Source of the DNA: Lachnospiraceae bacterium
Lineage (GTDB): Bacteria; Bacillota; Clostridia; Lachnospirales; Lachnospiraceae
Direction: 5' to 3'
Assembly (NCBI GenBank): GCA_021770785.1
Contig: JAETQH010000001.1
Location: 1 to 64,000, forward strand
DNA: 64,000 bases
In this document: piece by piece, positions 1 through 64,000 of the stretch
Numbering within the stretch: position 1 is the first letter of the stretch
How the letters are laid out: every line of letters starts with the position of its first letter
Position numbers and translations under genes: made by a program
The notes under the pieces: generated by a model
Seen by the model: only the letters and a program-made list of their open reading frames with translations
Told to the model about the DNA's origin: nothing
Database searches by the model: none

Positions 1-165
1 AGAACTTCTTTTCACTCATGAGAAGAATGCCGGTTTTGCATTCTTCCGTGTGAAACTTAGAAGTTCTTCGGCGTTTCGTCCAATGGCGAAACGTCGATTT
101 TAGAACTTCTTTTCACACTGCCGCCGTGCGCAAGCTCAACTTCGCTTTGCTACGGGCACGGCTCA
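1..165. repeat. Alternating inverted-repeat cluster downstream of ilvB
   Basis: A 15-base motif, AGAACTTCTTTTCAC, occurs at 1-15 and 102-116. Its reverse complement (with a 3-base insertion) lies between them at 50-67. The central copy can therefore pair with either outer copy, giving two mutually exclusive long stems. Each gap holds its own hairpin: GAAGAATGC/GCATTCTTC around 22-46 and CGTTTCG/CGAAACG around 72-95. A further stem, GCCGTGC/GCACGGC, sits at about 123-162 just after the ilvB stop codon. The small GAAGAATGC hairpin is the same one repeated three times between thyA and folA. It could serve as terminator or RNA-stability structure for ilvB; the left part is cut by the window edge. 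Confidence 0.6.
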
Positions 166-166
166 T

Positions 167-1888
167 TTATTTCAATATCATCTCACTCATTGGGTTTCCG
201 CCTTTTACCATGGGGAGGACGATTTCATCGCTGGAAATCATGAACTCGATGATGGTCGGCGCGTCTTTGTAGGTTCTCGCCCTATCGAGAGCTTTCTGGA
301 TATCCTCTTCCCTCTCTACCCGGATTCCGTGAGCGCCGTAGCTTTCCGCAAGGGCTACAAAATCAGGAGTGTAGGGCGGACATGCCTCGTTAGGGCCTTT
401 GCAGCCTGCAGGACAGGATTTTCTCCTCCGCAGACAGGTTGCCTCATAGCGTTTTCCATAGAAAAGCTGCTGCATCTGGCGCACCATGCCAAGGTAATAG
501 TTATTGAAAAGACAGACAATCACAGGGGTTCCCTGTACCACCGCCGTCGCCATCTCCTGAATGTTCATCTGCATACCGCCGTCTCCGGAAAAACAGACCA
601 CTTCCCTGTTCCGGTTGCCGATTTTTGCACCGATGGCAGCCGGAAAGCCAAATCCCATGGTTCCAAGTCCGCCGGAGGTAATGAGCTGATGCCAGGAGTC
701 TAATTCCAGATACTGGGTTGCCCACATCTGGTGCTGCCCTACGTCCGTCACGTAGATGGCATCCCCAAAAGTTCGGTTTACATGCTCAAACACCATCTGG
801 GGCGTCATGCCGTGTTCCCGACGCATCTCTAAGGGATGTTCCTTATCCCAGGCGGCAATTTCCTCCTGCCAGACAGTAGTGTCCTTCGTTTCCGCCCAGC
901 CCAACAGCCGCTCCAAAGCAAGGTTTGCGTCGGAAACTACAGGCACATCCACCACAACATTTCGCGAAATGGAAGCCGTATCCACATCAATATGGACGAT
1001 TTTCGCCTTAGGTGCAAACTCATTCAAATCCCCAGTGATACGGTCATTAAAGCGGGTCCCGATGGAGAACAGCACGTCGCATTCGCTAACCGCTTTATTT
1101 GCGGCATATTTGCCATGCATACCGGAATTTCCTACATAAAGGCTGTGTCCGGTGGGAATCGCTCCTTTTCCCATCACTGTAGTAACCACAGGCACCTGTG
1201 TCTTTTCCACAAACTGCTGGAGCTTATCATTGGCTCTGGCAATATTGATACCGCCTCCCGCCAAAATCAGCGGCTTCTTTGCGCTCCGAAGCAGCTTATA
1301 GGCCTTCTTCAACTGACCGATATGTACGCTGTCATTGGGTTTATACCCCCGTATCTGCACATTGGAGGGGTACTCCGCCGGACCTGCCGCCGTCTGGATA
1401 TCCTTCGGGATATCAATGAGCACCGGACCCGTTTTTCCGGTAGCGGCAATGTAAAATGCCATCTTAATGATACGGCCTAAATCCTCTCTTCTGCGGACAG
1501 TAACGCCGTACTTGGTGATACTGCGGGTCATTCCCACAATATCCACCTCCTGAAACGCATCATTTCCAATGAGGGACAAGGGCACCTGTCCGGTAAAACA
1601 AACCAACGGAATGTTATCGTAATGGGCGTCCGCAAGCCCTGTGATGATATTAGTGGCTCCCGGCCCGCTGGTCACTAAGCAGACCCCCACCTTTCCCGTA
1701 GATTTTGCGTAGCCTTCCGCTTCGTGAATCAGTCCCTGCTCATGTCTCGGTAAGACGACGTCGATACCATCCTGTTTGTATAATTCGTCAAAAAGGTCTG
1801 TCACAGTCCCGCCGGGATAACCAAAAATGGTATCCACGCCTTCTTCCTGCAAAGCCTTTACAAAAAGTTTTCTGCCTGTAATATCCAT
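167..1888 (-). CDS. ilvB: Acetolactate synthase large subunit
   Basis: Condenses two pyruvates (or pyruvate plus 2-oxobutyrate) in the first common step of branched-chain amino acid synthesis; thiamine-diphosphate enzyme, cytosolic. The 573-residue product has the expected order of N-terminal TPP-binding (GYPGGTVTDLFDEL, catalytic Glu in RHEQG), central domain and C-terminal TPP domain with the GDGGMQMN...NN metal/TPP motif. The ATG at 1888 is chosen because AAGGAGG lies five bases upstream; longer reading frames lack this. A roughly 20-residue insertion with Cys at 485, 492, 496 and 503 lies just after the TPP domain. No ilvN is visible here. A consensus-like promoter lies upstream and no T-box or leader attenuator is seen. 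Confidence 0.95.
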   Translation of the reverse strand: MDITGRKLFVKALQEEGVDTIFGYPGGTVTDLFDELYKQDGIDVVLPRHEQGLIHEAEGYAKSTGKVGVCLVTSGPGATNIITGLADAHYDNIPLVCFTGQVPLSLIGNDAFQEVDIVGMTRSITKYGVTVRRREDLGRIIKMAFYIAATGKTGPVLIDIPKDIQTAAGPAEYPSNVQIRGYKPNDSVHIGQLKKAYKLLRSAKKPLILAGGGINIARANDKLQQFVEKTQVPVVTTVMGKGAIPTGHSLYVGNSGMHGKYAANKAVSECDVLFSIGTRFNDRITGDLNEFAPKAKIVHIDVDTASISRNVVVDVPVVSDANLALERLLGWAETKDTTVWQEEIAAWDKEHPLEMRREHGMTPQMVFEHVNRTFGDAIYVTDVGQHQMWATQYLELDSWHQLITSGGLGTMGFGFPAAIGAKIGNRNREVVCFSGDGGMQMNIQEMATAVVQGTPVIVCLFNNYYLGMVRQMQQLFYGKRYEATCLRRRKSCPAGCKGPNEACPPYTPDFVALAESYGAHGIRVEREEDIQKALDRARTYKDAPTIIEFMISSDEIVLPMVKGGNPMSEMILK

Positions 1889-1945
1889 ATCGTCCTCCTT
1901 ATCGTTTATTGCATGTAACATGCTTTCTTGAAATTTATTTTTCCT

Positions 1946-1974
1946 ACTATATAATATCTTTTCAAAAAATGCAA
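1946..1974 (-). promoter_or_regulatory. Promoter of ilvB
   Basis: TTGCAT (1969-1974) and TATAGT (1946-1951) on the minus strand with a 17-base spacer, about 55 bases before the ilvB start. Position and spacing fit a housekeeping sigma-A promoter. Confidence 0.65.
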
Positions 1975-2023
1975 TCCTTTGCAAAGAAAAATCAATGCCA
2001 CGGCAAAAAATATCAATCTGCCC

Positions 2024-2977
2024 TCAGCCAATCAGCCCTACGGTCTTTAAAATGAAAATCCAGCCTGTCAGGGTAAATGCCGCCAGCAGAGTGGTGGTGA
2101 CAATGACGCTTGCTGTCAGCACACCGTCATTATCCATGCTTTTTGCCATAATATAGCAGCTTGGGGTGGTGGGCGACGCCAGCATAATCAAAATCGCAAT
2201 CATCTTTTCCCCGGTAAAGCCCAGCCACGCCGCCACCGGAAGAAACACCAGGGGCTGTATCACTAATTTTATCAGGGAGGCAGCTATGGTGGGCTTAATT
2301 TTTGCCAATGCCTTCCGACCTTCAAAGCCTGCCCCGATGGTAATTAAGGCAAGGGGTGTTGCCATCTGCGCCACACTGTTTACCGTCTTATCAATAATCA
2401 CCGGGAAATCAATTCCCAGAAGCGCCACGATAAGCCCGGCTAAAATACCGAGGATAATGGGATTTTTCGCAATGTTGACACAGGCTTCTTTGATTTTCTG
2501 CTTTCCGTTTTCCTCTCCTGCATGTCCTCCCTCGAAGGTCAGCACAATCACGGAAAAAATGTTGTAAAGTGGCACCGCCCCCACAATCATCAACGGCCCC
2601 ATGGCAGAAGAACCGTACATATTCTGGATAAATGCAAGCCCCATCACCGCCGCACTGCTGCGAAAAGATGCCTGCACAAATGCACCGCGGATACTTTTAT
2701 CCTTCACAAAAAGCTTTACACCGCCCCAGATAAGCCAGAAGCAAAGAGTACTGACCAATGCGCAGAACAGCACATATTTTAAATCAAATACCTCCCTGAT
2801 ATTCACGCCGGAAATGTCCCGAAACAACATGAAAGGCAATGTTACCTTAAAATTAAATTTATTTGCCACCGTCACGAAGTTATCGTTTAACATTCCAATC
2901 TGTTTTAACACATAACCAATGACCATCACTAAAAAGATAGGAAATGTGACATTAATGCTGAAAATAAAATTTTCCAT
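2024..2977 (-). CDS. AEC family transporter (auxin efflux carrier-like)
   Basis: 317-residue integral membrane protein with about ten hydrophobic segments in the two-half arrangement of the AEC (malate/auxin carrier-like) family, including polar breaks such as ASPTTPSCYIMAKSM in the second half. Substrate cannot be read from sequence; bacterial members export or import organic anions. It starts two bases after the folA stop codon and has no strong ribosome site of its own, so it is probably translated by coupling with folA on a thyA-folA-AEC transcript. A transport role linked to folate or nucleotide metabolism would be speculation. Confidence 0.85.
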   Translation of the reverse strand: MENFIFSINVTFPIFLVMVIGYVLKQIGMLNDNFVTVANKFNFKVTLPFMLFRDISGVNIREVFDLKYVLFCALVSTLCFWLIWGGVKLFVKDKSIRGAFVQASFRSSAAVMGLAFIQNMYGSSAMGPLMIVGAVPLYNIFSVIVLTFEGGHAGEENGKQKIKEACVNIAKNPIILGILAGLIVALLGIDFPVIIDKTVNSVAQMATPLALITIGAGFEGRKALAKIKPTIAASLIKLVIQPLVFLPVAAWLGFTGEKMIAILIMLASPTTPSCYIMAKSMDNDGVLTASVIVTTTLLAAFTLTGWIFILKTVGLIG

Positions 2978-2979
2978 TC

Positions 2980-3480
2980 TTACTGCACGGCTTTCTTTTT
3001 CTCATATTTATAGAAATAATATTCCAAATCAAAGTAGGTCTGTTCTTCGCTGTCTGCCGTAATCTCCCACTCCGGTTTCTCGTCCAGATTGGGGAAATAG
3101 GTGTCTGCGTCAAAGGCATAATCAATCTTTGTCACATGCGCCACATCGCACTCATCTAACAGCTGGCGGTAAATGGTCTCGCCGCCGATGACATAGATAT
3201 CCTCACTGTTGTATTTTTTTAATTCTTCGTGAAGTTCTTCCATGGTGTGCACGATGATGGCATCGGGAACCTTGTAATTTTCATCGTGGGTCAGCACAAT
3301 GTTGGTCCTCTTTTTTAAGGGCAGCCCGCCCGGAAAGCTCTCTAAAGTCTTTCTTCCCATCACAACCACCTTCCCCGTGGTAGTTTCCCGGAAAAATTTC
3401 TGATCTGCGGGAATCCGCACCAAGAGCTCGTTTTCCTTACCGATTGCCCAGTTTTTATCTGCTGCTACAATTAAATTCAT
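2980..3480 (-). CDS. folA: Dihydrofolate reductase
   Basis: Reduces dihydrofolate to tetrahydrofolate with NADPH, recycling the cofactor oxidised by ThyA encoded just upstream. The 166-residue product has the family landmarks in order: N-terminal LIVAADKNWAIGKENELL, catalytic acid region RIPADQKFFRETT, NADPH-binding VVMGRKTLESFPG and the GGETIYRQLL motif. The ATG at 3480 is chosen because GAAGGAG lies at the proper distance; the longer reading frame runs back into the hairpin repeats and lacks folA-like sequence. Separated from thyA by about 310 bases made largely of three 85-bp repeats. Confidence 0.95.
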   Translation of the reverse strand: MNLIVAADKNWAIGKENELLVRIPADQKFFRETTTGKVVVMGRKTLESFPGGLPLKKRTNIVLTHDENYKVPDAIIVHTMEELHEELKKYNSEDIYVIGGETIYRQLLDECDVAHVTKIDYAFDADTYFPNLDEKPEWEITADSEEQTYFDLEYYFYKYEKKKAVQ

Positions 3481-3565
3481 GGCTTTCTCTCCTTCTTTTT
3501 GTTTCCGCAATGCAACACGACACCACGAAACCAAAGATTTTCCGGTGCCCGGTATCCCAACCTGC

Positions 3566-3796
3566 GGGAAGAATGCCGCTTTTTGCATTCTTCCGTCTAA
3601 TGCAGCTTCGGTATATGGCTGCATTTCTCAATGTCCGTTACTTCAACCTACGGGAAGAATGCCGCTTTTGCATTCTTCCGTCTAATGCAGCTTCGGTATA
3701 TGGCTGCATTTCTCAATGTCCGTTACTTCACCCAACGGGAAGAATGCCGCTTTTGCATTCTTCCGTCTAATGCAGCTTCGGTATATGGCTGCATTA
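3566..3796. repeat. Three tandem 85-bp double-hairpin units between thyA and folA
   Basis: Units begin at 3566, 3652 and 3737 (periods 86 and 85), the last one partial. Each unit holds two perfect small hairpins: GAAGAATGC/GCATTCTTC with a CGCTTTT-type loop, and AATGCAGC/GCTGCATT. The last hairpin overlaps the thyA stop codon (3794-3796). Unit differences are few, so the array is recent or homogenised. Reading frames through it are low-complexity and are not genes. Likely effect: transcription attenuation or RNA processing between thyA and folA. Confidence 0.85.
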
Positions 3797-4642
3797 GACT
3801 GCGATAGGAATATTTTTAATCTGCTCCCCGGTAACATAATCTTCTACCATGATATCCTTCGTGGTAAACTGGTAGAAATCCTTGATATCCGGGTTTAACG
3901 CCACCTTCGGCGCCGGATGCTGTTCTCTCTGTATCAGTTCTTTGATAATCGGTACATGACGGTCATAAATATGGGCATCCGCGATGACATGCACCAGTTC
4001 CCCCACCTTCATATCGCAGACCTGAGCCAACATGTGCACCAGCATGGCATACTGGCAGACATTCCAGTTATTTGCCATCAGCACATCATTGGAACGCTGG
4101 TTTAAGATTGCATTTAACGTCAGTTTATCCTCTCCCGGACGGCTTGTCACATTAAAGGTCATGCTGTAAGCACAGGGATATAAATTCATTTCATGTAAAT
4201 CCTGATGGACATAAATGTTAGTCATAATCCGGCGGCTGAAAGGGTTGTTTTTCAAATCATAAATCACCCGGTCCACTTGATCCATCATGCCCTCTTTGTA
4301 CTGATGCTTCACCCCCATCTGATAACCGTAAGCCTTTCCGATGGAGCCGTTTTCATCCGCCCACTCATCCCAGATGGAGCTGTTTAAATCATGGATATTA
4401 TTGGATTTCCGCTGCCAAATCCACAGCAGCTCCTCCGTACAGGTTTTGATGGCGGTTTTTCTTAACGTAATCGCCGGGAACTCTTTAGAAAGGTCATAGC
4501 GGTTCACCACGCCAAATTTTTTGATAGTATAGGCGCTGCTGCCGTCCTCCCAGTGGGGGCGCACCTTTTCTCCCTCAGTGCTGGTGCCGTTTTCCAGAAT
4601 ATCTTTACACATAGTTACAAAAATCTTATCTGCAAGGCTCAT
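3794..4642 (-). CDS. thyA: Thymidylate synthase (ThyA-type)
   Basis: Makes dTMP from dUMP with methylene-tetrahydrofolate, producing the dihydrofolate that FolA recycles. 282 residues, normal family length. Visible landmarks are the RSND dUMP-binding motif (183-186), the NNWNVCQYA stretch, and DAHIYDRH near the C-terminus. The catalytic cysteine is Cys157 in LYPCAYSMTFNV, where most ThyA proteins have PCHxxxQF; the His to Ala change and missing Gln mark a divergent subclass. Start ATG at 4642 has AGAGGGA upstream. Promoter lies at 4738-4766. Tail abuts the hairpin repeats leading to folA. Confidence 0.92.
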   Translation of the reverse strand: MSLADKIFVTMCKDILENGTSTEGEKVRPHWEDGSSAYTIKKFGVVNRYDLSKEFPAITLRKTAIKTCTEELLWIWQRKSNNIHDLNSSIWDEWADENGSIGKAYGYQMGVKHQYKEGMMDQVDRVIYDLKNNPFSRRIMTNIYVHQDLHEMNLYPCAYSMTFNVTSRPGEDKLTLNAILNQRSNDVLMANNWNVCQYAMLVHMLAQVCDMKVGELVHVIADAHIYDRHVPIIKELIQREQHPAPKVALNPDIKDFYQFTTKDIMVEDYVTGEQIKNIPIAV

Positions 4643-4737
4643 GTTTTCCCTCTTTTCCTATTGAAATATCTTTGCTGCGTCTCCATTCCGTATCGCCTGC
4701 GCCGGATCATTCGGCGGGATTCAGTTCCTAAGTATTC

Positions 4738-4766
4738 ATTGTACAGAATTTTCCGGGAAATGACAA
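4738..4766 (-). promoter_or_regulatory. Promoter of thyA
   Basis: Minus-strand TTGTCA (4761-4766) and TACAAT (4738-4743) with a 17-base spacer, about 95 bases upstream of the thyA ATG. A small GC-rich hairpin (CGCCG...CGGCG) lies in the leader around 4699-4722. The rest of 4643-4940 shows nothing else beyond the divergent promoter. Confidence 0.6.
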
Positions 4767-4790
4767 GGTGCTGTTAAAAGTTGTTTTTTC

Positions 4791-4819
4791 TTGCATTTTC
4801 CCACCAAATACGTTATATT
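4791..4819 (+). promoter_or_regulatory. Promoter of the 79-residue membrane protein gene
   Basis: TTGCAT (4791-4796), 17-base spacer, TATATT (4814-4819). It diverges from the thyA promoter. Confidence 0.55.
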
Positions 4820-4940
4820 AATTTTATATTTTTCATTATTTTCTCACTGAAAAAATAATGTACCTTCTATTATAAAAACCGTGTCCTGCCTCATTGAATC
4901 AGGCAAGATACCAGAATACATGCAGCAAAAGGAGATTTTT

Positions 4941-5180
4941 ATGAGCCAGGCAAAAGTAGACCGCTATAAACAGGAAAAAGCAAACCGTAAAAAAATCATG
5001 GCACAGGAAAAAAGAAAGCACATTGCCGCTATCATCTGCGGATGGGCTGCGGCCATTGCCGTTGTGGGCTGGGCAGGTTATTCCGCCTACAGAACTTACG
5101 AAAACAACAAACCCATGGAAACCATCTATGCAAATTTAGATGCCATCAATGATTATGTCGATGCCTTAGACAACGAGTAA
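4941..5180 (+). CDS. Small single-pass membrane protein, unknown function
   Basis: 79 residues. The N-terminal third is very basic (Lys/Arg-rich, starting MSQAKVDRYKQEKANRKK), followed by one transmembrane helix (roughly residues 32-50, AAIICGWAAAIAVVGWAGYSA) and an acidic tail ending DALDNE. The positive-inside rule puts the basic part in the cytoplasm. I do not recognise a named family. Start ATG at 4941 is set by AAAGGAG; an upstream ATG in frame lacks one. It has its own promoter and terminator, so it is a monocistronic unit. Confidence 0.8.
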   Translation: MSQAKVDRYKQEKANRKKIMAQEKRKHIAAIICGWAAAIAVVGWAGYSAYRTYENNKPMETIYANLDAINDYVDALDNE

Positions 5181-5214
5181 AAAAGTTCGGAGATTTTCTC
5201 TCCGAACTTTTTTT
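5178..5214. terminator. Bidirectional terminator
   Basis: AAAAGTTCGGAGA / TCTCCGAACTTTT stem with a short T-rich loop and T tracts on both strands. It separates the rightward membrane protein gene from the leftward gene ending at 5213 and probably serves both. Confidence 0.9.
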
Positions 5215-5626
5215 ACTCCTCTGTCTGCCCTGGCTGCGCCTTTGAGAGGGCATTTTCAATGGCATTTAAAATTACAATCGACGTATACTGATTTTCACTG
5301 TTATATGTAATTCCCTCTGTAGACTGCTTCTCAATCACCTGCTTGCTGATACTCTCCACCGCCGGCTCCATCAACGGATACATAGTGGTTACCGTGTCAT
5401 CTAAATTCACCAACGAAATGGAATTGATACGGTTTTCATCCACTATCACCTGCACATCCACCGTATTGTCATTAAACATAATGGACGAAGAATACACTCC
5501 CGCCACATAATTCATAGTGGGTACTGACTCCCCCTCTTCTTCCTTCGGCAGAAACATAAACAACAGCAGAATGATAAGCAATATACCAAGCCCCACGAAT
5601 ATTGCCGTGTAAATCAACTCTTTCAT
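5213..5626 (-). CDS. Membrane-anchored FMN-binding-domain-like protein
   Basis: 137 residues: one N-terminal transmembrane helix (IYTAIFVGLGILLIILLLFMF), a short acidic linker, then a domain with the outline of FMN_bind (GVYSSSI...VDVQVIVDENRINSI...VEFF-like helix...YTSIVILNAIENAL). Canonical members end in a SGAT-x-S motif whose Thr carries covalent FMN; here the matching stretch reads NSENQYTS, so the attachment Thr appears lost. Start is uncertain: ATG 5626 gives a normal membrane anchor, although its ribosome site is weak; an in-frame ATG at 5707 is the alternative. Lies downstream of a diguanylate cyclase gene, 118 bases away. Confidence 0.6.
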   Translation of the reverse strand: MKELIYTAIFVGLGILLIILLLFMFLPKEEEGESVPTMNYVAGVYSSSIMFNDNTVDVQVIVDENRINSISLVNLDDTVTTMYPLMEPAVESISKQVIEKQSTEGITYNSENQYTSIVILNAIENALSKAQPGQTEE

Positions 5627-5744
5627 ATGAAGGACCACTATCTTTGTTTTCGCACTCACATTATGCCTCCAAATACTGATTGTTATATTGTATGAAGGAT
5701 TTTCCATAACATGACAATTCCATAAAAAGAATTTTAGGAAACAG

Positions 5745-6833
5745 TTATGCAATTACCTGATTTTTCCCGTTATTCTTTCCCCGGTAAAGCTTCTGATCCG
5801 CCTCTTCTATCATGGACTGAATACTCATGCCGTTGTGATACTCAGATACTCCTATCGTGATGGTAACCCGTACCTCTTTTCCTTTTCTGGAAATCACCTT
5901 TGACGCTACCCGCTGGCGTATTCGTTCCGCCACCTGGGCCGCCAGGGTCAAATCCGTCCTGACGAGTATCAGGATTTCTTCCCCTCCCCATCGACAGACA
6001 TAGTCTTCTTCCCTGACACAGCAGGAAATAATATTGGAGACTGCAATGAGCACTTCGTCCCCGCAGTCATGCCCATAGGTGTCGTTAACCTTTTTAAAAT
6101 CATCGATATCCGCCATCATCAGGCAGAAGGTTTTCCGCTGATTCACCACCTGAGCCATATAACCATTCATACTGCGCCTGTTTAACAAATGTGTCAGAGG
6201 GTCTGTTTTAGCTACCTCCTCTAACGTATCATTCTCCTGCTCTAACCTCCGCTGCATATAACGGATTTCCAATGCAAAAAGAATGGAAAAAGTCAACAGT
6301 ATCAAAAATGCCACTGTCGCATTAAAATAGTAAAATGCAACGGACATATTCACCGGATATTTCCCCTCATAAAATCCAGTGGTATGGCGGCATATTGCAT
6401 GAACCACATTAAAACAGAGAATCACCACTCCGGAGGACACCATCGGAGAGACAATGCCTCCCTCATGATTCGGAAGGGTGTACGCCAGATAAAAAGAAAT
6501 GGGTATCATGACAATGGCATAAATCATAAACCCCCAGTCCCACCCAAGCAAAAGAGTCGTCATGCAAGAATGAAACAATACCTCTGTCACCGCTGATATG
6601 TAAATGAACATATATTGTTTTTTCCTGTTTGTCACTGTGGCATGAAAAAAGTAAAACGCTGTTGATGCTATATTGTAAATTGCAAGGGGCATGACATGCA
6701 CAGCTGCAAAAGAAATTGCAAAACAAAGATGCACCAGCGCCACTCCTGAACATACCAGCAGGTACTTTATACTATTATTAATCGCGCGTTTGCCGCTTAA
6801 TATTTGTCTCACCATATGATACATCCGTTTCAT
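5745..6833 (-). CDS. Membrane diguanylate cyclase (GGDEF)
   Basis: Predicted to make c-di-GMP from GTP. 362 residues: about six transmembrane helices over the first 190 residues, then a GGDEF domain beginning at TDPLTHLLNRRSM. The active-site signature is GGEEI at 283-286 (the GGEEF-type variant is active in many enzymes), with the metal-binding DIDDFKKVND upstream. The RxxD inhibitory-site residues are present (REED, 274-277), so product feedback is likely. ATG 6833 has AGAAAGG upstream; the longer frame lacks such a site. It sits beside other c-di-GMP proteins elsewhere in this window. Confidence 0.9.
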   Translation of the reverse strand: MKRMYHMVRQILSGKRAINNSIKYLLVCSGVALVHLCFAISFAAVHVMPLAIYNIASTAFYFFHATVTNRKKQYMFIYISAVTEVLFHSCMTTLLLGWDWGFMIYAIVMIPISFYLAYTLPNHEGGIVSPMVSSGVVILCFNVVHAICRHTTGFYEGKYPVNMSVAFYYFNATVAFLILLTFSILFALEIRYMQRRLEQENDTLEEVAKTDPLTHLLNRRSMNGYMAQVVNQRKTFCLMMADIDDFKKVNDTYGHDCGDEVLIAVSNIISCCVREEDYVCRWGGEEILILVRTDLTLAAQVAERIRQRVASKVISRKGKEVRVTITIGVSEYHNGMSIQSMIEEADQKLYRGKNNGKNQVIA

Positions 6834-6941
6834 AGACTTTGCCTTTCTAATTTTTTTTATTATACTAATTCCATAACGAAAAGTAAATCCTTTTTCCGTT
6901 ACCAACTCTCTTTTGACCATCCGGAGGCTGAACTGTTACTG

Positions 6942-6987
6942 CAAAAAAAAACAAAAAGCAGAGGGGAAAGATATCATTTCCTCTGCC
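6942..6987 (-). terminator. Minus-strand terminator-like hairpin upstream of the GGDEF gene
   Basis: GCAGAGGGGAAA (6958-6969) pairs with TTTCCTCTGC (6977-6986) and is followed on the minus strand by a long T tract (complement of 6942-6957). It would stop leftward transcripts arriving antisense from the sigma-factor genes, insulating the GGDEF gene. Confidence 0.6.
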
Positions 6988-7085
6988 ACTAAAAAAATTA
7001 AATTTATTTGGGGATATTTTGGAAAATTTTACGTCTAATCTATGTAAATAAAAATTGCCGGCCGGCTAAAGAAGGTGGTGTTAAA

Positions 7086-7574
7086 TTGACAAAAGAACAA
7101 TTAGGAACTTTGATTCTTAATTCAGAGAGACAATTGTATTCGACTGCCAAAACGATTCTATTTAACGATCAAGATTGCGGGGACGCTATTCAGGAAACGA
7201 TTGTCAAGGCGTTTGCAAATATTGGAACTTTGAGAAATGACAAATATGCCAAGACATGGTTGATCCGTATATTGATCAATGAATGTTATATTCTTTTGAG
7301 AAAGTCGAGTAAACTTGTTTCTTTGGAAGAGATGGGTGAAATGACAGAAATTGGTGCAGATAAGGAAATTGACTACAGCGACTTATACAGGGCTGTAAAT
7401 TCTTTGAAAGAAGAATTACGTTTACCGGTTATTCTGTACTATATCGAAGATTTTAACATAAAAGAGATTGCGCAGATTCTTGAGATAACTGAGGGAGCAG
7501 TTCAAAAAAGGCTTGCCAGGGCACGGGGAAAACTTAAACGCGATTTACAGGAAAGTGAGGGATTGATAGTATGA
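7086..7574 (+). CDS. ECF-type RNA polymerase sigma factor
   Basis: 162 residues. Sigma-70 region 2 (YSTAKTILFNDQDCGDAIQETIVKAF) and region 4 helix-turn-helix (LPVILYYIEDFNIKEIAQILEITEGAVQKRLARARGKLK) with the short linker typical of extracytoplasmic-function sigma factors; no region 1 or 3. The start is taken as TTG at 7086, because AAGGTGG lies seven bases upstream and the family begins at this point; the in-frame ATG 78 bases earlier adds non-homologous residues. Overlaps the next gene by four bases (ATGA), so sigma factor and its presumed regulator are translationally coupled. Confidence 0.88.
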   Translation: MTKEQLGTLILNSERQLYSTAKTILFNDQDCGDAIQETIVKAFANIGTLRNDKYAKTWLIRILINECYILLRKSSKLVSLEEMGEMTEIGADKEIDYSDLYRAVNSLKEELRLPVILYYIEDFNIKEIAQILEITEGAVQKRLARARGKLKRDLQESEGLIV

Positions 7575-9016
7575 GGTTGGAAAATTTGAAAAAAGACATT
7601 CCTGAAACTCCGGAGTTCATCCATACGATGATTCAAAGTGAAGTAAAAAAACAGCTTCAGGACACAAAGGTGGTTAATATTAAGACAAGAAAAGTAAAAA
7701 AACGGACAGGTGCCAGAGTGGCTGCAGTAGCAGCCGTATGCGTACTTGCCACGTCAACTGTAGCCTATGCCAGTGCAAAATTACATCATATGTTTTTAGA
7801 AAAGCAAGGAACCTACAGTATCGTCACAGGAATTAAGTCCGATGACAGCACCGGGAAAATTGATCTTCCTGAAAAAATCCATGATATAGATATCTCAGCA
7901 GGATATATTCCGGAAGGCATGGAATGGATGGACGAATCCCATCTGCAATATCCTGAACACGATTTAACTGGGGGATTCAGTTTTGCATCTGTGCTTTTAG
8001 ACGATGATGATCTGGATATAGTAATGCAGGATAAGAGTGTTGTTGAATGCGAGGAAAGAACCTTTGGCAATTATGAAGGTGTATACCTTAAATATAATGA
8101 CCTTGCAGAGGATGGTTCTTTTAATCAAAGGATTTATCTTCTTTGCCCGGATGTGTATCGTGTAATTACTGTTTATATCGGTGATGATATTTTGAAAGAG
8201 GATGCTGTTAAAGTAGTTGAAAATCTTGTAATCACCGAGAATGATACAATGATTGAAACAGCTGGCTTGTATACATGGAGTGAAATGGTTTCCCCTGAAG
8301 AATCATCGGAAGGAACGGCACTTATTTCTATAGAAGATGATAAACTGTCTGTACACCAGGTTGGTGAAGCGTTTGATATGTCAGCATCTGGTGAAGACAG
8401 CGATGGCAACTATATTGGAGATAATAAGATTTCGGCTTGTGTTGATGCTGTTCAGGTGACAGACAATCTGCAGCTGCTTGATCAGAATAATGTGCCGGAA
8501 GAATGGATGACTGCCGTTGGAGCAGATGGAAAAATAGTAAACAATACGCTATCTTACATTAAGTCCGGCGATGGTGTTGATACCGTGGATGAGATTGTAA
8601 AAACAGAAAGCATGAAACAAAAGCTTGTCTATGTGACAGTCACTTATACCAATAAGACAGATAAAGAAATAGCTCATATGATTTATCTCGGTACATTGAT
8701 GTTGATGAACCATGAAGATGGAGCATATCAAATTTATGATCCGGCAGAACAGTCCGGTACTGACTGTGATCGTGTCATTTGGGATGGAGTTGCACATGCA
8801 GCAGAAATGACATATTACAGTGTATCTGAGGATTATGGAAATGGGGGTAACTATATCTCTTCCTTAAAGCCCGGCGAGAGTATACAGGTAAATATGGCAT
8901 GGATCGTGAATGAGAATGACTTGGATAACATGTATCTTAATCTTAACGGCGACGGAGGAGCATATGAATTTTCAGATTCAATGTTAAATACAGGATTGGT
9001 AGATATCCGTCAGTAG
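7571..9016 (+). CDS. Membrane-anchored anti-sigma-like protein (DUF4367-like)
   Basis: 481 residues. A short cytoplasmic N-terminus (about 45 residues, Lys-rich) precedes one transmembrane helix (VAAVAAVCVLATSTVAYAS); the remainder is predicted outside. The first external domain (about 75-220: PEKIHDIDISAGYIPEGMEW...VVENLVITE) resembles DUF4367; the second half (about 270-475) looks like a DUF5643/Ig-like sensor domain. Four-base overlap with the sigma gene indicates it is the cognate anti-sigma factor or signal receptor. No zinc-binding anti-sigma HxxxCxxC motif is seen. Ligand unknown. Confidence 0.75.
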   Translation: MRLENLKKDIPETPEFIHTMIQSEVKKQLQDTKVVNIKTRKVKKRTGARVAAVAAVCVLATSTVAYASAKLHHMFLEKQGTYSIVTGIKSDDSTGKIDLPEKIHDIDISAGYIPEGMEWMDESHLQYPEHDLTGGFSFASVLLDDDDLDIVMQDKSVVECEERTFGNYEGVYLKYNDLAEDGSFNQRIYLLCPDVYRVITVYIGDDILKEDAVKVVENLVITENDTMIETAGLYTWSEMVSPEESSEGTALISIEDDKLSVHQVGEAFDMSASGEDSDGNYIGDNKISACVDAVQVTDNLQLLDQNNVPEEWMTAVGADGKIVNNTLSYIKSGDGVDTVDEIVKTESMKQKLVYVTVTYTNKTDKEIAHMIYLGTLMLMNHEDGAYQIYDPAEQSGTDCDRVIWDGVAHAAEMTYYSVSEDYGNGGNYISSLKPGESIQVNMAWIVNENDLDNMYLNLNGDGGAYEFSDSMLNTGLVDIRQ

Positions 9017-9040
9017 TGAAAATCGTATTATAGAGAAGAG

Positions 9041-9064
9041 GCTGCCCCCAGTGGGCAGTTTCTT
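9041..9064 (+). terminator. Terminator of the ECF operon
   Basis: CTGCCC / GGGCAG stem with a five-base loop followed by TTTCTTT. Short but well placed 25 bases after the stop codon. Confidence 0.65.
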
Positions 9065-9143
9065 TAAAGCTATTTATGAATCAACTGTAAGATAGGGAAA
9101 AGGGAAAGAATGACAAATTATCTGTGGCTTTTAAAAAAAATAG

Positions 9144-9172
9144 TTGACAAAATGTTTTTCCCATATTATAAT
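9144..9172 (+). promoter_or_regulatory. Promoter of the tRNA-Gly genes
   Basis: Perfect TTGACA (9144-9149), 17-base spacer and perfect TATAAT (9167-9172), 37 bases ahead of the first tRNA. Full consensus is expected of a stable-RNA promoter. Confidence 0.9.
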
Positions 9173-9208
9173 GCTAAATGTGTCTAGCAGATACAACTCA
9201 TTGATTAA

Positions 9209-9281
9209 GCGCGAGTGGCTCAGTTGGTGGAGCACGACCTTGCCAAGGTCGGGGCCGCGGGTTCGAGTCCCGTCTCGCGCT
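9209..9281 (+). tRNA. tRNA-Gly (GCC anticodon)
   Basis: 73-nt cloverleaf. Acceptor GCGCGAG pairs with CTCGCGC, anticodon stem ACGACC...GGTCG with loop containing GCC, and GTTCGAGTC T-arm. CCA is not encoded. First of two identical copies. Confidence 0.95.
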
Positions 9282-9323
9282 CTTCTATCCGGACAGGATA
9301 GATTTTAATTTCATATTGATTAA

Positions 9324-9396
9324 GCGCGAGTGGCTCAGTTGGTGGAGCACGACCTTGCCAAGGTCGGGGCCGCGGGTTCGAGTCCCGTCTCGCGCT
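9324..9396 (+). tRNA. tRNA-Gly (GCC anticodon), second copy
   Basis: Identical to the copy at 9209-9281, spaced by 42 bases, and preceded by the same ATTGATTAA leader. Probably one transcript processed into two tRNAs. The duplicated unit is about 115 bases. Confidence 0.95.
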
Positions 9397-9397
9397 C

Positions 9398-9437
9398 TAA
9401 AAAAAGAGATACATCTGAAAGGTGTATCTCTTTTTTA
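9398..9437. terminator. Terminator after the tRNA pair
   Basis: AAAAGAGATACA / TGTATCTCTTTT stem with a nine-base loop and T6 tail directly after the second tRNA. Confidence 0.9.
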
Positions 9438-9559
9438 TGCTTCCTGCCGGACTGGCACAGTTACATAGAAAACAGAAAAGTATTCTATCTTCCTGCTTTC
9501 TGTAGCGGGTTAATCTCCTGCCATGCCTCCCCCATCAAAAGCACCAAAATATGTATTCT

Positions 9560-10066
9560 TTATACTGTCTCAGATATCAAATGATAACGTCTCGCCATTT
9601 CATCATTTAAAACGACAACCGCGCTTCTCCATATTTTCAAGTATGCACTCATATTCCTGATTAACGCTTCTCTTAATGGTACTAACCATTCTTTTTCATG
9701 TCCGTGTATAACCAGAACAAACTTAATCTCAACTTTATCCCATTCCTGTTGCACCAGATGCTCTCCCATACTCACATCTGTGTTATAGCGGTTATATCTT
9801 AACGTATGATATATTTCAAATGATTGCACAAACTTTTCTACGATTTCAGCAATAAACTTATCATAGCGTTCTTTACTTGTTCGTTCTTGAGGAGAACTAG
9901 ACTTTGCCTCAATAAATAATATTTGGTTTTCTTTTCTGCGTAAGACAAATTCAACTGTCCTTATATGCTCTCCTATCATCTGATTTACATTTGACTTTTC
10001 AATTTCAAATACATCCGCTTCTTCAAAAGGTCCAAATACCATTTTAGATTCTATTGTTGTATACAT
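9560..10066 (-). CDS. PD-(D/E)XK nuclease-like partner protein
   Basis: 168 residues, no signal or membrane segment. It shows the pattern of a PD-(D/E)XK fold: an acidic residue in a strand (E39 of TVEFVLR), then a strand ending in E53-A-K55 (ILFIEAKSS), the arrangement of the catalytic E-ExK core. No further domain is recognised. Its start codon comes one base after the stop of the upstream AAA ATPase gene, so the two are tightly coupled and almost surely act together. Such ATPase plus nuclease pairs are common in anti-phage and other genome-defence modules; that role here is inference. Confidence 0.65.
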   Translation of the reverse strand: MYTTIESKMVFGPFEEADVFEIEKSNVNQMIGEHIRTVEFVLRRKENQILFIEAKSSSPQERTSKERYDKFIAEIVEKFVQSFEIYHTLRYNRYNTDVSMGEHLVQQEWDKVEIKFVLVIHGHEKEWLVPLREALIRNMSAYLKIWRSAVVVLNDEMARRYHLISETV

Positions 10067-10067
10067 A

Positions 10068-11075
10068 TTACATTACCTTATCAATCTCAGATTCATACAA
10101 GTTTAAAAATGTATCCATAATATCATTATTTTTTAATTCCCGGAAATTTGTGTTCTGTTCATATTCTACCGCACCATCGTTGTCATACAGCGAATAATAC
10201 GTAATTTTATCAGTATCTTCTTTCTTGACCTCAAAATACTTAGCAAGAAAATAGTCATGCGTAGAAATAAAAATCTGCACCCCATTTCTTTGCAGTTCTA
10301 ACAACATATCCACAATGGTCGGTATATGCTTAGGATTAATATTTGCTTCCGGTTCATCCCAAAATAATATTGCCCCTTTTTCCAATGTTCCATTCTTTAT
10401 CAATTGCCAAAGAAGTGCAATTTTTCTAATTCCCTCTGCCACTAAGTTAAATTCTATTTTGGCTTGTGTGCCCGGCTTTAAATAAAATCTCTCTTTCTCA
10501 ACCGTAACTTTTCCAGATGTAACTTCCTGCAATATTTCCAAATAACGTTTTCTATCATGCGTATCTCTTCCGGCCGATATATCAATCTTCGCCGCCATCA
10601 CAATATCCACATACGTATCGTCAAACTCTACATTATTGCTTCCTACTGCTGCTTCAAGATTCCATGCGTTTGACAAAATCTCCTTCGCTGGTATAAAAGT
10701 ACATGACAAGTCTGCAAGTTGCTTTTCCCATATTGCTTCATTTGTAACCTTTGCTGCCCACTTATTCGTTTTCGTAGTAAACCGCATTCCTATATTGGCA
10801 TCATCCGAATAAATTTTTACACTAGCCGTTTCTCCTGCTCGTTTCCGGCTAACCAGCCTGCGAATATTAGAGCCATCTGGTCGGAAAACCCTTACTACCT
10901 TTTGAGGAAAAGATACATCTGTTTTTGCAGATTTGCATGCGGCATATAATAATTTCATTATATGAGTTTTTCCCATTCCATTTTCCCCAATAAATATATT
11001 AATGCCCTCATTAAACTCCATATTTACATTCTCGAAAACCGTAACGTTTTTAATTTCAATTTTTTTTAGAGCCAT
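10068..11075 (-). CDS. SMC/OLD-like AAA ATPase
   Basis: 335 residues. Begins with KKIEIKNVTVFENVNMEF, the fold-opening strand of ABC/SMC-type AAA_15/AAA_21 proteins, followed by Walker A GENGMGKT (30-37). A Walker B strand ILFWDEPEANINP has the catalytic Asp-Glu at 240-241, and a switch His lies in FISTHDYF (about 273). Nothing like a TOPRIM domain follows, so the nuclease activity would lie in the downstream partner. ATG 11075 is preceded by AGAGGA; the longer frame would begin at TTG. Lies in the accessory strip next to the tandem tRNA-Gly genes. Confidence 0.8.
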   Translation of the reverse strand: MALKKIEIKNVTVFENVNMEFNEGINIFIGENGMGKTHIMKLLYAACKSAKTDVSFPQKVVRVFRPDGSNIRRLVSRKRAGETASVKIYSDDANIGMRFTTKTNKWAAKVTNEAIWEKQLADLSCTFIPAKEILSNAWNLEAAVGSNNVEFDDTYVDIVMAAKIDISAGRDTHDRKRYLEILQEVTSGKVTVEKERFYLKPGTQAKIEFNLVAEGIRKIALLWQLIKNGTLEKGAILFWDEPEANINPKHIPTIVDMLLELQRNGVQIFISTHDYFLAKYFEVKKEDTDKITYYSLYDNDGAVEYEQNTNFRELKNNDIMDTFLNLYESEIDKVM

Positions 11076-11252
11076 AATGTTCCTCTTTTCCAACTAATAA
11101 ATGTAGACTACTATATATTATCATATCTTTGCCACATAACAATAGGATTTATTCTATTTTCTGTTACATCCCTACCAGACATCGTGCACCGTTCCATACT
11201 CTTTTTTATTAGGGAAACCGTGACACCAACTTATCGCACGGCAATTCCTTTT

Positions 11253-12094
11253 TCACTGCAATACACTCAAATCCAGTGAATAAAAATAATCTTCCTTCTG
11301 TATCTCTTTTTCCAAAAAGCCTGTCAGATAAACCGGACAATACATGACCTTATCTTTTACCTTGATATTATCATTGCAAAATACGATTACCTGCCGGATT
11401 CCATAGCGTTCATTTTTAAGCATGTTATCTAACGCCCGATGCCTTTCGTAGCTTTTTCCGGATTTCACTTCAATCGGAAGAACTGCCCCCTGATACTCTA
11501 TCAGGAAATCCAGTTCTCCCTGCTTTTTACTATTAAAATAATATAAATCAAAGCCATGTGCCCGCAGTTCCTGTGCTACCGCATTCTCATAAACAGCGCC
11601 AAAATTTATATCCTTTTCCTTATTTAAAATCTTAATCTGAAGACCGTCCGCATACATGGATGCCAGCAATCCCACATCTGACAAAAAAAGCTTAAATAAG
11701 TTTGTGGATTTTGATAGCAGCAGCGGTATCTCCGGCTCCTGCGCACAATAAACCGGCAATGCCACGCCTGCTTCCTTTAGCCAGAGAAAGCTATGCTCAT
11801 ACCTGGAAAACTTAAAATTTTCATTCAGGTTTTTCAATATGAATCTCTTATTTTTGCTGTTTAACTCAGCAGGAATCAAATTAAAAATATCTTCCAGATA
11901 AAGCTTTTCCTCCGGGTCGTATTTCGCAATATCCTTTTTATAGAGCTGCACGATTCCTTTCTGTACTTCCTGCACTTCCCTTAAATTAGAATGTCCGTCA
12001 ATGCGGAAATACGCAGCAAAATATCATCACTGCTCCCGGCATTTTCAAACAGCTTCACCGCTCTGGTATTTTCTAAAAAATTAATCTCTACCAC
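11253..12094 (-). pseudogene. Decayed ATPase of the AAA_14/DUF4143 family
   Basis: An open frame from about 11975 to 11253 (240 codons) covers the second half of this family: VQEVQKGIVQLYKKDIAKYD..., the LSDVGLLASM motif, and a nuclease-like GELDFLIE...IEVKSGKSY segment. Intact relatives are around 400 residues with an N-terminal P-loop domain. Just upstream, in another frame, lies a remnant reading NVVEINFLENTRAVKLFE and SSDDILLRISALTD, which matches the middle of the ATPase domain and then stops. The P-loop, Walker B and everything between have been deleted, so the protein is non-functional as an ATPase. The open part could still be expressed, as it has a GTG near 11975. Confidence 0.75.
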
Positions 12095-12095
12095 A

Positions 12096-12178
12096 TTTTG
12101 TCCGCTTTTCCAATGTCTTTTTCTTTATTTTGTCCGTTTTTCCAAGATTTTTATTATACTTTTTGTCCGCTTTTCCAA
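12096..12178. promoter_or_regulatory. Phased array of three 18-bp motifs (operator-like)
   Basis: TTTTGTCCGCTTTTCCAA at 12096-12113, the same with one change at 12128-12145, and an exact copy at 12161-12178. Start-to-start distances are 32 and 33 bases, about three helical turns, so bound proteins would sit on one face of the DNA. On the minus strand a TATAAT lies between copies two and three (12153-12158). The array sits at the 5' side of the decayed DUF4143 gene and may have been its control region. A fourth exact copy is at 14689-14706. Confidence 0.7.
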
Positions 12179-12183
12179 CATTT

Positions 12184-13095
12184 TTAAGATTCTTTCTTTA
12201 AATGAGCATCTATATATCCCATATAATCCCGCTTTTCAACCTCCTGCTGGTGGTCCCGGTACCAGTCATACGCCTCTTTCAGCCCCTCTTTTAACGGTTT
12301 TGTATCCGACAGCAATTCCGCCTGTTTTGACACGTCTAACTGATAAGCATAATCGTAAAAGCTGAAATACTTCCGCTGGTTGATTTCTTCATGAATCGGA
12401 CGCATCCGGCAGGGTTCTCCCACCGTTTCATAACATAGCTGCACCCATTCCCGGACACTGACGCACTCCGGATTTCCCACATTAAAAATATGCTGTGACG
12501 GCTTCTTCTCCAAAACGCAGTCCATAAAACGGCACAAATCCTCCACATGGAAAAACTGCAGCGGCAGTTCTCCCTCCCTTGGAAGATAAAATTCCCGTTT
12601 TGCCATGGCACAGTCAAAGACAAACGCCTCACGGTATACATCATTCATGGGTCCGTATAAATAAGGCGGGCGCAAAATATACGCCTCCGGAACTCTTTTT
12701 AATAACTCCTGCTCCGCAGCGATTTTATCCGTGCCGTAAGCTCCCCAGAAGCGATTCTCCCCCACAGCCATCTCCTCCGTAAAGGGCTGCAGCAGCGTTT
12801 CCGGGTAAACTGCGCTTGAACTTATCATAATGTAAGTACCGAACCCGCCTAATGCCTCGCAGAGGGCGCTGATATCCTCCCTCTTGTATGCCGTAATGTC
12901 AAGCACCACATCAAACCGGTAATCCTTCAGCTTATCCCCAAGCTGCATTCTGTCTGCCTCAATCAATGTGGTATTCTCCGGCTGCTTTTTCGTATTCCGG
13001 TTCAGCACATACACCTCATCGCCGTGTCCGGCATAATACTCCGCCACATATTTGCTGACGAATACCGTTCCGCCTGTCACAAGAATTTTTCTCAT
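12184..13095 (-). CDS. NAD-dependent epimerase/dehydratase (extended SDR)
   Basis: 303 residues. N-terminal Rossmann motif KILVTGGTVFVSKYVAEYY (a GGTxFxG/S variant typical of the CSP41-like atypical extended SDRs), a conserved SSSAVYP strand, the catalytic pair in YGTDK (Tyr-x3-Lys) and the PPYLYGP motif. The substrate is probably a nucleotide sugar or other sugar derivative but cannot be named. ATG 13095 has AAGGAGA upstream. Neighbours are accessory genes, and no sugar-pathway partner is adjacent. Confidence 0.85.
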   Translation of the reverse strand: MRKILVTGGTVFVSKYVAEYYAGHGDEVYVLNRNTKKQPENTTLIEADRMQLGDKLKDYRFDVVLDITAYKREDISALCEALGGFGTYIMISSSAVYPETLLQPFTEEMAVGENRFWGAYGTDKIAAEQELLKRVPEAYILRPPYLYGPMNDVYREAFVFDCAMAKREFYLPREGELPLQFFHVEDLCRFMDCVLEKKPSQHIFNVGNPECVSVREWVQLCYETVGEPCRMRPIHEEINQRKYFSFYDYAYQLDVSKQAELLSDTKPLKEGLKEAYDWYRDHQQEVEKRDYMGYIDAHLKKES

Positions 13096-13291
13096 AAGAT
13101 CTCCTTCCGTTTTATTTCCAGACCCCTCTTCGCTTGCGTATAATATAAGAAATCAGGGTGTAGCCAATACTCGGTATGGGCAAATCGCCGCCCTAATTTT
13201 TCTCTTCACTCATAGACACATTCTTCCGTTCTAGCTTATGAAATTCTTCTCAATAATGATGAAAAAGCCTTTATGCTACGGATGAAATGAC

Positions 13292-13489
13292 CTACAATGA
13301 ATAAAAACTGTCCGCCATATATTTTTCGGCATCATCTTTTTCGATTCCTCCATTTATCAGTTGATTTTTTATGCGTATCCGCCGTCGTTCCTCTTCCTCC
13401 TTGCTGTGACCGGATGGTAAGAAACCGCCATTAGCCTGAACAACTTGTTGTTCTATATCGTTCCAGAGCAGTTGTATTCGAAATTTCAA
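13292..13489 (-). CDS. Possible frameshifted C-terminal tail of the DUF2971 protein
   Basis: A 65-codon frame that overlaps the end of the DUF2971 gene in the +1 frame. It starts at TTG with no ribosome site, yet its composition (FRIQLLWNDIEQQVVQANGG, then a charged helix and KYMADSFYSL) is more protein-like than the tail the DUF2971 frame itself ends with (TTALERYRTTSCSG). The simplest reading is that one frameshift near 13480-13500 split one gene. A separate overlapping small gene is possible. Confidence 0.4.
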   Translation of the reverse strand: MKFRIQLLWNDIEQQVVQANGGFLPSGHSKEEEERRRIRIKNQLINGGIEKDDAEKYMADSFYSL

Positions 13490-14615
13490 GTGCGGAATGC
13501 TTCATTTCATACCACCGTTTCACTATTTTCTGTCCATTTCGCCATCCTTCGTCATTGGCGTGCATTTTTTGAAAATCTTCTTCAAACGTAATTTTATTAA
13601 TTATTTTCCGAAACTCCTGTTCTTCTAAAAATATGGCCGCCCAACTGACTGAAGATGCAAAAGAACTAACAGCCCCGCCTATTTTTTCGTTGATTTTCGT
13701 CGATAGATATTCTTCTGTGTCAGGAAGCTGCCCTTGGGCTGATTGCAGCATGTGTTGTATCAACCCTATTACATGATAAATACAGTTGTCAAAATTTTTC
13801 TGTATATGTTTAATCCTAGTTTCGTATACTTCCCGTGAGATTGAAGAGTCACATAAATGAAAAGCATCCGGCAGGCAGTTTATCTCTTCAAGAGCTTTTG
13901 CATAGACTTGGATTGCATCGCTGTATTCTTTGATGTTGGATTCATTAATTTTATTGTCAAACTTCCGATATGTCTGCTCAATTATCGAGCTTAAGATTTC
14001 CGCACATCTTTCAAGACTTCCGGTCACAATGTCTGCTGTTCTTAGCGTCTGGGAAGGCTGTTTTGAAGGTATATTTGCTTGTTCGAGGTCTCTCTGCATT
14101 ATGTAATACTTGCGCTGCAGAGATAAAAAGTCTTCAAAATCTATCGAATGCAGGTCGAAAGTCTGATAATTACGCATAACTTGATAGCATTGAATTCCTG
14201 CCCGTGATGCTTTTTGGTACATATCCATTTTTTCGTTCTCAGGCATACATAATTTAACTCTTCTTGTTCCAAAAGGTTTCCCGAAATCAAAAAAAGGATG
14301 TGACATATCAAAACCGACTACAAATCCTTTATGGCTGTCAGCATAATGAGCCCACATCAAAATAGAATCCCAGACCTGACTCATGCAAAAAATTGCAGTG
14401 TCGTCATTAAACTGAGAAGAATCTTTTTCGAGACCGTAAAACAACGCCGCTAGTTCTTCAAAACCAGCATATCCGGGCATTAACTGTTCTGGAATAAACG
14501 AATAAGAAGGGAGGCAGTCAAATGGATCATTGAATGCGCTTGGCTGTGTAAAACGCAACTTATAATCTGTCCAAAAATTTTTTCGCTCTAACGACATATA
14601 CTTATATAAAATCAT
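13431..14615 (-). CDS. DUF2971 domain protein
   Basis: 394 residues, soluble. The first about 130 residues carry the DUF2971 signature: LYKYMSLERKNFWTDYKLRFTQPSAFNDPFDCLPSY, FCMSQVWDSILMWAHYADSHKGFVVGFD. The remaining two thirds is a long, largely helical region with no recognised domain. DUF2971 proteins often occur in variable or defence-like loci, and their biochemistry is not established. ATG 14615 follows AGGAG at seven bases; a TTG two codons upstream is less likely. The very end of the frame may be shifted (see the overlapping frame at 13292-13489). Confidence 0.75.
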   Translation of the reverse strand: MILYKYMSLERKNFWTDYKLRFTQPSAFNDPFDCLPSYSFIPEQLMPGYAGFEELAALFYGLEKDSSQFNDDTAIFCMSQVWDSILMWAHYADSHKGFVVGFDMSHPFFDFGKPFGTRRVKLCMPENEKMDMYQKASRAGIQCYQVMRNYQTFDLHSIDFEDFLSLQRKYYIMQRDLEQANIPSKQPSQTLRTADIVTGSLERCAEILSSIIEQTYRKFDNKINESNIKEYSDAIQVYAKALEEINCLPDAFHLCDSSISREVYETRIKHIQKNFDNCIYHVIGLIQHMLQSAQGQLPDTEEYLSTKINEKIGGAVSSFASSVSWAAIFLEEQEFRKIINKITFEEDFQKMHANDEGWRNGQKIVKRWYEMKHSALEISNTTALERYRTTSCSG

Positions 14616-14688
14616 AGGCAACTCCTGTCTTTGTGTTATGTATCATGTTAACAACTTGAGCGGTACTTTCTATCTACAGTATGCCACA

Positions 14689-14706
14689 TTTTGTCCGCTT
14701 TTCCAA
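14689..14706. promoter_or_regulatory. Fourth copy of the 18-bp TTTTGTCC...TTTTCCAA motif
   Basis: Exact match to the motif arrayed at 12096-12178; identity extends to 24 bases when flanks are included. It lies upstream of the DUF2971 gene, so the same DNA-binding protein may touch both loci. Confidence 0.6.
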
Positions 14707-14766
14707 TATCTGATTCACAAGTGTCTTGTACAGCAGCCAGTTTTGCACATTTCAGACTTATCTAAT

Positions 14767-14857
14767 CGAGTAGGAGAAGAATTTTTCCCTACTCGCTGCG
14801 CGCCCCATGCGCCGCCTCAGCGGCATACTTCCTCTGCATGGGGCTGTGCATTAAAAA
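14767..14857. ncRNA. Structured element, copy A (covarying stems)
   Basis: Order on the plus strand: an 8-bp hairpin CGAGTAGG/CCTACTCG; linker CTGCG; a 9-bp stem GCCCCATGC/GCATGGGGC enclosing a 5-bp hairpin (GCCGC-CTCA-GCGGC) and an 11-base bulge ATACTTCCTCT; then TGTGCATTAAAAA. The element at 52154-52240 has the same parts and sizes with different but complementary stem sequences. Read on the minus strand it follows the terminator of the anti-sigma operon and contains AGAGGAAG in the bulge. Whether it works as RNA or DNA is unknown. Confidence 0.6.
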
Positions 14858-14885
14858 CAGCAGGAAGCTTTTAGTGGCTTCCCGC
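14851..14885 (-). terminator. Terminator of the second ECF operon
   Basis: On the minus strand GCGGGAAGC / GCTTCCTGC with an eight-base loop, followed by TG and T5. Lies 64 bases after the anti-sigma stop codon and runs into structured element A. Confidence 0.8.
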
Positions 14886-14948
14886 TATCCTTTATAAATG
14901 CATAAATCTTTTGAATGTTTTTCTCTTTACAATGTTTCAGTTCTCAAA

Positions 14949-15542
14949 TTAATTGAACTCTTTGGGATTTACATAGCAGTTCGGACTTGTGGCTAAACCA
15001 TTTTGATATTTGACGGTCATATACAGGATTTCTCCGTTATTGGATAATTTTACATAACAAACTCCGGATTCATCAAATTTATCCGTAATCTCTATTTTCT
15101 GGTCATAGTAATATACCCATACAGAGCCATCATCTTTGTATTCTACATCCGGGGCATTTATGTCCTCCATCAATTCTTCTTCCGTCAGTGGACGTTCACT
15201 GCCATCAGCTTCAATAGCAACACCGCCCCCCCCTCTTTCAACGGTATTTCCATTTTCATCCTGATATAACATGTTATAAGTACCGTCCGAATCCACTTCC
15301 AAAACTGCGTCTGTCTGATCACCATGAATCCAAAGCTGGATAGTTCTTTGAATCCCTCCTATATTAGCCGCATAAACGGTACCTGTTCCACCTACTAATA
15401 AGACGCAGATGGCTGCTGCTGCAACTGCAATATTCATTTTTTGTTTTCTCTTTAATAACGTCATTTTTTCTACCTCCAAAGAAAAGTTATCGGAGGTATG
15501 TAATACCGAAAATGCCTGTTTATATTTTTCTTTATTTGTCAT
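14949..15542 (-). CDS. Putative membrane anti-sigma factor
   Basis: 197 residues: a short cytoplasmic N-terminus (about 35 residues, beginning MTNKEKYKQAFSVLHTSD), one transmembrane helix (MNIAVAAAAICVLLVGGTGTVYA) and an extracytoplasmic domain that I do not recognise. It overlaps the upstream ECF sigma gene by 11 bases, which makes it the likely cognate anti-sigma factor; the N-terminus resembles DUF4179-type anti-sigma proteins. AAAGGAGG precedes the start. The coding strand contains a run of eight G residues (complement of 15236-15243) encoding part of a Gly stretch in the external domain. Slippage there would truncate the protein outside the membrane. Confidence 0.75.
   Translation of the reverse strand: MTNKEKYKQAFSVLHTSDNFSLEVEKMTLLKRKQKMNIAVAAAAICVLLVGGTGTVYAANIGGIQRTIQLWIHGDQTDAVLEVDSDGTYNMLYQDENGNTVERGGGGVAIEADGSERPLTEEELMEDINAPDVEYKDDGSVWVYYYDQKIEITDKFDESGVCYVKLSNNGEILYMTVKYQNGLATSPNCYVNPKEFN
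15236..15243. repeat. G8 homopolymer tract in the anti-sigma gene
   Basis: Eight consecutive C on the plus strand, G8 in the coding sense (AGA GGG GGG GGC). Tracts of this length are prone to slipped-strand change. Confidence 0.95.
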
Positions 15543-16014
15543 CTTCCCATTCCTCCTTTAATGCTTCTTTGAGCAGTGCTCTTCCACGTGATAATCTGAC
15601 TTTTGTATTGCTTTGTGATATTTTTAATATATCCGCAATTTCATGGATGGTGTAATCCTCATAATAAAATAGGTGAATGACGATACGATACTTTTCCGGA
15701 AGCTTCATAACAGTCTCAAATAAAGTTTCTGTTTCCGGTGTTTCGAAAGCCAACGTTTCCATATAATCTTCTAAAGACAATTTATTTTGTCTCCAAAAGG
15801 TGTGATTCATATTTTTTGCTTTATTGATTGCCACCCTTATTAGCCATGCACGTATGTGCTGCTCATTTTCAAATTCTTTTTTGTTTGTGTGATACTGAAT
15901 AAACGTATCTTGAACAACATCCTCCGCATCTTCCGGATTTTTGCAGACATTAAACGCTACAATATAAAGGTTGTTCTGATAATGCTCAATCAGTTCCTGG
16001 ACTGGTTTTCTCAT
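15532..16014 (-). CDS. ECF-type RNA polymerase sigma factor
   Basis: 160 residues. Region 2 (NNLYIVAFNVCKNPEDAEDVVQDTFIQYHT, IRAWLIRVAINKAKN) and region 4 (LPEKYRIVIHLFYYEDYTIHEIADILKISQSNTKVRLSRGRALLKEAL) are complete. AAAGGAGT precedes ATG 16014. It is followed by its overlapping anti-sigma gene. The region upstream contains TGTAACCTTTT on the minus strand (16068-16095), reminiscent of ECF -35 elements, so autoregulation is possible, but the spacing to a CGT -10 is too short for the usual consensus. It is more distantly related to the sigma factor at 7086 than a recent duplicate would be. Confidence 0.9.
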   Translation of the reverse strand: MRKPVQELIEHYQNNLYIVAFNVCKNPEDAEDVVQDTFIQYHTNKKEFENEQHIRAWLIRVAINKAKNMNHTFWRQNKLSLEDYMETLAFETPETETLFETVMKLPEKYRIVIHLFYYEDYTIHEIADILKISQSNTKVRLSRGRALLKEALKEEWEDDK

Positions 16015-16107
16015 GAGTACTCCTTTGCCTTTTAAGATTTATCGAAAGGACCTTTCACTAATAATACAAACGAGGATGGTAAAAGGTTACAAATTTTCTT
16101 TCAACGC

Positions 16108-16136
16108 TTGCAGGGAATATTTTTCTCGGCTATAAT
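16108..16136 (+). promoter_or_regulatory. Promoter of the DUF4317 gene
   Basis: TTGCAG (16108-16113), 17-base spacer, perfect TATAAT (16131-16136), 45 bases before the ATG. Confidence 0.7.
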
Positions 16137-16181
16137 GGGAAGAGTTCAAATCTAATTTTCCAACAGAAACGGAGTTATATA

Positions 16182-17441
16182 ATGAATAAGAAAGATATTC
16201 TTGAATTAAAACGGCGTTTTAAGAAGGACGCCTGTACTTTTACCAGGCTTTGCGGGTGTTATGTGGATGCGGACCGCAATAAGGTTACCACCTTTGGCGA
16301 GACTTTTTTGAATTTAGAAGACGAGGAATTTTATAAATATTTAGAGATTGCCAAAAAAGTCTTGTCCGGCACCATCGGGAACAATATTTTAGAGCTGGAG
16401 TTTCCCACGGCGGAAGAGGCGCCCGGCGGCAGGCAGCAGTTTTTGATGGGGCTTAGGGAAAGTGCCCTAAAGAGTGACGAGCTGATGGACGCTTTTTACG
16501 ACCTGGTGATTGAAAATTACAGCTATGTAGGGAATTATCTGATTCTCGTATTCCATGACGCTTATGATGTGATGACGAAAACCTCTGACAATAACAAATT
16601 GGACGAATCGGAAGAGGTTTATGAGTATCTGCTCTGCGCCATCTGTCCGGTTTCCCTCTCAAAAGCGGGGCTGGGCTACCGGGAAGATGAGAACCGGATT
16701 GGTCCCCGTATCCGTGACTGGGTGGTGGGTGTTCCCGATACAGGCTTTGTATTTCCTGCCTTTACGGACCGGAGCACGGATATCCACTCCGTAATGTTCT
16801 ATACCAGAGACACGAAAACACCCCATGCGGAATTTATGGAGGCTGGGTTAGGCTGCGGCTCTAAATTTACTGCCACGGAACAGAAGCTGACCTTCCAGAG
16901 CATTGTAAAGGAAGTCATCGGCGAAGATGACGAGAAGAGTGAGGCTTTGTTCCTTGATATTCAGGACAACCTGAACGATTTGATTCCGGTAACGGAGGAC
17001 GAAACCGCAGAACCGGAGCCCGTTCCTGTAACCTTAGATACGATTTCTTCTGTGCTGTCGGAGAGCGGCGTTTCCGAGGAACAGGCTGCGGTCATCGGAA
17101 AAAACTACGAGGATGTATTTGGCGAGGAAGTCCCGGTGGCTGAAAATCTGGTGGACCCGAAGCTTTTGGAAGTAAATGCCAAACGGAAAGAGCGGTTAGA
17201 GCTGGTACAGCAGGTAGAGAACTTAAAGCAGCAGTTAGAGGAAACCCGTGCTCTCCCGGTGGAGGAAAGCGAGGACGGGGAGGATGTGCCTGCGGTAAAA
17301 ACCTATGATGTGATTCTCAGGGTGAAACCAGAAAAAGTGGGGCAGATTCATTCCCAGATGATTGACGGAAAAAAATGCCTGGTAATTCCCATGGAAGAGG
17401 ACGAACATGCGGCTGTGAACGGTGTAAATACCACGGTGTAG
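16182..17441 (+). CDS. DUF4317 domain protein
   Basis: 419 residues, soluble and acidic. Start MNKKDILELKRRFKKDACTFTRLCGCYVDADRNKV and the internal CAICPVSLSKAGLGYREDENRIGPRIRDWVVGVPDTGFVFPAF block are hallmarks of DUF4317, a family of unknown function widespread in Lachnospiraceae. A Glu/Pro-rich linker around 285-300 and a coiled-coil-prone stretch around 340-360 precede a small C-terminal domain (TYDVILRVKPEKVGQIHSQMIDGKKCLVIP). GGAG precedes the ATG at 16182. The final codons VNTTV-stop are echoed 50 bases downstream. Confidence 0.9.
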   Translation: MNKKDILELKRRFKKDACTFTRLCGCYVDADRNKVTTFGETFLNLEDEEFYKYLEIAKKVLSGTIGNNILELEFPTAEEAPGGRQQFLMGLRESALKSDELMDAFYDLVIENYSYVGNYLILVFHDAYDVMTKTSDNNKLDESEEVYEYLLCAICPVSLSKAGLGYREDENRIGPRIRDWVVGVPDTGFVFPAFTDRSTDIHSVMFYTRDTKTPHAEFMEAGLGCGSKFTATEQKLTFQSIVKEVIGEDDEKSEALFLDIQDNLNDLIPVTEDETAEPEPVPVTLDTISSVLSESGVSEEQAAVIGKNYEDVFGEEVPVAENLVDPKLLEVNAKRKERLELVQQVENLKQQLEETRALPVEESEDGEDVPAVKTYDVILRVKPEKVGQIHSQMIDGKKCLVIPMEEDEHAAVNGVNTTV

Positions 17442-17488
17442 GACTGCAGCGATAAAGGTATTGGAAGAAATCTTCCGCTGTAGGTGAG

Positions 17489-17556
17489 GTGAATACCACA
17501 GTGTAAGGCAGCCGGAGGACTGTCACACGAATTAATTCGTGCAACAGTCCCCTCCT
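17489..17556. other. 3'-end echo of DUF4317 plus strong hairpin
   Basis: 17489-17506 reads GTGAATACCACAGTGTAA, encoding the same VNTTV-stop as the real gene end (17424-17441) with only synonymous changes. It is followed at 17513-17556 by a long hairpin (GGAGGACTGT / ACAGTCCCCTCC around an inner CACGAATTAATTCGTG palindrome) that likely terminates transcription from both sides. Confidence 0.7.
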
Positions 17557-17567
17557 ATCTTCTACTA

Positions 17568-18899
17568 TTATTTTTTCTCCATAACACTCATATAGGACGG
17601 CCGTATAATCTTATCCGCACAAATCAGCTCTTCGATACGGTGGGCGCTCCAGCCGACGATTCTTGCCACCGCAAACATCGCCGTATAAAGCTCCTGGGGA
17701 ATCCCCAGCATGTCATAAACAAATCCACTGTAAAAATCCACATTGGGGCTGACACCCTTAAAAATATGCCTCTTTTCCGCAATTAACTTCGGCGCCAGCT
17801 CTTCGATATTCTCATAAAGCATTAAGTCCTGCTGCCTGCCCTTCTCCGCCGCCAGCTCCTCCACATACTGCTTGAATACCCGCTCCCTTGGGTCGGACAG
17901 GGAATATACCGCATGACCCATGCCATAGACAAGACCTTTTCTGTCAAATGCCTCTTTGTCAATGATTTTTGCCAGATATGCCGCAATTTCCTCCTTATCG
18001 GAAAAATCCTTCACATGGGCGCGGATATCCGTCATCATTTCCATAACCTTGATGTTGGCGCCGCCGTGCTTCGGACCCTTCAGCGAGGACATTGCCGCCG
18101 CCATAGTGGAGTAGGTGTCTGAGCCGGAGGACGTAACCACCCGGGTGGTAAAGGTAGAGTTATTTCCACCACCGTGCTCCATGTGCAGAATCAAAGCTGT
18201 GTCTAATACCTTTGCCTCCACAACGGAGTATTTTTTATCCGGTCGCATTAACATCAGAAGATTCTCCGCCGTGGAAATGGAGGTATCCGGCTGATGAATG
18301 TACATACTCTCATTTTTCTCATAATGGTTATAGGCATGGTATCCGTAAACCGCCAGCAGCGGAAATTCACTAATCAACTGGATACACTGCCTGAGGGAGT
18401 TGCTGATGCTGATGTCCTTTGCATTTTCATCATAGGAAGCCAACGTCAGAATACTTCTGGTCATGGAATTCATAATGTCCTCCGTCGATGCTTTCATAAT
18501 CACATCACGGGTAAAGTTGGTGGGCAGCGTCCGGCAGCGTCCAATCCAGTCCCGAAACTCTTTTTCCTGTTTTTCATCGGGCATCTCTCCCATCAAAAGC
18601 AGATAGGCAATTTTTTCAAAGCCCATCTCCGCCTCTCCCAAGCTGTTAATCAGATTTTCCACCTGATAGCCCCGGTACCAGAGCTCTCCCTCGCAGGAAA
18701 CCTTCTGTCCGTCCACAATCTTTGAGGAAACAATTTTGGAAATGTTGGTAAGCCCCGTGAGAACACCGTTTCCGTTCTCGTCCCGCAGTCCTCTGTTTAC
18801 GCCGTACTCCTCGTAAAGCCTCGGAGCGATACTGTCATTTCTGCGGCAGCGTTCCTCCTGTCCCTTCACATATTCATTCATCTGTTCCATGTATGTCAT
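17568..18899 (-). CDS. gltA: Citrate synthase
   Basis: Condenses acetyl-CoA and oxaloacetate to citrate (a 2-methylcitrate synthase cannot be excluded). 443 residues with the family elements: GLRDENGNGVLTGLT at the N-terminus, ILHMEHGGGNNSTFTTRVVTS (substrate-binding His), GPKHGGANIKVMEMM (catalytic His) and SPNVDFYSGFVYDMLG (catalytic Asp). This is the longer-N-terminus clade common in Clostridia. ATG 18899 is preferred for its purine-rich ribosome site; it starts inside the 3' end of marR (26-base overlap), so the two are co-translated. Control is probably through the CIRCE element and MarR upstream. Confidence 0.93.
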   Translation of the reverse strand: MTYMEQMNEYVKGQEERCRRNDSIAPRLYEEYGVNRGLRDENGNGVLTGLTNISKIVSSKIVDGQKVSCEGELWYRGYQVENLINSLGEAEMGFEKIAYLLLMGEMPDEKQEKEFRDWIGRCRTLPTNFTRDVIMKASTEDIMNSMTRSILTLASYDENAKDISISNSLRQCIQLISEFPLLAVYGYHAYNHYEKNESMYIHQPDTSISTAENLLMLMRPDKKYSVVEAKVLDTALILHMEHGGGNNSTFTTRVVTSSGSDTYSTMAAAMSSLKGPKHGGANIKVMEMMTDIRAHVKDFSDKEEIAAYLAKIIDKEAFDRKGLVYGMGHAVYSLSDPRERVFKQYVEELAAEKGRQQDLMLYENIEELAPKLIAEKRHIFKGVSPNVDFYSGFVYDMLGIPQELYTAMFAVARIVGWSAHRIEELICADKIIRPSYMSVMEKK

Positions 18900-19392
18900 C
18901 TGTTTCCCCCCATTCCTCTCTCTCACTGCTCATCACGGTTTCTAACTGTTTCATCAACTGAAGAAGCTGAATCAGATTTTCTTTTCCAAACCTTTGAATC
19001 ACTTTTTCGTAATACTTTTTCAGCGCCTCCTCCTGCTCCCCGAGCAGCTTGCACCCATTCTCGGTGATGGTGACATAAGTGCCCTCACTGCCGTTTCCGT
19101 CATGGGACCAGACCAGCAAGCCCTTATCCCGCAGCGCCCCAACCATTTTGGAAGTCTGGTGAATGGAAATCTGCATTTTTTCAGATAATTCTTTTAAATA
19201 GGTTCTTCCCGAATAGATATCCGATATCTCGCTGCCGGATGCGATATGGTGTAACGCAATATATTCCGGTACGGTAATTTTCTTAAAAAAATCCTTTACC
19301 TGTTCTTTATTCATCAAATATTTGCGATAGGTAAATTCATTGGTAAGTTTTAAAATTTCTTCTCTTCCTGCCGTCCCTGTTCCTTTTTCCAT
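18874..19392 (-). CDS. MarR family transcriptional regulator
   Basis: 172 residues with the winged helix core: YIALHHIASGSEISDIYSGRTYLKELSEKMQISIHQTSKMVGALRDKGLLVWSHDGNGSEGTYVTITENGCKLLGEQE. ATG 19392 follows AGGAGGG. It overlaps the citrate synthase gene, the natural candidate target. The only obvious operator ahead of it is a perfect CIRCE palindrome, which is an HrcA site rather than a MarR one, so whether MarR autoregulates is open. Confidence 0.85.
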   Translation of the reverse strand: MEKGTGTAGREEILKLTNEFTYRKYLMNKEQVKDFFKKITVPEYIALHHIASGSEISDIYSGRTYLKELSEKMQISIHQTSKMVGALRDKGLLVWSHDGNGSEGTYVTITENGCKLLGEQEEALKKYYEKVIQRFGKENLIQLLQLMKQLETVMSSEREEWGETDDIHGTDE

Positions 19393-19424
19393 GTAACGCC
19401 CTCCTGTCTCTAAGCGCAATTTTG

Positions 19425-19451
19425 TTAGCACTCTACATCGTAGAGTGCTAA
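19425..19451. promoter_or_regulatory. CIRCE element (HrcA operator)
   Basis: Exact match to the established consensus TTAGCACTC-N9-GAGTGCTAA: arms at 19425-19433 and 19443-19451 with a 9-base spacer; pairing even continues through most of the spacer and one base pair outward on each side. It lies directly after the -10 of the marR promoter, where a bound repressor would block initiation. CIRCE normally controls groESL and hrcA-dnaK operons. Confidence 0.9.
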
Positions 19452-19462
19452 CATTTGTTTTT

Positions 19463-19490
19463 ATTATAAAGGAAACCAGGAGTATGTCAA
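19463..19490 (-). promoter_or_regulatory. Promoter of marR-citrate synthase
   Basis: Minus-strand perfect TTGACA (19485-19490) and TATAAT (19463-19468) with a 16-base spacer. The expected transcription start falls beside the CIRCE element. Confidence 0.85.
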
Positions 19491-19576
19491 TAGACTTTAT
19501 CCTTTTTTAATATTTACGGTAAATTTTGAAAGGAACATTCCTGACCAAAATCTCTGCTTTTATACGAAATATTTTC

Positions 19577-20530
19577 CTACATCCCTTCCCGTATCACTCT
19601 CTCCACGTTTCGGTATGCAATTTTCTCCAGTGTCCCCTCCGAAATTCCCCGTTTCCGCAGCGCTGTAAAAAGTTTTTCCATCTGCGTACAATCCGAAATC
19701 TCAAATTGTCCACCAATACCGTCAAAATCCGTACCGATACCCACACATTCCACGCCACCGATTCGGATAAAATGTTCCACATGATCGCACATCCGTTCCA
19801 CCCTGCTTAAGGTATCCCCGGGATTCCCGTTTAAAAAAGAAGGTTCAAAATTAATTCCTGCCACTCCGCCATGCTCCGCTAAAAGCCGTATCATGTCATC
19901 CGTCAGATTCCGGGTAGCAGGGGCAAGCGCCCGGCAGTTAGAATGGGAAGCCACAAAAGGCTTTTTCATGATATCTGCCACGTCATAAAAACCGCCGTCC
20001 GACAGATGGGATACATCCACCAAAATCCCCTGCTCCTCCATATAAGAAACCGCCTCTTTTCCAAAGGGCGTAAGCCCCCGCCGCATTTCTTCCCTGTCAG
20101 AAGAATGGGGATAACCGAAACAGTTTTCATCATTCCAGGTCAGGGTTATCAGCCGTACGCCTTTCCTGTAAAACCTTTGGATATTTTCCAGTTTTTCCTC
20201 CGCCACAACGCCGTTTTCAATGGTTAAAAAGGCTGATATTTTTCCCTCCCTCCTGTTTTTCTCCAAATCCTCCGCCCGATATGCCGGGGCTAAGATATCG
20301 CTGCACTCTGACAAAGTATTCTGATAAATTTCATACATTTTTTCAAGCAGTGTGTTTAACTGGGGTATGCTCTCCTTCTGGGGTAAAAACATGGCAAAAA
20401 ACTGCCCGGCTGCCCCACTGCGTTTTAGCCGCTCCACATCCACCATGGTCCCTTCTAAGCTTTTTGCGGTCTTTTGCCCTCTTACTAACGCCTCCGATAA
20501 CGTGTCGCAGTGCATATCAATATAATTCAT
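19577..20530 (-). CDS. Membrane dipeptidase family (M19) peptidase
   Basis: Zinc hydrolase that cleaves dipeptides, often with D-residues or beta-lactam-like bonds. 317 residues, no signal peptide, so cytosolic here. Metal ligands are visible: DMHCDTL at the N-terminus (HxD), the Glu of FLTIENGV, VDVSHLSD, and VASHSNCRA; the GIGTDFDGIGG motif is also present. ATG 20530 is preceded by AGGAAA. Overlaps nothing; the DUF1700-FtsW gene ends 23 bases upstream, so co-transcription is possible. Confidence 0.9.
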   Translation of the reverse strand: MNYIDMHCDTLSEALVRGQKTAKSLEGTMVDVERLKRSGAAGQFFAMFLPQKESIPQLNTLLEKMYEIYQNTLSECSDILAPAYRAEDLEKNRREGKISAFLTIENGVVAEEKLENIQRFYRKGVRLITLTWNDENCFGYPHSSDREEMRRGLTPFGKEAVSYMEEQGILVDVSHLSDGGFYDVADIMKKPFVASHSNCRALAPATRNLTDDMIRLLAEHGGVAGINFEPSFLNGNPGDTLSRVERMCDHVEHFIRIGGVECVGIGTDFDGIGGQFEISDCTQMEKLFTALRKRGISEGTLEKIAYRNVERVIREGM

Positions 20531-20553
20531 ATTCTTTTCCTGCCCTTTCTGTC

Positions 20554-21891
20554 TTATACAGGCAGACGAATCTTCTTTTCTTTCCCGGCTGCCTGCGTCT
20601 CTCCTAATATCATCTTATTCCGCAGCACGGAGAAAAGCAACCCGACATAAATACCGTTGACCATAACGTCCATGAGATTTCCGCTGAAAAAGGGGACTGC
20701 CGTGGTATACCAGAAGGCATATCCGAAGTTGATGGCAATATACGCCGCTACTCGTACCAGAAGCCCGCTGCTTGTGGCAATTCCCAGCAAAAATCCCATC
20801 CGGTTTCTCTGGTGAAGGGACTGACGGAAAGCATGGCACAAAAAGCAGACAAACACCGCCAACACCACCAACCCTGCCAGCACACCAAAATAGGAAAAAA
20901 TGCTGTTTAACAGGTATGTCTCAACCATATCGTCCTGCTGCGCCATCGGCAGAAGTGACGTTCCTCCAATCCATTTAAAATCAGAAATCTCCCTGCGGAT
21001 CATCAGATTTTGATATCCCGCCTCCGTGGATGCCGGATTTAACATTGCCGCAATTCTTTCTCTCCAATAAGATCCGGCAGGAAGAAACAGCGTAACAAAG
21101 ACAACTCCTACGGCTAACATCATCCCTGCCAATGCGAAAAACTGCCTGTTTTTCCGCTCTCCAAATATCCCATGCTTCACAGAAACAAGCAGCAGAAGCA
21201 GACAAATAAAAGTATTTTCCAAAATTACCGCCGTACAAAGTTGACCGTTTCCAAAATGCAGCAGCAAAAATGACGGCACTGCTATCCATAAAATACTTTT
21301 GACCATACCCCTCCATTCCTTTCCCCTGTTCCGGTATATCATTCCGGCAAAAAACAGGGGAAAAAGCGTCTGGGTGCCGTAACTTAAGAGATATCCGATC
21401 TGGTAATCCATTCTAAAATTGCCGCTGATTTGGCACAGCAGGAGGAATACCAGATATCCAAAATAAAGTTCTCTTGTATGCCGCATAAATACTGTATAGT
21501 CCAAAAACAAAATCCCTGCAATAATTAGAAATTCTATGACATGAACCGTCAAAAGTCCTCCCAGATACTGCATTCCCACTGTCTGCCAGCCCGTTTCCCG
21601 CGCCACCACAACTGACATTCCCACTGAGATGAAGGTCAGCAGCAACGCCAGAAGCATCATTTTCCACGGAAATACCGGACGATGGATTTGATTCAGTCTG
21701 CTTCCTGTCTCCACCGGATCCCCCATCTGATGCACCGCCTCCTTTAATGCCTCCTCATGGCTCATCCCCTCTTCTTCGTAGTCCTTTGCCTGCTCCAAAA
21801 TATGCCCCTCTATCTCTTCTGCCACAAGTGCTCTGGCATGTCTGTTGTGTATCTGCTCTTTCAGCGTTTCCATATATTCTGAATATTCCAT
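20554..21891 (-). CDS. HAAS/DUF1700-like domain fused to FtsW/RodA-like membrane protein
   Basis: 445 residues. The first about 75 residues form the helical HAAS/permease-prefix-like domain (YMETLKEQIHNRHARALVAEEIEGHILEQAKDYEEEGMSHEEALKEAVHQMGDP) that usually accompanies PadR regulators. The rest is a ten-or-so helix membrane domain resembling the FtsW/RodA/SpoVE peptidoglycan polymerase family, ending NLMDVMVNGIYVGLLFSVLRNK. Activity is unproven; many PadR-linked members may be regulatory rather than cell-wall synthases. ATG 21891 follows AAGGAGG. padR lies immediately upstream, 87 bases away. Confidence 0.75.
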   Translation of the reverse strand: MEYSEYMETLKEQIHNRHARALVAEEIEGHILEQAKDYEEEGMSHEEALKEAVHQMGDPVETGSRLNQIHRPVFPWKMMLLALLLTFISVGMSVVVARETGWQTVGMQYLGGLLTVHVIEFLIIAGILFLDYTVFMRHTRELYFGYLVFLLLCQISGNFRMDYQIGYLLSYGTQTLFPLFFAGMIYRNRGKEWRGMVKSILWIAVPSFLLLHFGNGQLCTAVILENTFICLLLLLVSVKHGIFGERKNRQFFALAGMMLAVGVVFVTLFLPAGSYWRERIAAMLNPASTEAGYQNLMIRREISDFKWIGGTSLLPMAQQDDMVETYLLNSIFSYFGVLAGLVVLAVFVCFLCHAFRQSLHQRNRMGFLLGIATSSGLLVRVAAYIAINFGYAFWYTTAVPFFSGNLMDVMVNGIYVGLLFSVLRNKMILGETQAAGKEKKIRLPV

Positions 21892-21978
21892 CCTGTTCCT
21901 CCTTTTTAATCTGTGTTTCTGCCTGCTTTTCCCCAGTTCCCGCATTGCTTCTGTTTATCTTCTCCTGAATGGCATCCG

Positions 21979-22311
21979 CTAAATCCCCTGCAGGGAAAGC
22001 ACATTTGCAACCGCAGACGCATACTGATTCCACTCGTCCTTCTTTTCTTTCAAAAATTTCTTTCCTTTTCCGGTTATGTGGTAATATTTCCGCACTTTTC
22101 CTGTCTTATCATCCTCGTAAACTGTCACCAGCTCTTTCGCCTCCAAAGAATGCAAAAGGGGATACAAGGAACCTGCTTTCAGTTCAAACACATTCTCCGA
22201 ACGTCCCCGCAGTGTGTCTATCATTTCATACCCATACATGTCTCTTTCCTCTAAGAGACGTAAAATCAGCATTGTTAAACTTCCCTGAATCAATGATCTG
22301 TCAATTGCCAT
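21979..22311 (-). CDS. PadR family transcriptional regulator
   Basis: 110 residues: IDRSLIQGSLTMLILRLLEERDMYGYEMIDTLRGRSENVFELKAGSLYPLLHSLEAKELVTVYEDDKTGKVRKYYHITGKGKKFL is a textbook PadR winged helix. ATG 22311 follows GGAGAAC. It probably represses its own operon through the two TATAG-N5-CTATA sites at its promoter and controls the downstream FtsW-like membrane protein. Confidence 0.9.
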   Translation of the reverse strand: MAIDRSLIQGSLTMLILRLLEERDMYGYEMIDTLRGRSENVFELKAGSLYPLLHSLEAKELVTVYEDDKTGKVRKYYHITGKGKKFLKEKKDEWNQYASAVANVLSLQGI

Positions 22312-22409
22312 GACTGTTCTCCTCTCCTTTTCCCATAGTTTGACAGCCGTCAAACTGCATTTCCTGCTATCTGCTTTTCTGCTCCTATAAATTTCATATT
22401 TATCATTTA

Positions 22410-22468
22410 TATAGGCAGACTATACATTAGCTTGTTTTTATTATATAGTCAGTCTATATAAATGTCAA
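22410..22468 (-). promoter_or_regulatory. padR promoter with two TATAG-N5-CTATA operators
   Basis: Minus-strand TTGACA (22463-22468), 17-base spacer, TATAAT (22440-22445). One TATAG-N5-CTATA palindrome (22444-22458) fills the spacer and overlaps the -10; a second (22410-22424) lies 34 bases downstream, about three helical turns away. This layout fits negative autoregulation. Confidence 0.7.
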
Positions 22469-22500
22469 GTTCTTTTCGTATCCTTTTCCTGCATATTTAA

Positions 22501-22550
22501 AGACAAGGCTGGCGTAGAAGGTTTTTATATCTTCTACGCCAGCCTTGTCT
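22501..22550. terminator. 19-bp perfect hairpin, probable terminator
   Basis: GACAAGGCTGGCGTAGAAG pairs exactly with its complement across a ten-base loop. It lies after the surface protein gene (minus strand) and is followed there by TTTAAAT. T-richness is modest. Confidence 0.65.
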
Positions 22551-22592
22551 AACTTCTGTGCCCTCTTTTCCGGCGGGCTGTCTGACTGTCCA

Positions 22593-23081
22593 TTACTTTT
22601 TTTGCCATTTTGCATAAAGCGTTTTTTTACCGGAGCTTCCCTTTTTTATAGCAGTCACTTTTTTCTTATACTGTTTATCCTCATACCAGCCTTTGAATGT
22701 ATAGCCTTTTTTCGTAGGATTTTTCAGCTTAATAGTTTTCGTTGTATTGTAATAAAACGATGGATTCTTTTTATTGTTTTTTCCGCCGTTCAGATTATAT
22801 TTAATGGTATATTTTATGTTATCACAAACGCCGTCTCCGTCAGCATCCACATATCCGTTGCCATTGCAATATCCATTTCCATTGCAATATCCATTTCCAT
22901 TGCCATTCCCATTGCAATATCCATTTCCATATCCATTGCCATTGGAACCATAGTTATCGCAGATGCCGTCTCCGTCAGCATCCACAAAATTTCTTCCGTT
23001 CCTGGGACCCGCGGAAATTACAGTTGTACTGCACACTGAAAAAATGAGTACCATTGTTAATATTGTTGCAAATTTTTTCAT
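22593..23081 (-). CDS. Small secreted surface protein with Ca-binding-like and Listeria-Bacteroides repeats
   Basis: 162 residues. A signal peptide (MKKFATILTMVLIFSVCSTTVISA) is followed by two copies of a DADGDGxCDN motif (about residues 33-42 and 77-87), which resembles thrombospondin-3/dockerin calcium loops. Between them is a run of about six NGNGYC-type repeats. The C-terminal half (YTIKYNLNGGKN...GYTFKGWYEDKQYKKKVT...KTLYAKW) is a Listeria-Bacteroides (InlB B-repeat-like) domain. No LPXTG anchor or transmembrane tail is present, so it may be released or bound non-covalently. GGAGG precedes the start. Role unknown; adhesion or surface decoration is a guess. Confidence 0.75.
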   Translation of the reverse strand: MKKFATILTMVLIFSVCSTTVISAGPRNGRNFVDADGDGICDNYGSNGNGYGNGYCNGNGNGNGYCNGNGYCNGNGYVDADGDGVCDNIKYTIKYNLNGGKNNKKNPSFYYNTTKTIKLKNPTKKGYTFKGWYEDKQYKKKVTAIKKGSSGKKTLYAKWQKK

Positions 23082-23255
23082 ATTCCTTACCTCCGTCCTA
23101 TAAATATCTCATTATTTTAATTATAATATGCTCCCTTGATATTTGTAAACCAGACAATGAAAAAACTGTCTTATTTTGTAAGAAGTGCATAACAGGACAG
23201 ACAGGACTGATGAAATAGATATAGATAAAGCAGGAAGCAGTGACCATCCGGCATA

Positions 23256-23300
23256 AAGTAAAAGAACAGCCCCCATATTTTCATACAGGAACTGTCCTTT
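23256..23300 (-). terminator. Probable terminator downstream of glgP
   Basis: AAAGGACAG..CC / GG..CTGTTCTTT imperfect stem on the minus strand with a following TTCTTTTACTTT. The rest of 23082-23350 shows no gene; a weak TTTACA/TATAAT pair around 23110-23140 could serve the surface protein gene. Confidence 0.5.
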
Positions 23301-23350
23301 CTTTATTTCTAATACTATAGGAAATTATTATACAATTTTACCAGGTAAAT

Positions 23351-23430
23351 GGTACTTTTTATAAGTGCCTGGTACTTTTTATAAGTGCCTGGTACTTTTT
23401 ATAAGTGCCTGGTACTTTTTATAAGTGCCA
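23351..23430. repeat. Four tandem 20-bp repeats overlapping the glgP stop codon
   Basis: Unit GGTACTTTTTATAAGTGCCT at 23351, 23371, 23391 and 23411 (last base of the final copy differs). The glgP stop codon (23419-23421) lies in the fourth unit, so each unit repeats the gene's terminal codons HL-stop. Each unit is also an imperfect hairpin. Confidence 0.95.
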
Positions 23431-25671
23431 TATATCCTCATTGTACTGCGCAATGGTTCTGTCAGATGAGAAGAAACCTGCTTTGCTGATGTTGACAAGC
23501 ATTTTCTTAGCCCAAGCCATGCGGTCCTCATAATCAGCGTAGATACGCTCTTTTGTCTCTACGTAATCCTTGAAGTCCGGTAAAGTCATGAACCAGTCTT
23601 TATTTAACAGTTCCTTGTAAAGACGCTCTAAGTTCTCTCTGCAGCCTACTGCCATTAAAGTATCGCTGACGATAAAGTCGATGGCGCGTTTGATATCCGG
23701 GTCATTATCATAGTATTTTCTGGATACATAATCTGCTTTCTCGTAATGCTCAATAACAGCCTCAGAGGACTCACCAAAGATGTAAATATTGTCGTCACCT
23801 ACAAACTGGTGCATCTCAACATTAGCGCCGTCCATGGTTCCGATGGCTACCGCACCGTTTAACATAAATTTCATGTTAGAAGTACCGGATGCCTCTTTGG
23901 AAGCAAGGGAAATCTGCTCATGGATATCTGCTGCCGGAATTAATTTCTCAGCTAAGGTTACGTTGTAGTTTTCTACCATAACCACCCTTAAATATGGAGA
24001 AACCTCCGGGTCTTTGCTGATAACTTCCTGTAAGCAGAGGATTAAATGAATAATATCCTTTGCGATTACATAAGCCGGAGCTGCCTTTGCACCGAAAATA
24101 ACGGTGATTGGGCGGGCAGGTTTCTTGCCTGCTTTGATTTCAAAATATTTGTGAATGACATAGAGTGCATTCATCTGCTGTCTCTTATACTCGTGAAGTC
24201 TCTTAATCTGGATATCGTAGATGGAGTTGTCATCTAACTCGATTCCCTGAGTCTTTGCTAAGTATGCCTTTAAGTCAGCTTTTCTTGCCGCTTTTACGTC
24301 TAATAACTTCTGTAAAACAGCCTCATCATCTGCGAATTTTCCTAATTTCTCCAGCTCTTCTGCATTTTTCTTGTAGCCGTCTCCGATTAAGGAGGTAATC
24401 AGCTCTGCCAAATCGGAATTACAGTGTAATAACCAGCGGCGGAAAGTGATACCATTGGTCTTGTTGTTGAATTTCTCCGGATAAATCTTGTAGAAATTAT
24501 TCAGCTCGGAGTTCTTTAAAATCTCGGTGTGAAGGTAAGCAACACCGTTTACGCTGTATCCGTAATGGATATCCATATGTGCCATATGCACACGTTTTTC
24601 ATCGTCAATGATGGCAACGGATTTGTCGTCGTATTTTTTCACCACACGGCTGTTTAATTCGTAAATAATCGGCAGTAACTGCGGAACTGCTTTCTCTAAG
24701 AAATGGATAGGCCACTTCTCTAATGCTTCCGCTAAAATGGTGTGGTTGGTGTATGCACAGGTCTTAGAAACAATGTCGATTGCCTCGTCCATTAAGATGC
24801 CGCGCTCCATCAGCAGACGGATTAATTCCGGAATTACCATACTTGGATGGGTATCGTTAATCTGGATTGCTGCATACTCATGTAAATCATGAAGATTGCT
24901 GCCTCTCTGCAGAGCCTCGTCAATGATTAATCTTGCGCCGTTGCTTACCATGAAATACTGCTGGTATACACGGAGAATTCTTCCCTTATCATCAGAGTCA
25001 TCCGGATATAAGAATAAGGTTAAATTCTTTGCAATGTCCTCTTTGTTAAAGTCAATGCCGTTTCCTACCAAGCTCTCGTCCACGGTCTCCACATCGAAAA
25101 GATGAAGCTTTGTGGTACGGTTCTCATAACCGATAACGTCAATATCATATAACCTGGACTGTAAGGTAAATCCGCCGAACTGGATGGGGTAAGAAACCTC
25201 TGTTCTTGTAAGCCAGCTCTCTTTTTCAATCCATGGGTTTGGTGTCTCATTCTGTAAGTTGTTCTGGAATACCTGTTTGAATAAACCGTAATGATAATTT
25301 AAACCAACACCGTCACCGTTTAAACCAAGGCTTGCGATTGAGTCAAGAAAACATGCTGCAAGACGTCCTAAACCGCCGTTTCCTAAAGACGGTTCCGGCT
25401 CAACCTCCTCGATTTCTGCAAGGCTCTTGCCGTTGTCTGCTAATAGCTTTTTCACATCCTCATAAATGCCGAGGTTGATTAAGTTGTTGGATAACAATTT
25501 TCCGATTAAGAATTCTGCGGAAATATAGTACAATTTACGCTTTCCGGCGTTGCTCTCTTTTTCCTTTGCCATTCCTTTTGTCATCTCTAATAAGGAATAG
25601 TAAAGTTCTTCGTTGCTGCACTGTGCGATAGATTTGTTGCATCTTTTTGTTACGATTTCCTGTAAATTCAT
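23419..25671 (-). CDS. glgP: Glycogen/starch/alpha-glucan phosphorylase
   Basis: Releases glucose-1-phosphate from alpha-1,4-glucans (GT35, pyridoxal phosphate enzyme, cytosolic). 750 residues. Family features: [68 protein letters not shown] and the PLP-lysine segment [30 protein letters not shown] 25671 follows GGAGG; the longer frame lacks homologous residues. It is a lone gene here with no other glg genes nearby. Its stop codon is inside a 20-bp tandem array. Confidence 0.96.
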
Positions 25672-25899
25672 TTTTCCTCCATTCTGGCGTCTTTTGCGCC
25701 AACACATTGTTGTTTGCCGAACCTTCTCCTTTTTGTCCGCCTGCGGGAAACCTCCCAGATGTTTTTGTTCCTGTTATGCTTTTCGAATGTTTTCGCAAAT
25801 CCATAACTTTATGATACTATTATATGTATTGGAACTTGTTTTTTCTAGTAATATCTGGTTAAAAAGTGGTACAATTCTATCATATGAGGAAAACTACAG

Positions 25900-26232
25900 C
25901 TATTTCTCCTTTTGGACGCAACATTCTAATTTTCTATTAATCTTCTCAATCCACCTGCTATCATCACTCTCAAACAACTTTATAACCTTTCCAAAATTAC
26001 TACTTCCAGTAACAGAATCATCCAACTCCAGCTTACTCATTCGCCGGCACATATCTACATAATTCTCCTCAGTAACGTGTTCCATAACGTTTTGTATCTG
26101 GTCTGCTCTTCCTTTGTAATTCTCCACCCCGGTATATTTCTTAATCAAAGGAGCATTTACCGATTTTGCCGGTGATTTCAAATTTTCGTCAGTCCAATGC
26201 TTATCCAAAATCTTTGGGAGCTTATTTGCCAT
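25900..26232 (-). CDS. 110-residue partner of AAA ATPase, unrecognised
   Basis: Small, soluble and hydrophilic; begins MANKLPKILDKHWTDENLKS and ends ESDDSRWIEKINRKLECC. I cannot place it in a family. It lacks the TOPRIM-like acidic pattern and PCFELW motif of RloB proteins that normally accompany ATPases of this type. ATG 26232 is chosen because AAAGGGGG lies nine bases upstream; three earlier in-frame ATGs are too close. It overlaps the ATPase gene by 11 bases, so the pair is translated together. It could be a small effector, an adaptor, or the remnant of a larger partner. Confidence 0.6.
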   Translation of the reverse strand: MANKLPKILDKHWTDENLKSPAKSVNAPLIKKYTGVENYKGRADQIQNVMEHVTEENYVDMCRRMSKLELDDSVTGSSNFGKVIKLFESDDSRWIEKINRKLECCVQKEK

Positions 26233-27499
26233 CAGCATCATCCCCCTTTACATTCCCTTTAATACCAAGCAGAGAATTGATTAGTTCCGGATCAGGCAAT
26301 GCTCCAAGAGCACCTTTCCTATATTTTTCCATAACATCCGTCGTATCTCTCACGCCCTGTTGCGCTGTAAAATCTGCAAGTGAATATACGTATACACTTT
26401 CCTCATCCTTATGAACAAACCAAATCTGCTCCTTCCGGAACATTCTCTTACAGTCCATAAGATTAATATCATGAACTGTAAATATCATCTGCGCTCTGGT
26501 ATTCAGTTCATTATTAAACATCGCAACAATCGCTCTGGTAAGTTTAAAGTGGATACTGCTATCCAACTCATCCACAACAAGAATTCGGCCCTGTTCAAGT
26601 GCTTCTATGATAAAACTGGCAATAACCACAATCTTCTTTGTTCCCGTCGAATCAAACAGCATACTTGGCACATGAACTCCTTTATACGTGGAAACCAATC
26701 TGATCTGGTCCATAATGTTCTCTGGAATATCAAGTACTTTCTCATCCGGTTTTTCATCACTATCAGTAGTTTTTAATTGTATCTTATCCATATCCACATA
26801 TTCGAAATTATCCATATATAGGTCTGCATTTTTTATAAACTCAACAACCTTTTGCTGCAACTGATTCTTATTCTTCATAAGTTCAATGGTGTGCTGCATA
26901 GGTATGTTATTCATATTAATGATATCCATTTTCTCAGCCAATCCAACAAGAATCTGCTTCATCTCATTGATATGTTTAAACTTACTTGTATCTATTACAT
27001 AACACAACAAATTATTTTTCGATACCATAGGAATCATAGACTCCACATCTTCATCAACACATTCATATATTTCACTGATGGTATCTCTCTTCAACCAGCA
27101 AACCTCTTTTTCATTGTTATACTGATCTTTGAATATTTCCGAAAATGATTCATATATATACTCTTCTTTTTCAGTATCATACTTAAAGTCATAAGAAAAC
27201 TCTCTTCTGGATGCCATAAATGTTACGCCTAATTCACATACATCACTATTAGTAAATATATTGGACATTAAGCCATTTTTCTTATTCAAAAGCACACTTT
27301 TTATAGACCTGATACACTTAATCAGGCAAGTTTTTCCCGCATTATTTGGACCATATATTCCCGCTGTTTTAAGCACATTAAAATTGTCCTCTTTATGAAC
27401 ATTAGCTCCGAATTTTTTATTTCGCATATCTGCTTTCATTGAAAATGTAATATTATCCTCAAATGCGTAACAATTTTTTGCTCTTACTTCTATAATCAT
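26222..27499 (-). CDS. AAA_21-type ATPase (AbiL/RloA-like)
   Basis: 425 residues. Opens with MIIEVRAKNCYAFEDNITFSM, then Walker A GPNNAGKT (50-57), a long helical insertion, and Walker B ILVVDELDSSIH (Asp-Glu at 310-311) with switch His in FTVHDIN (343). This architecture is that of AAA_21 proteins found in abortive-infection and other defence pairs such as AbiL. The partner gene overlaps its 3' end. Codon use is more A/T-rich than the flanking glgP gene, in keeping with acquired DNA. A perfect 20-bp palindrome lies upstream. Confidence 0.8.
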   Translation of the reverse strand: MIIEVRAKNCYAFEDNITFSMKADMRNKKFGANVHKEDNFNVLKTAGIYGPNNAGKTCLIKCIRSIKSVLLNKKNGLMSNIFTNSDVCELGVTFMASRREFSYDFKYDTEKEEYIYESFSEIFKDQYNNEKEVCWLKRDTISEIYECVDEDVESMIPMVSKNNLLCYVIDTSKFKHINEMKQILVGLAEKMDIINMNNIPMQHTIELMKNKNQLQQKVVEFIKNADLYMDNFEYVDMDKIQLKTTDSDEKPDEKVLDIPENIMDQIRLVSTYKGVHVPSMLFDSTGTKKIVVIASFIIEALEQGRILVVDELDSSIHFKLTRAIVAMFNNELNTRAQMIFTVHDINLMDCKRMFRKEQIWFVHKDEESVYVYSLADFTAQQGVRDTTDVMEKYRKGALGALPDPELINSLLGIKGNVKGDDADGK

Positions 27500-27583
27500 A
27501 GTTCATTCCTCTAAGTCACTTTTCTTCCTTATTTATCATTATTATATCGCAAAATATTTTTTATGCATTTTTTTCACAAAAAA

Positions 27584-27603
27584 TGTAAAATAATTATTTT
27601 ACA
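27584..27603. promoter_or_regulatory. Perfect 20-bp palindrome upstream of the ATPase gene
   Basis: TGTAAAATAATTATTTTACA is identical to its reverse complement. It lies 85 bases upstream of the ATPase start, with a TATAAT further down at about 27543-27549 on the minus strand. An operator or a hairpin are both possible. Confidence 0.5.
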
Positions 27604-27632
27604 CAACAAAAGGGCAGCCTGCCAAGCCGCCC
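27602..27632 (-). terminator. Terminator downstream of fliB
   Basis: Minus strand GGGCGGC / GCTGCCC with a seven-base loop followed by TTTTGTTGT. Together with the palindrome it fills part of the 27500-27809 gap; nothing else is seen there. Confidence 0.65.
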
Positions 27633-27809
27633 ATTCGTCATATTTTCTATTTTATTTTTGTTACACTGTTTTCTCTTATCGAGAAAGGCAAGCAACGCAA
27701 CAATAAATTTTGCAAATAAGATTTTTCAGATTGTTTCCAGATAACGGAAAGCTTTTTATAATTCTCAATGACGGAATTACCGCCATTCACTCCCCATTTG
27801 GTTACAATT

Positions 27810-28959
27810 TTAAAGTAATGCCAGCAGCTCCTCCGTCTTCATGAAGCCCTCCTCCTCACAAATTTTACGCAGCCTTTCCTTGCTTTCTTTGTTATGCTGC
27901 AAAGCCCTTGCCGCAGCGGTATAAACTGCAATCTGCTCTTCAAAGCTTAATCTGCTCCCTTTTTCTTCTGTGAGTACAGCCAGAAAGCAGGCATGTATGC
28001 AATACATATGGACTACCTCTGCCACACATTCCATGATATCATAATCCGGCATAGCGTTCATATAACAAAAGTAAAGATAATAGCTAAGATACTGTTCAAA
28101 CCGAATTTCGTATTTCTTATTTCTAATATGTCTAAGCGTTCCCTGTAAATCAAACCTTTCCGCACCGCAGCTGCAAATAATTCCTGCTATTCCGTCACTA
28201 ATTCTTTTTAATCGTCCCCCGCCTTGAAAGTAGAGTATTTCGTGACAAACTGCCAATAAAAACTTAGTCAGCTTCAACGGATTTTTCTCCATACTTTTTA
28301 ATGAAGCGGAAATACTTTCTAACTGTTTCACATCAGAAAATGTCCGCAATAATTCTTCCCCATTCCCTCCCCTTTTCAAACAGCCCTCAGCCCTCATACA
28401 TATCGTTAAAAAATATCAGCAGCCGCAGGCGCTCTGTAATAGATAACTTGCGATATTGCAAGATACCGAGAGAAAGCTTTAGCCCCGCCATCAAATTATC
28501 AAAATGCTCCTGTTTTTCTTTCGAAACAGGCATGTTTTCCCCCTTTTCATAAAGACTTATCTTTGCCGGCTCCTTCTGACTTAATAATCTCCCTGCTGCC
28601 TCTGGACAAGAAAGACTATAACCTGCAAAGCTGCAGTTTTCCGTTGCTGCTATTATAAAACGAGGGTATGTCTTACAGACCATACACATCTTATCCTTTC
28701 CCAGGTTCTGATATATCTCACATAAATTTTTATCTGTCAGCATGGGACAGCGTCCATCCTTATCCAGCTTAATTCTATATTGTTTTGAAAAAGGAACGAT
28801 TGACACACGCAGTTTATCACCAAACTCTCCCCCTTCCTTTAAATACGAATCTCCTGCCTGCTTATCCACGTCAATATTCCACCCTGCACAGCAAGTATCG
28901 GGACATTTTGCTCCAATGCAGGAAAACTCTTTGTTTGTACTTAAACGATAGTATTGCAT
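27810..28959 (-). pseudogene. fliB: Flagellin lysine-N-methylase FliB, frame broken by a 7-bp duplication
   Basis: FliB methylates lysines of flagellin, whose gene lies just upstream. The N-terminal part (28959-28387) has the cysteine cluster at residues 14, 19, 23 and 24 and CPMLTDKNLCEIYQNLGKDKMCMVCKTYPR; the second part (28397-27810) continues the family to EEEGFMKTEELLALL. Together they have the normal length near 385 residues. At 28382-28395 the heptamer AGCCCTC is present twice; removing one copy joins the frames as YEGCLKRGGNGEELLRTF without a break. As it stands translation stops after NDMYEG. ATG 28959 is used because GGAG precedes it. A second in-frame ATG at 28397 could restart the distal half. 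Confidence 0.85.
28382..28395. repeat. Heptanucleotide tandem duplication in fliB
   Basis: AGCCCTCAGCCCTC on the plus strand, two exact copies. One extra copy shifts the reading frame by one. Confidence 0.95.
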
Positions 28960-29009
28960 TTTAATCTCCATTCCGGAACGTTAGTTTTCAATCTAATCTC
29001 CTAGTATCA

Positions 29010-29042
29010 AAGGAGCCGCGGCAAAACTGCAGCGGCTCCTTC
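29010..29042 (-). terminator. Terminator of fliC
   Basis: GGAGCCGC / GCGGCTCC stem (29012-29039) with a 12-base loop; the tail on the minus strand is TTTGAT, only weakly T-rich. Confidence 0.6.
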
Positions 29043-29075
29043 TGAACTATTACAACTATTTATTATCCTATTACC

Positions 29076-29109
29076 GTAAATCTTACCTTACTGTAAATCT
29101 TACCTTACT
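29076..29109. repeat. Two 17-bp tandem repeats overlapping the fliC stop codon
   Basis: GTAAATCTTACCTTACT at 29076-29092 and 29093-29109, with a further partial copy to the left (TTACC before 29076). The fliC stop codon (29105-29107) lies in the second copy. Confidence 0.95.
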
Positions 29110-30730
29110 GTAAGAGGGAAAGTACACCCTGTGTAGACTGGTTCGCCTGAGCCAGCATAGACTGTCCTGCCTGTGCAAGAATGTTGTTCTTACTGTACTC
29201 AACCATCTCTTCTGCCATATCGGTATCACGGATACGTGATTCTGCATTCTGGGTATTCTCAGCTGCAGTGTCAAGGTTTGCGATGGTGTGCTCCAAACGG
29301 TTCTGGATAGCACCCATTCTACCACGCTGTTCTGATACTTTCTTGATGGCAGCATCAATGGTGGTGGTAGCTTTCTGTGCTCCCTTCTGTGTGCTTAAAT
29401 CTACCTTATTGCCATCTACTCCAAGTGCTCTTGCGCTCATGTTCTCTAAGGAGAAGCTCATGGTCTGACCTTCGTTTGCACCGATCTGTAAGGTAATACC
29501 ATCACCTGTGGAAACACCATCATAGCCTGCCTGTCCCCACATAGCCTTTTCACTTCCAAGACCTGCACCATTTGCCATTGTAATTCCGGTGAATTTTGTT
29601 CCTGAACCTGTTGCAAATACCGTATTCGGTTCGTCCGGTGTTGCACCTTCTAATTTAACGTCAAAGTCAAATCCTGCCTCTTTTAAGATATCCTCAATAT
29701 CTGCAGCGGTATATTCTTTACCTGCTGCAAGATTAATATCATATTCTCCTGCGGTTACCGCATTTGTTCCATCAATTTTAATTGCAGTTTTTCCTGACGT
29801 AACGGAAACATTTTCTTTGCCACTTTCAGCCGTAAATGTAATATTGAACTTTGTATCGTTAAATTCAGTTCCATATTTATTTGCAGTAAAGCTAACTTTG
29901 TTTGCACCTACAAAATTTCCGGTTACCGTCACTGCCGTAGAAGTAGCTTTTGCACCTCCAACAGTCGCATCACTGACCTCAGCGTCTGTTGCTGTCATAA
30001 CTCCATTTTTCAGAGTAATCTTAATATCAGCCGGTGCATTAGTTGCAGTGCTATCCTCCTGTTTTGCATTTGCTACCAACTCATCAATTTCATCCTGCGT
30101 ATACACTTTACCTGCAGCGAGATTTAATGTCAGCTTTGTTCCTGCCTCATCCCAGATAGCAGATTCCTGTCCTTCTTTATTTGTAGCCGCTGCTGCAATC
30201 TTTACTGCTACTCCCGCTACACTAGATGTAATCAATGCACCACCGCCAGATATTCCTGCATCCACTACACCAAACTTCGGACCGGAACCTGTGCTTGATG
30301 CACCACCGGAACGGCTGCCATCTAACAATTTCATTGTATTAAACTCAGTTGTTTCAGAAATTCTTGTCAACTCGTCCTGTAACTGGCTGATTTCGTTCTG
30401 AACCGCCTCACGGTCATCATCTGTCTCAACGCCGTTGGCTGCCTGAACGGAAAGTTCACGCATTCTCTGTAAGATAGAATGCTGCTCATTTAATGCACCC
30501 TCAGCAGTCTGAATTAAGGAAATACCATCCTGTGCGTTATCAGAAGCTTTGTTTAAACCACGAATCTGACTTCTCATTTTCTCCGAAATAGAAAGACCTG
30601 CCGCATCATCTGCTGCACGGTTAATTCTGTAACCGGAAGATAACTTCTCAGAAGATTTTGCCTGTAAGCCTGTTGTGATACCTAAGTTTCTGTTTGCGTT
30701 CATCGCTGACATGTTGTGCTGTACTACCAT
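29105..30730 (-). CDS. fliC: Flagellin
   Basis: Filament subunit, exported by the flagellar type III system. 541 residues. Conserved N-terminal D0/D1 helices ([68 protein letters not shown]) and C-terminal helices ([52 protein letters not shown]) flank a central variable surface domain from about 145 to 420. The central part is rich in Thr, Ala and Lys. CsrA-type GGA sites cover its ribosome site, csrA lies upstream, and the lysine methylase FliB downstream is presently out of frame. Confidence 0.97.
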
Positions 30731-30737
30731 AAATTTT

Positions 30738-30766
30738 TACCTCCGTGTGATAAATTTTTCTCCTGC
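30738..30766 (-). promoter_or_regulatory. Predicted CsrA-binding sites in the fliC leader
   Basis: On the minus strand ACACGGAGGT (GGA at 30742-30744) overlaps the fliC ribosome site, and GCAGGAG (GGA at 30761-30763) lies 19 bases upstream. Two GGA sites with one on the Shine-Dalgarno is the known arrangement at hag in Bacillus. Upstream, 30840-30890 carries two similar small hairpins (GCATTCGC...AAATGC). Confidence 0.6.
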
Positions 30767-30911
30767 AAATGCGGTTTGCATCTGCGGCTTATTTTGGGAA
30801 TCCGTTCCCGTTTGTTTCCTGCGTCTTTTTCCTGACGCTGCATTCGCTTTGTAAATGCTGTTGTTGCATTCGCTTCGCAAATGCCTCTATAATAAGCCTG
30901 ACCCCTAGGAT

Positions 30912-30937
30912 AGTCCGGCATTATTACCCTGCTCTTA
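30912..30937 (-). promoter_or_regulatory. Possible flagellar sigma (SigD/sigma-28) promoter of fliC
   Basis: Minus strand TAAG, 14 bases, GCCGGACT. It is related to TAAA-N15-GCCGATAT but imperfect; it begins at the csrA stop codon. Read-through from csrA is the alternative. Confidence 0.3.
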
Positions 30938-31234
30938 TCCTTCTTTTTTCTGTTTCATTTCCGCCGGAAGCAGCATTCCTGTTTCCCTGCTTTTCCCGCT
31001 GCGTTTTTCCCGTCTGATAATCTCTGTAATCTCACGTTTCGCCTGTAGGGAAATATCTCTGTCCCTGTAGTAGGGCGTCTTTCCGTTTCCTCCTGCAGAG
31101 CTTCTTGCCACATTAATCTCCCGTGGCGCCTCCACTAACAGATGAATGTTGTTGGATGAGCCTCCGGAAAAAATCACCCGGACGTTTTCTCCGATATCAA
31201 GAAATTCTCCCGGACGCAATGTAAGTTTCAGCAT
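30935..31234 (-). CDS. csrA: CsrA-like translational regulator
   Basis: Binds GGA motifs in mRNA leaders; in Firmicutes it represses flagellin translation and is antagonised by FliW (not visible here). 99 residues. The CsrA core is MLKLTLRPGEFLDIGENVRVIFSGGSSNNIHLLVEAPREINVARSS, with the conserved hydrophobic strands and EAPREINVAR RNA-binding edge. It has an unusually long basic tail (about 45 residues, RDRDISLQAKREITEIIRREKRSGK) compared with the usual 60-75-residue length. Directly upstream of fliC, its best candidate target. Confidence 0.85.
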   Translation of the reverse strand: MLKLTLRPGEFLDIGENVRVIFSGGSSNNIHLLVEAPREINVARSSAGGNGKTPYYRDRDISLQAKREITEIIRREKRSGKSRETGMLLPAEMKQKKEG

Positions 31235-31277
31235 AAAAACCTCCTTGTTTTACTTTCATTCCTACCAGTGACATTAA

Positions 31278-31305
31278 ATGCAACAATTCTTATAATATTG
31301 GTGCA
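31278..31305. other. Imperfect inverted repeat at the left of the recombinase gene
   Basis: TGCAACAAT / ATTGGTGCA arms around TCTTATAAT. The sequence shares ATGCAACA and TTATAA with the hairpin on the other side of the gene (31994-32034). It also provides a TATAAT for the recombinase promoter. Confidence 0.4.
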
Positions 31306-31354
31306 AATACAAAAGAGCAGGAGCGTTCTTACTTCTGTAGAAAGGGAGGAATTT

Positions 31355-31945
31355 ATGGGAACAGCACAACCAATCAGAGAAAAAGAAGAATTACAGAAAT
31401 TTATAAATTATTATCAGGATGTTCAGCCTTCGCCGCGAAACGAAGCCCTGATTGTCCTAGGTCTGCACACGGCATTGCGTATCAGTGACATCCTGTCGCT
31501 GCGCTGGCAGGACGTTTATAATTTTGAGCAAAAATGTTATCATACTCATCTGTTTATTCGGGAAAAAAAGACCGGAAAGAAAACGGTGATTGCCATAAAC
31601 AGCCATGTAAAAAAGGCATTGGATGCATTAAAAAAAGAACGGAAAGCCGTTACTTCAGATAACTATATTTTTACCAAAAGCACCGATTACACTGCACCTC
31701 TGAACCGTTCCCAGGCATACCGCATTGTGAAGCACGCCGCTGAGGACGCCCTGCACGAGGAGCATATCAGCTGTCACTCCCTGCGGAAAACCTTCGGCTA
31801 CTATGCCTGGAAGCAGGGCACGCCGCCTGCGCTTCTGATGGATATTTACAATCATTCTTCTTATGCTGTGACAAAAAAATATCTGGGAATTGAGCAGGAT
31901 GAGCGGGATTCCATCTTTATGGAAATAGATTTTTATAAAAATTGA
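31355..31945 (+). CDS. Small tyrosine recombinase (integrase-like)
   Basis: 196 residues, essentially only the catalytic domain of the phage-integrase family. All catalytic residues are visible: Arg42 (ALRISD), Lys in KKTGKK (about 72-76), His141 and Arg144 (CHSLRKTFG), His167 (YNHSS) and Tyr176 (TKKYLGIE). The core-binding N-terminal domain is nearly absent, as in small stand-alone DNA invertases. ATG 31355 follows AGGGAGG. It is divergent from csrA-fliC and bracketed by related inverted repeats. Function may be local DNA inversion or excision; no invertible promoter was found by eye. Confidence 0.85.
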   Translation: MGTAQPIREKEELQKFINYYQDVQPSPRNEALIVLGLHTALRISDILSLRWQDVYNFEQKCYHTHLFIREKKTGKKTVIAINSHVKKALDALKKERKAVTSDNYIFTKSTDYTAPLNRSQAYRIVKHAAEDALHEEHISCHSLRKTFGYYAWKQGTPPALLMDIYNHSSYAVTKKYLGIEQDERDSIFMEIDFYKN

Positions 31946-31993
31946 AAAAAAGGCTAAAGTTTTAAAACCATGTTCCGATATAATATGTGTAAT

Positions 31994-32034
31994 AAAAAAA
32001 TGCAACATTTTTATAAGAAATGTTGCATTTTTTT
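31994..32034. terminator. Hairpin after the recombinase gene, terminator or recombination site
   Basis: AAAAAAATGCAACATTT pairs exactly with AAATGTTGCATTTTTTT across TTATAAG. T-tracts on both strands suit a bidirectional terminator. The 11-12-bp arms with 7-base centre also resemble a Xer-type core site. The rest of 31946-32250 holds only the leader of the small ORF. Confidence 0.75.
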
Positions 32035-32250
32035 ATACATTAATTTTATTTATTTTAAAATGTTTCCCGCATCAAATCTTACCCTCCCGTCATTTGAATC
32101 TTATTCAAAAGGCTGTTTTTGATTCCCAGTTTCAACAATTTATGTTAAACTAATAGCGGAATGAAGAAAAATCATAGATAAAATATACTGACATGGCAGC
32201 CGGAAGGGCGCACCATCTGCTTTCTGAGCCTTGAGGAAAGGAGTGGTTTT

Positions 32251-32367
32251 ATGTACGTTACATATAGTGATTTATTTGCATTTGTAATGGTTCTTATTGC
32301 CGTAGCAGCTTTTTTAACAGCGACAATAACAAGCATAAAAAATAGCGTCCCCGCTCTGGTAAAGTAG
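32251..32367 (+). CDS. 38-residue hydrophobic protein, type I toxin/holin-like
   Basis: ATG at 32251 follows GAAAGGAGTGG, a strong ribosome site. The product has one hydrophobic helix (about residues 8-29: LFAFVMVLIAVAAFLTATIT) with a short polar N-terminus and a Lys-containing tail (IKNSVPALVK). Size and shape match TxpA/Hol_Tox-type membrane toxins of type I toxin-antitoxin systems, but no sequence identity can be claimed. Its stop codon is inside the following terminator hairpin. On the opposite strand a TTGACA reads toward the gene from about 32383, so an antisense RNA is conceivable. Confidence 0.6.
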   Translation: MYVTYSDLFAFVMVLIAVAAFLTATITSIKNSVPALVK

Positions 32368-32379
32368 GACGCTATTTTT
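32338..32379 (+). terminator. Terminator overlapping the small ORF stop codon
   Basis: AAAAATAGCGTCC / GGACGCTATTTTT stem with a 16-base loop; T5 tail in the right arm. Confidence 0.9.
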
Positions 32380-32499
32380 GTCAACTATAACTGCCGGAAA
32401 CGGATAGGTTGCGTCTATCGTTCCGACTGCCTTGTGAATATATTATAGCTTTTTTTAGTCAAAATGTAAACCCTATTTCAAGGAAAAGGTTACCCGGTC

Positions 32500-33387
32500 A
32501 TGAACATCTTAGAATACGAAAATTATCAGGAAAAAATTTTACACGGCAACCCCCTGTTTCCCTACATCACCTACCTCTGTTCCATCCCGCTGGACTTTCC
32601 CTACGTACCTATCCACTGGCACGACGAGATGGAACTGATTTATATTAAAAAGGGAACGGGCATTATCAATGTAGATTTCACCCAGCACACGGTTTCTGCC
32701 GGCACCATTGCACTGATTCTGCCGGGGCAGCTCCACTCTATCGAGCAGTTTGAGAATGAAAGCATGGAATATGAAAACATCATTTTCCATCCCAACATGC
32801 TGATTTCCAAAAAGACGGATACCTGCAACACGGATTTCTTTCTGCCGCTGCTTTCCGGAAACGTCTCAGTGCCGCTGCTCTATACGCCGGACAGCCCCCA
32901 CTATCATGAGATTGCCGCCTGCATCGATGCCAACGACGAAATCAGCAAGACCAATCCCACAGGATACCAGCTCTTTATCAAGAGCCAGCTTTTCATGTTC
33001 TTTTTTATCCTGTTCCACAAGTGCAGCAGTAGGGAGCCCCAGAAGAAAAACTATAAATCCTTAGAAAAAATGAAGCTGATTTTAAAATACATCGAAAATA
33101 ATTATATGAACAAAATTACCATTGAAGACATTGCGCAGGAAGTGGGATTAAGCCAGTCCCATTTTATGAAATATTTTAAAAACACCATGGGAACCTCCTT
33201 CATTGAATACCTCAACGAATACCGGCTCACCATGGCGTCCCGTCTGCTGCTCTCCTCCGATTCCTCCATTCTCGCCATCGCAGAGGAAGTAGGATTTGAG
33301 AATCTATCCTATTTTAACCGTACCTTTAAAAAGCGTTTTGGGCAGACCCCACGGGAATACCGGAAGCTGCAGAATCCGTCAGAATAA
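32500..33387 (+). CDS. AraC family transcriptional regulator
   Basis: 295 residues. N-terminal cupin-like sensor domain (about 20-130, including PVPIHWHDEMELIYIKKGTG and the PGQLHSIEQF strand), and C-terminal double helix-turn-helix (from about 190: LKYIENNYMNKITIEDIAQEVGLSQSHFMKYFKNTMGTSFIEYLNEYRLTMASRLLLSSDSSILAIAEEVGFENLSYFNRTFKKRFGQTPREYR). Likely senses a sugar or metabolite. Its last 62 bases overlap the convergent PAS-GGDEF-EAL gene. No adjacent transport operon identifies the ligand. Confidence 0.9.
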   Translation: MNILEYENYQEKILHGNPLFPYITYLCSIPLDFPYVPIHWHDEMELIYIKKGTGIINVDFTQHTVSAGTIALILPGQLHSIEQFENESMEYENIIFHPNMLISKKTDTCNTDFFLPLLSGNVSVPLLYTPDSPHYHEIAACIDANDEISKTNPTGYQLFIKSQLFMFFFILFHKCSSREPQKKNYKSLEKMKLILKYIENNYMNKITIEDIAQEVGLSQSHFMKYFKNTMGTSFIEYLNEYRLTMASRLLLSSDSSILAIAEEVGFENLSYFNRTFKKRFGQTPREYRKLQNPSE

Positions 33388-35044
33388 ATTTCTGCTCGAA
33401 ATCATTTTCCTCATTGGGCTTGCCAAAAAGATAGCCCTGGATATAGTCCGGCGCAAGCCGCTCCATAATGGCAAGCTCCTCCTTCGTCTCAATGCCCTCA
33501 ATACAGATTCCTAGGCCTAAGCTGTGGCTCATCTCAATAATCTGCACCATCAGGTTGCGCTCATACTGATTGTTCAACGCCTTTGCAGTAAAAGAACGGT
33601 CAATTTTTATGTAAGTAGGCTCTAAATCCCCCAGACAGTGCAGATTGGAATATCCCGTTCCGAAATCATCCAAAATAATCTGTACGCCGTTCTTCTTTAA
33701 GCCCGACCACAGCTTCCTAAAATGGGGGCTGGAATCTAAGTAGCCGCTCTCTGTCAGCTCAATGCCCACCGTCTCCGGCGCTATGCTGCTTTCCTCGATG
33801 GCTGCCATAATCTCCTTGAGTACCTGACTTTTCATCACCTGAACATAGGAGAGATTAACGTTGACCCTGAAATCCGGGATATATTTCTGCCATTTTGCGC
33901 AGAGGGAAAAGGCATGGCGCAACAGCCATTTCCCGGCAGGAATAATCAGTCCGGTTTCCTCTAACAGCGGGATGAACTCCGCCGGAGACACCCGCTCTCC
34001 ACTCGGCAGGGTAAACCGCATGAGGGATTCCGCTCCCTTCAAGCTATAATCCCCTGCGTCCACGATAGGCTGGAAATACACCTCAAAGCCCTCAAAATCA
34101 TGGTTTACCGCATGATGGAGCTGCGCCTCTAAGTCCTTTCTCCGGAGAAATAGCTGATAATGCTGCGGGTCAAAGACGCAACAGCGGTTTTTTCCATTGG
34201 CTTTTGCCTCCCCTAAGGTAAATTCCGAGAGTTTCATGACGCTTTCGTATTCCCCGTCAATTCCTTCCGTACTCAAAATACCGCCGGAAATGGTAAAAAT
34301 AGACTGGTAGCCGTTCTCTTCAATAAAAGAATCAATGGATTTTCTCACACTCTTATAAAAGCGGATGGCCTTGTCCCTGTTTCCGCCGTTAAAATCCACC
34401 ACCATAAATTCATCGGAAAACAGGCGGTAGGCTTTCTGCCCCGGCTCAATGTTCTCGCTGATACAGTCCGCAAGCCATTTTAAAATAAAATCACCGTACT
34501 CTATTCCCAGACCACCATTAATGTCCTTAAAATCGTCCACGCCTAACCGCAGGAAAAATCCCTTCGGCAGCTTTCCCTCATACTGCTTCACATAAATAGA
34601 AAGACTTGTCTCCCCCAAAAGCCCTGTGGCATTGTCAGCTTTCTGGCGTTTTCCGATTTCATTGATACAGCCAATAAGAAATGCCGGCTCCCCGCTCTCA
34701 TCCTTTAAGACCTTCCCACGGCAGTTAATCCAGATAGGCTTTCCTTGTTTATCCAGCCAGCGGTAATGCAGATTGTGAAACAGAAGCGTTCCGCTTTTCA
34801 CCTGCCGCAGTTCTTCCGCCAGAAGCGGCACATCCTCCTCATAGACAAATCTCATATGCTCTTTTTCGGCGTCAAAAAAATGGTCCGTCTCCATAAAAAA
34901 ACGCTCGGTGGCATGGGAAGAAATACGGTAATAATCTTCCTTCAAATCATAGACATACAAATAATCGTCCATACTTGGATTAAAGAGCTGTACCACATAC
35001 TCCATCTGCGCCATATTCAAACCATTTTTTATAAATTCTTCCAT
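33326..35044 (-). CDS. PAS-GGDEF-EAL protein, probable c-di-GMP phosphodiesterase
   Basis: 572 residues, cytosolic. A PAS_3-like domain (about 20-130), a GGDEF domain with degenerate signature FSDEF (209-213), and an EAL domain from about 305. EAL catalytic residues are kept: E339 (in ESL), N397, E429, D459-D460 (LDDFGTGYS), K480, E516 (EGIET) and Q536 (QGYLFGKP). It therefore most likely degrades c-di-GMP while the GGDEF part is regulatory. AGGGGGA precedes ATG 35044. Convergent with and overlapping araC by 62 bases. Confidence 0.9.
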   Translation of the reverse strand: MEEFIKNGLNMAQMEYVVQLFNPSMDDYLYVYDLKEDYYRISSHATERFFMETDHFFDAEKEHMRFVYEEDVPLLAEELRQVKSGTLLFHNLHYRWLDKQGKPIWINCRGKVLKDESGEPAFLIGCINEIGKRQKADNATGLLGETSLSIYVKQYEGKLPKGFFLRLGVDDFKDINGGLGIEYGDFILKWLADCISENIEPGQKAYRLFSDEFMVVDFNGGNRDKAIRFYKSVRKSIDSFIEENGYQSIFTISGGILSTEGIDGEYESVMKLSEFTLGEAKANGKNRCCVFDPQHYQLFLRRKDLEAQLHHAVNHDFEGFEVYFQPIVDAGDYSLKGAESLMRFTLPSGERVSPAEFIPLLEETGLIIPAGKWLLRHAFSLCAKWQKYIPDFRVNVNLSYVQVMKSQVLKEIMAAIEESSIAPETVGIELTESGYLDSSPHFRKLWSGLKKNGVQIILDDFGTGYSNLHCLGDLEPTYIKIDRSFTAKALNNQYERNLMVQIIEMSHSLGLGICIEGIETKEELAIMERLAPDYIQGYLFGKPNEENDFEQKFILTDSAASGIPVGSAQNAF

Positions 35045-35073
35045 ATTGTTTCCCCCTGCTTTTTATAATATCC

Positions 35074-35577
35074 CTAAGCTATCGGTATGAAATAATATCC
35101 CACGACGGCGCACAAAATCCCGATAACTGCTCCGACGATCACATCCCTCGGCTCGTGAACACCTCCTGCCACCCGGATACCTGCAAGAAACAGCCCCAGT
35201 ACCCCCAACACAACTCCTGCATCGGGATGGTAAACAAACACCGTAGCAGCAATCATATAAACGGAAAACACATGGCGGCTGGGAAAGGATTTTCCCCTGG
35301 TATCCTTCTCTAATACCGGCTCTAATTCAAATTTTTCGTAAGGGCGGGGTACATTTAACAGATACCGGAACAGAGTCACTCCCCCGAAAGAAACCGCCGG
35401 AACAACCACCGCCCGGATTAAAAAAGCTTCCTTTTCTAAAAATAACATGAACAAAAACAACGGATACGCACAAAACACAATCCCTGTCAAAAGCTGGTTT
35501 ATCCGGTTGATTCGCCATACCTTCTTTGGGTCTTTTTTTATGTATTCCGTCATTCTCTGATAAGTTTCCCGTGTCAT
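35074..35577 (-). CDS. PAP2 superfamily phosphatase
   Basis: 167 residues, four to five transmembrane helices. PAP2 motifs: RYLLNVPRP (motif 1), SFPSRHVFS (motif 2, catalytic His) and RVAGGVHEPRDV (motif 3, nucleophile His, Asp). Acts on lipid phosphates or pyrophosphates at the membrane; undecaprenyl-PP or phosphatidate are candidates. Lies 21 bases after the lspA-like gene, probably one transcript. Confidence 0.85.
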   Translation of the reverse strand: MTRETYQRMTEYIKKDPKKVWRINRINQLLTGIVFCAYPLFLFMLFLEKEAFLIRAVVVPAVSFGGVTLFRYLLNVPRPYEKFELEPVLEKDTRGKSFPSRHVFSVYMIAATVFVYHPDAGVVLGVLGLFLAGIRVAGGVHEPRDVIVGAVIGILCAVVGYYFIPIA

Positions 35578-35598
35578 GTCCCTGTCCCCGTTTTCCTT

Positions 35599-36051
35599 TT
35601 ACGGCTGCTCGCTTCCTGCCGCCGCTAATACTGCTCCGATAAAAATGCAAAAATCGGATAAATTAAAAATAATATTCCGAAACCATGCCGGCCCTATGTT
35701 TACATGAAAGTAATCCACCACATGGCCTTTGGCATAGCGGTCATAAAGATTGCTCAGTCCCCCGCCAAGCAACAGGGAAGTCCCCATCTTAGAAAGGGGC
35801 TTCCCCTGCACTCTAAGCAGCAGATAATACATGACAGCCACAACCGCCAGTACGACGGTATGGATGCTGCGCAACAGTCTCGGTCTTGCGGCAAGAAAAT
35901 TCAGCGCAGCGCCTTTGTTGTAATACTTTTCCAACCGTATTTTGTCCCGAAAACGCGGATGAGTAACCTTACAGGCATACTTTTTATCCATATGGGCTTT
36001 CACAAAAAAATCCATCCAGAAAACGGCTGCTGTTATCAATAGGTACGGCAT
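35599..36051 (-). CDS. lspA: Signal peptidase II-like protein
   Basis: 150 residues with four transmembrane helices. Aspartic peptidase motifs of LspA are visible: NKGAALNF, GGGLSNLYDRYAKGHVVDYF (first catalytic Asp) and FNLSDFCIFIGA (second). It removes lipoprotein signal peptides if active. A basic insertion (CKVTHPRFRDKIRLEKY) near residue 30-45 is unusual, so this may be a paralogue rather than the housekeeping copy. ATG 36051 has AGGGAG at eight bases; a TTG two codons earlier is less likely. Confidence 0.8.
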   Translation of the reverse strand: MPYLLITAAVFWMDFFVKAHMDKKYACKVTHPRFRDKIRLEKYYNKGAALNFLAARPRLLRSIHTVVLAVVAVMYYLLLRVQGKPLSKMGTSLLLGGGLSNLYDRYAKGHVVDYFHVNIGPAWFRNIIFNLSDFCIFIGAVLAAAGSEQP

Positions 36052-36114
36052 TGTCAATACTCCCTGCTTTTCAAATATGCTATATTATAACATAAAACAT
36101 CTTATATGAATACC

Positions 36115-37584
36115 TTACGAAAGCACTTTTTCCAATTCCTCCACCACGATTTTTAAAGCCTTGATTCTGGCATATTTTTTATCTACGGATTCCAGAATGT
36201 GCCATGGCGCGTAGGTGGTGCTGGTCTTTTGTATCATCTCATTGACGGCATCCTCGTATAAATCCCACTTTTCCCGGTTCCGCCAGTCCTCATCCGTAAT
36301 CTTCCACTGTTTTCCCGGCGTATTCTGGCGGTCATTGAACCGTTCTAACTGGGTATCCTTATCTATCTGCACCCAGAATTTGATAATAACAGCTCCCCAG
36401 TCGTGAAGCTCCTTCTCAAATTCATTGATTTCATTATAAGCGCGTTTCCAGTCGTTTTCACTGCAAAAGCCTTCCAAACGTTCTACCATCACCCTGCCGT
36501 ACCAGGTGCGGTCAAAAATGGCGATGTGTCCCGTCTTTGGCAGCCTGGTCCAGAACCGCCAGAGATAATGTCTTGCCTTTTCATGGGGCTCAGGGCTTGC
36601 AATAGGGTGCACCTCATATCCCCTGGGGTCTAATGCCCCGGTGATACGCTTGATATTTCCTCCTTTTCCTGCGGCATCCCAGCCCTCATAGGCGATAATA
36701 ACAGGCACTTTCTTGCGGTACAACCGGTTGTGAAGTTCCCCTAAGCGCTGCTGGAGGCTCTTTAGTTCTTCCCTGTACTCTGCGTCCTCTAAGGATTTAT
36801 CCAAATCAATTTCTGAGAGCAGCGGCATTTTTTCCATGGGAAATACATTCTGTAAAATCGGCACCGCCATGGTGTTATTGGCAAGGGCAACATCAATTCC
36901 CTCCGTCAGAATTTCAAGCGCCTGCAACTCCGTCCATTTTTTCGATTTTGCATCTATGATGTACCAGGGTGCCTGGGGCATATTGGTATCCTTTAGATAA
37001 CTGCTAAATGCCTCTAAGCAGGTACGGTAATGTTCATTCTGCCACTGGTCGTTTTTGCTGACTCTCCACCGGGTATCCTTTTCTCCCAGCAGATGGCTGA
37101 TACGTTTCTCCTGCTCCTTCTTTCCGATATGAAGAAACAGCTTCACCACCAGATAGCCGTTGTCCGTCAGCTGTCTCTCAAACCGCTTGATGCTCTCAAT
37201 CCGTGCGGCGTATTCCTCGTCCTCCATATTTCCATAAAGGCGCGCCCGCACCACCTCATTCATCCAGCCGGAATCCAGAAAACAGAATTTCCCCGCCTCC
37301 GGAATATTGGCAAAATGGCGGTACAAAAAGGGCTTTCTTTTCTCTTCCTCCGTGGGGTCTTTCATAGAGGCTACCTTAAAAAAGCGGGGGTCTATATTTT
37401 TTATCAGCTGTCCTATGACATGGCCTTTACCCGCAGTTCCCCAGCCCTCCACTAAAACCAGTACCGGAAGCTTATGCTCCTTTACCTTCATCTGCTGTTG
37501 TTGCAATTTTTCCCTGGCTGCCTTTAAACGGGAAGAAAGCTCCTCTTCCTGCGGCTTTACTGTTTCTTTCCACTGCTGTAACAT
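36115..37584 (-). CDS. pap: Polyphosphate:AMP phosphotransferase (double PPK2)
   Basis: Transfers phosphate from polyphosphate to AMP, giving ADP. 489 residues made of two PPK2 domains. Walker A in the first: EGWGTAGKGH (about 45-55); in the second: EGWDAAGKGGNIKR. The second domain has the canonical FDRTWYGRVMVERLEGF lid region and WDLYEDAVNEM; the first has the weaker FLDSGWMNEVVRARLYG, as expected for Pap proteins where one half is catalytic. AAAGGTGGGG precedes ATG 37584. Confidence 0.9.
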   Translation of the reverse strand: MLQQWKETVKPQEEELSSRLKAAREKLQQQQMKVKEHKLPVLVLVEGWGTAGKGHVIGQLIKNIDPRFFKVASMKDPTEEEKRKPFLYRHFANIPEAGKFCFLDSGWMNEVVRARLYGNMEDEEYAARIESIKRFERQLTDNGYLVVKLFLHIGKKEQEKRISHLLGEKDTRWRVSKNDQWQNEHYRTCLEAFSSYLKDTNMPQAPWYIIDAKSKKWTELQALEILTEGIDVALANNTMAVPILQNVFPMEKMPLLSEIDLDKSLEDAEYREELKSLQQRLGELHNRLYRKKVPVIIAYEGWDAAGKGGNIKRITGALDPRGYEVHPIASPEPHEKARHYLWRFWTRLPKTGHIAIFDRTWYGRVMVERLEGFCSENDWKRAYNEINEFEKELHDWGAVIIKFWVQIDKDTQLERFNDRQNTPGKQWKITDEDWRNREKWDLYEDAVNEMIQKTSTTYAPWHILESVDKKYARIKALKIVVEELEKVLS

Positions 37585-37821
37585 AAAACCCCACCTTTCT
37601 GTTTTCCTTCGCAATCACTGCACATCTTTCTATTTTTTTCGAACTCTTACTACTAGTTTTTCACAATTTCAAAAAAATATCAAGTATTTCTTACAATTTA
37701 TTTTTTATCGGATTATTATAAAAAATACGTATATTTTTGCGAAAAAAGAATGTAAATTTTCCCAAAATATAGTATAGTAAAATTAACAAAAACTTATTTT
37801 TTCTTGCAAAGGAGAATGCCT

Positions 37822-39048
37822 ATGCTAGTTACTCTAATTCCTTTATTTGATGAAAATTTAAAAGTCAGTGCCTATTCTCTGTTTACGCAGAAGCACAACT
37901 TTTTCCTACAGCCCAGTTTCCTTGGCACCGGGCAGAATGACGGTGCTTCCCGCGTTGCAGGACTTGAGCTGATGGAGACAATGGGCATCGAAACCCTGTC
38001 CTCCGCCGACAAGGTTTTTGTATCCATCGGAAATATCTCCATCTTTTCCGATATTGCCGGACAATGCGATGCACCCCACAACCGGGTGGTTTTACTGATT
38101 GACAACACCATTCCCCCGATTGAAATGTATTTAAACCGGCTAACAGAGTTAAAAACTCAGGGCTACCGGCTTGCTATCCGCAATCTTCCGGTAACCAGCT
38201 ATGAAAGCAGCGCCTCCATCCTAAAGCTCATGGACTACATTTTAATCGACAGTCAGAAGGTGGATATCACCAAAGCCCGAATCTATTTCAATAAGCTCTA
38301 CCCCTCCTTAAAGCTGGGCGCCTCCAATATCCAAACCATGGAGGCATTTGAAGCATTAAAGGCAGACGGCGGCTGTTCCTTATTCGAAGGCAGCTTCTTC
38401 CGTCTCCCCATCGCAAAAGGGGCCTCCGAAGTAGCCCCCTTAAAAGTCAACTATATTGAATTGATGAATCTGGTAAACACCGAAGATTTTGACCTGACCA
38501 AGGCCGCTGACATCATCAGCCGTGACACCGCTCTGGCTATTCTCCTGCTGCAAATGGTAAATAAAATGGCATTCAACTCAGAAATAACCTCCATCCGCCA
38601 CGCCGCCGCCATGTTAGGTCAGAAAGAGCTGAGACGCTGGATTAACACCGCTCTGGTCAACGAGCTTTGTTCCGATAAACCCACCGAAGTTACCCGGCTC
38701 TCCCTGCTCCGCGCCAAATTTGCCGAGAACCTCGCCCCCGCCTTCGAGCTTGCCGGAAAATCTTCCGAAGTATTTTTGATGGGATTGTTTTCCATCTTAG
38801 ATATTATCTTAAACAAGCCCATGGAAGAAGCCCTGCAGCTAATCAGGGTTTCCCGCGAAATAGAAAACGCTCTCATCTATCGCCAGGGTCCTCTGGGAGA
38901 AATTTTGGATTTCATCACCCAATATGAGTCTGCCAACTGGCAGGAAGTATCACGGCAAATGGTGCTGAAAGATATTTCCATGAGTACTGTTTATGATGCT
39001 TATGCAAATTCCTTAAGATGGTACAGGGAGCTGGTTTCTGTGAGATAA
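37822..39048 (+). CDS. EAL-like/HDOD signalling protein (YuxH type)
   Basis: 408 residues. The N-terminal half resembles an EAL domain in outline (PLFDENLKVSAYSLFTQ..., FVSIGNISIFSD..., LLIDNTIPP, YILIDSQKVDI) but lacks the catalytic ExL, DDFG and K residues, so it is not a phosphodiesterase. The C-terminal half (about 195-395) is an HDOD domain (LMNLVNTEDFDLTKAADIISRDTALAILLLQMVN, LGQKELRRWIN). Such proteins are signalling adaptors linked to motility or c-di-GMP. The second of two close ATGs (37822) has AAAGGAG at the right distance. Confidence 0.85.
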   Translation: MLVTLIPLFDENLKVSAYSLFTQKHNFFLQPSFLGTGQNDGASRVAGLELMETMGIETLSSADKVFVSIGNISIFSDIAGQCDAPHNRVVLLIDNTIPPIEMYLNRLTELKTQGYRLAIRNLPVTSYESSASILKLMDYILIDSQKVDITKARIYFNKLYPSLKLGASNIQTMEAFEALKADGGCSLFEGSFFRLPIAKGASEVAPLKVNYIELMNLVNTEDFDLTKAADIISRDTALAILLLQMVNKMAFNSEITSIRHAAAMLGQKELRRWINTALVNELCSDKPTEVTRLSLLRAKFAENLAPAFELAGKSSEVFLMGLFSILDIILNKPMEEALQLIRVSREIENALIYRQGPLGEILDFITQYESANWQEVSRQMVLKDISMSTVYDAYANSLRWYRELVSVR

Positions 39049-39053
39049 GTGTG

Positions 39054-39104
39054 AAAAAGACGCATGGTATAGTGTTTCAATTTACTACTCCATGCGCCTT
39101 TTCC
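39054..39104 (+). terminator. Terminator after the HDOD gene
   Basis: AAAAAGACGCATGG / CCATGCGCCTTTT stem with a 22-base loop; CTTTTCC tail. Confidence 0.75.
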
Positions 39105-39152
39105 CTGTTACTCTGATATGAAATTGTTGCTTATGCCAACTGTGACAACTCT

Positions 39153-39704
39153 TTATTCATTTATCCCGGAACTTTCTCTCAGTTTATGCACAAATTCCCG
39201 GCTGCATTCTGCAAGAGCGCAGATATCCTCCTCCGGCATATTTCTTTTTATCATATTAAAAACGATTCTTCTGGTGCTCTCCTCTATGCCTTGACTGATA
39301 CCTTCTCTTCTTCCTTCATCTCGTCCATCTGCAATCAATTTTGTTAATGCCGTACACATATCCACTTTGCCTCCCTTTATCCAATTTTCTTTTGTCATTT
39401 CTTTTAAGCACTGTGGAATATCCGTAAAATCAATCATTTCATGCAGGGAAACCGGTCCGTCCCACTCTTCTGCTCCACTGTATAGCACAAAGGTTATCAC
39501 CGGATTTAGTTTGCTGTCTTTGCTATATCCATACAGATATTCCCCTCCACTCAGATGTTTCCCCTCTTTTCTGGTTTTTCTTCTTATTCCGGCTGCCTGC
39601 TTTTCGTATTCTGCTGTATCATATGCCATATTGCGGAGAGGAAGAGAATAATCAATCTATCCATTCCTGATTTTCAATACCAATCAGCGTAAATATGTTT
39701 TAAC
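39153..39704 (-). pseudogene. Remnant of an Rpn/PD-(D/E)XK transposase-like family protein
   Basis: The open frame (39629-39153) matches the C-terminal half of the Rpn/Transposase_31-like proteins common in Lachnospiraceae: NMAYDTAEYEKQ, AGIRRKTRKEGKHLSGGEYLYGYSKDSKLNPVITFVLYSGAEEWDGPVSLHEM, and the tail IVFNMIKRNMPEEDICALAECS. Upstream homology continues as IDYSLPLRN in the same frame. Before that, TLIGIENQEW appears in another frame, then a stop codon at about 39705. The nuclease domain is gone, so this is a degraded copy. Confidence 0.8.
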
Positions 39705-39945
39705 AGGGAATTGTCCCTCTGGATATACACGTAAATCTTTCTCACTGTGTATGTAGAAAATATGCTTTGTATACAAAGTAGCACAATTATTACCGGGGTT
39801 CAATTATTTTTATTGCCATGTCTCCCGGATTCTCCTGCGTACATATGACAACTCTCTCTTCTAAACCAAACACCACATGCGCAAAAAATCCCACCTAAAA
39901 GAATACCCCCGGCAGCGTAACGTAACTTATTCGATAGCTGATATT

Positions 39946-39987
39946 GGCAGAGGTCACAAAGAAGGCTCTGTCTTTGTGACCTCTGCC
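39946..39987. terminator. 16-bp hairpin after the V-ATPase operon
   Basis: GGCAGAGGTCACAAAG pairs exactly with its complement across ten bases. Placed 20 bases after the stop of subunit D. No T tract, so it may instead protect the mRNA 3' end. Nothing else is recognised in 39705-39945. Confidence 0.6.
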
Positions 39988-40005
39988 TACACAGCCTACG
40001 TAAAT

Positions 40006-40620
40006 TCACCCATTCATCTTCTTAATCACCTTCAGCCGTGTAAACTCCTCCCTCTCCTTTTCTTCTAAGTACTCCTGTATCTCCTTCGCCAGATTCTCAT
40101 ACTTAGGAATGGTAATATTCTGCAGCGCATTTGCCCGTTTCTGGGTTTTTTTAATATTGTACGCCAGCCGATACGCCGAGTTTTCAATCTCCGCTAACCG
40201 GATGGTCAGTTCCTTTACTTTCTCAAACTGCTCGCACGCCTCATCTAAGGAGATTCTGGTATGGTAAAAGGAATATGCCGGTTTCTGCTCCTTTTTCTCA
40301 TACTCTACCTTGGGAATCTCCGTTCCCATGACGCTGCGACGCTTGATACGGATAGAATTTTCCACCGGAACCGCTAAGGAAACCTGCTCCACCTCATGAA
40401 TCCCCATCTGAATATTGGCTTTCTGTAACGCACGATAGGCGTTAGTAAAGGTGGTATCGATTTCCTCCTGGATATCTGTCGCCTCCGCGATCAAATCCAT
40501 CAGCTCCCGGATGAGGATATTCCGTTTTTTATCCATCAAATCAAAGCCCTGCTTCGACAGCGCCAGAGAATTTTTTGCCAGTATGAGATTTCCTTTTGTG
40601 GGAAATGTATTCGGGTCCAT
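40006..40620 (-). CDS. ntpD: V-type ATPase subunit D
   Basis: Central rotor stalk of the V-type ATPase. 204 residues, almost entirely two long coiled-coil helices (N-terminal LILAKNSLALSKQGFDLMDKKRNILIRELMDL and C-terminal RANALQNITIPKYENLAKEIQEYLEEKEREEFTRLKVIKKM) as in this family. Last gene of the operon; GGGAGG precedes the ATG; 15 bases after subunit B. Confidence 0.95.
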   Translation of the reverse strand: MDPNTFPTKGNLILAKNSLALSKQGFDLMDKKRNILIRELMDLIAEATDIQEEIDTTFTNAYRALQKANIQMGIHEVEQVSLAVPVENSIRIKRRSVMGTEIPKVEYEKKEQKPAYSFYHTRISLDEACEQFEKVKELTIRLAEIENSAYRLAYNIKKTQKRANALQNITIPKYENLAKEIQEYLEEKEREEFTRLKVIKKMNG

Positions 40621-40635
40621 AGGCTACCTCCCATA

Positions 40636-42018
40636 TCAATCCTCTTTGTCCCAGTATTTCTCTAATATCTTCGTATCTATCCTGTCTAATTCTTCCCTCG
40701 GCAAAATGTGAAGAAGCCGCCAGCCGATGTCAAGGGTCTCTGCAATGGTACGGTTTTCATTCGCTCCCTGCCCCACAAACTCCCGCTCAAAGGCTGTTCC
40801 GAACTGTAAATATTTCTTGTCGATGGGAGATAATTCATCCTCACCGATGACGCTGGCAAGGTCTCTCGCCTCCCCTACTCTCGCATAGGAGGAAAACAAC
40901 TGGTTTGCCACGTCCTGATGATCCTCCCTGGTGTACTTCGCCCCGATGCCGTCCTTCATCAGACGGGACAGGGAAGGCAGTACATTGATGGGGGGATAAA
41001 TATTTTTCTGGTGCAGGGCACGCTCTAATACAATCTGTCCCTCCGTGATATATCCGGTCAAATCCGGAATCGGATGGGTGATATCGTCGTTTGGCATGGT
41101 AAGAATCGGTATCTGGGTCACAGATCCGGAAGCTCCCTTTACAATGCCCGCACGCTCATACAGCGCTGCAAACTCGCTGTAAAGATAGCCCGGATAGCCT
41201 TTCCGGCTGGGGATTTCCCCCTTCAAGGAGGAAACCTCACGCATTGCCTCCGCAAAGGAGGTCATATCCGTCAAAATCACAAGAATGTGCATGTTTTTCT
41301 CAAAGGCAAGATATTCCGCCGCCGTCAGCGCCACCTTCGGGGTAATCAGACGCTCCACCACCGGGTCATTGGAGAGATTTAAAAACATCACCACATGGGA
41401 GCTTGCGCCGCATTCCTCAAACCGCCGCTTAAAATACTCCGCCACATCATATTTTACGCCCATCGCCGCAAACACCACGGCAAACTGCCCGCTGTCCTCC
41501 GCATCATCCCCAAGGCTCGCCTGCTCTACAATCTGGGCGGCAAGCTCGTCATGGGGCAGTCCGTTGCCGGAAAAAATCGGCAGCTTCTGTCCACGAATCA
41601 ATGTGGTCAGACCATCAATGGCGGAAATCCCCGTGCGGATATAATTTCTCGGATACTCCCTGCTGCAGGGGTTCATGGGCTGTCCGTTCACGTCCCTCAT
41701 CACCTCCGGCCGGACAGGGCCTAAGCCGTCAATAGGCTGCCCGATACCGTTAAAGGTTCTCCCTAACAAATCCTCCGACAGAGCGATTTCCATGGGACGT
41801 CCCGTTAAGGTAGTGCGGGTATTTAACAGCGACATTTCCGCCGTACTTTCAAAAACCTGTATCATGGCTTTGTCCTCGTTGATTTCCACGATACGTCCTA
41901 ATTTTTTCTTTCCATCCGTGCGAAATTCCACGATTTCATCATAAAAGGCATTCTGAAGTCCCTCAATGGCAATCAGAGGTCCGTTGATTTCACTTAAGCC
42001 TAAATATTCAATCGACAT
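40636..42018 (-). CDS. ntpB: V-type ATPase subunit B
   Basis: Non-catalytic nucleotide-site subunit of the headpiece. 460 residues with [28 protein letters not shown] at the N-terminus, the conserved [21 protein letters not shown] in place of a true Walker A (as expected), and [25 protein letters not shown]. Complete, with 17 bases to subunit A. Confidence 0.97.
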
Positions 42019-42035
42019 AACCTTCCTCCCTTTCC

Positions 42036-43802
42036 TCAGGCATTGACTGACACTAAATGCTCATAAAACGCTTCTATCATTCTGTCATAGCTCTCAAAAC
42101 GCTCTAATTCATTATTTGGCACATCATATTTGATGGCAATGATTTTCTCAAACACGTCGCTCTCCCGCAGCAGAGCCATCGGCATATTCATCTCAATCAG
42201 GTCTTTGCACCTGTCGTAGAGATGAAGAATGACCTCCATCATTTTCAACTGCTTTTCCATAGGCACAAAGGTATCTTCTTTGTGGAACGCATTTTGCTGC
42301 AAGAATCCGAGACGGATCACCCTTGCAATCTCTAAAATCAATTTCTGGTCATCCGGCAGTACGTCGCTGCCGATTAATTTTACAATTTCATTTAAACGGT
42401 TTTCCGTGGTGAGAATATTCAGTATCTCATTGCGGCAGTCCACAAAATTTTCCCCTGCATTGTGGCTGTACCACTCGGACAAATCCCCCACATATTCGGA
42501 ATAGCTGGTAAGCCAGTTGATGGCGGGATAATGTCTTGCATAGGCTAAAGATTTATCCAACGCCAAAAAGCAGCGGACAAAACGCTTGGTATTCTGGGTC
42601 ACAGGCTCAGAAAAGTCGCCGCCCTGGGGAGAAACCGCCCCGATGATGGTGACGCTGCCGTCGCTGCCGTTTAAATTTTCCACATAACCCGCCCGCTCAT
42701 AAAAAGCAGAAAGCCGGGAAGCCAGATACGCCGGGAAGCCTTCTTCCGCAGGCATTTCCTCCAAACGCCCGGAAAGCTCACGGAGCGCCTCCGCCCATCT
42801 TGAAGTGGAGTCCGCCATGATTGCCACATGGTAGCCCATATCCCGATAGTATTCCGCTAAGGTAATTCCGGTATAGATACTCGCCTCCCTTGCCGCCACC
42901 GGCATGTTTGAAGTATTGGCAATCAGGGTGGTCCTATCCATCAGAAGATTTCCTGTCTTAGGGTCCTCTAACTCCCCGAACTCTTCGAGAACATTCGTCA
43001 TCTCGTTGCCACGCTCCCCGCAGCCTATGTAAATGATAATATCTGCGTCACACCATTTTGCCAACTGGTGCTGGGTCATGGTTTTTCCCGTTCCAAAACC
43101 GCCGGGCAGCGCCGCTGTGCCGCCTTTTGCAATAGGAAACAGGGTATCAAGGATACGCTGTCCTGTCACTAAGGGACGGTCCGCGGGATAACGCTTTGCG
43201 ATGGGTCTTGGGATTCGGATGGGCCATTTCTGGGTCATGGTAAGGGAAAGCTCTTCCCCTTTATCTGTCCTTATCCGCACCAGTTCATTCTCTATCGTAT
43301 AATCCCCGTCGGGCTGTATCGACAGTACTTCCCCGGAAATTCCCGGCGGCAGCATTACCTTATGGATGATGGATTTTGTCTCCGGCACCTCCGCGATGAC
43401 AGAGCCGGGGTAAAGCTTATCACCCGGCTTTACGGTAATGTGTGCCGCCCACTTTCTTTCTTTATCCAGCAGGTCTACGTCTGCCCCCTTGGGGATAAAA
43501 ACGCCGTGTTCTTCTGCGATTGCCTCTAAGGGACGCTCGATTCCGTCAAAAATATTATTCAGAATGCCGGGGGCTAAGGTGACGCTGATGGCGCCTCCGG
43601 TCCCCTCCACCAGTTCGCCCGGTTTTAAACCGGAGGTTTCCTCATAAACCTGTACCGTGGTTTTCTCCCTGGTCAGCCCGATGACTTCCCCTACCAGCCG
43701 TTTCTCCCCCACATAGACCATCTCGTTCATTTTGAAGCCGAGATTACCTAAAATGGAGATAACCGGACCGTTGATTCCATAAATTTTTCCTGTTACACCC
43801 AT
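42036..43802 (-). CDS. ntpA: V-type ATPase subunit A (catalytic)
   Basis: Catalytic headpiece subunit hydrolysing or making ATP. 588 residues. N-terminal [13 protein letters not shown], the roughly 90-residue non-homologous region of V/A-type ATPases, P-loop [25 protein letters not shown] (arginine-finger side), and [36 protein letters not shown] 43802 follows AGGAGCGG; the longer frame begins inside subunit E. Confidence 0.97.
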
Positions 43803-43818
43803 GTTTTTCCGCTCCTGA

Positions 43819-44385
43819 CTAAAAAGAATAATTATCTTTTTCCTGACACAGCCTGCCTGCAAAGGATTCGTCAATCAAAATATTTTTTGCTGCAATCACT
43901 GCACGGATTCCGCCGATAAAGTTTTCCTCACTCACTTCTAAGGAAATACCTGTCTCCCGCTCTAACCGTTCCTTCTTTGCAATGTCCGTCGGCGCAAGGT
44001 AAATGACGATTTCCTCCCCTTTAGCAAAAGCTTTCGCCTGCTTAATATGGCGTACCAGAAACTCTTCGTATTCTCTGCTGTCGCAGTAATCCTTTAATTT
44101 TTCCTCCACCAAGGCAAATAAGGCTTCTTTTTTCTCTTCCACTGCCGCATGGTAAGCGCGCTTCTGCAGCATTGCCTGTTCTGACACCCTGCGGTTGGCC
44201 TCTTTTCTGATTCGCGCCTCCATGGCACGCTCCCTTGTTTTCTGCCCTGCTAATTTACTTTTTTCATAGTCTCCGATTGCCTGCTGATAAGCTTCTTTCT
44301 GCTCTTCTAAGATTTCTGCGCTCTGCTTATTTGCCGCTGCAATCGCTGCCTCAAAGAAAATGTCTAATTTTTCGTTGATTTCCAT
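43819..44385 (-). CDS. ntpE: V-type ATPase subunit E
   Basis: Peripheral-stalk subunit pairing with the G/H subunit. 188 residues with a long Glu/Lys/Ala-rich N-terminal coiled coil (EILEEQKEAYQQAIGDYEKSKLAGQKTRERAMEARIRKEANRRVSEQ) and a C-terminal globular domain (IVIYLAPTDI...EENFIGGIRAVIAAKNILIDESF). Confidence 0.9.
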   Translation of the reverse strand: MEINEKLDIFFEAAIAAANKQSAEILEEQKEAYQQAIGDYEKSKLAGQKTRERAMEARIRKEANRRVSEQAMLQKRAYHAAVEEKKEALFALVEEKLKDYCDSREYEEFLVRHIKQAKAFAKGEEIVIYLAPTDIAKKERLERETGISLEVSEENFIGGIRAVIAAKNILIDESFAGRLCQEKDNYSF

Positions 44386-44430
44386 AATTGCCTCATTTCA
44401 TTCAGGTTTCCGGACATGGCGGCTTTGCCG

Positions 44431-44739
44431 CTAGAGTTTCAGCCCGATTGCCTGATTTACATAATCTGTTATAAAATTCTTGCTGCGCCCGGTGCCATGG
44501 CGGTCGGGTATCTCCACAATCAAGGGGATTCTGCGGTTCAATTTTGCCTCGTCTATCAAATCCGGGAAATCCCTGCCGAATTTCTCCGTCAGGAGTACGA
44601 TGCCGATTTCTTTGTCTGCAAATACCTTATCCAGTTCGGTTTTTAATTCTTCCCGTTCGTGGACGACGACGCCTTCTACGCCGGCTAAGCGCAGACCGGT
44701 GTAGGTGTCTATGTTGTCGCTGATTAAGAACATTTTCAT
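44431..44739 (-). CDS. ntpG: V-type ATPase subunit F
   Basis: Small rotor subunit that caps subunit D. 102 residues: MKMFLISDNIDTYTGLRLAGVEGVVV, KEIGIVLLTEKFG and PLIVEIPDRHGTGRS are the family's Rossmann-like motifs. AAGGGA precedes the ATG. Separated from subunit K upstream by a 234-base gap holding a long inverted repeat. Confidence 0.92.
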   Translation of the reverse strand: MKMFLISDNIDTYTGLRLAGVEGVVVHEREELKTELDKVFADKEIGIVLLTEKFGRDFPDLIDEAKLNRRIPLIVEIPDRHGTGRSKNFITDYVNQAIGLKL

Positions 44740-44788
44740 GGTGGTTTCCCTTCTTCCTGAAATAGATGGGTTTTTTGTTAGAGGGACG

Positions 44789-44940
44789 CTTGAAAGTGTC
44801 GGTGCCCTCCTGAAGTCACGCTCTCGCTCCGTGAAAAACGCAACGGATGCTAAGCAAAACAGTCAAGCCTGTTTGAAAGTACCTCGCTAAGCACCGGCGT
44901 TTTCCAAAGGGACTTCCGGAGGACACCGACACTTTCAAGC
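44789..44940. repeat. 30-bp-arm inverted-repeat element between V-ATPase K and F genes
   Basis: Arms 44789-44818 and 44911-44940 match at 28 of 30 positions (outermost GCTTGAAAGTGTCGGTG / CACCGACACTTTCAAGC). The centre folds further: CACG/CGTG, AAACAG/CTGTTT around TCAAGC, and an AAAACGC/GCGTTTT stem. Size and terminal repeats recall a MITE, but no clear target duplication is seen. In mRNA it would form a multi-branch structure that may set expression of K relative to the distal genes. Confidence 0.85.
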
Positions 44941-44973
44941 TGTTTTCTGACAATAACAACGTATTACTTCTAT

Positions 44974-45381
44974 TTAGCCTAAGATAGAGAAGGAAATCAA
45001 TAAGCCATATAGGGCGATGGATTCCGCCAGAGCTACGAAGATTAATGCTTTACCCATGATGCTGGAGTCCTCGCTTAGGGCGCCGATGGCGGCGGAAGCT
45101 GCGCTGGCTACGGCTACACCGGCGCCTATGCAGGAGAGTCCGGTGGAGAGGGCTGCGGCTAAGTAGCGCCAGCCCTCAGCGGAAGCGGCTGCGGTGTCGG
45201 CTGCGTAGATGTGTCCGCTGAATAAGAGCATGTCAGCTGTTACTAAGGTTCCGAAGAACAGCAGGATGTTGACTGCTAAGGACGCTTTGAAACTGCGTTC
45301 TTTTTTTCTGGAGAGATAATAGCCTCCAAAGGGAATTACCATACTGAAAACTAAGATTACTGTTAAAATAATTTTTGCCAT
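44974..45381 (-). CDS. ntpK: V-type ATPase subunit K (membrane rotor)
   Basis: Forms the rotor ring that carries ions through the membrane. 135 residues, four helices. The ion-binding Glu is E120 in the last helix (FVALAESIALYGLLISFSIL); the N-terminal helix pair is diverged and lacks a second Glu. The Gln of Na+-type c-subunits is replaced (CIGAGVAVASAA), which hints at proton use, though E-S at 120-121 is also found in Na+ enzymes; coupling ion unresolved. AGGAGG precedes the ATG, two bases after subunit I. Confidence 0.9.
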   Translation of the reverse strand: MAKIILTVILVFSMVIPFGGYYLSRKKERSFKASLAVNILLFFGTLVTADMLLFSGHIYAADTAAASAEGWRYLAAALSTGLSCIGAGVAVASAASAAIGALSEDSSIMGKALIFVALAESIALYGLLISFSILG

Positions 45382-45383
45382 TG

Positions 45384-47312
45384 TTATTTTCCTCCTGACG
45401 CTTTCTTAAAAAATGATTGGAACGGTTTTCCTGTACCTTTATAAAAACGGCTGAACATCTCGTAATATTCCAGACGCAATACCTGTATTCCCACTACCAG
45501 GCCTTCAAGGCCGCTGACTAAGATATTTCCCAGCACCACCACAATCATGTTGGGGGAGCCGCTCTCGTAGCCTGCCAGTGTCATTACCACGCCCATCATT
45601 CCGGCGTGGCTTAGAGCGAAGGCACCCACACGGACGAAGGAGATACTGTTGGTGGCGTAGCTTAATACCACATCAAACAGTTCCACCAGCGCCTCCACAA
45701 AGAACATTACTTTGCTTCCCTCCGGAAGAATTTTCTTTTTGCGCTCCAATAAATTGGAGAGCGGTTCTTTCAGCATAATGGCAAGCAGCGGAATACCTAA
45801 TGCCACCGCTAATATTCCCGTGGCGGGAAGTGCATGGCCTGTGGCATAGAGCACAATACAGATGACCACACAGCCGTAACAGATAATACCGGAAACGCCG
45901 CTGGCGCTAAAGAGCATTCTGCCCATATCTTTTGCCCGGATGGCGTTTACGATATTTATCACCATGGCAATTAAGATAAGCGCCATACCGAAGCCGATAG
46001 CAAGCATCAGCGTGGTCATAATATTGTCCATGGGGCGCATCCACACCGGTTCTAAGATATCCTCAAAGCCGAAAATACTGCCGTAAAGGAAACCGAATAC
46101 CGTAGACCAGATACCCGCTACGGAGATAATCGCTGCAAGATTCATTTTTTTCAGTTTATACAGGATAAAGCCTCCTGCCACTAAGCATAAGCCCTGCCCG
46201 ACATCCCCGAACATAATGCCAAACATCAGTGTGTAGGTCAATGCGATAAAAATCGTGGGGTCCATCTCATTATAGGCGGGCAGTCCATACATCTGCACAA
46301 ACATCTCAAAGGGCTTGAAGATTTTGGGATTCCTCAATTTGGTAGGCGGACCTGAAATTGAGGTTTCGTCCACGTCCTCTTCCATGATATGGACTTTATC
46401 ATCCCCCTGGATATCCCGCTCTAACCCGGCAGCGTCCCGCCTGCTCATCCAGCCGTAAAGAATATAATATTCGCTCATGCCGTTGCCGTCAAATTTGGGT
46501 TTGGTGCAGACCGCCATTTTACGGATATCAAAATTCCTGCAGTAAGCCTGTAGGGAATAGTAAGCGCAAATTAACTGCCTCTCATGCTTCTCTAACAGCT
46601 CCCGCATCTTATTTTTCAGGGAAAGTTCTTCCTTTTCATAGGCTTTTATCTGCTTCTCTAATTCCAGATAAGCAGCGTCCGGGGTGCCCTCAATGGTATC
46701 CGGCACGTAAATCCTTTCATAATGAAAAGAGAGACACACCGCATCCACCTCCGCCACATACATTTTGGGGACAAAATAGGCTCCCCACACATAATCCTCA
46801 TCACTGTAGGATTCATAAAACAGAATGTGGTCAGTGTCATGGATATACCGCTCTAACTTCTGGTAATAGTCCCTGGATATCCGCCCGAAGCGGTATGCAA
46901 TAAACTTAAACTCTAAAATCTTTTTAAACTCATAATCTAATTCCCGGAAGGGTTCTATTTCCTCCACGAGTTTTGCCGCCGCAAGCCGCTCCTGCTTTAA
47001 CTTCTCCTGCCGGGTTACGATTTTCTCCGCCAGGGCATAAATGCTGTCAATGACCTGCGCCGCCTCTTCCACCTTCATTTTTTCCGTGGGGAACATGTCC
47101 TCCCTGCCAAATCCCTCCCAGAGAAGCTTCGCTTTTGCATATTCCTCTTTATAAAGATTGCTCTCCACAAAGGGGCGGACATTGGCGAGATTATTGAGGC
47201 TGGCAATGGCATTCTCAAAGTGAATTTCATAATTACTCAGATATGTATCCATTACCCGGTCAATGTCCGCTTTGGGGCCTGTGATGTGAAGCAATTTCAT
47301 TTTTTCTACCAC
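45384..47312 (-). CDS. ntpI: V-type ATPase subunit I
   Basis: Stator membrane subunit. 642 residues: a cytoplasmic N-terminal half with coiled coils and about eight transmembrane helices in the second half, including FGIMFGDVGQGL, the SYVRVGAFALSHAG-like segment (SISFVRVGAFALSHAGMMGVV) with the essential Arg, and LEGLVVGIQVLRLEYYEMFSRFYKGTGKPFQSF. GTG start at 47312 is favoured, since GGAGGG lies eight bases upstream and the next ATG is too far from it. Confidence 0.95.
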   Translation of the reverse strand: MVEKMKLLHITGPKADIDRVMDTYLSNYEIHFENAIASLNNLANVRPFVESNLYKEEYAKAKLLWEGFGREDMFPTEKMKVEEAAQVIDSIYALAEKIVTRQEKLKQERLAAAKLVEEIEPFRELDYEFKKILEFKFIAYRFGRISRDYYQKLERYIHDTDHILFYESYSDEDYVWGAYFVPKMYVAEVDAVCLSFHYERIYVPDTIEGTPDAAYLELEKQIKAYEKEELSLKNKMRELLEKHERQLICAYYSLQAYCRNFDIRKMAVCTKPKFDGNGMSEYYILYGWMSRRDAAGLERDIQGDDKVHIMEEDVDETSISGPPTKLRNPKIFKPFEMFVQMYGLPAYNEMDPTIFIALTYTLMFGIMFGDVGQGLCLVAGGFILYKLKKMNLAAIISVAGIWSTVFGFLYGSIFGFEDILEPVWMRPMDNIMTTLMLAIGFGMALILIAMVINIVNAIRAKDMGRMLFSASGVSGIICYGCVVICIVLYATGHALPATGILAVALGIPLLAIMLKEPLSNLLERKKKILPEGSKVMFFVEALVELFDVVLSYATNSISFVRVGAFALSHAGMMGVVMTLAGYESGSPNMIVVVLGNILVSGLEGLVVGIQVLRLEYYEMFSRFYKGTGKPFQSFFKKASGGK

Positions 47313-47328
47313 TTTAAAAACCCTCCAT

Positions 47329-48366
47329 TCACATTGTTAAAACCAGCTCTTTGATTTCCCTTGCGGGAAGCTGATAACGGATTCCCTCTAAGATGGAAGT
47401 CAAAAGGTCTATTTCGTGTTCTTTATCATATAAAAACTTCAGCACCGGAGCTAAGGACATGGGGTATTTCCTGCAGACAAGACGGTAGGTTTTCTCCATA
47501 ATCTTCTGCTCCGTAAGTTCCTCCCCCAGGCTGGCAACGGCATCTTTTCCCTTGAAATAAACGGTTTTCGCCAAGTGCTCCGTAAATCCCTCCACCGTCT
47601 CCGCCTCTATCATCTGCCGCAGCTGGTCTTTTTTCAAGCGATAGGTGACGGGAATGAGATTGACGTAAATATCCGCAGGCTTCATCTGATAGAAGCGCTT
47701 CGAGCGGTATATCCACATAATATTCTGCCAGTCGATTTCTGTTCCCAGCAAAATCTCCATCATCTGCTTTACATTTTTATCCCGTATCTTTTGTTTTCGT
47801 TTCCAGGCATTCTTATAGTAATATACATCTAGCCCAAAGGCGTAATCTGCATAGCTCATCTGCCCGTTTTCCGACATGCGGTGTAAAAACCGCTCGTAGT
47901 CCGTACCTGCCACCGCCGCTAAAAGCTCTCCAAAGCTCTCCGCCTGTGCCGCCATTCCGGCATCATAACAGGCATGTCCGTCAAAAATCAGCTTTAAATA
48001 GCCTAATTCATAATGGCTCCCTGTCATGGCATATTCTAAGCAAGTCTTTAGCACATTGACCTCATAGCGGAAAAAGATAAGCTCTAGTCCCGCCCGCTGC
48101 TCCCCACGGGCAAACTGGTAAAGCTTTTTGTAATCTCCGTAAAGGGAGTTACGGATTACCGCCTCCACCTGCCCCCGGTGGGCAATTTCCTCATGGCTGG
48201 CAAAAATCGGCGCATACCCCTCCGCTTCCCGCAAGAAGGAAATAAAAGCGTCCACCGTCTCATACTCCGAAAGCCTGAGATAGTCCTCTTCCTCTAACAG
48301 CCTGCCGCTCATCGCCTTTGTCTTTGTCACCAATCCGCTGTATTCCAACAAACCACCTGACATCAT
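47329..48366 (-). CDS. ntpC: V-type ATPase subunit C
   Basis: Links the central stalk to the membrane ring. 345 residues, all helical, with the repeated vATP-synt_AC39 pattern (YSGLVTKTKAMSGRLLEEEDYLRLSEYETVDAFISFLRE..., ENVLK-like VNVLKTCLEYAM..., INWQNIMWIYRSKRFYQM). Two adjacent ATGs (48366 and 48363) are equally possible after AAAGGAG. Confidence 0.9.
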   Translation of the reverse strand: MMSGGLLEYSGLVTKTKAMSGRLLEEEDYLRLSEYETVDAFISFLREAEGYAPIFASHEEIAHRGQVEAVIRNSLYGDYKKLYQFARGEQRAGLELIFFRYEVNVLKTCLEYAMTGSHYELGYLKLIFDGHACYDAGMAAQAESFGELLAAVAGTDYERFLHRMSENGQMSYADYAFGLDVYYYKNAWKRKQKIRDKNVKQMMEILLGTEIDWQNIMWIYRSKRFYQMKPADIYVNLIPVTYRLKKDQLRQMIEAETVEGFTEHLAKTVYFKGKDAVASLGEELTEQKIMEKTYRLVCRKYPMSLAPVLKFLYDKEHEIDLLTSILEGIRYQLPAREIKELVLTM

Positions 48367-48399
48367 TCTGCTCCTTTTCCGTTCCGCATGTTCCCGCTG

Positions 48400-48711
48400 T
48401 TACATCTGTATGATTTTTTGGAACAATTCTTCCGCCCGCTGTTCCTTTGTCCGGGCAAACTCCTCTTCTAAACGGCTCTCCGCTTCTTTCGTCTTGTCCT
48501 CCATGCGGACAATCTGCTGTTTCGTTTCCCCGAAAAATCGCTCCTTAAGGCGCTGTTCCGTCTCCCGCTCAGCCTGTTCTATCCTGCCGTCTATCTCACT
48601 CTTGTCCTGCTCCATCCGGAAAACCAACTGCTCCTTCCGGGATTTTGCATCGCTGATAATCGCCTCTGCTTTTTCCTCAATTTCATTTAATCTGGTAATA
48701 ATCTCATTCAT
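48400..48711 (-). CDS. V-type ATPase subunit G/H (peripheral stalk)
   Basis: 103 residues, a single long Glu/Lys/Arg-rich coiled coil (NEIEEKAEAIISDAKSRKEQLVFRMEQDKSEIDGRIEQAERETEQRLKERFF) as in AhaH/NtpF, the partner of subunit E. First gene of the operon, following a good promoter and AGAGGGG ribosome site. Confidence 0.85.
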   Translation of the reverse strand: MNEIITRLNEIEEKAEAIISDAKSRKEQLVFRMEQDKSEIDGRIEQAERETEQRLKERFFGETKQQIVRMEDKTKEAESRLEEEFARTKEQRAEELFQKIIQM

Positions 48712-48748
48712 GTAAAAACCCCTCTTCTGCTCTCTTCCTACTTATAAA

Positions 48749-48777
48749 ATTATAATCATTTTCTATTCTTCTGTCCA
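48749..48777 (-). promoter_or_regulatory. Promoter of the V-ATPase operon
   Basis: Minus strand TGGACA (48772-48777), 17-base spacer, perfect TATAAT (48749-48754), 38 bases before the first gene. Confidence 0.75.
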
Positions 48778-48820
48778 GCACTATAAATCCATTATTTTTC
48801 TATTCTGCCCTCAGAAATTA

Positions 48821-48892
48821 CTGTTCACTGGAACGACCGTAGGGAGTGAACAGCAAGAATCAAAAAGCAGCCGGGAATATTTTCCCGGCTGC
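48821..48892 (-). terminator. Two hairpins between the 60-residue protein gene and the V-ATPase operon
   Basis: 48867-48892 is a perfect GCAGCCGGGAA / TTCCCGGCTGC stem with a TATT loop, followed on the minus strand by TTTTTG: a clear terminator for the upstream gene. 48821-48853 is a second stem, CTGTTCACT / AGTGAACAG, with a GAACGACCGTAGGG-type loop. Confidence 0.85.
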
Positions 48893-48906
48893 ATATCATC
48901 TGTACT

Positions 48907-49089
48907 CTATGCTTCTGCGCTCCTTTGTATTCTGCGGGTGATATCTCTGACTTCTGCCATAATCGTCGCATACAGCTCACTCTCTAATCCCACCGGCGAC
49001 ATATGCGGACACTCCTGTTTCATACGATACGCCTGCCTCAACAAACGGCTCTTTACCTCTTCTAGTTCCCAAAGCTGCTCTGTACTCAT
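48907..49089 (-). CDS. 60-residue helical protein, unknown
   Basis: Begins MSTEQLWELEEVKSRLLRQ and ends DITRRIQRSAEA; charged, likely two helices with a Pro/Cys-containing turn (KQECPHMSPVG). The length recalls Spo0E-like phosphatases but the SxxxD signature is absent, so I do not assign it. GGAG lies seven bases before ATG 49089; a longer frame lacks a ribosome site. Monocistronic with its own terminator. Confidence 0.55.
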   Translation of the reverse strand: MSTEQLWELEEVKSRLLRQAYRMKQECPHMSPVGLESELYATIMAEVRDITRRIQRSAEA

Positions 49090-49322
49090 AACCTTTCTCC
49101 ATTTTCGTCTTATATTTTCGCTACAGTGCGTTGACAGGGACAAGCCCGTCTTGCTCCCCGCCGGTGCCACCATCGCCGCTGTAACTAAATACTGTATTTG
49201 CACCTCCACTATGATAGCACATCTAGTAGATTATGGAGCAAAAACTTCTTCGGCAATTTTACCAAAGTTTGCTCTGGGATTTTAGGATTTTATCTATTTA
49301 CAAAATCATTTTTATCAATATG

Positions 49323-50033
49323 TTACAATGCCATCAGTGTTTGAATCGCTTCTTTTCTAACAATACTCTGACCGTGTTCGACAATATAGGCAATCTGCCC
49401 CTCATTAGAAAAACGACCGTCATCATACTCCACGGCAGCAAAGGCAAAGGTGCGCATTTCCTCCTTGGCAAAGTTAGAGAAGTCCATCACAAGGAAGTAT
49501 TCTCCCTCTAATTTGTATAGGCTGCTCTCAGGAATCCTCTCCTGAAAACAGGCATGGCACATCTTTACCACCTTATCAAAGGAAGAAAATACCAGGGCAC
49601 AGGTCATAGGCTGTTTTGGTTTTTCCTTTTTCGCCTCTTTCTTTTCCTCTTTCTGACGTTTCTCTAAAAAGGCGTCCACCATATCCTGTTTTTCCTCCCG
49701 GCTTAAGTTCTTAAACTCTTCCATCTTCTCCGGTGTCATCTGTCCCATAAGCTGATTGATGGTGTTCATCAAATCTTTAAAGCTCAAATCCGAATCCCCG
49801 CCAAAGGTGATTGCCATGCTGTGGTCAGAAAGCAGCTCCGCTTTTACCATCGGTGAAATATTTTCTATGTTAATGTCCTCCTGCTCTTCCACAAGGCTTA
49901 ATACTAACCGCATGAACTGCTGGGTAGTGTCTCCGTTTCCAATAATCTCATCAATCTCAAATCCCATGTCTTTGATTTCTTCTTCTGTCAAAGCACAACG
50001 GATTTTATTTTCTCCTAAGCGTTTAATTTCCAT
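49323..50033 (-). CDS. mecA: MecA adaptor protein
   Basis: Adaptor that delivers substrates to the ClpCP protease. 236 residues: N-terminal substrate-binding domain (MEIKRLGENKIRCALTEEEIKDMGFEIDEI), a long charged linker (residues 110-140, Lys/Glu-rich), and a C-terminal ClpC-binding domain (ALVFSSFDKVVKMCHACFQ...SLYKLEGEYFLVMDF...AYIVEHGQSIVRKEAIQTL). ATG 50033 is preferred over an upstream GTG. Confidence 0.9.
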   Translation of the reverse strand: MEIKRLGENKIRCALTEEEIKDMGFEIDEIIGNGDTTQQFMRLVLSLVEEQEDINIENISPMVKAELLSDHSMAITFGGDSDLSFKDLMNTINQLMGQMTPEKMEEFKNLSREEKQDMVDAFLEKRQKEEKKEAKKEKPKQPMTCALVFSSFDKVVKMCHACFQERIPESSLYKLEGEYFLVMDFSNFAKEEMRTFAFAAVEYDDGRFSNEGQIAYIVEHGQSIVRKEAIQTLMAL

Positions 50034-50084
50034 AGGCCATTTCCCCACTTAATCTGTTAAAAATCATATGATATCTGTGTGAAT

Positions 50085-50113
50085 ATTATCCTATTTTTTT
50101 GTCGATTTGTAAA
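50085..50113 (-). promoter_or_regulatory. Promoter of mecA
   Basis: Minus strand TTTACA (50108-50113), 17-base spacer, GATAAT (50085-50090). Confidence 0.55.
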
Positions 50114-50178
50114 CCCTAAATTCCGACATTTTCGAGATGAAATTACTGGCAGAAGGCGCTGTTCTGCTTCCGGTTACA

Positions 50179-50823
50179 CTAGAACTGCTTCTTTTCCATA
50201 ATTTTTATGCTGGCAGAAACAGACACAGCTAATATCAGCAAAGTTACAACCACGGCACCCAATGCCAGTTTTGCCAGATTCATCTGTTCTGCCATGGCGG
50301 ATACGTCAATCCCTGCCTCCTCGAAAATGTTTGTCGCAAAGAAGAACATTCCAAAAACTACAAAGAACAGCACGAAGGTTGCCAGTTTTCCCTTCTCTGC
50401 GCCGAATTTTAACTCGATGGGTATCATAACAGCTAACATCAGAAGCAGCACAAGAAGATACGTCAGCATGGAAACACCCCATTCTCTTACATCCATCTTT
50501 TCTCTTCCGTAACGGAAAATCATTACCACTGCAAAGCTGACAATCCATGCCGTCCCTCCGGCGATAATTCCAAAGAGATACTTTTCCAACGCATACTGTT
50601 TTCTCTGAAAAGGCAGCGTAAAAAGAAAGATGTTTCCCTTGTTAAATTCGTCATAATGTATGGTAGTAACAGCGAAAATTCCGCATAACATCGTCACATA
50701 CCCCACAATAAACGTTTCATTCTGCCCTGTGATAATAAACAGCGCTGCTATAGCAAACACGATGATAAAAAATCGCTTTTGGCCTGCCATAAGATAAAAA
50801 TCCTTCATCAACAATCCTCTCAT
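50179..50823 (-). CDS. ABC-2 type transporter permease
   Basis: 214 residues, six transmembrane helices, beginning MRGLLMKDFYLMAGQKRFFIIVFAIAALFI, the usual opening of ABC-2 permeases paired with GntR/YtrA-type regulators. Overlaps the ATPase gene by four bases. Substrate unknown; cell-envelope stress or antibiotic export is typical of this operon type. Confidence 0.85.
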   Translation of the reverse strand: MRGLLMKDFYLMAGQKRFFIIVFAIAALFIITGQNETFIVGYVTMLCGIFAVTTIHYDEFNKGNIFLFTLPFQRKQYALEKYLFGIIAGGTAWIVSFAVVMIFRYGREKMDVREWGVSMLTYLLVLLLMLAVMIPIELKFGAEKGKLATFVLFFVVFGMFFFATNIFEEAGIDVSAMAEQMNLAKLALGAVVVTLLILAVSVSASIKIMEKKQF

Positions 50824-51671
50824 ACCCGTTCTCCTTTCACCATCATGGTAATGACTTCGTCAATATTTCCCTTTTCTAACACCATCTCCGGGTAATTTTC
50901 CCGGAAGAACTGCCGCTTATCCGTCAACACGCTGTAGCCGTAAGACTCTCTTTTCCTCCGCAGCAGATATTCCTTTTCTAAGGACGGATAAACCTTTTCT
51001 TCCACCTTCAGAATGCCATAGTTGCTTAGAAGTACATCCGTCTCTTCATGAAGAATGATATTTCCCTGGTGTATCATATACAAATCATCACAGATTTTCT
51101 CCAAATCCGTGGAAATATGGGAGCTGATGATGATGGCACAGTCCTGATGCTGCTCCATGTACTGCTGGAGCGTCTCTAAAATTTCATCCCGCGCCACCAC
51201 ATCAAGCCCGGCGGTAGGTTCATCTAATATCAGAAGCTTTACCTCATGGGACATGGCTGCGGCGAGTTTTAACTTCGCTTTCATACCCGTAGAAAATTCA
51301 CTGATTTTCTTATCAAGAGGCAGCCCCATATGACGGCACATCTCCAAAAACGCCTCTTCCTCATAGGTATGGTAAAACTGTCTCAATATGCCTGCCACAT
51401 CCTTGATTCTTAAATACTCGCTGAAACCGGAGTCCGGCAGCACCACACCAATCTGCTCCTTATCCTCCGCCGTCAGCTCCTCCGGGCGTTTTCCCATGAC
51501 CCGTATGGTCCCGCGGTCAGCGGAAATCAGATTCAAAATCATCTTAAAGGTGGTGCTCTTTCCCGCTCCGTTTTCTCCAATCAGCCCGGTAATCTGTCCC
51601 GGTGCCACCTCAAGTGAACATTTTAAATGAAAGTTTCCATAACTCTTTTCTGCATTTTCCAATTTTAACAT
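50820..51671 (-). CDS. ABC transporter ATP-binding protein
   Basis: 283 residues. Walker A GENGAGKST, signature FSTGMKAKLKLAAAM (a FSxGM-type variant of LSGGQ), Walker B LLILDEPTAGLD and switch His in SSHIS. A C-terminal extension of about 75 residues follows the NBD. Starts on the last base of the gntR stop codon (TGATG) and overlaps the permease gene, so the three genes form one coupled unit. Confidence 0.92.
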   Translation of the reverse strand: MLKLENAEKSYGNFHLKCSLEVAPGQITGLIGENGAGKSTTFKMILNLISADRGTIRVMGKRPEELTAEDKEQIGVVLPDSGFSEYLRIKDVAGILRQFYHTYEEEAFLEMCRHMGLPLDKKISEFSTGMKAKLKLAAAMSHEVKLLILDEPTAGLDVVARDEILETLQQYMEQHQDCAIIISSHISTDLEKICDDLYMIHQGNIILHEETDVLLSNYGILKVEEKVYPSLEKEYLLRRKRESYGYSVLTDKRQFFRENYPEMVLEKGNIDEVITMMVKGERV

Positions 51672-52045
51672 CAGGGTTCCTCCATAACAATTGCAAATAT
51701 TTCCCGCAGCTCTTCATCGGAAAGTCCATAGGTTCTGCCTTTTTTCACTGCCGCGGCAAAGGCGTCCTCCACTTCCTTTTTCCACTCTTCCTCTAAAAGA
51801 GTCTTGTTTTTCTCTGCGATAAAGCTTCCTTTCCCATGAACAGTCACCACCAGACCCTCCTGCTCTAAGAAGTCATAGGCTTTTTTTACTGTCAGGGCGC
51901 TGATTTTCAATTCTCCGGCAAGCGACCGGACCGAGGGCAGCGGCTCCCCGCTTTGTAATGTCCCATGCAGCACCTGCGCTTTTACCTGTTCTACAATCTG
52001 CTCATAGATGGGCTGCATGGAGGAATGATTAATCATGATTTTCAT
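51671..52045 (-). CDS. GntR family regulator (YtrA type)
   Basis: 124 residues: a GntR winged helix (PIYEQIVEQVKAQVLHGTLQSGEPLPSVRSLAGELKISALTVKKAYDFLEQEGLVVTVHGKGSFIA) and only a short C-terminal helical part, the YtrA layout. ATG 52045 follows AAGGAGA. It controls the ABC genes and surely itself, given the palindromic operator over the promoter. Confidence 0.92.
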   Translation of the reverse strand: MKIMINHSSMQPIYEQIVEQVKAQVLHGTLQSGEPLPSVRSLAGELKISALTVKKAYDFLEQEGLVVTVHGKGSFIAEKNKTLLEEEWKKEVEDAFAAAVKKGRTYGLSDEELREIFAIVMEEP

Positions 52046-52067
52046 TTGTTTCTCTCCTTGTATAAAC

Positions 52068-52111
52068 AGTATACAACAGTATATAACTGTTGTCAACTGT
52101 TATATACTGTT
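52068..52111 (-). promoter_or_regulatory. gntR promoter inside a palindromic operator
   Basis: Minus strand TTGACA (52091-52096), 17-base spacer, TATACT (52068-52073). The palindrome AACAGTATATAAC (52075-52087) / GTTATATACTGTT (52099-52111) straddles the -35 and spacer, so repressor binding would exclude polymerase. Additional half-sites AACAGTATA and ACTGTT flank it. Confidence 0.85.
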
Positions 52112-52153
52112 TATTTTAATTTTTTATATAGCAGGGTCTTTCCTGTCAAAAAT

Positions 52154-52240
52154 CGAGTAGGGGAGCTTCTTCTTCCCCTGCTCGCTGCGCCGGGTGCGGG
52201 CAGCTCTTGCTGCTTCCTTCCTCTCCGCACCCGTGTGCAT
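52154..52240. ncRNA. Structured element, copy B (covarying stems)
   Basis: Hairpin CGAGTAGGGGA / TCCCCTGCTCG, linker CTGCGC, 9-bp stem CGGGTGCGG / CCGCACCCG enclosing GCAGC-TCTT-GCTGC and an 11-base bulge TTCCTTCCTCT, then TGTGCATAAAAA. Same plan as copy A (14767-14857) with compensatory changes in both stems. On the minus strand the CGAG hairpin is followed by ATTTTTG, so it could terminate an RNA starting near ATGCACA. A weak terminator for the GGDEF gene precedes it at 52238-52262. Confidence 0.65.
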
Positions 52241-52276
52241 AAAAAAAGAAGGTTGCTTACGCCTCCCTCTTTTCTG

Positions 52277-53938
52277 TCAATCCGTCGTTTTTTCCGACGC
52301 CTTTAATGCCATTTTATTTTCATACATTACCGAATCTGCCCTGCGGAATACCGTCTGGAAACTCTTATCCTCCCCGAAAATATACACCGCAATTCCGATA
52401 GCAATCTGCACCTTCTGCTCATACTTGGTATTATTGCGGTTAAATCTGGTTATTTCATCGTTAAAAACGGACAGATATTCCGCTTTTTTCCCCACATCAT
52501 CATTTTTCAGAATCGTTACAAACTCGTCACCGCCGATACGGTAAATGGTGCTCTCCTTAAAGGTGCTCTGGATAATGGACACCGAATCACGAATCAACAT
52601 ATCGCCAAACTCATGCCCGAAATTATCATTAATCTTCTTTAAGTTGTTGATATCCATGACAACCACCGCAAACTCCGCTGTTCCTTCTTCCATCTGCTTT
52701 TCTATGGAAATGACGGCTTCCTTATACGCCATTTTATTCATTGTCCCGGTCATGGCATCTGTGTATGCAAGCTTGTTGATATAATCCATGTGCTGCTTTA
52801 GGCTTTTTACAGTCTGTTCAAAGCTCTTGGCCAATACCCCGACTTCGTCCCGGGTACTGCATTCTATGGAGACGCTCAAGTCCCCTCCGGCTACCCGCTC
52901 CGCCGCTCTGGTCAGTTCTTTTAAGGGGGCAGTAATCCTTCTGGTTACCTGCACCGTCAACAATACGGAAATCACAATGATAAGCACCAGAACCACCAAC
53001 GACTGCACCGTCATCCTGTTCTGCACCGCACAGATTTCTTTCTCCGGCGCCGTCACAATCAAAAGCATGCCATTTCTCAGGGTACAGAAGCTCAGCTTCT
53101 TCTGCTCTTCCCCCCAGCGGTAATCGTAAAGACAAACTCCTTCTTCTCCCTCCGACAACAGGCGCATAATCTGCCGCAGGTTGCCGTGAACCTCTCCCCC
53201 CTGCAGCCCGTCAGGATAATCTCTGTGATAATAAATATTTTTTTCCTTATCACCCAAAAACGCATAGCCGGTATCATAAATCTTCACGGAATCTACATAA
53301 TCCTTTAACACCTGCATCTCCACATCCATGCCAATCACGCCCACCACACTGCCGTCCTTGTGCAGCGGTACCACGTAAGATATGACTTCTTTCCCGTCTG
53401 CTATACTCTGATGAGGTACGGTCCAGACAGACAAATCCTCCTGCACCACCTTCTGGTACCACTCGTTCTGCCCTTCCTCCGACTCAATATCCTCTGCAAC
53501 GCGGATTGCCCTGCTCTCTTCAAGCTCCGCCCCGCCTTCTCCCCGTACCAGACAGAACCCGTCCATGGAAGTAGAAAAATCCGGTTTCAGGCAGACATAG
53601 ACAGCTGTCATTCCGCTGGTATTTTCCGCCACGTTAAATGCTAGTTCTTTTGTCTTTTTCATGGATAGCAAAAAGTATATTTTCTCTTCGTTTATATCGC
53701 CAATGGCAGATAACTGTCCTTCCGCATAGCGGGATACCGTGTCCACCGCCTGCTCTACCGAAAGCAGCATCATATCCATCTCTTTTGCCTGTTCCCCACA
53801 CAGTAAATTCATAATCTGGACCGAATCCTCTTCCACCAATGCGCCTGCCGTATAGCTTCCCACCCCTGCAAATGCAGCTGCCGACAAAAGAACACATACC
53901 AGCATCAGTACTAAAAATTTCGTTCTTATGGATTTCAT
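52277..53938 (-). CDS. dCache-HAMP-GGDEF receptor (diguanylate cyclase)
   Basis: 553 residues. N-terminal signal-anchor helix (about 8-27), extracytoplasmic dCache-like sensor (about 35-310, with SMDGFCLVRG, WYQKVVQEDLSVWTVPHQS and VIGMDVEMQVLKDYV), second helix (VQSLVVLVLIIVISVLLTV), HAMP (RRITAPLKELTRAAERVAGGDLSVSI) and GGDEF domain with intact signature YRIGGDEFVTI. No RxxD inhibitory site precedes it. Predicted to make c-di-GMP in response to an external small molecule. AGGGGGA precedes ATG 53938. Confidence 0.92.
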   Translation of the reverse strand: MKSIRTKFLVLMLVCVLLSAAAFAGVGSYTAGALVEEDSVQIMNLLCGEQAKEMDMMLLSVEQAVDTVSRYAEGQLSAIGDINEEKIYFLLSMKKTKELAFNVAENTSGMTAVYVCLKPDFSTSMDGFCLVRGEGGAELEESRAIRVAEDIESEEGQNEWYQKVVQEDLSVWTVPHQSIADGKEVISYVVPLHKDGSVVGVIGMDVEMQVLKDYVDSVKIYDTGYAFLGDKEKNIYYHRDYPDGLQGGEVHGNLRQIMRLLSEGEEGVCLYDYRWGEEQKKLSFCTLRNGMLLIVTAPEKEICAVQNRMTVQSLVVLVLIIVISVLLTVQVTRRITAPLKELTRAAERVAGGDLSVSIECSTRDEVGVLAKSFEQTVKSLKQHMDYINKLAYTDAMTGTMNKMAYKEAVISIEKQMEEGTAEFAVVVMDINNLKKINDNFGHEFGDMLIRDSVSIIQSTFKESTIYRIGGDEFVTILKNDDVGKKAEYLSVFNDEITRFNRNNTKYEQKVQIAIGIAVYIFGEDKSFQTVFRRADSVMYENKMALKASEKTTD

Positions 53939-53992
53939 TGCTGTCCCCCTTCATTCCTTATCCCCTATTATAATTTTTTTGTGAAAAAAAGT

Positions 53993-54057
53993 CAAAAAAA
54001 TAGAGACACTTTTCTGCAATTTATCCAAAAAATTGTTAAACTCAGAAAAGTGTCTCT
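53993..54057 (-). terminator. Terminator of the rel-aspS operon
   Basis: AGAGACACTTTTCTG (54002-54016) pairs with its exact complement (54043-54057); T7 follows on the minus strand, six bases after the aspS stop. Confidence 0.9.
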
Positions 54058-54062
54058 TACTT

Positions 54063-55856
54063 TTATTCCTCTGCCGGAAGCTCTACTTCCAAACCTAATT
54101 CTTCTAATTGTTTCTCATCTACAATTCCCGGTGCCTGGGTCATCAGGCAGGAAGCATCCTTTACCTTCGGGAATGCAATGACGTCACGGATGGAATCCGC
54201 GTGTACCATGTGCATCACAAGACGGTCTAAGCCGTATGCCAGCCCTGCATGGGGCGGAACACCGTATTTGAAAGCATCCAAAAGGAAGCCGAACTGCTCA
54301 TGCGCCCGCTCCTTCGTGAAACCCAGAACCTCAAACATTTTTTCCTGGATATCATCCTGATGGATACGGACAGAACCGCCGCCAAGCTCCGTACCGTTTA
54401 ACACGATATCGTAAGCCTTTGCCCGAACGCTGCCGGGGTCGCTGTCAATGTTTTCCCAGTCCTCTTCCATAGGCATGGTGAAAGGATGATGCATTGCCAT
54501 AAAACGGTTCTCCTCCTCAGACCATTCCAGCAACGGGAACTCTGTTACCCAGAGGAAATTGTACTGATTCGGATCTAATAAATCCAGCTCCTTCGCCAGC
54601 TCTAAACGGAGGGCGCCAAGCACATTCCAGACAATTTTATTTTTGTCCGCTGCAAAGAGTAATAAGTCTCCCGGCTCTCCCTCCATGGCTGCCACCAGAG
54701 CTTTTAACTCTTCCTCGGTCATGAATTTTGCAAAGGAGGATTTGTAGGTGCCATCCTCGTTGACGGCTAAATAAGCAAGCCCCTTAGCACCGTAGCCCTT
54801 GGCAAATTCCACTAACTTATCAATCTTCTTACGGGGCATTCCCGCCTGCCCCTTTGCATTGATACCACGGACGGAGCCGCCGTTCTCCAAAGCTCCTGTA
54901 AATACGGAAAAACCGCAGCCTTCTGCCACATCGGAGACATTGATTAACTCCATGCCGAAACGGGTATCCGGTTTATCGGAACCAAAACGGTCCATCGCCT
55001 CCTGCCAGGGCATTCTCGGCAACGGAAGGGTTACCTCCACTCCGATTGCTTCTTTAAATACATACTGCAGCAGACGCTCGTTGACGTCTAACACGTCCTC
55101 CACGTCCACGAAAGAAAGCTCCATATCCGCCTGGGTAAACTCCGGCTGGCGGTCCGCACGCAAATCCTCGTCACGGAAGCATCTTGCAATCTGGAAATAG
55201 CGGTCATAACCGGAGCACATCAGAAGCTGCTTATAAAGCTGCGGTGACTGGGGCAGCGCATAAAAATGTCCCTGATGGACACGGCTGGGTACCAAGTAAT
55301 CTCTCGCCCCCTCCGGTGTTGATTTACATAACATTGGCGTCTCAATCTCAAGAAAGCCCTCTTTCATCATGAAATCACGCATCAGATAAGCCACCTTACT
55401 GCGGAGCATGAGGTTTTTCTGGATATCCGGCCTTCTCAAATCCAAGTAGCGGTATTTTAAGCGGACCTCGTCCTTAGTCTGGCTGTTTTCCTCAATCTGG
55501 AATGGCGGTGTCTCTGACTCGGATAAAATGCGGATGTCGGTGGCAATGACCTCGATATCCCCGGTCTTTAAATTCTCATTCACCGCAGCGGAACGTTTCT
55601 CCACGGTTCCGGTGACTGCGATAACAAACTCGCTTCTTAAGCTCTCTGCCTTTTTATATCCCTCTGCCCCCACGGTTTCCTCGTTGAACACCAACTGCAA
55701 GATACCGGAGCGATCCCTTAAATCAATAAAAATCAGACTTCCTAAATTTCTTCTCTTCTGCACCCATCCCATAACGGTGACAGTTTCACCCACGTTTGCA
55801 CTTGAAATCTCGGTACACCTGTGGCTTCTGTGCAAGCCTCTCATCGACTCTGCCAT
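54063..55856 (-). CDS. aspS: Aspartyl-tRNA synthetase
   Basis: 597 residues, bacterial type. N-terminal OB-fold (ANVGETVTVMGWVQKRRNLGSLIFIDLRDRSGILQLVF), class II motifs 2 and 3 (CFRDEDLRADRQPEFTQADMELSF; AYGLDRLVMHM) and the bacterial GAD insertion between. The 78 bases between hisS and aspS contain a 14-bp inverted repeat. Confidence 0.97.
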   Translation of the reverse strand: MAESMRGLHRSHRCTEISSANVGETVTVMGWVQKRRNLGSLIFIDLRDRSGILQLVFNEETVGAEGYKKAESLRSEFVIAVTGTVEKRSAAVNENLKTGDIEVIATDIRILSESETPPFQIEENSQTKDEVRLKYRYLDLRRPDIQKNLMLRSKVAYLMRDFMMKEGFLEIETPMLCKSTPEGARDYLVPSRVHQGHFYALPQSPQLYKQLLMCSGYDRYFQIARCFRDEDLRADRQPEFTQADMELSFVDVEDVLDVNERLLQYVFKEAIGVEVTLPLPRMPWQEAMDRFGSDKPDTRFGMELINVSDVAEGCGFSVFTGALENGGSVRGINAKGQAGMPRKKIDKLVEFAKGYGAKGLAYLAVNEDGTYKSSFAKFMTEEELKALVAAMEGEPGDLLLFAADKNKIVWNVLGALRLELAKELDLLDPNQYNFLWVTEFPLLEWSEEENRFMAMHHPFTMPMEEDWENIDSDPGSVRAKAYDIVLNGTELGGGSVRIHQDDIQEKMFEVLGFTKERAHEQFGFLLDAFKYGVPPHAGLAYGLDRLVMHMVHADSIRDVIAFPKVKDASCLMTQAPGIVDEKQLEELGLEVELPAEE

Positions 55857-55881
55857 AACTATAAACCTCTTTCCTCTTTAC

Positions 55882-55966
55882 TTATTAAAAAATTCAACGA
55901 TATCAGGGAGCTTGTTGCCTAACACCTTTGGATTCTAGTTGTTAAAAAATTCAACAAGCTCCCTGT
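55882..55966 (-). other. hisS 3'-end echo and 14-bp inverted repeat
   Basis: The last codons of hisS (VEFFNN-TAG) recur downstream as VEFFNK-TAA (GTTGAATTTTTTAATAAG). The intervening codons stay open in the same frame (NPKVLGNKLPDI), so read-through of the TAG would add 18 residues. CAGGGAGCTTGTTG (55904-55917) is the exact complement of 55952-55965, so the gene end can form a hairpin followed by a T6 run. Confidence 0.75.
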
Positions 55967-57185
55967 ATCCCTCGGCATTTAATTTTTCTTTCTGGAACTT
56001 TTTATTTTTATTCATGCGTACTACCAGAACCTGTTTTCCGGCAGCACGTTCTTCCTGCGCCTTTTTAATCACCTCACAGAGTTTATCCGCAGGATACCCT
56101 TTTTCAATCAGATAAGCTACCTTCGGCCGCTGGGAAGGCACCGCAAATCCACTCTCCATTAACAGTAAAATAATACGCTCAAATCCAATGGAAAATCCAC
56201 AGGCCGGAACATCCTGCCCGGTAAATTTTCCTACCATCTTATCATAGCGTCCGCCTCCGCCGCAGGCTGCACCTAATTCCGGCATGGAAATCTCAAAAAT
56301 CGTTCCGGTGTAATAGCTCATGCCCCGCACTAAGGTCGGGTCAAACACCATTTTAAAAGAAGCTGTCTTTGCGGACTCCACGCTGTCGATGATTTCTAAC
56401 AGGTTCTTCTCCACTTCTCCATCTAAAAAGTCCTCTAAGGTCTGCGCTAAATATCTGATACCGTTACCGGCTTTTTCCACGCCCTCAAACAATGCTAAGT
56501 ATTTCTCGATGGACTCCTTTGCATAGCCCTCTTTTGCAAGCTCTTCCGCCACGCCTTCTAAGCCGATCTTGTCCATCTTATCTAAAATGATAAATACGGT
56601 GTCAAACTCTTCCTCCGGAAAACCGCTGTAAGCTGCCATAGCTTTTAAGATACGGCGCTCATTGATACGAATTTCAAAATTCTCAAATCCCAGCCTGCCG
56701 ATGGTGGTGGTGGTGGCTAAAATCAGCTCGATTTCCGCTAAATTGCTAGGCTCGCCGATAATATCAATGTCGCACTGCATAAACTGGCGGTAACGCCCTC
56801 TCTGGGGTCTGTCCGCTCTCCACACGCTGCCCATCTGAAGTGCCTTAAAGGGAGAGGGCAGATCATTGGTATTGTTGGCATAGTAACGCACTAACGGCAC
56901 TGTAAGATCGTAGCGCATACCAAAATCCACCAAATCGCTTTCTTCCTTCGCCTCGTCAATTTTTAATTTCTCGCCCCGCTTCATGACCTTAAAAATCAGT
57001 TTTTCATTTTCCCCGCCCTGTTTATTGCTGAGATTGGCAATATTTTCCATACACGGAGTTTCAATGGGTGTAAATCCGAAGCTGCGATAGGTTTCCTTAA
57101 TGACCTGCTGTACGTAATCACGGATCTGCATTTCCTCCGGTAAAATATCCTTCATGCCGTTAACCGGCTTCTTGCTTAATGCCAT
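55935..57185 (-). CDS. hisS: Histidyl-tRNA synthetase
   Basis: 416 residues. Class II motifs and His-specific features: MQIRDYVQQVIKETYRSFGFTPIETP, SVWRADRPQRGRYRQFMQCDIDIIG, LVRGMSYYTGTIFEI and GGGGRYDKMVGKF. Overlaps hemZ by ten bases. Ends at a TAG whose downstream sequence is an in-frame partial repeat. Confidence 0.97.
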   Translation of the reverse strand: MALSKKPVNGMKDILPEEMQIRDYVQQVIKETYRSFGFTPIETPCMENIANLSNKQGGENEKLIFKVMKRGEKLKIDEAKEESDLVDFGMRYDLTVPLVRYYANNTNDLPSPFKALQMGSVWRADRPQRGRYRQFMQCDIDIIGEPSNLAEIELILATTTTIGRLGFENFEIRINERRILKAMAAYSGFPEEEFDTVFIILDKMDKIGLEGVAEELAKEGYAKESIEKYLALFEGVEKAGNGIRYLAQTLEDFLDGEVEKNLLEIIDSVESAKTASFKMVFDPTLVRGMSYYTGTIFEISMPELGAACGGGGRYDKMVGKFTGQDVPACGFSIGFERIILLLMESGFAVPSQRPKVAYLIEKGYPADKLCEVIKKAQEERAAGKQVLVVRMNKNKKFQKEKLNAEGYRELVEFFNN

Positions 57186-58678
57186 GCGATTTCCTCCATT
57201 TTTCTCATCTTCCGCTCTATCATTTCATCAACGCGTTCCAGATAGTTTTTCACATCTTTTACATTTTCCACACGGTGAATCACCGCTTCCCCCGCACCGG
57301 CGTACTGTACGAATTTCGTGGTGGCACCTGCGCCAAGTGCCATTATAGTCTGTTTTTCCTCCATAATCAAGATGTTATAGACCCCAGCTTTTCCTTCTGT
57401 GGCATATCCCACGTTCTCCAGATTACCCGCCATACTCTTCTGGCGGTAAAGATAATATGGGTGCAACCCTAGTTCGGCGGCATAGGCTGCCACCAGTTCC
57501 ATATGCTCCTGGGTGTTTACCATCTTATAATTTTTATAATCTTCCTTAAACATATTGAGCCGTGCCGCCCGCTTCAATGCCAGGGAATGTACAGTCAGAT
57601 TATCCGGTGCCAGCAGCTTAATCTGCTCCATAGTGTTTTTTACATCAGAGAGCTGTTCCTCCGGCAGTCCCAAAATTAAATCCATATTTATATTATCAAA
57701 CCCCAGCTGCCTTGCCAGCCGAAAGCTCTCTATGGTCTGCTCCACGGTATGGCGGCGTCCAATCAAATCCAGAGTTTCCTGCTTCATGGTCTGGGGATTG
57801 ATGGATATCCGGGAAATTCCCCATTTCCGCAACACCTCTAATTTTTCTCTGGTGATGCTGTCCGGTCTGCCCGCCTCCACGGTAAATTCCAGGCAGTCCG
57901 ACAAATCAAAACTGCATTTAATTTTTCGTATCAGTCTGTCCAGCTGACAGGGTTCCAGGGTAGTGGGAGTTCCTCCGCCAATATAGATGGAATTGAGATG
58001 TTTTCCTGCAAACTTCACCGCCGTAAAATCAATCTCTTTTTCCAGGGCATCAAGATAAGCCTCCACCTGCTTCGCCCAGCTCACCAGCGGATAGGAGGTA
58101 AAGGAACAATAAAGACAGGTGGTGGGGCAGAAGGGTATGCCGATATACAGGCTGTAGCCGTTCTCATAATCAATCTGCCTTAACAGTGCCAACTCTCGTT
58201 TGGCAATTTCTGTGGAGAGAGCAATTTTTTCATCAGAGGCGAAATAAGTTTCTTTCATGTAAGATTTAATTTCCGCCTCGCTCTTTTCTTCTTCCAACAT
58301 CTTCATGGGGATTTTGGTGGGACGGATACCCGTCAAATTTCCCCATGGGAGTTTTCTGCCTGTCACCTCACATAACATCAGGTACAGGCACTTTTTCAAC
58401 CGGTTTTTCGTATCGGTGCGGTCCGAAAAATCCACAGGGATTTCCCGCTCTATCTTCCCGTCACCGCAGGCCGGCAAAACAGCCTCATTCTGCTCCCTTA
58501 ACTGCCAGCAGATTTTAATGGATGACTCTGTATATATGACCTCCATCTGGATATGAATGGGTTCCTCGTAGTTTTTTTCCTCCGCAGACACCCCCACATA
58601 TTCCTCCGGATAAAACGCCTTTATCAGAGAATGAATGTCATACTCAAATTCCGGCTTGTTTAACTTTACCTTTATCAT
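57176..58678 (-). CDS. hemZ: Oxygen-independent coproporphyrinogen dehydrogenase-like radical SAM protein
   Basis: 500 residues. Radical SAM CxxxCxxC cluster at C184, C188 and C191 (IPFCPTTCLYCSF), GGGTPTTLEP after it, and the HemZ-type N-terminal extension of about 170 residues. HemZ/HemN relatives act on porphyrinogens, but many clostridial copies lie outside heme operons; here it sits with rel, MBL and tRNA synthetase genes, an arrangement I know from other Clostridia, so the true substrate is uncertain. Confidence 0.88.
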   Translation of the reverse strand: MIKVKLNKPEFEYDIHSLIKAFYPEEYVGVSAEEKNYEEPIHIQMEVIYTESSIKICWQLREQNEAVLPACGDGKIEREIPVDFSDRTDTKNRLKKCLYLMLCEVTGRKLPWGNLTGIRPTKIPMKMLEEEKSEAEIKSYMKETYFASDEKIALSTEIAKRELALLRQIDYENGYSLYIGIPFCPTTCLYCSFTSYPLVSWAKQVEAYLDALEKEIDFTAVKFAGKHLNSIYIGGGTPTTLEPCQLDRLIRKIKCSFDLSDCLEFTVEAGRPDSITREKLEVLRKWGISRISINPQTMKQETLDLIGRRHTVEQTIESFRLARQLGFDNINMDLILGLPEEQLSDVKNTMEQIKLLAPDNLTVHSLALKRAARLNMFKEDYKNYKMVNTQEHMELVAAYAAELGLHPYYLYRQKSMAGNLENVGYATEGKAGVYNILIMEEKQTIMALGAGATTKFVQYAGAGEAVIHRVENVKDVKNYLERVDEMIERKMRKMEEIAWH

Positions 58679-58690
58679 TGTTTCAGCCTC

Positions 58691-59320
58691 TTATAAATAT
58701 GGATTATACATCCGCTCTGTGCCGATGGTGGTAATCTCATTGTGCCCGGTATACACCGTAACATCATCCGGCAGCACCAGAAGCTTTTCCTCAATGGCAC
58801 GGATAAGCTGCGCGGCACTCCCCTTCGGGAAATCCGTTCTTCCTACCGACTGGGCGAACAGGGTATCTCCTGCAAAGACGGCATTCTGGTATGGGAACAG
58901 ATAGCAGCAGCCGCCCACCGTATGTCCGGGTGTAAACAGTACCCGGATATGAAATCCTGCCAAATCGATTTCCTGCTCATCCTTTAAATACCGATCCGCA
59001 TGGTAAGCAGTTTCCTTCCCCTCCCAGCCGCTAAGGTTTAACGCCGGATTCTCTAAGGTTTCTTTCTCATGTTCCTCCGCATAAATCTCGATATGGAAAT
59101 GCTCTGCCAGCTCCGCCGCTGCTCCTGCGTGGTCAAAATGGCCATGCGTCAGCAAAATTGCAACAGGATTTAATTTTTCTTCCTCAACAATCTCTGCCAG
59201 ACGCTTCCCGCTCGCTCCCGGATCTACAATCAGGATCTCTTTTGTCTCATCATTAATGGCAAAATAGCAGTTTGTCTGCACAGGTCCTACTACATACTGT
59301 TCTACTCTAAGGGGTGTCAT
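58691..59320 (-). CDS. Metallo-beta-lactamase fold hydrolase (glyoxalase II-like)
   Basis: 209 residues. Metal-binding THGHFDH (His59, His61, Asp63, His64), then the FTPGHTVGGCC His, AGDTLFAQSVGRTDF Asp and GHNE His. Typical YcbL/GloB-like small hydrolase; substrate not determined. ATG 59320 follows AGGAGGG; between rel and hemZ with 16- and 12-base gaps. Confidence 0.9.
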   Translation of the reverse strand: MTPLRVEQYVVGPVQTNCYFAINDETKEILIVDPGASGKRLAEIVEEEKLNPVAILLTHGHFDHAGAAAELAEHFHIEIYAEEHEKETLENPALNLSGWEGKETAYHADRYLKDEQEIDLAGFHIRVLFTPGHTVGGCCYLFPYQNAVFAGDTLFAQSVGRTDFPKGSAAQLIRAIEEKLLVLPDDVTVYTGHNEITTIGTERMYNPYL

Positions 59321-59336
59321 ATTTTTCCCTTCCCTC

Positions 59337-61673
59337 CTAACCGGCTGTTCTCTCAATATCAATCACGCTCTCCACCTGGCGCAGCTTTTCAATCAGGCTG
59401 GTAAGTTCCGCCCTTCCCTTGGTGCTAAAGGACAGGTCAATAGTGGCAATGCCCTGCTTGCTGGTCTTAGAGTGAACCGCATTGATATCAATTTCCCGTT
59501 CCGTAAAGACCCTTGTGATATCCACCAGAAGCCCGGTACGGTTATTTCCATAAATCTTAATCTCCGCACGGTAAAGCCCGTTGCCGATACTTTCCTCATC
59601 ATGCTGCCACTCTGCGTCAATCAGACGTTCTTTTTCCATTTCTGATAAATTGATCACGTTAATACAATCCGTCCGGTGAATCGAAACGCCTCTTCCACGG
59701 GTGACAAATCCCACGATTTCGTCCCCCGGCACCGGGCTGCAGCATTTGGAAAAATGAACTGCCACATCATAAAGTCCCTTGACAATAATGCCGCTCTTCG
59801 AGTGCTTTTCCACCGCTTTTTCCTTATTTTCCGCAATGGTCTCTAATACTTCCTCATCGGTAATTCTCGCCAGATGGTCTTTTTTGTATTCCTCATACAT
59901 ACGGTTTACAATCTGGCCTTCTTTTAACCCGCCGTGGCCGATGGTGGCAAGACAGGAATTCCAGTCATGGAAACCATATTTCCGCAATATTTTCTCCTGA
60001 TACTCCGGTTTATTGATATCCGGAAAATTAATTCCCTTCGCCTTGCAGGAGGCAATCAGCAGCTCTTTCCCGTGAATGATGTTTTCTTCCTTCAACTCGC
60101 TGCGAAACCACTGGTTAATCTTGTTTTTCGCCTGGGTACTCTTGACAATGTTCAGCCAGTCCCGGCTTGGTCCCTTGGAATTCTGGGAGGTGACAATCTC
60201 GATTCTGTCACCGTTCTGAATGATATAGTCAATGGGCACCAGCTTGCCGTTTGCCTTTGCCCCCACCATCTTATTTCCCACGGCAGAGTGAATGCTGTAG
60301 GCGAAATCAATAGGCGTAGAGCCGTTGGGGAGATTCTTCACATCTCCGGTGGGGGTAAAGCAGAACACAGTGTCCGAGAACAAATCCAGATCACTCTTTA
60401 ACAGGCTCATAAATTCCCTGTTGTCGGACATATCCCTCTGCCACTCCAAAATTTGGCGCAGCCAGCTTAACTTTTCTTCCTCCGTCACCGTCATCGGCAC
60501 AGCCGCGCCGCCGTTATTGTTGGCTTCTTTGTACTTCCAGTGGGCTGCGATACCATATTCCGCCGTTCGATGCATTTCATAAGTGCGTATCTGAATCTCA
60601 AAAGGCTGTCCGGTGGGTCCTATCAGCGTGGTATGCAAAGACTGGTACATATTGGGCTTTGGCATGGCGATATAGTCCTTGAAACGCCCCGGAATCGGTT
60701 TATACATCTCGTGAATCACGCCCAGCGCCGCATAGCAGTCCTTAACGGAATCCACAATGATACGAATCGCAAACAAATCGTAAATCTGATCTAAGGTTTT
60801 ATCCTGATTGACCATCTTCTTATAAATACTGAAAAAGTGCTTTGCCCGCCCGTCAATCTGTGCCGAAATTCCTGCCTCTGTGATATGGTTCCGTACTTCC
60901 TCCACGAGCCCCTGCACATAGTCATCCCGGGCGCTCTTTCTCTGGTCAATCTGCCGCACCAGATCATAGTAAGCCTCCGGCTCTAAATATTTTAAGGATA
61001 AATCATCCAGTTCAATCTTAATCTTGGAAATACCGAGACGCTGGGCAAGGGGACAGTAAATCTCCTGGGTTTCCCGGGCAATACGAAGCTGCCCTTCCGG
61101 CGACTGGTATTTTAGGGTCCGCATATTGTGGAGGCGGTCCGCCAGCTTAATCATGATGACACGGATATCCTTCGCCATGGCAAGAAACATCTTCCTTAAG
61201 TTTTCCGCCTGCATTTCCAGACGGTCCGAGGTTTTATCCTTTTCGTTGGGATTATTGTCTGTCAAATGGAGATGCTTGAGCTTTGTCACGCCATCCACCA
61301 GCAGCAGCACTTCCTCCCCGAAAATATCCGCCATCTCTTTTTCCGTCATGGTCGTGTCCTCTAACACGTCATGAAGCAGCCCGGCAACAATGGTCTCCTT
61401 GTCTAACTCTAATTCCGCTAAAATAATGCCGACACATAAAGGATGGATAATATATGGTTCCCCCGATTTGCGCACCTGTCCCTGATGTGCTTCACTGGCA
61501 ATCTTATAGGCTTTCTCAATCATTGAGATATCCGTAGAGGGATGATATTTGCGCACGCTGGCAATCAGTTCTTCGTACAGCTTTTCCGGACTTTCAAACT
61601 CCTTTGTCCGCTTGATGTTCCCATCCTCTTCTTTTATTTTTCTCTCCAATTCTTCCGCTGAAAAATCCGCCAT
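59337..61673 (-). CDS. rel: Bifunctional (p)ppGpp synthetase/hydrolase
   Basis: Stringent-response alarmone enzyme. 778 residues: HD hydrolase domain (YIIHPLCVGIILAELELDKETIVAGLLHDVLEDTTMT), synthetase (GRFKDYIAMPKPNMYQSLHTTLIGPTGQPFEIQIRTYEMHRTAEYGIAAHWKYK), TGS (FCFTPTGDVKNLPNGSTPIDFAYSIHSAVG), a CSPVPGDEIVGFVTRGRGVSIHR region and C-terminal ACT. Both active sites look intact. ATG 61673 is chosen over an upstream GTG. First gene of the rel-MBL-hemZ-hisS-aspS operon. Confidence 0.96.
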   Translation of the reverse strand: MADFSAEELERKIKEEDGNIKRTKEFESPEKLYEELIASVRKYHPSTDISMIEKAYKIASEAHQGQVRKSGEPYIIHPLCVGIILAELELDKETIVAGLLHDVLEDTTMTEKEMADIFGEEVLLLVDGVTKLKHLHLTDNNPNEKDKTSDRLEMQAENLRKMFLAMAKDIRVIMIKLADRLHNMRTLKYQSPEGQLRIARETQEIYCPLAQRLGISKIKIELDDLSLKYLEPEAYYDLVRQIDQRKSARDDYVQGLVEEVRNHITEAGISAQIDGRAKHFFSIYKKMVNQDKTLDQIYDLFAIRIIVDSVKDCYAALGVIHEMYKPIPGRFKDYIAMPKPNMYQSLHTTLIGPTGQPFEIQIRTYEMHRTAEYGIAAHWKYKEANNNGGAAVPMTVTEEEKLSWLRQILEWQRDMSDNREFMSLLKSDLDLFSDTVFCFTPTGDVKNLPNGSTPIDFAYSIHSAVGNKMVGAKANGKLVPIDYIIQNGDRIEIVTSQNSKGPSRDWLNIVKSTQAKNKINQWFRSELKEENIIHGKELLIASCKAKGINFPDINKPEYQEKILRKYGFHDWNSCLATIGHGGLKEGQIVNRMYEEYKKDHLARITDEEVLETIAENKEKAVEKHSKSGIIVKGLYDVAVHFSKCCSPVPGDEIVGFVTRGRGVSIHRTDCINVINLSEMEKERLIDAEWQHDEESIGNGLYRAEIKIYGNNRTGLLVDITRVFTEREIDINAVHSKTSKQGIATIDLSFSTKGRAELTSLIEKLRQVESVIDIERTAG

Positions 61674-61726
61674 GTATCTCACCCACTTTATCCGTCTTTT
61701 TCGTTTACTAAAGATTCTATTTCAAT

Positions 61727-61755
61727 ATTATATTTTATTTCCAATTAAAATGCAA
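61727..61755 (-). promoter_or_regulatory. Promoter of the rel operon
   Basis: Minus strand TTGCAT (61750-61755), 17-base spacer, perfect TATAAT (61727-61732), 54 bases before rel. Confidence 0.75.
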
Positions 61756-61768
61756 CGCATAAGAATCA

Positions 61769-61799
61769 CAAAAAAGACCGCCAAAAAGCCGTCTTTTCT
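61769..61799. terminator. Terminator of the GNAT gene
   Basis: AAAAGACGGC / GGCGGTCTTTT stem with T tracts both sides, 11 bases after the stop codon. Confidence 0.9.
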
Positions 61800-61809
61800 G
61801 ATTTTATTC

Positions 61810-62667
61810 CTAATCAAACCTGCGGACATACCGCTTCATGTGTTTGCCGTTTATCACAGGTTCCTCTCCCAAAGTAAATCCTAAGCGCTCCGCTAAATGC
61901 TCCGAAACCAGATTTCCCTCTTCAATCAGGCAGTTTAACTTATCACATTCCAAATAATTTTTCGCATATTCCAGAATGGCAAGACAGACCTCCGTGGCAT
62001 AGCCCTGCCGCTGGTAAGGGGTTCCTATGGCATAACCTAATTCTAACTCTCCGCCTAATTCCTCCCGGTGTTCGATTCCGGCGCGGCCAATCAGATTTCC
62101 CGTCTCTTTTTCAATCACCAGCCACATACCGTACCCGTAAAATCCATACATATTCTCAATGTAGGCTTCCTGGTATTCTTTTTCCTTTTCGTAGTCGTAA
62201 AGAGGCTCTAAATACTCCGTCATTCCCTCCCAGGAATACAGGGCAAACAAATCGTCGATATCCTCCAATGTAATCTCCCGGACAATGCAGCGTTTTGTCT
62301 CCAGAATGGTCCAGGGCAGATGATGGTTTCTCTGGTAAACCTGTGTCAAAAATTCCCCGTCAATCTCCGCAAAGCCCTCCACAAGCATATCCGCCGCCGA
62401 AAATTCCGGTTTCATTTCCTGCTCCGGCTCTGTAAATCCCACCACCGTCATGCCCTGTTTTTTCATGCGCAAAAGCTCCGTCCCCTCCGTAGAGAGAAAA
62501 ATACTGTTTTCCGGCGGAAAGGACGAGAGCTTTTTTTCCCGGCATTCCTCTTTTTCTTTGTCTAACTCCACCAGCTCTAATTCCCGGTTTTCTTCTAAAT
62601 TCTGTCTCAGATACCGCAGCTCTGCCGGTGGAATTTTATCCACAATAATATATTTTAGTTTTAACAT
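61810..62667 (-). CDS. GNAT family N-acetyltransferase
   Basis: 285 residues. The C-terminal half (about 125-280) is a RimJ/RimL-like GNAT: CIVREITLEDIDDLFALYSWEGMTEYLEPLY, LVIEKETGNLIGRAGIE, LELGYAIGTPYQRQGYATEVCLAILEYAKNYL (acetyl-CoA loop QRQGYA) and LIEEGNLVSEHLAERLGF. The first about 120 residues form a separate unrecognised domain. Target unknown. The XRE gene ends 18 bases upstream. Confidence 0.85.
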   Translation of the reverse strand: MLKLKYIIVDKIPPAELRYLRQNLEENRELELVELDKEKEECREKKLSSFPPENSIFLSTEGTELLRMKKQGMTVVGFTEPEQEMKPEFSAADMLVEGFAEIDGEFLTQVYQRNHHLPWTILETKRCIVREITLEDIDDLFALYSWEGMTEYLEPLYDYEKEKEYQEAYIENMYGFYGYGMWLVIEKETGNLIGRAGIEHREELGGELELGYAIGTPYQRQGYATEVCLAILEYAKNYLECDKLNCLIEEGNLVSEHLAERLGFTLGEEPVINGKHMKRYVRRFD

Positions 62668-62685
62668 TTTCTATTTTCTCACGTT

Positions 62686-62877
62686 TTACTCCCAAAATAA
62701 TTCGTCGAGCGTCTTGTCTAACGTCTTGCAGATGGCAATGCACAGCTTAATGGTGGGATTATAATCTCCCTTCTCAATGGCATTGATGGTCTGCCGCGAC
62801 ACCCCCACAAGGTCTGCTAACTCCTGCTGGGAAATGTCCTTCGCCGCCCTTGCTGATTTTAATTTCAGATTTTTCAT
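62686..62877 (-). CDS. XRE family helix-turn-helix regulator
   Basis: 63 residues, little more than one HTH: KLKSARAAKDISQQELADLVGVSRQTINAIEKGDYNPTIKLCIAICKTLDKTLDELFWE. This YozG/Xre-like class usually follows a membrane protein gene, as here (nine bases downstream of it). Probably binds the inverted repeats around the operon promoter. Confidence 0.92.
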   Translation of the reverse strand: MKNLKLKSARAAKDISQQELADLVGVSRQTINAIEKGDYNPTIKLCIAICKTLDKTLDELFWE

Positions 62878-62886
62878 ATACGGCTC

Positions 62887-63402
62887 CTATTCTGCGCTTC
62901 TTTTATCCAGCCACAGTTTCAATAAAAACTGAACCATAACCACCAGCAGCACGACAGCAAGAATTACATTTACTGTTCCGATATTAAAAACACCCTCTGT
63001 AAGGATACCCTTATAAGCAATATTCCCGGCTCCCGCCACCACATTCAACAACAGCGCCACCGCCAGCAGCGCAGTTACCTTTTTCGGCTGTTCCGTCAAA
63101 GACAGATACGCATCGTTCCAAATACAGTAGCTTGCAAAAACCAGCAGTGCAATCCCGATACCAATGCACTGAAAAACCAGTGCATCACACCATTTCGGCC
63201 ATCCGTCACTATAAGCCGCTCCCATCACAAGATCATAGACCAGCAATGTAACAAATCCATACTTAAATGCCTTTCCCCGCCGCAGTTCCTGCCTCTCATC
63301 ATACTTGAAAACCGGACCTTTTCCCGCCTTTTTCAACAGATACCCCACCATCGCTACCAAAAACAGCCCTAATGCAAATCCTCCTATAAACGCTTTTTCC
63401 AT
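62887..63402 (-). CDS. Membrane protein paired with XRE regulator, unknown function
   Basis: 171 residues with four to five transmembrane helices: N-terminal helix (AFIGGFALGLFLVAMVGYLL), a cytoplasmic FKYDERQELRRGKAFKYGF segment characteristic of the small DUF-type proteins co-encoded with XRE regulators, then three or four further helices. ATG 63402 has AAGGAGG at eight bases, which decides against the ATG two codons upstream. Confidence 0.75.
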   Translation of the reverse strand: MEKAFIGGFALGLFLVAMVGYLLKKAGKGPVFKYDERQELRRGKAFKYGFVTLLVYDLVMGAAYSDGWPKWCDALVFQCIGIGIALLVFASYCIWNDAYLSLTEQPKKVTALLAVALLLNVVAGAGNIAYKGILTEGVFNIGTVNVILAVVLLVVMVQFLLKLWLDKRSAE

Positions 63403-63420
63403 TTCCATATCCTCCTTAAA

Positions 63421-63503
63421 GTAAAATATAATTGACAAAATGTAACTCATCTCTGATATGGTTACTATATCATTGTGTTTACTTTTTGTCAACTATATTT
63501 TAC
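63421..63503. promoter_or_regulatory. Promoter flanked by 20-bp inverted repeats
   Basis: Arms GTAAAATATAATTGACAAAA (63421-63440) and its complement with one change (63484-63503). The right arm supplies the minus-strand TTGACA (63487-63492) that with TATAGT (63464-63469) and a 17-base spacer forms the promoter of the membrane protein-XRE operon. The left arm carries a TTGACA pointing the other way. Paired XRE operators are the likely meaning. Confidence 0.7.
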
Positions 63504-63508
63504 ATTTT

Positions 63509-64000
63509 CTACGGTTCTACCCAGGCCTCGTCGATGCCGTCCTGCTTCCACTGGTTCTTTTCCTCCGAGTAGCCGTACACCAGCAGATACTGGTACTGGC
63601 TTGCGGTTTTCAACGCATCATAAGCATATTTTAACGGAATAAAATTGCGGTTCCGGTCCGGAGAGCCGGGGTCTGCCAAAAATACCTCCTCCGTCTCCTC
63701 CTCATACAAAAACAGATTTACATAATGCCCGCCCGTTTTCTCCCAATAGGTATCATCATCCCTGCTGCACACCAGCACCACCGCCGCCTGCGCCTTCTTC
63801 ATCTGCTCTTTAAATTCCTCAAAGGTTTCCGGTTTTGTACAGAGTTCCGTGTCAAACCCGCTTTTTCTTAAGGTCACCTTCATATCCCCCCAGCCGATGG
63901 CCCCAACTTTCCTGGTGGGGCTGTAGCCCGACACCTGCCTTGCATATTCGTACATATCCCAGGGGGAACAGTCATAATCTGTCAGCGTGGAATAAATATT
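63509..64000 (-). CDS. C39-like cysteine peptidase family protein, 5' end outside window
   Basis: At least 163 residues visible; the frame stays open to the window edge (DYDCSPWDMYEYARQVSGYSP at the start of what can be read). TGGHYVNLFLYEEETEEVFLADPGSPDRN holds the His and Asp expected in the papain-like C39 fold; the catalytic Cys would be upstream of the window or the Cys in DYDCSPWD. Function could be peptidase or a non-catalytic relative. No signal peptide can be judged. Confidence 0.65.
   Translation of the reverse strand, partial: NIYSTLTDYDCSPWDMYEYARQVSGYSPTRKVGAIGWGDMKVTLRKSGFDTELCTKPETFEEFKEQMKKAQAAVVLVCSRDDDTYWEKTGGHYVNLFLYEEETEEVFLADPGSPDRNRNFIPLKYAYDALKTASQYQYLLVYGYSEEKNQWKQDGIDEAWVEP

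Follow-up and report, generated by a model that had tools for sequence, protein, structure and literature searches.

The window, the whole 64,000-nucleotide stretch of a Lachnospiraceae contig analysed here, contains structured repeats that are two members of a single family of dispersed elements about 85 nt long, both on the minus strand. Each copy adjoins the terminator of a leftward gene, as noted in the first-pass annotation of this DNA, which took both genes to be regulatory. This description suits the gene upstream of copy B, which encodes a GGDEF protein, but not the one upstream of copy A, which encodes a 197-aa protein without a Pfam match and adjoins a sigma-70-like gene. The two units are present where they had been placed, with slightly shifted boundaries, and consist of the following parts:

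52151..52238, minus strand: copy B, 88 nt, GCACA ... CGATT, covariance model match of 108.2 bits, with fold
52187..52238, minus strand: bulged hairpin of copy B, with GCACA/GCGC base, 9-bp stem and inner 5-bp hairpin, from fold and covariation
52214..52224, minus strand: 11-nt purine-rich bulge of copy B, AGAGGAAGGAA, from sequence and fold
52154..52184, minus strand: 3' hairpin of copy B, similar to group II intron domain VI and with the same 3' end as introns
52158, minus strand: A at -8 from the 3' end of copy B
52239..52278, minus strand: hairpin like that of an intrinsic terminator, followed by T-run and TTAT target, immediately 5' of copy B
14764..14849, minus strand: copy A, 86 nt, second subfamily (GCCCCATGC stem), covariance model match of 87.0 bits, with fold
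14798..14849, minus strand: bulged hairpin of copy A, from fold and covariation
14825..14835, minus strand: 11-nt bulge of copy A, AGAGGAAGTAT, from sequence and fold
14767..14795, minus strand: domain-VI-like 3' hairpin of copy A, from fold
14850..14889, minus strand: terminator hairpin followed by T-run and TAAT target, immediately 5' of copy A

Both copies fold as originally described, with 9-bp stems (GCCCCATGC in copy A vs CGGGTGCGG in copy B), inner 5-bp stems and an 11-nt bulge; the minimum free energies are -47.8 kcal/mol for copy A and -54.2 kcal/mol for copy B (z = -7.2 and -8.0, respectively), and none of 200 shuffles of either copy was as low. The terminator that had been proposed on the minus strand of copy B, behind its last hairpin, turned out to be the element end with flanking T's, the terminator being on the 5' side. 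At the gathering score, the only Rfam families in the window are two tRNAs, with none at the element copies, and group II models gave no match in the window at this score or in 52100-52300 at E up to 10; sub-threshold Rfam matches in the latter region (E up to 10) were read as noise.

A genome-wide covariance model search, for which the first-pass annotation had called, found 55 copies in the same assembly at E<=1e-3 among 63 listed at E<=0.1, the eight matches above E 1e-3 being left out, and further copies were found across Lachnospiraceae genomes; the element pattern also matches in the genome of Sporofaciens musculi. Fifty of the 55 copies are 82-90 nt long and the longest has 135 nt, lengths at which no reverse transcriptase (RT) of its own is encoded; the element has no protein, no GUGYG and no recognisable domain V. 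Its 5' pentamer is GCACA or GCGCA in 49 of the 55 copies and GTGCA in one. The scan of other genomes covered 80 of 113 loci and yielded 129 model matches, 102 of which were used for flanks; the remainder were truncated by contig ends, were opposite-strand echoes or scored below 42 bits, and seven weak matches were restored for the analysis of array polarity. Longer relatives (type 2), which terminate in a different hairpin, account for the matches read in genome G005 and for some in G014 and G019.

Over 126 distinct rows taken from other genomes, the proportion of paired cells is 95.7%, compared with at most 52.8% in slid controls, and two-sided changes occur at 23 of 26 pairs; in these rows the 3' helix is biased by the fetch pattern, whereas the bulged hairpin is unbiased. 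The compensatory changes seen in the two copies of the window are thus borne out by the family, and true covariation, and with it a selected RNA or DNA structure, is strongly supported. Two hairpins are kept, with strong covariation in the bulged one.

One copy, located between ffh and rpsP, is precisely missing from three relatives, without target duplication; no other clean empty site was found among the fetched loci. The element is therefore mobile now or was so recently, inserting cleanly and without target duplication at the one resolved site. The structure had been regarded as selected, which agrees with the strong covariation, but what carries it is a many-copy mobile repeat with a clean empty site and, as far as tested, not a conserved regulatory element. 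In tandem arrays the copy nearer to the terminator has the higher score in 24 of 31 pairs, the lower in six and the same in one (p=0.0014). Five of six related phage contigs carry the element; since the sixth has the same terminator and then diverges, these contigs support only the 5' boundary. No element match was found in the plasmids and INPHARED phages searched. The features of a DDE-transposon MITE are lacking: there is no duplication at the single empty site, and the element ends, compared by eye, are not inverted repeats.

Directly 5' of most copies lie a terminator hairpin, a T-run and a TTAT-like tetramer. In the own genome, a terminator was found directly 5' of 41 of the 52 copies that come first in their array, never on the downstream side (0/52) and never in shuffles (0/260); the corresponding numbers for other genomes are 61/78, 0/75 and 0/390. 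The usual site is thus 3' of a terminator-like hairpin and T-run, with an NNT/G junction (the slash marks the insertion point). The same kind of target is occupied by the group IIC introns of these genomes, one of them an own-genome intron at TTTTTAT/GTGCG. Such introns insert at terminators according to PMC4424553 and recognise both IBS-EBS pairing and the terminator stem-loop according to PMC7161350, and the group IIC combination of a position 3' of a terminator stem-loop with an IBS1 is found at the element as well. Of 12 introns, eight could be parsed; in these, 28 of 32 positions are paired between EBS1 and the four bases that end the exon (permutation mean 15.3, p=5e-5). In the C197 intron of the own genome, EBS1 is ATAA, which fits TTAT, and the element junction pairs fully with ATAA (G-T allowed) in 24 of 52 own-genome and 64 of 78 other copies; in the control with the four bases before the junction, full pairing was seen in no own-genome copy and in two copies from other genomes. 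An EBS1-like ATAA within the last hairpin of the element itself is not general (5 of 55 own-genome copies).

The 3' terminal sequence is also common to the element and the group IIC introns of its genome. Thirty five of the 55 own-genome copies terminate in CTACTCGATT, as do all 41 intron ends read with a search pattern that permitted CTACTYRATT, three of them from the own genome, where a fourth IIC-like intron end reads CTACCCGATT. An A at -8 is present in 45 of 51 scored own-genome copies; opposite it there is a T in 35 and a C in nine of 48 scored copies (C-G in three, T-T in one). Since this A mostly faces a pyrimidine, there is no clear bulged branch point, and the invariance of the branch A is not decisive as a proof. 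The full bulged hairpin is absent from the introns scanned with the covariance model, and comparison of that hairpin by eye with domain IV of the introns, in the region where the RT begins, gave no convincing match. Domains V-VI of a G019 intron align to the model from end to end (24.2 bits, E 5e-4); because this alignment has neither the inner hairpin nor the bulge, homology to domain V is not claimed.

Co-occurrence of the element with group IIC introns was analysed using RF02001. Among 150 Lachnospiraceae genomes, the own one included, no association was found in the matches listed for these draft assemblies, either for presence as such (15/31 vs 48/119, p=0.42) or when only matches of at least 50 bits in the listed rows were considered (RF02001 in 3/11 element genomes vs 60/139, p=0.36). 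Within the genus, presence of any copy was likewise unassociated with RF02001 (5/13 vs 2/11, p=0.39), while with at least two matches of at least 50 bits, a cut-off chosen afterwards, RF02001 was present in 4/5 vs 3/19 other genomes (p=0.014). Genome G015 has 12 introns and zero elements; G165, conversely, has at least 29 element matches and zero RF02001 and zero RF00029 among the matches listed. In the own genome, no intact partner protein for the element was seen.

What says most about the element is its insertion target, together with the 3' end that it shares with group IIC introns; neither could be seen in the first-pass annotation. Because of its site behind terminators and its identical 3' end, the element looks like a miniature parasite of these introns, and we infer that it is mobilised by the intron machinery. 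On balance, it is probably a non-autonomous retroelement of about 85 nt, SINE-like or group-III-intron-like, that depends on group IIC introns. Against this dependence speak the missing family-wide association with RF02001, the missing association of any-copy presence within the genus, the many element matches of G165 and G041 without detected group IIC introns, the introns of G015 without any element, the CTACCCGATT end, the unclear branch point and the different terminal hairpin of the type 2 relatives. The element RNA would arise through read-through transcription or from a promoter of the element. Its bulged hairpin may be bound by the intron-encoded RT or may substitute for domain V, and the domain-VI-like 3' hairpin would be used in trans by the intron ribonucleoprotein. 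At the IBS1 site the RNA would then become linked to the DNA of the terminator and be reverse-transcribed, and repeated insertion at the same target would give tandem arrays in which the youngest copy adjoins the terminator. Somewhat more tentative is the full proposal that group IIC ribonucleoproteins take the domain-VI mimic of a domain-V-less RNA of about 85 nt and splice it in trans into terminator DNA, and that this counterpart of SINEs and group III introns spreads through Lachnospiraceae and their phages.

The partner could instead be another RT lineage, from a group II intron outside IIC or of unclassified kind, the element sharing a general group II domain VI end. The own genome has nine RT matches, located near several RNA kinds, CTACTCGA occurs also at other group II intron ends, and G165 and G041 are rich in elements while group IIC introns were not detected in them. 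We nevertheless consider such a partner rather unlikely: both the terminal ATT and the target of terminator and IBS1 agree with group IIC, whereas the five other group II ends read and three of G041 have GAC, although only one of the introns with GAC ends is classed (RF02005). In G041, with its 11 element matches, one element ends in CTACTCGATT, and the group II introns found all end in CTACTCGAC. Less likely again is a derivative of a single-strand transposon of the REP, PATE or IS200/IS605 type, moved by a hairpin-recognising Y1 transposase. It would account for hairpins near both ends, tandem copies and duplication-free insertion 3' of a T-rich tetramer, but would make the intron-like 3' end and the terminator target convergent, leaving unexplained the CTACTCGATT end common to introns and the hairpin-plus-IBS1 target. 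Moreover, the single own-genome Y1 gene is of the IS200 type and its 3.4-kb locus has no element match, and G018 (14 element matches) and G014 (five) have no Y1 match; an IS200/RAYT partner was rejected, as there is neither correlation with the element nor any element match at the Y1 locus.

Two further readings appear very improbable. If the copies were fossil deletion fragments of group IIC introns, repeatedly produced and immobile as units, the common 3' end and kind of site would follow, but not the clean empty site or a full bulged hairpin that was not found in the introns scanned; the narrow length range of the own-genome copies and the strong covariation in many subfamilies require replication as a unit. 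If the host kept the element as a functional RNA or DNA beside terminators, for example as a 3'-end stabiliser or regulator, strong conservation of the structure would be expected, as observed. However, contexts vary, copies lie on phage contigs, distal array copies score lower, and the single orthologous site tested showed presence or absence between relatives and no conserved copies.

Non-LTR retroelements are considered to descend from group II introns. Spliceosomal introns are given the same ancestry (PMC4424553). If dependence on group IIC introns is true, the element would be a living bacterial element stripped to a binding hairpin and domain VI, and a model for the origin of small dependent introns and SINEs. 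It would also aid the annotation of intergenic repeats in gut Lachnospiraceae. In the literature searched we found no report of a comparable element; a published list of candidate structured RNAs (PMC8040213) might include one.

With group IIC introns (RF02001, group-II-D1D4-3) the element has in common the target of terminator hairpin and IBS1, the CTACTCGATT end and the A at -8, but these introns are roughly 2 kb long, whereas the element of about 85 nt has no protein, no D1-D4 and no recognisable domain V and begins with GCRCA rather than GUGYG. SINEs with a stringent LINE partner are short, non-autonomous and have the 3' end of an autonomous retroelement; the element is likewise short and ends like an autonomous retroelement of its own genome (three intron ends, 35/55 copies), but it is bacterial, its partner would be a group II intron and its RNA intermediate is putative. 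REP/BIME, PATE and other bacterial palindromic repeats are short, intergenic and form tandem arrays; for the element, by contrast, no Y1/RAYT link was found, and it has a terminator-linked target and a domain-VI-like end. The 5' consensus of group III introns is NUNNG, which GCRCA does not match. Those of Euglena chloroplasts are described as being about 90-120 nt long, sometimes with DI and DVI motifs only and without domain V, and trans-acting machinery is thought necessary for them (PMC4424553). The element is slightly below this size and its 3' hairpin fits domain VI, but it is bacterial and dispersed mostly behind terminators, and any splicing of it is hypothetical. ORF-less group II introns retain the ribozyme core, which the element lacks. 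For these introns the protein acts in trans (PMC4424553), as it would for the element.

Both copies of the element lie on the minus strand and follow a common plan:

14764-14849, minus strand: element copy A, covariance model match and reading
52151-52238, minus strand: element copy B, covariance model match and reading

On this strand, a terminator hairpin, a T-run and NNT directly precede the GCACA with which each copy starts. Next comes a 9-bp stem that has an 11-nt bulge on its 5' side (AGAGGAAGNAN) and encloses a 5-bp hairpin whose loop is 4 nt long, followed by GCGC and a second hairpin, GAGYAGGG...CCCTACTC, one base of whose second arm differs in copy A; both copies end in GATT. The folds are far more stable than shuffled sequences (z -7.2 and -8.0), confirming the structural plan that the first-pass annotation had described for the two copies, and their position behind terminators was also correctly recognized.

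BLAST with copy B as the query yielded 48 matches (E<=10) in the 4.99-Mb assembly of the same genome (hereafter own), while a covariance model built from 19 copies yielded 63 at E<=0.1, 55 of them at E<=1e-3, with lengths of 82-90 nt in 50 of the 55. The element is a family of 55 own copies rather than two, and further ones were found in other genomes. The large subfamilies CGGGTGCGG and GCCCCATGC are each represented by one window copy; copies outside them carry yet other stem sequences. Two-sided changes occur at 13 of 26 predicted pairs in 18 own copies; for other genomes, 126 distinct copies show them at 23 of 26 pairs, and 95.7% of their cells are paired (shuffles, mean 80.3%; slid structures, at most 52.8%). 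This supports the earlier observation that the stems differ yet pair. All 13 pairs of helices 2 and 3, which form the bulged hairpin, show such changes in the 126 foreign copies; the test is stronger for this hairpin and weaker for the last one, which was fixed by the fetch pattern. No Rfam family matched the element in a search of the window and the copy B region.

The insertion target was scored with a fixed score (threshold 12) for the 52 of 55 own copies that are first in an array. A terminator-like hairpin with a T-tract lies directly 5' of 41 of these 52 copies (downstream side, 0/52; shuffles, 0/260) and of 61/78 foreign ones (downstream, 0/75; shuffles, 0/390); at several copies below the target score, hairpins with larger loops are visible by eye. 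The four preceding bases are TTAT in 22/52 own and 61/78 other copies. Copies frequently abut head to tail, with subfamilies mixed within arrays. In 31 adjacent pairs, the foreign loci being selected for at least one good copy, the terminator-proximal copy scores higher in 24 cases, lower in 6 and equal in 1 (p=0.0014), which fits repeated insertion at one site, with the older copies displaced outward and left to decay.

The element is mobile, and its insertion is clean at the one site with both flanks resolved. There, an own copy lies between ffh and rpsP (gene names by reading of the sequence), and its flanks join exactly in three compared genomes that lack this copy, G018, G005 and G002. 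Query positions 1-313 (10-313 in G002) and 395-701 overlap by one subject base; therefore, insertion of an 82-base unit neither duplicated nor removed any base, one T being assignable to either flank. The site, TTTCCTTTTTGAT behind a weak hairpin, is no obvious terminator; the target therefore seems to be the shape with a T-run, not terminator function.

Besides its kind of target and its covarying structure, the element has a 3' end common to group IIC introns. RF02001 (group-II-D1D4-3), the Rfam marker of these introns, has three matches in the own genome and is present in 11 of 39 relatives. All 5' junctions of group IIC introns that we read lie behind terminator-like hairpins; the own intron on contig C197 starts with GTGCG directly after TTTTTAT. 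In 8 parsable introns out of 12 taken, four bases of a conserved domain I loop pair with the final four bases of the exon at 28/32 positions (permuted mean 15.3, p=5e-5). These bases are ATAA in C197, which pairs with TTAT (4/4), in G018 contig C25, which pairs with CTAT (3/4), and, by eye, in G014 contig C54. Full pairing with ATAA, G-T allowed, is found at the junctions of 24/52 own and 64/78 other element copies versus 0/52 and 2/78 for the four bases just upstream. The pattern TGTGAGAGG...CTACTYRATT identified 41 intron ends in 8/40 genomes, three of them own, and its reversed control none in the 40 genomes. All 41 ends are CTACTCGATT, as is the element 3' end in 35/55 own copies (CCTACTCGATT in 33/55). 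Another own IIC-like end is CTACCCGATT, and one foreign element copy lies behind CTACTTAATT, apparently a group II intron 3' end. Five other group II ends, one classed RF02005, are CTACTCGAC or CTACCCGAC. At own locus L217 (C150:64370-64415), a group IIC 3' end is directly followed by the apparent 5' end of another IIC intron; at L074, L076 and L077 (own C42, C43, C222), RT-14, RT-4 and TwoAYGGAY RNAs lie near reverse transcriptase matches.

We infer that the element RNA is most likely taken in trans by a group IIC intron ribonucleoprotein: the 3' hairpin would serve as domain VI, and the bulged hairpin, in domain V's place, would bind either the protein or the core of the intron. One report describes IIC exon recognition by IBS-EBS pairing and the terminator stem-loop and supports a domain VI-protein interaction in these introns (PMC7161350), so that a domain VI mimic could conceivably be used in trans. 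Group III introns, about 90-120 nt long and without domain V, are thought to live on trans machinery (PMC4424553); if used in trans, the element would work similarly to them and to a SINE. Unlike group II introns, it has no domain V match, GUGYG or protein, and by these tested features it is not one of them. We rate it as a minimal non-autonomous derivative or satellite of group II introns; in a bolder reading, it may be a bacterial SINE. No report of a comparable element came up in literature searches with partial coverage.

Two genomes are real difficulties for a IIC partner: G165 has at least 29 element matches and neither an RF02001 nor an RF00029 match, and G041 has 11 element matches and only GAC-ending introns, its three group II ends each being CTACTCGAC. 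Possibly the mobilising intron was lost after an element burst, or the element has a different RT partner. The element A at -8 mostly faces a pyrimidine and differs from the introns' bulged A. An intact protein was not seen for the own ATAA intron because the intron runs into the contig end. Co-occurrence was counted in draft assemblies, which break at multicopy introns, by searches that scored a limited number of candidates. Among 150 family genomes, RF02001 is not associated with the element (15/31 with it, 48/119 without, p=0.42), nor at >=50 bits among the matches listed (3/11 vs 60/139, p=0.36); it is present in 3/8 genomes with at least 10 counted element matches, and several of these genomes hold a longer related form, type 2. 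Within the genus, any element match likewise gives no association (5/13 vs 2/11, p=0.39), and the one between RF02001 and at least two matches of >=50 bits (4/5 genomes vs 3/19 others, p=0.014) emerges only under cut-offs picked afterwards.

A scan of species genomes found at least 113 stretches matching the element pattern, with record titles mostly of Lachnospiraceae, many metagenome-assembled, and further of Roseburia, Dorea, Hungatella, Sporofaciens, Eubacterium, Ruminococcus, Clostridium and others. Matches occur in 14/40 genomes (own and 39 relatives; E<=1e-3) and in 31/150 family genomes (one per genus, own counted; E<=1e-5), some of these matches being type 2. The plasmid and named phage collections contained no element match; viral contigs gave one pattern match, and a copy is present in 5/6 related phage contigs, upstream of a gene whose start, by our reading, resembles that of a terminase small subunit. 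In these contigs (L312-L317), the same terminator is occupied by different subfamilies, and in one group what is apparently left of an older copy follows the new one; in L313 the terminator is present and the element absent.

Type 2 repeats (L042, L053, L038, L051, L058, L059, L061, L281-L287) have about 140-165 nt common to aligned pairs, often in the order of a palindrome behind the T-run of a terminator, a small hairpin, AGGAT-like bases and a similar bulged hairpin. Their last hairpin differs from that of the element and often ends in GATTC, a 3' end unlike that of IIC introns. On G005:C107 (L038, L202), a type 2 repeat is followed directly, after its last hairpin and T-run, by an inserted group IIC intron. 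The own copy L022 (C225:3098-3232) carries repeats with GGAAGATAAATCTTCT that enlarge its last hairpin, and own C81:5692-5812 resembles it. Two neighbouring tRNA genes with equal scores lie at 9209-9396 of the window.
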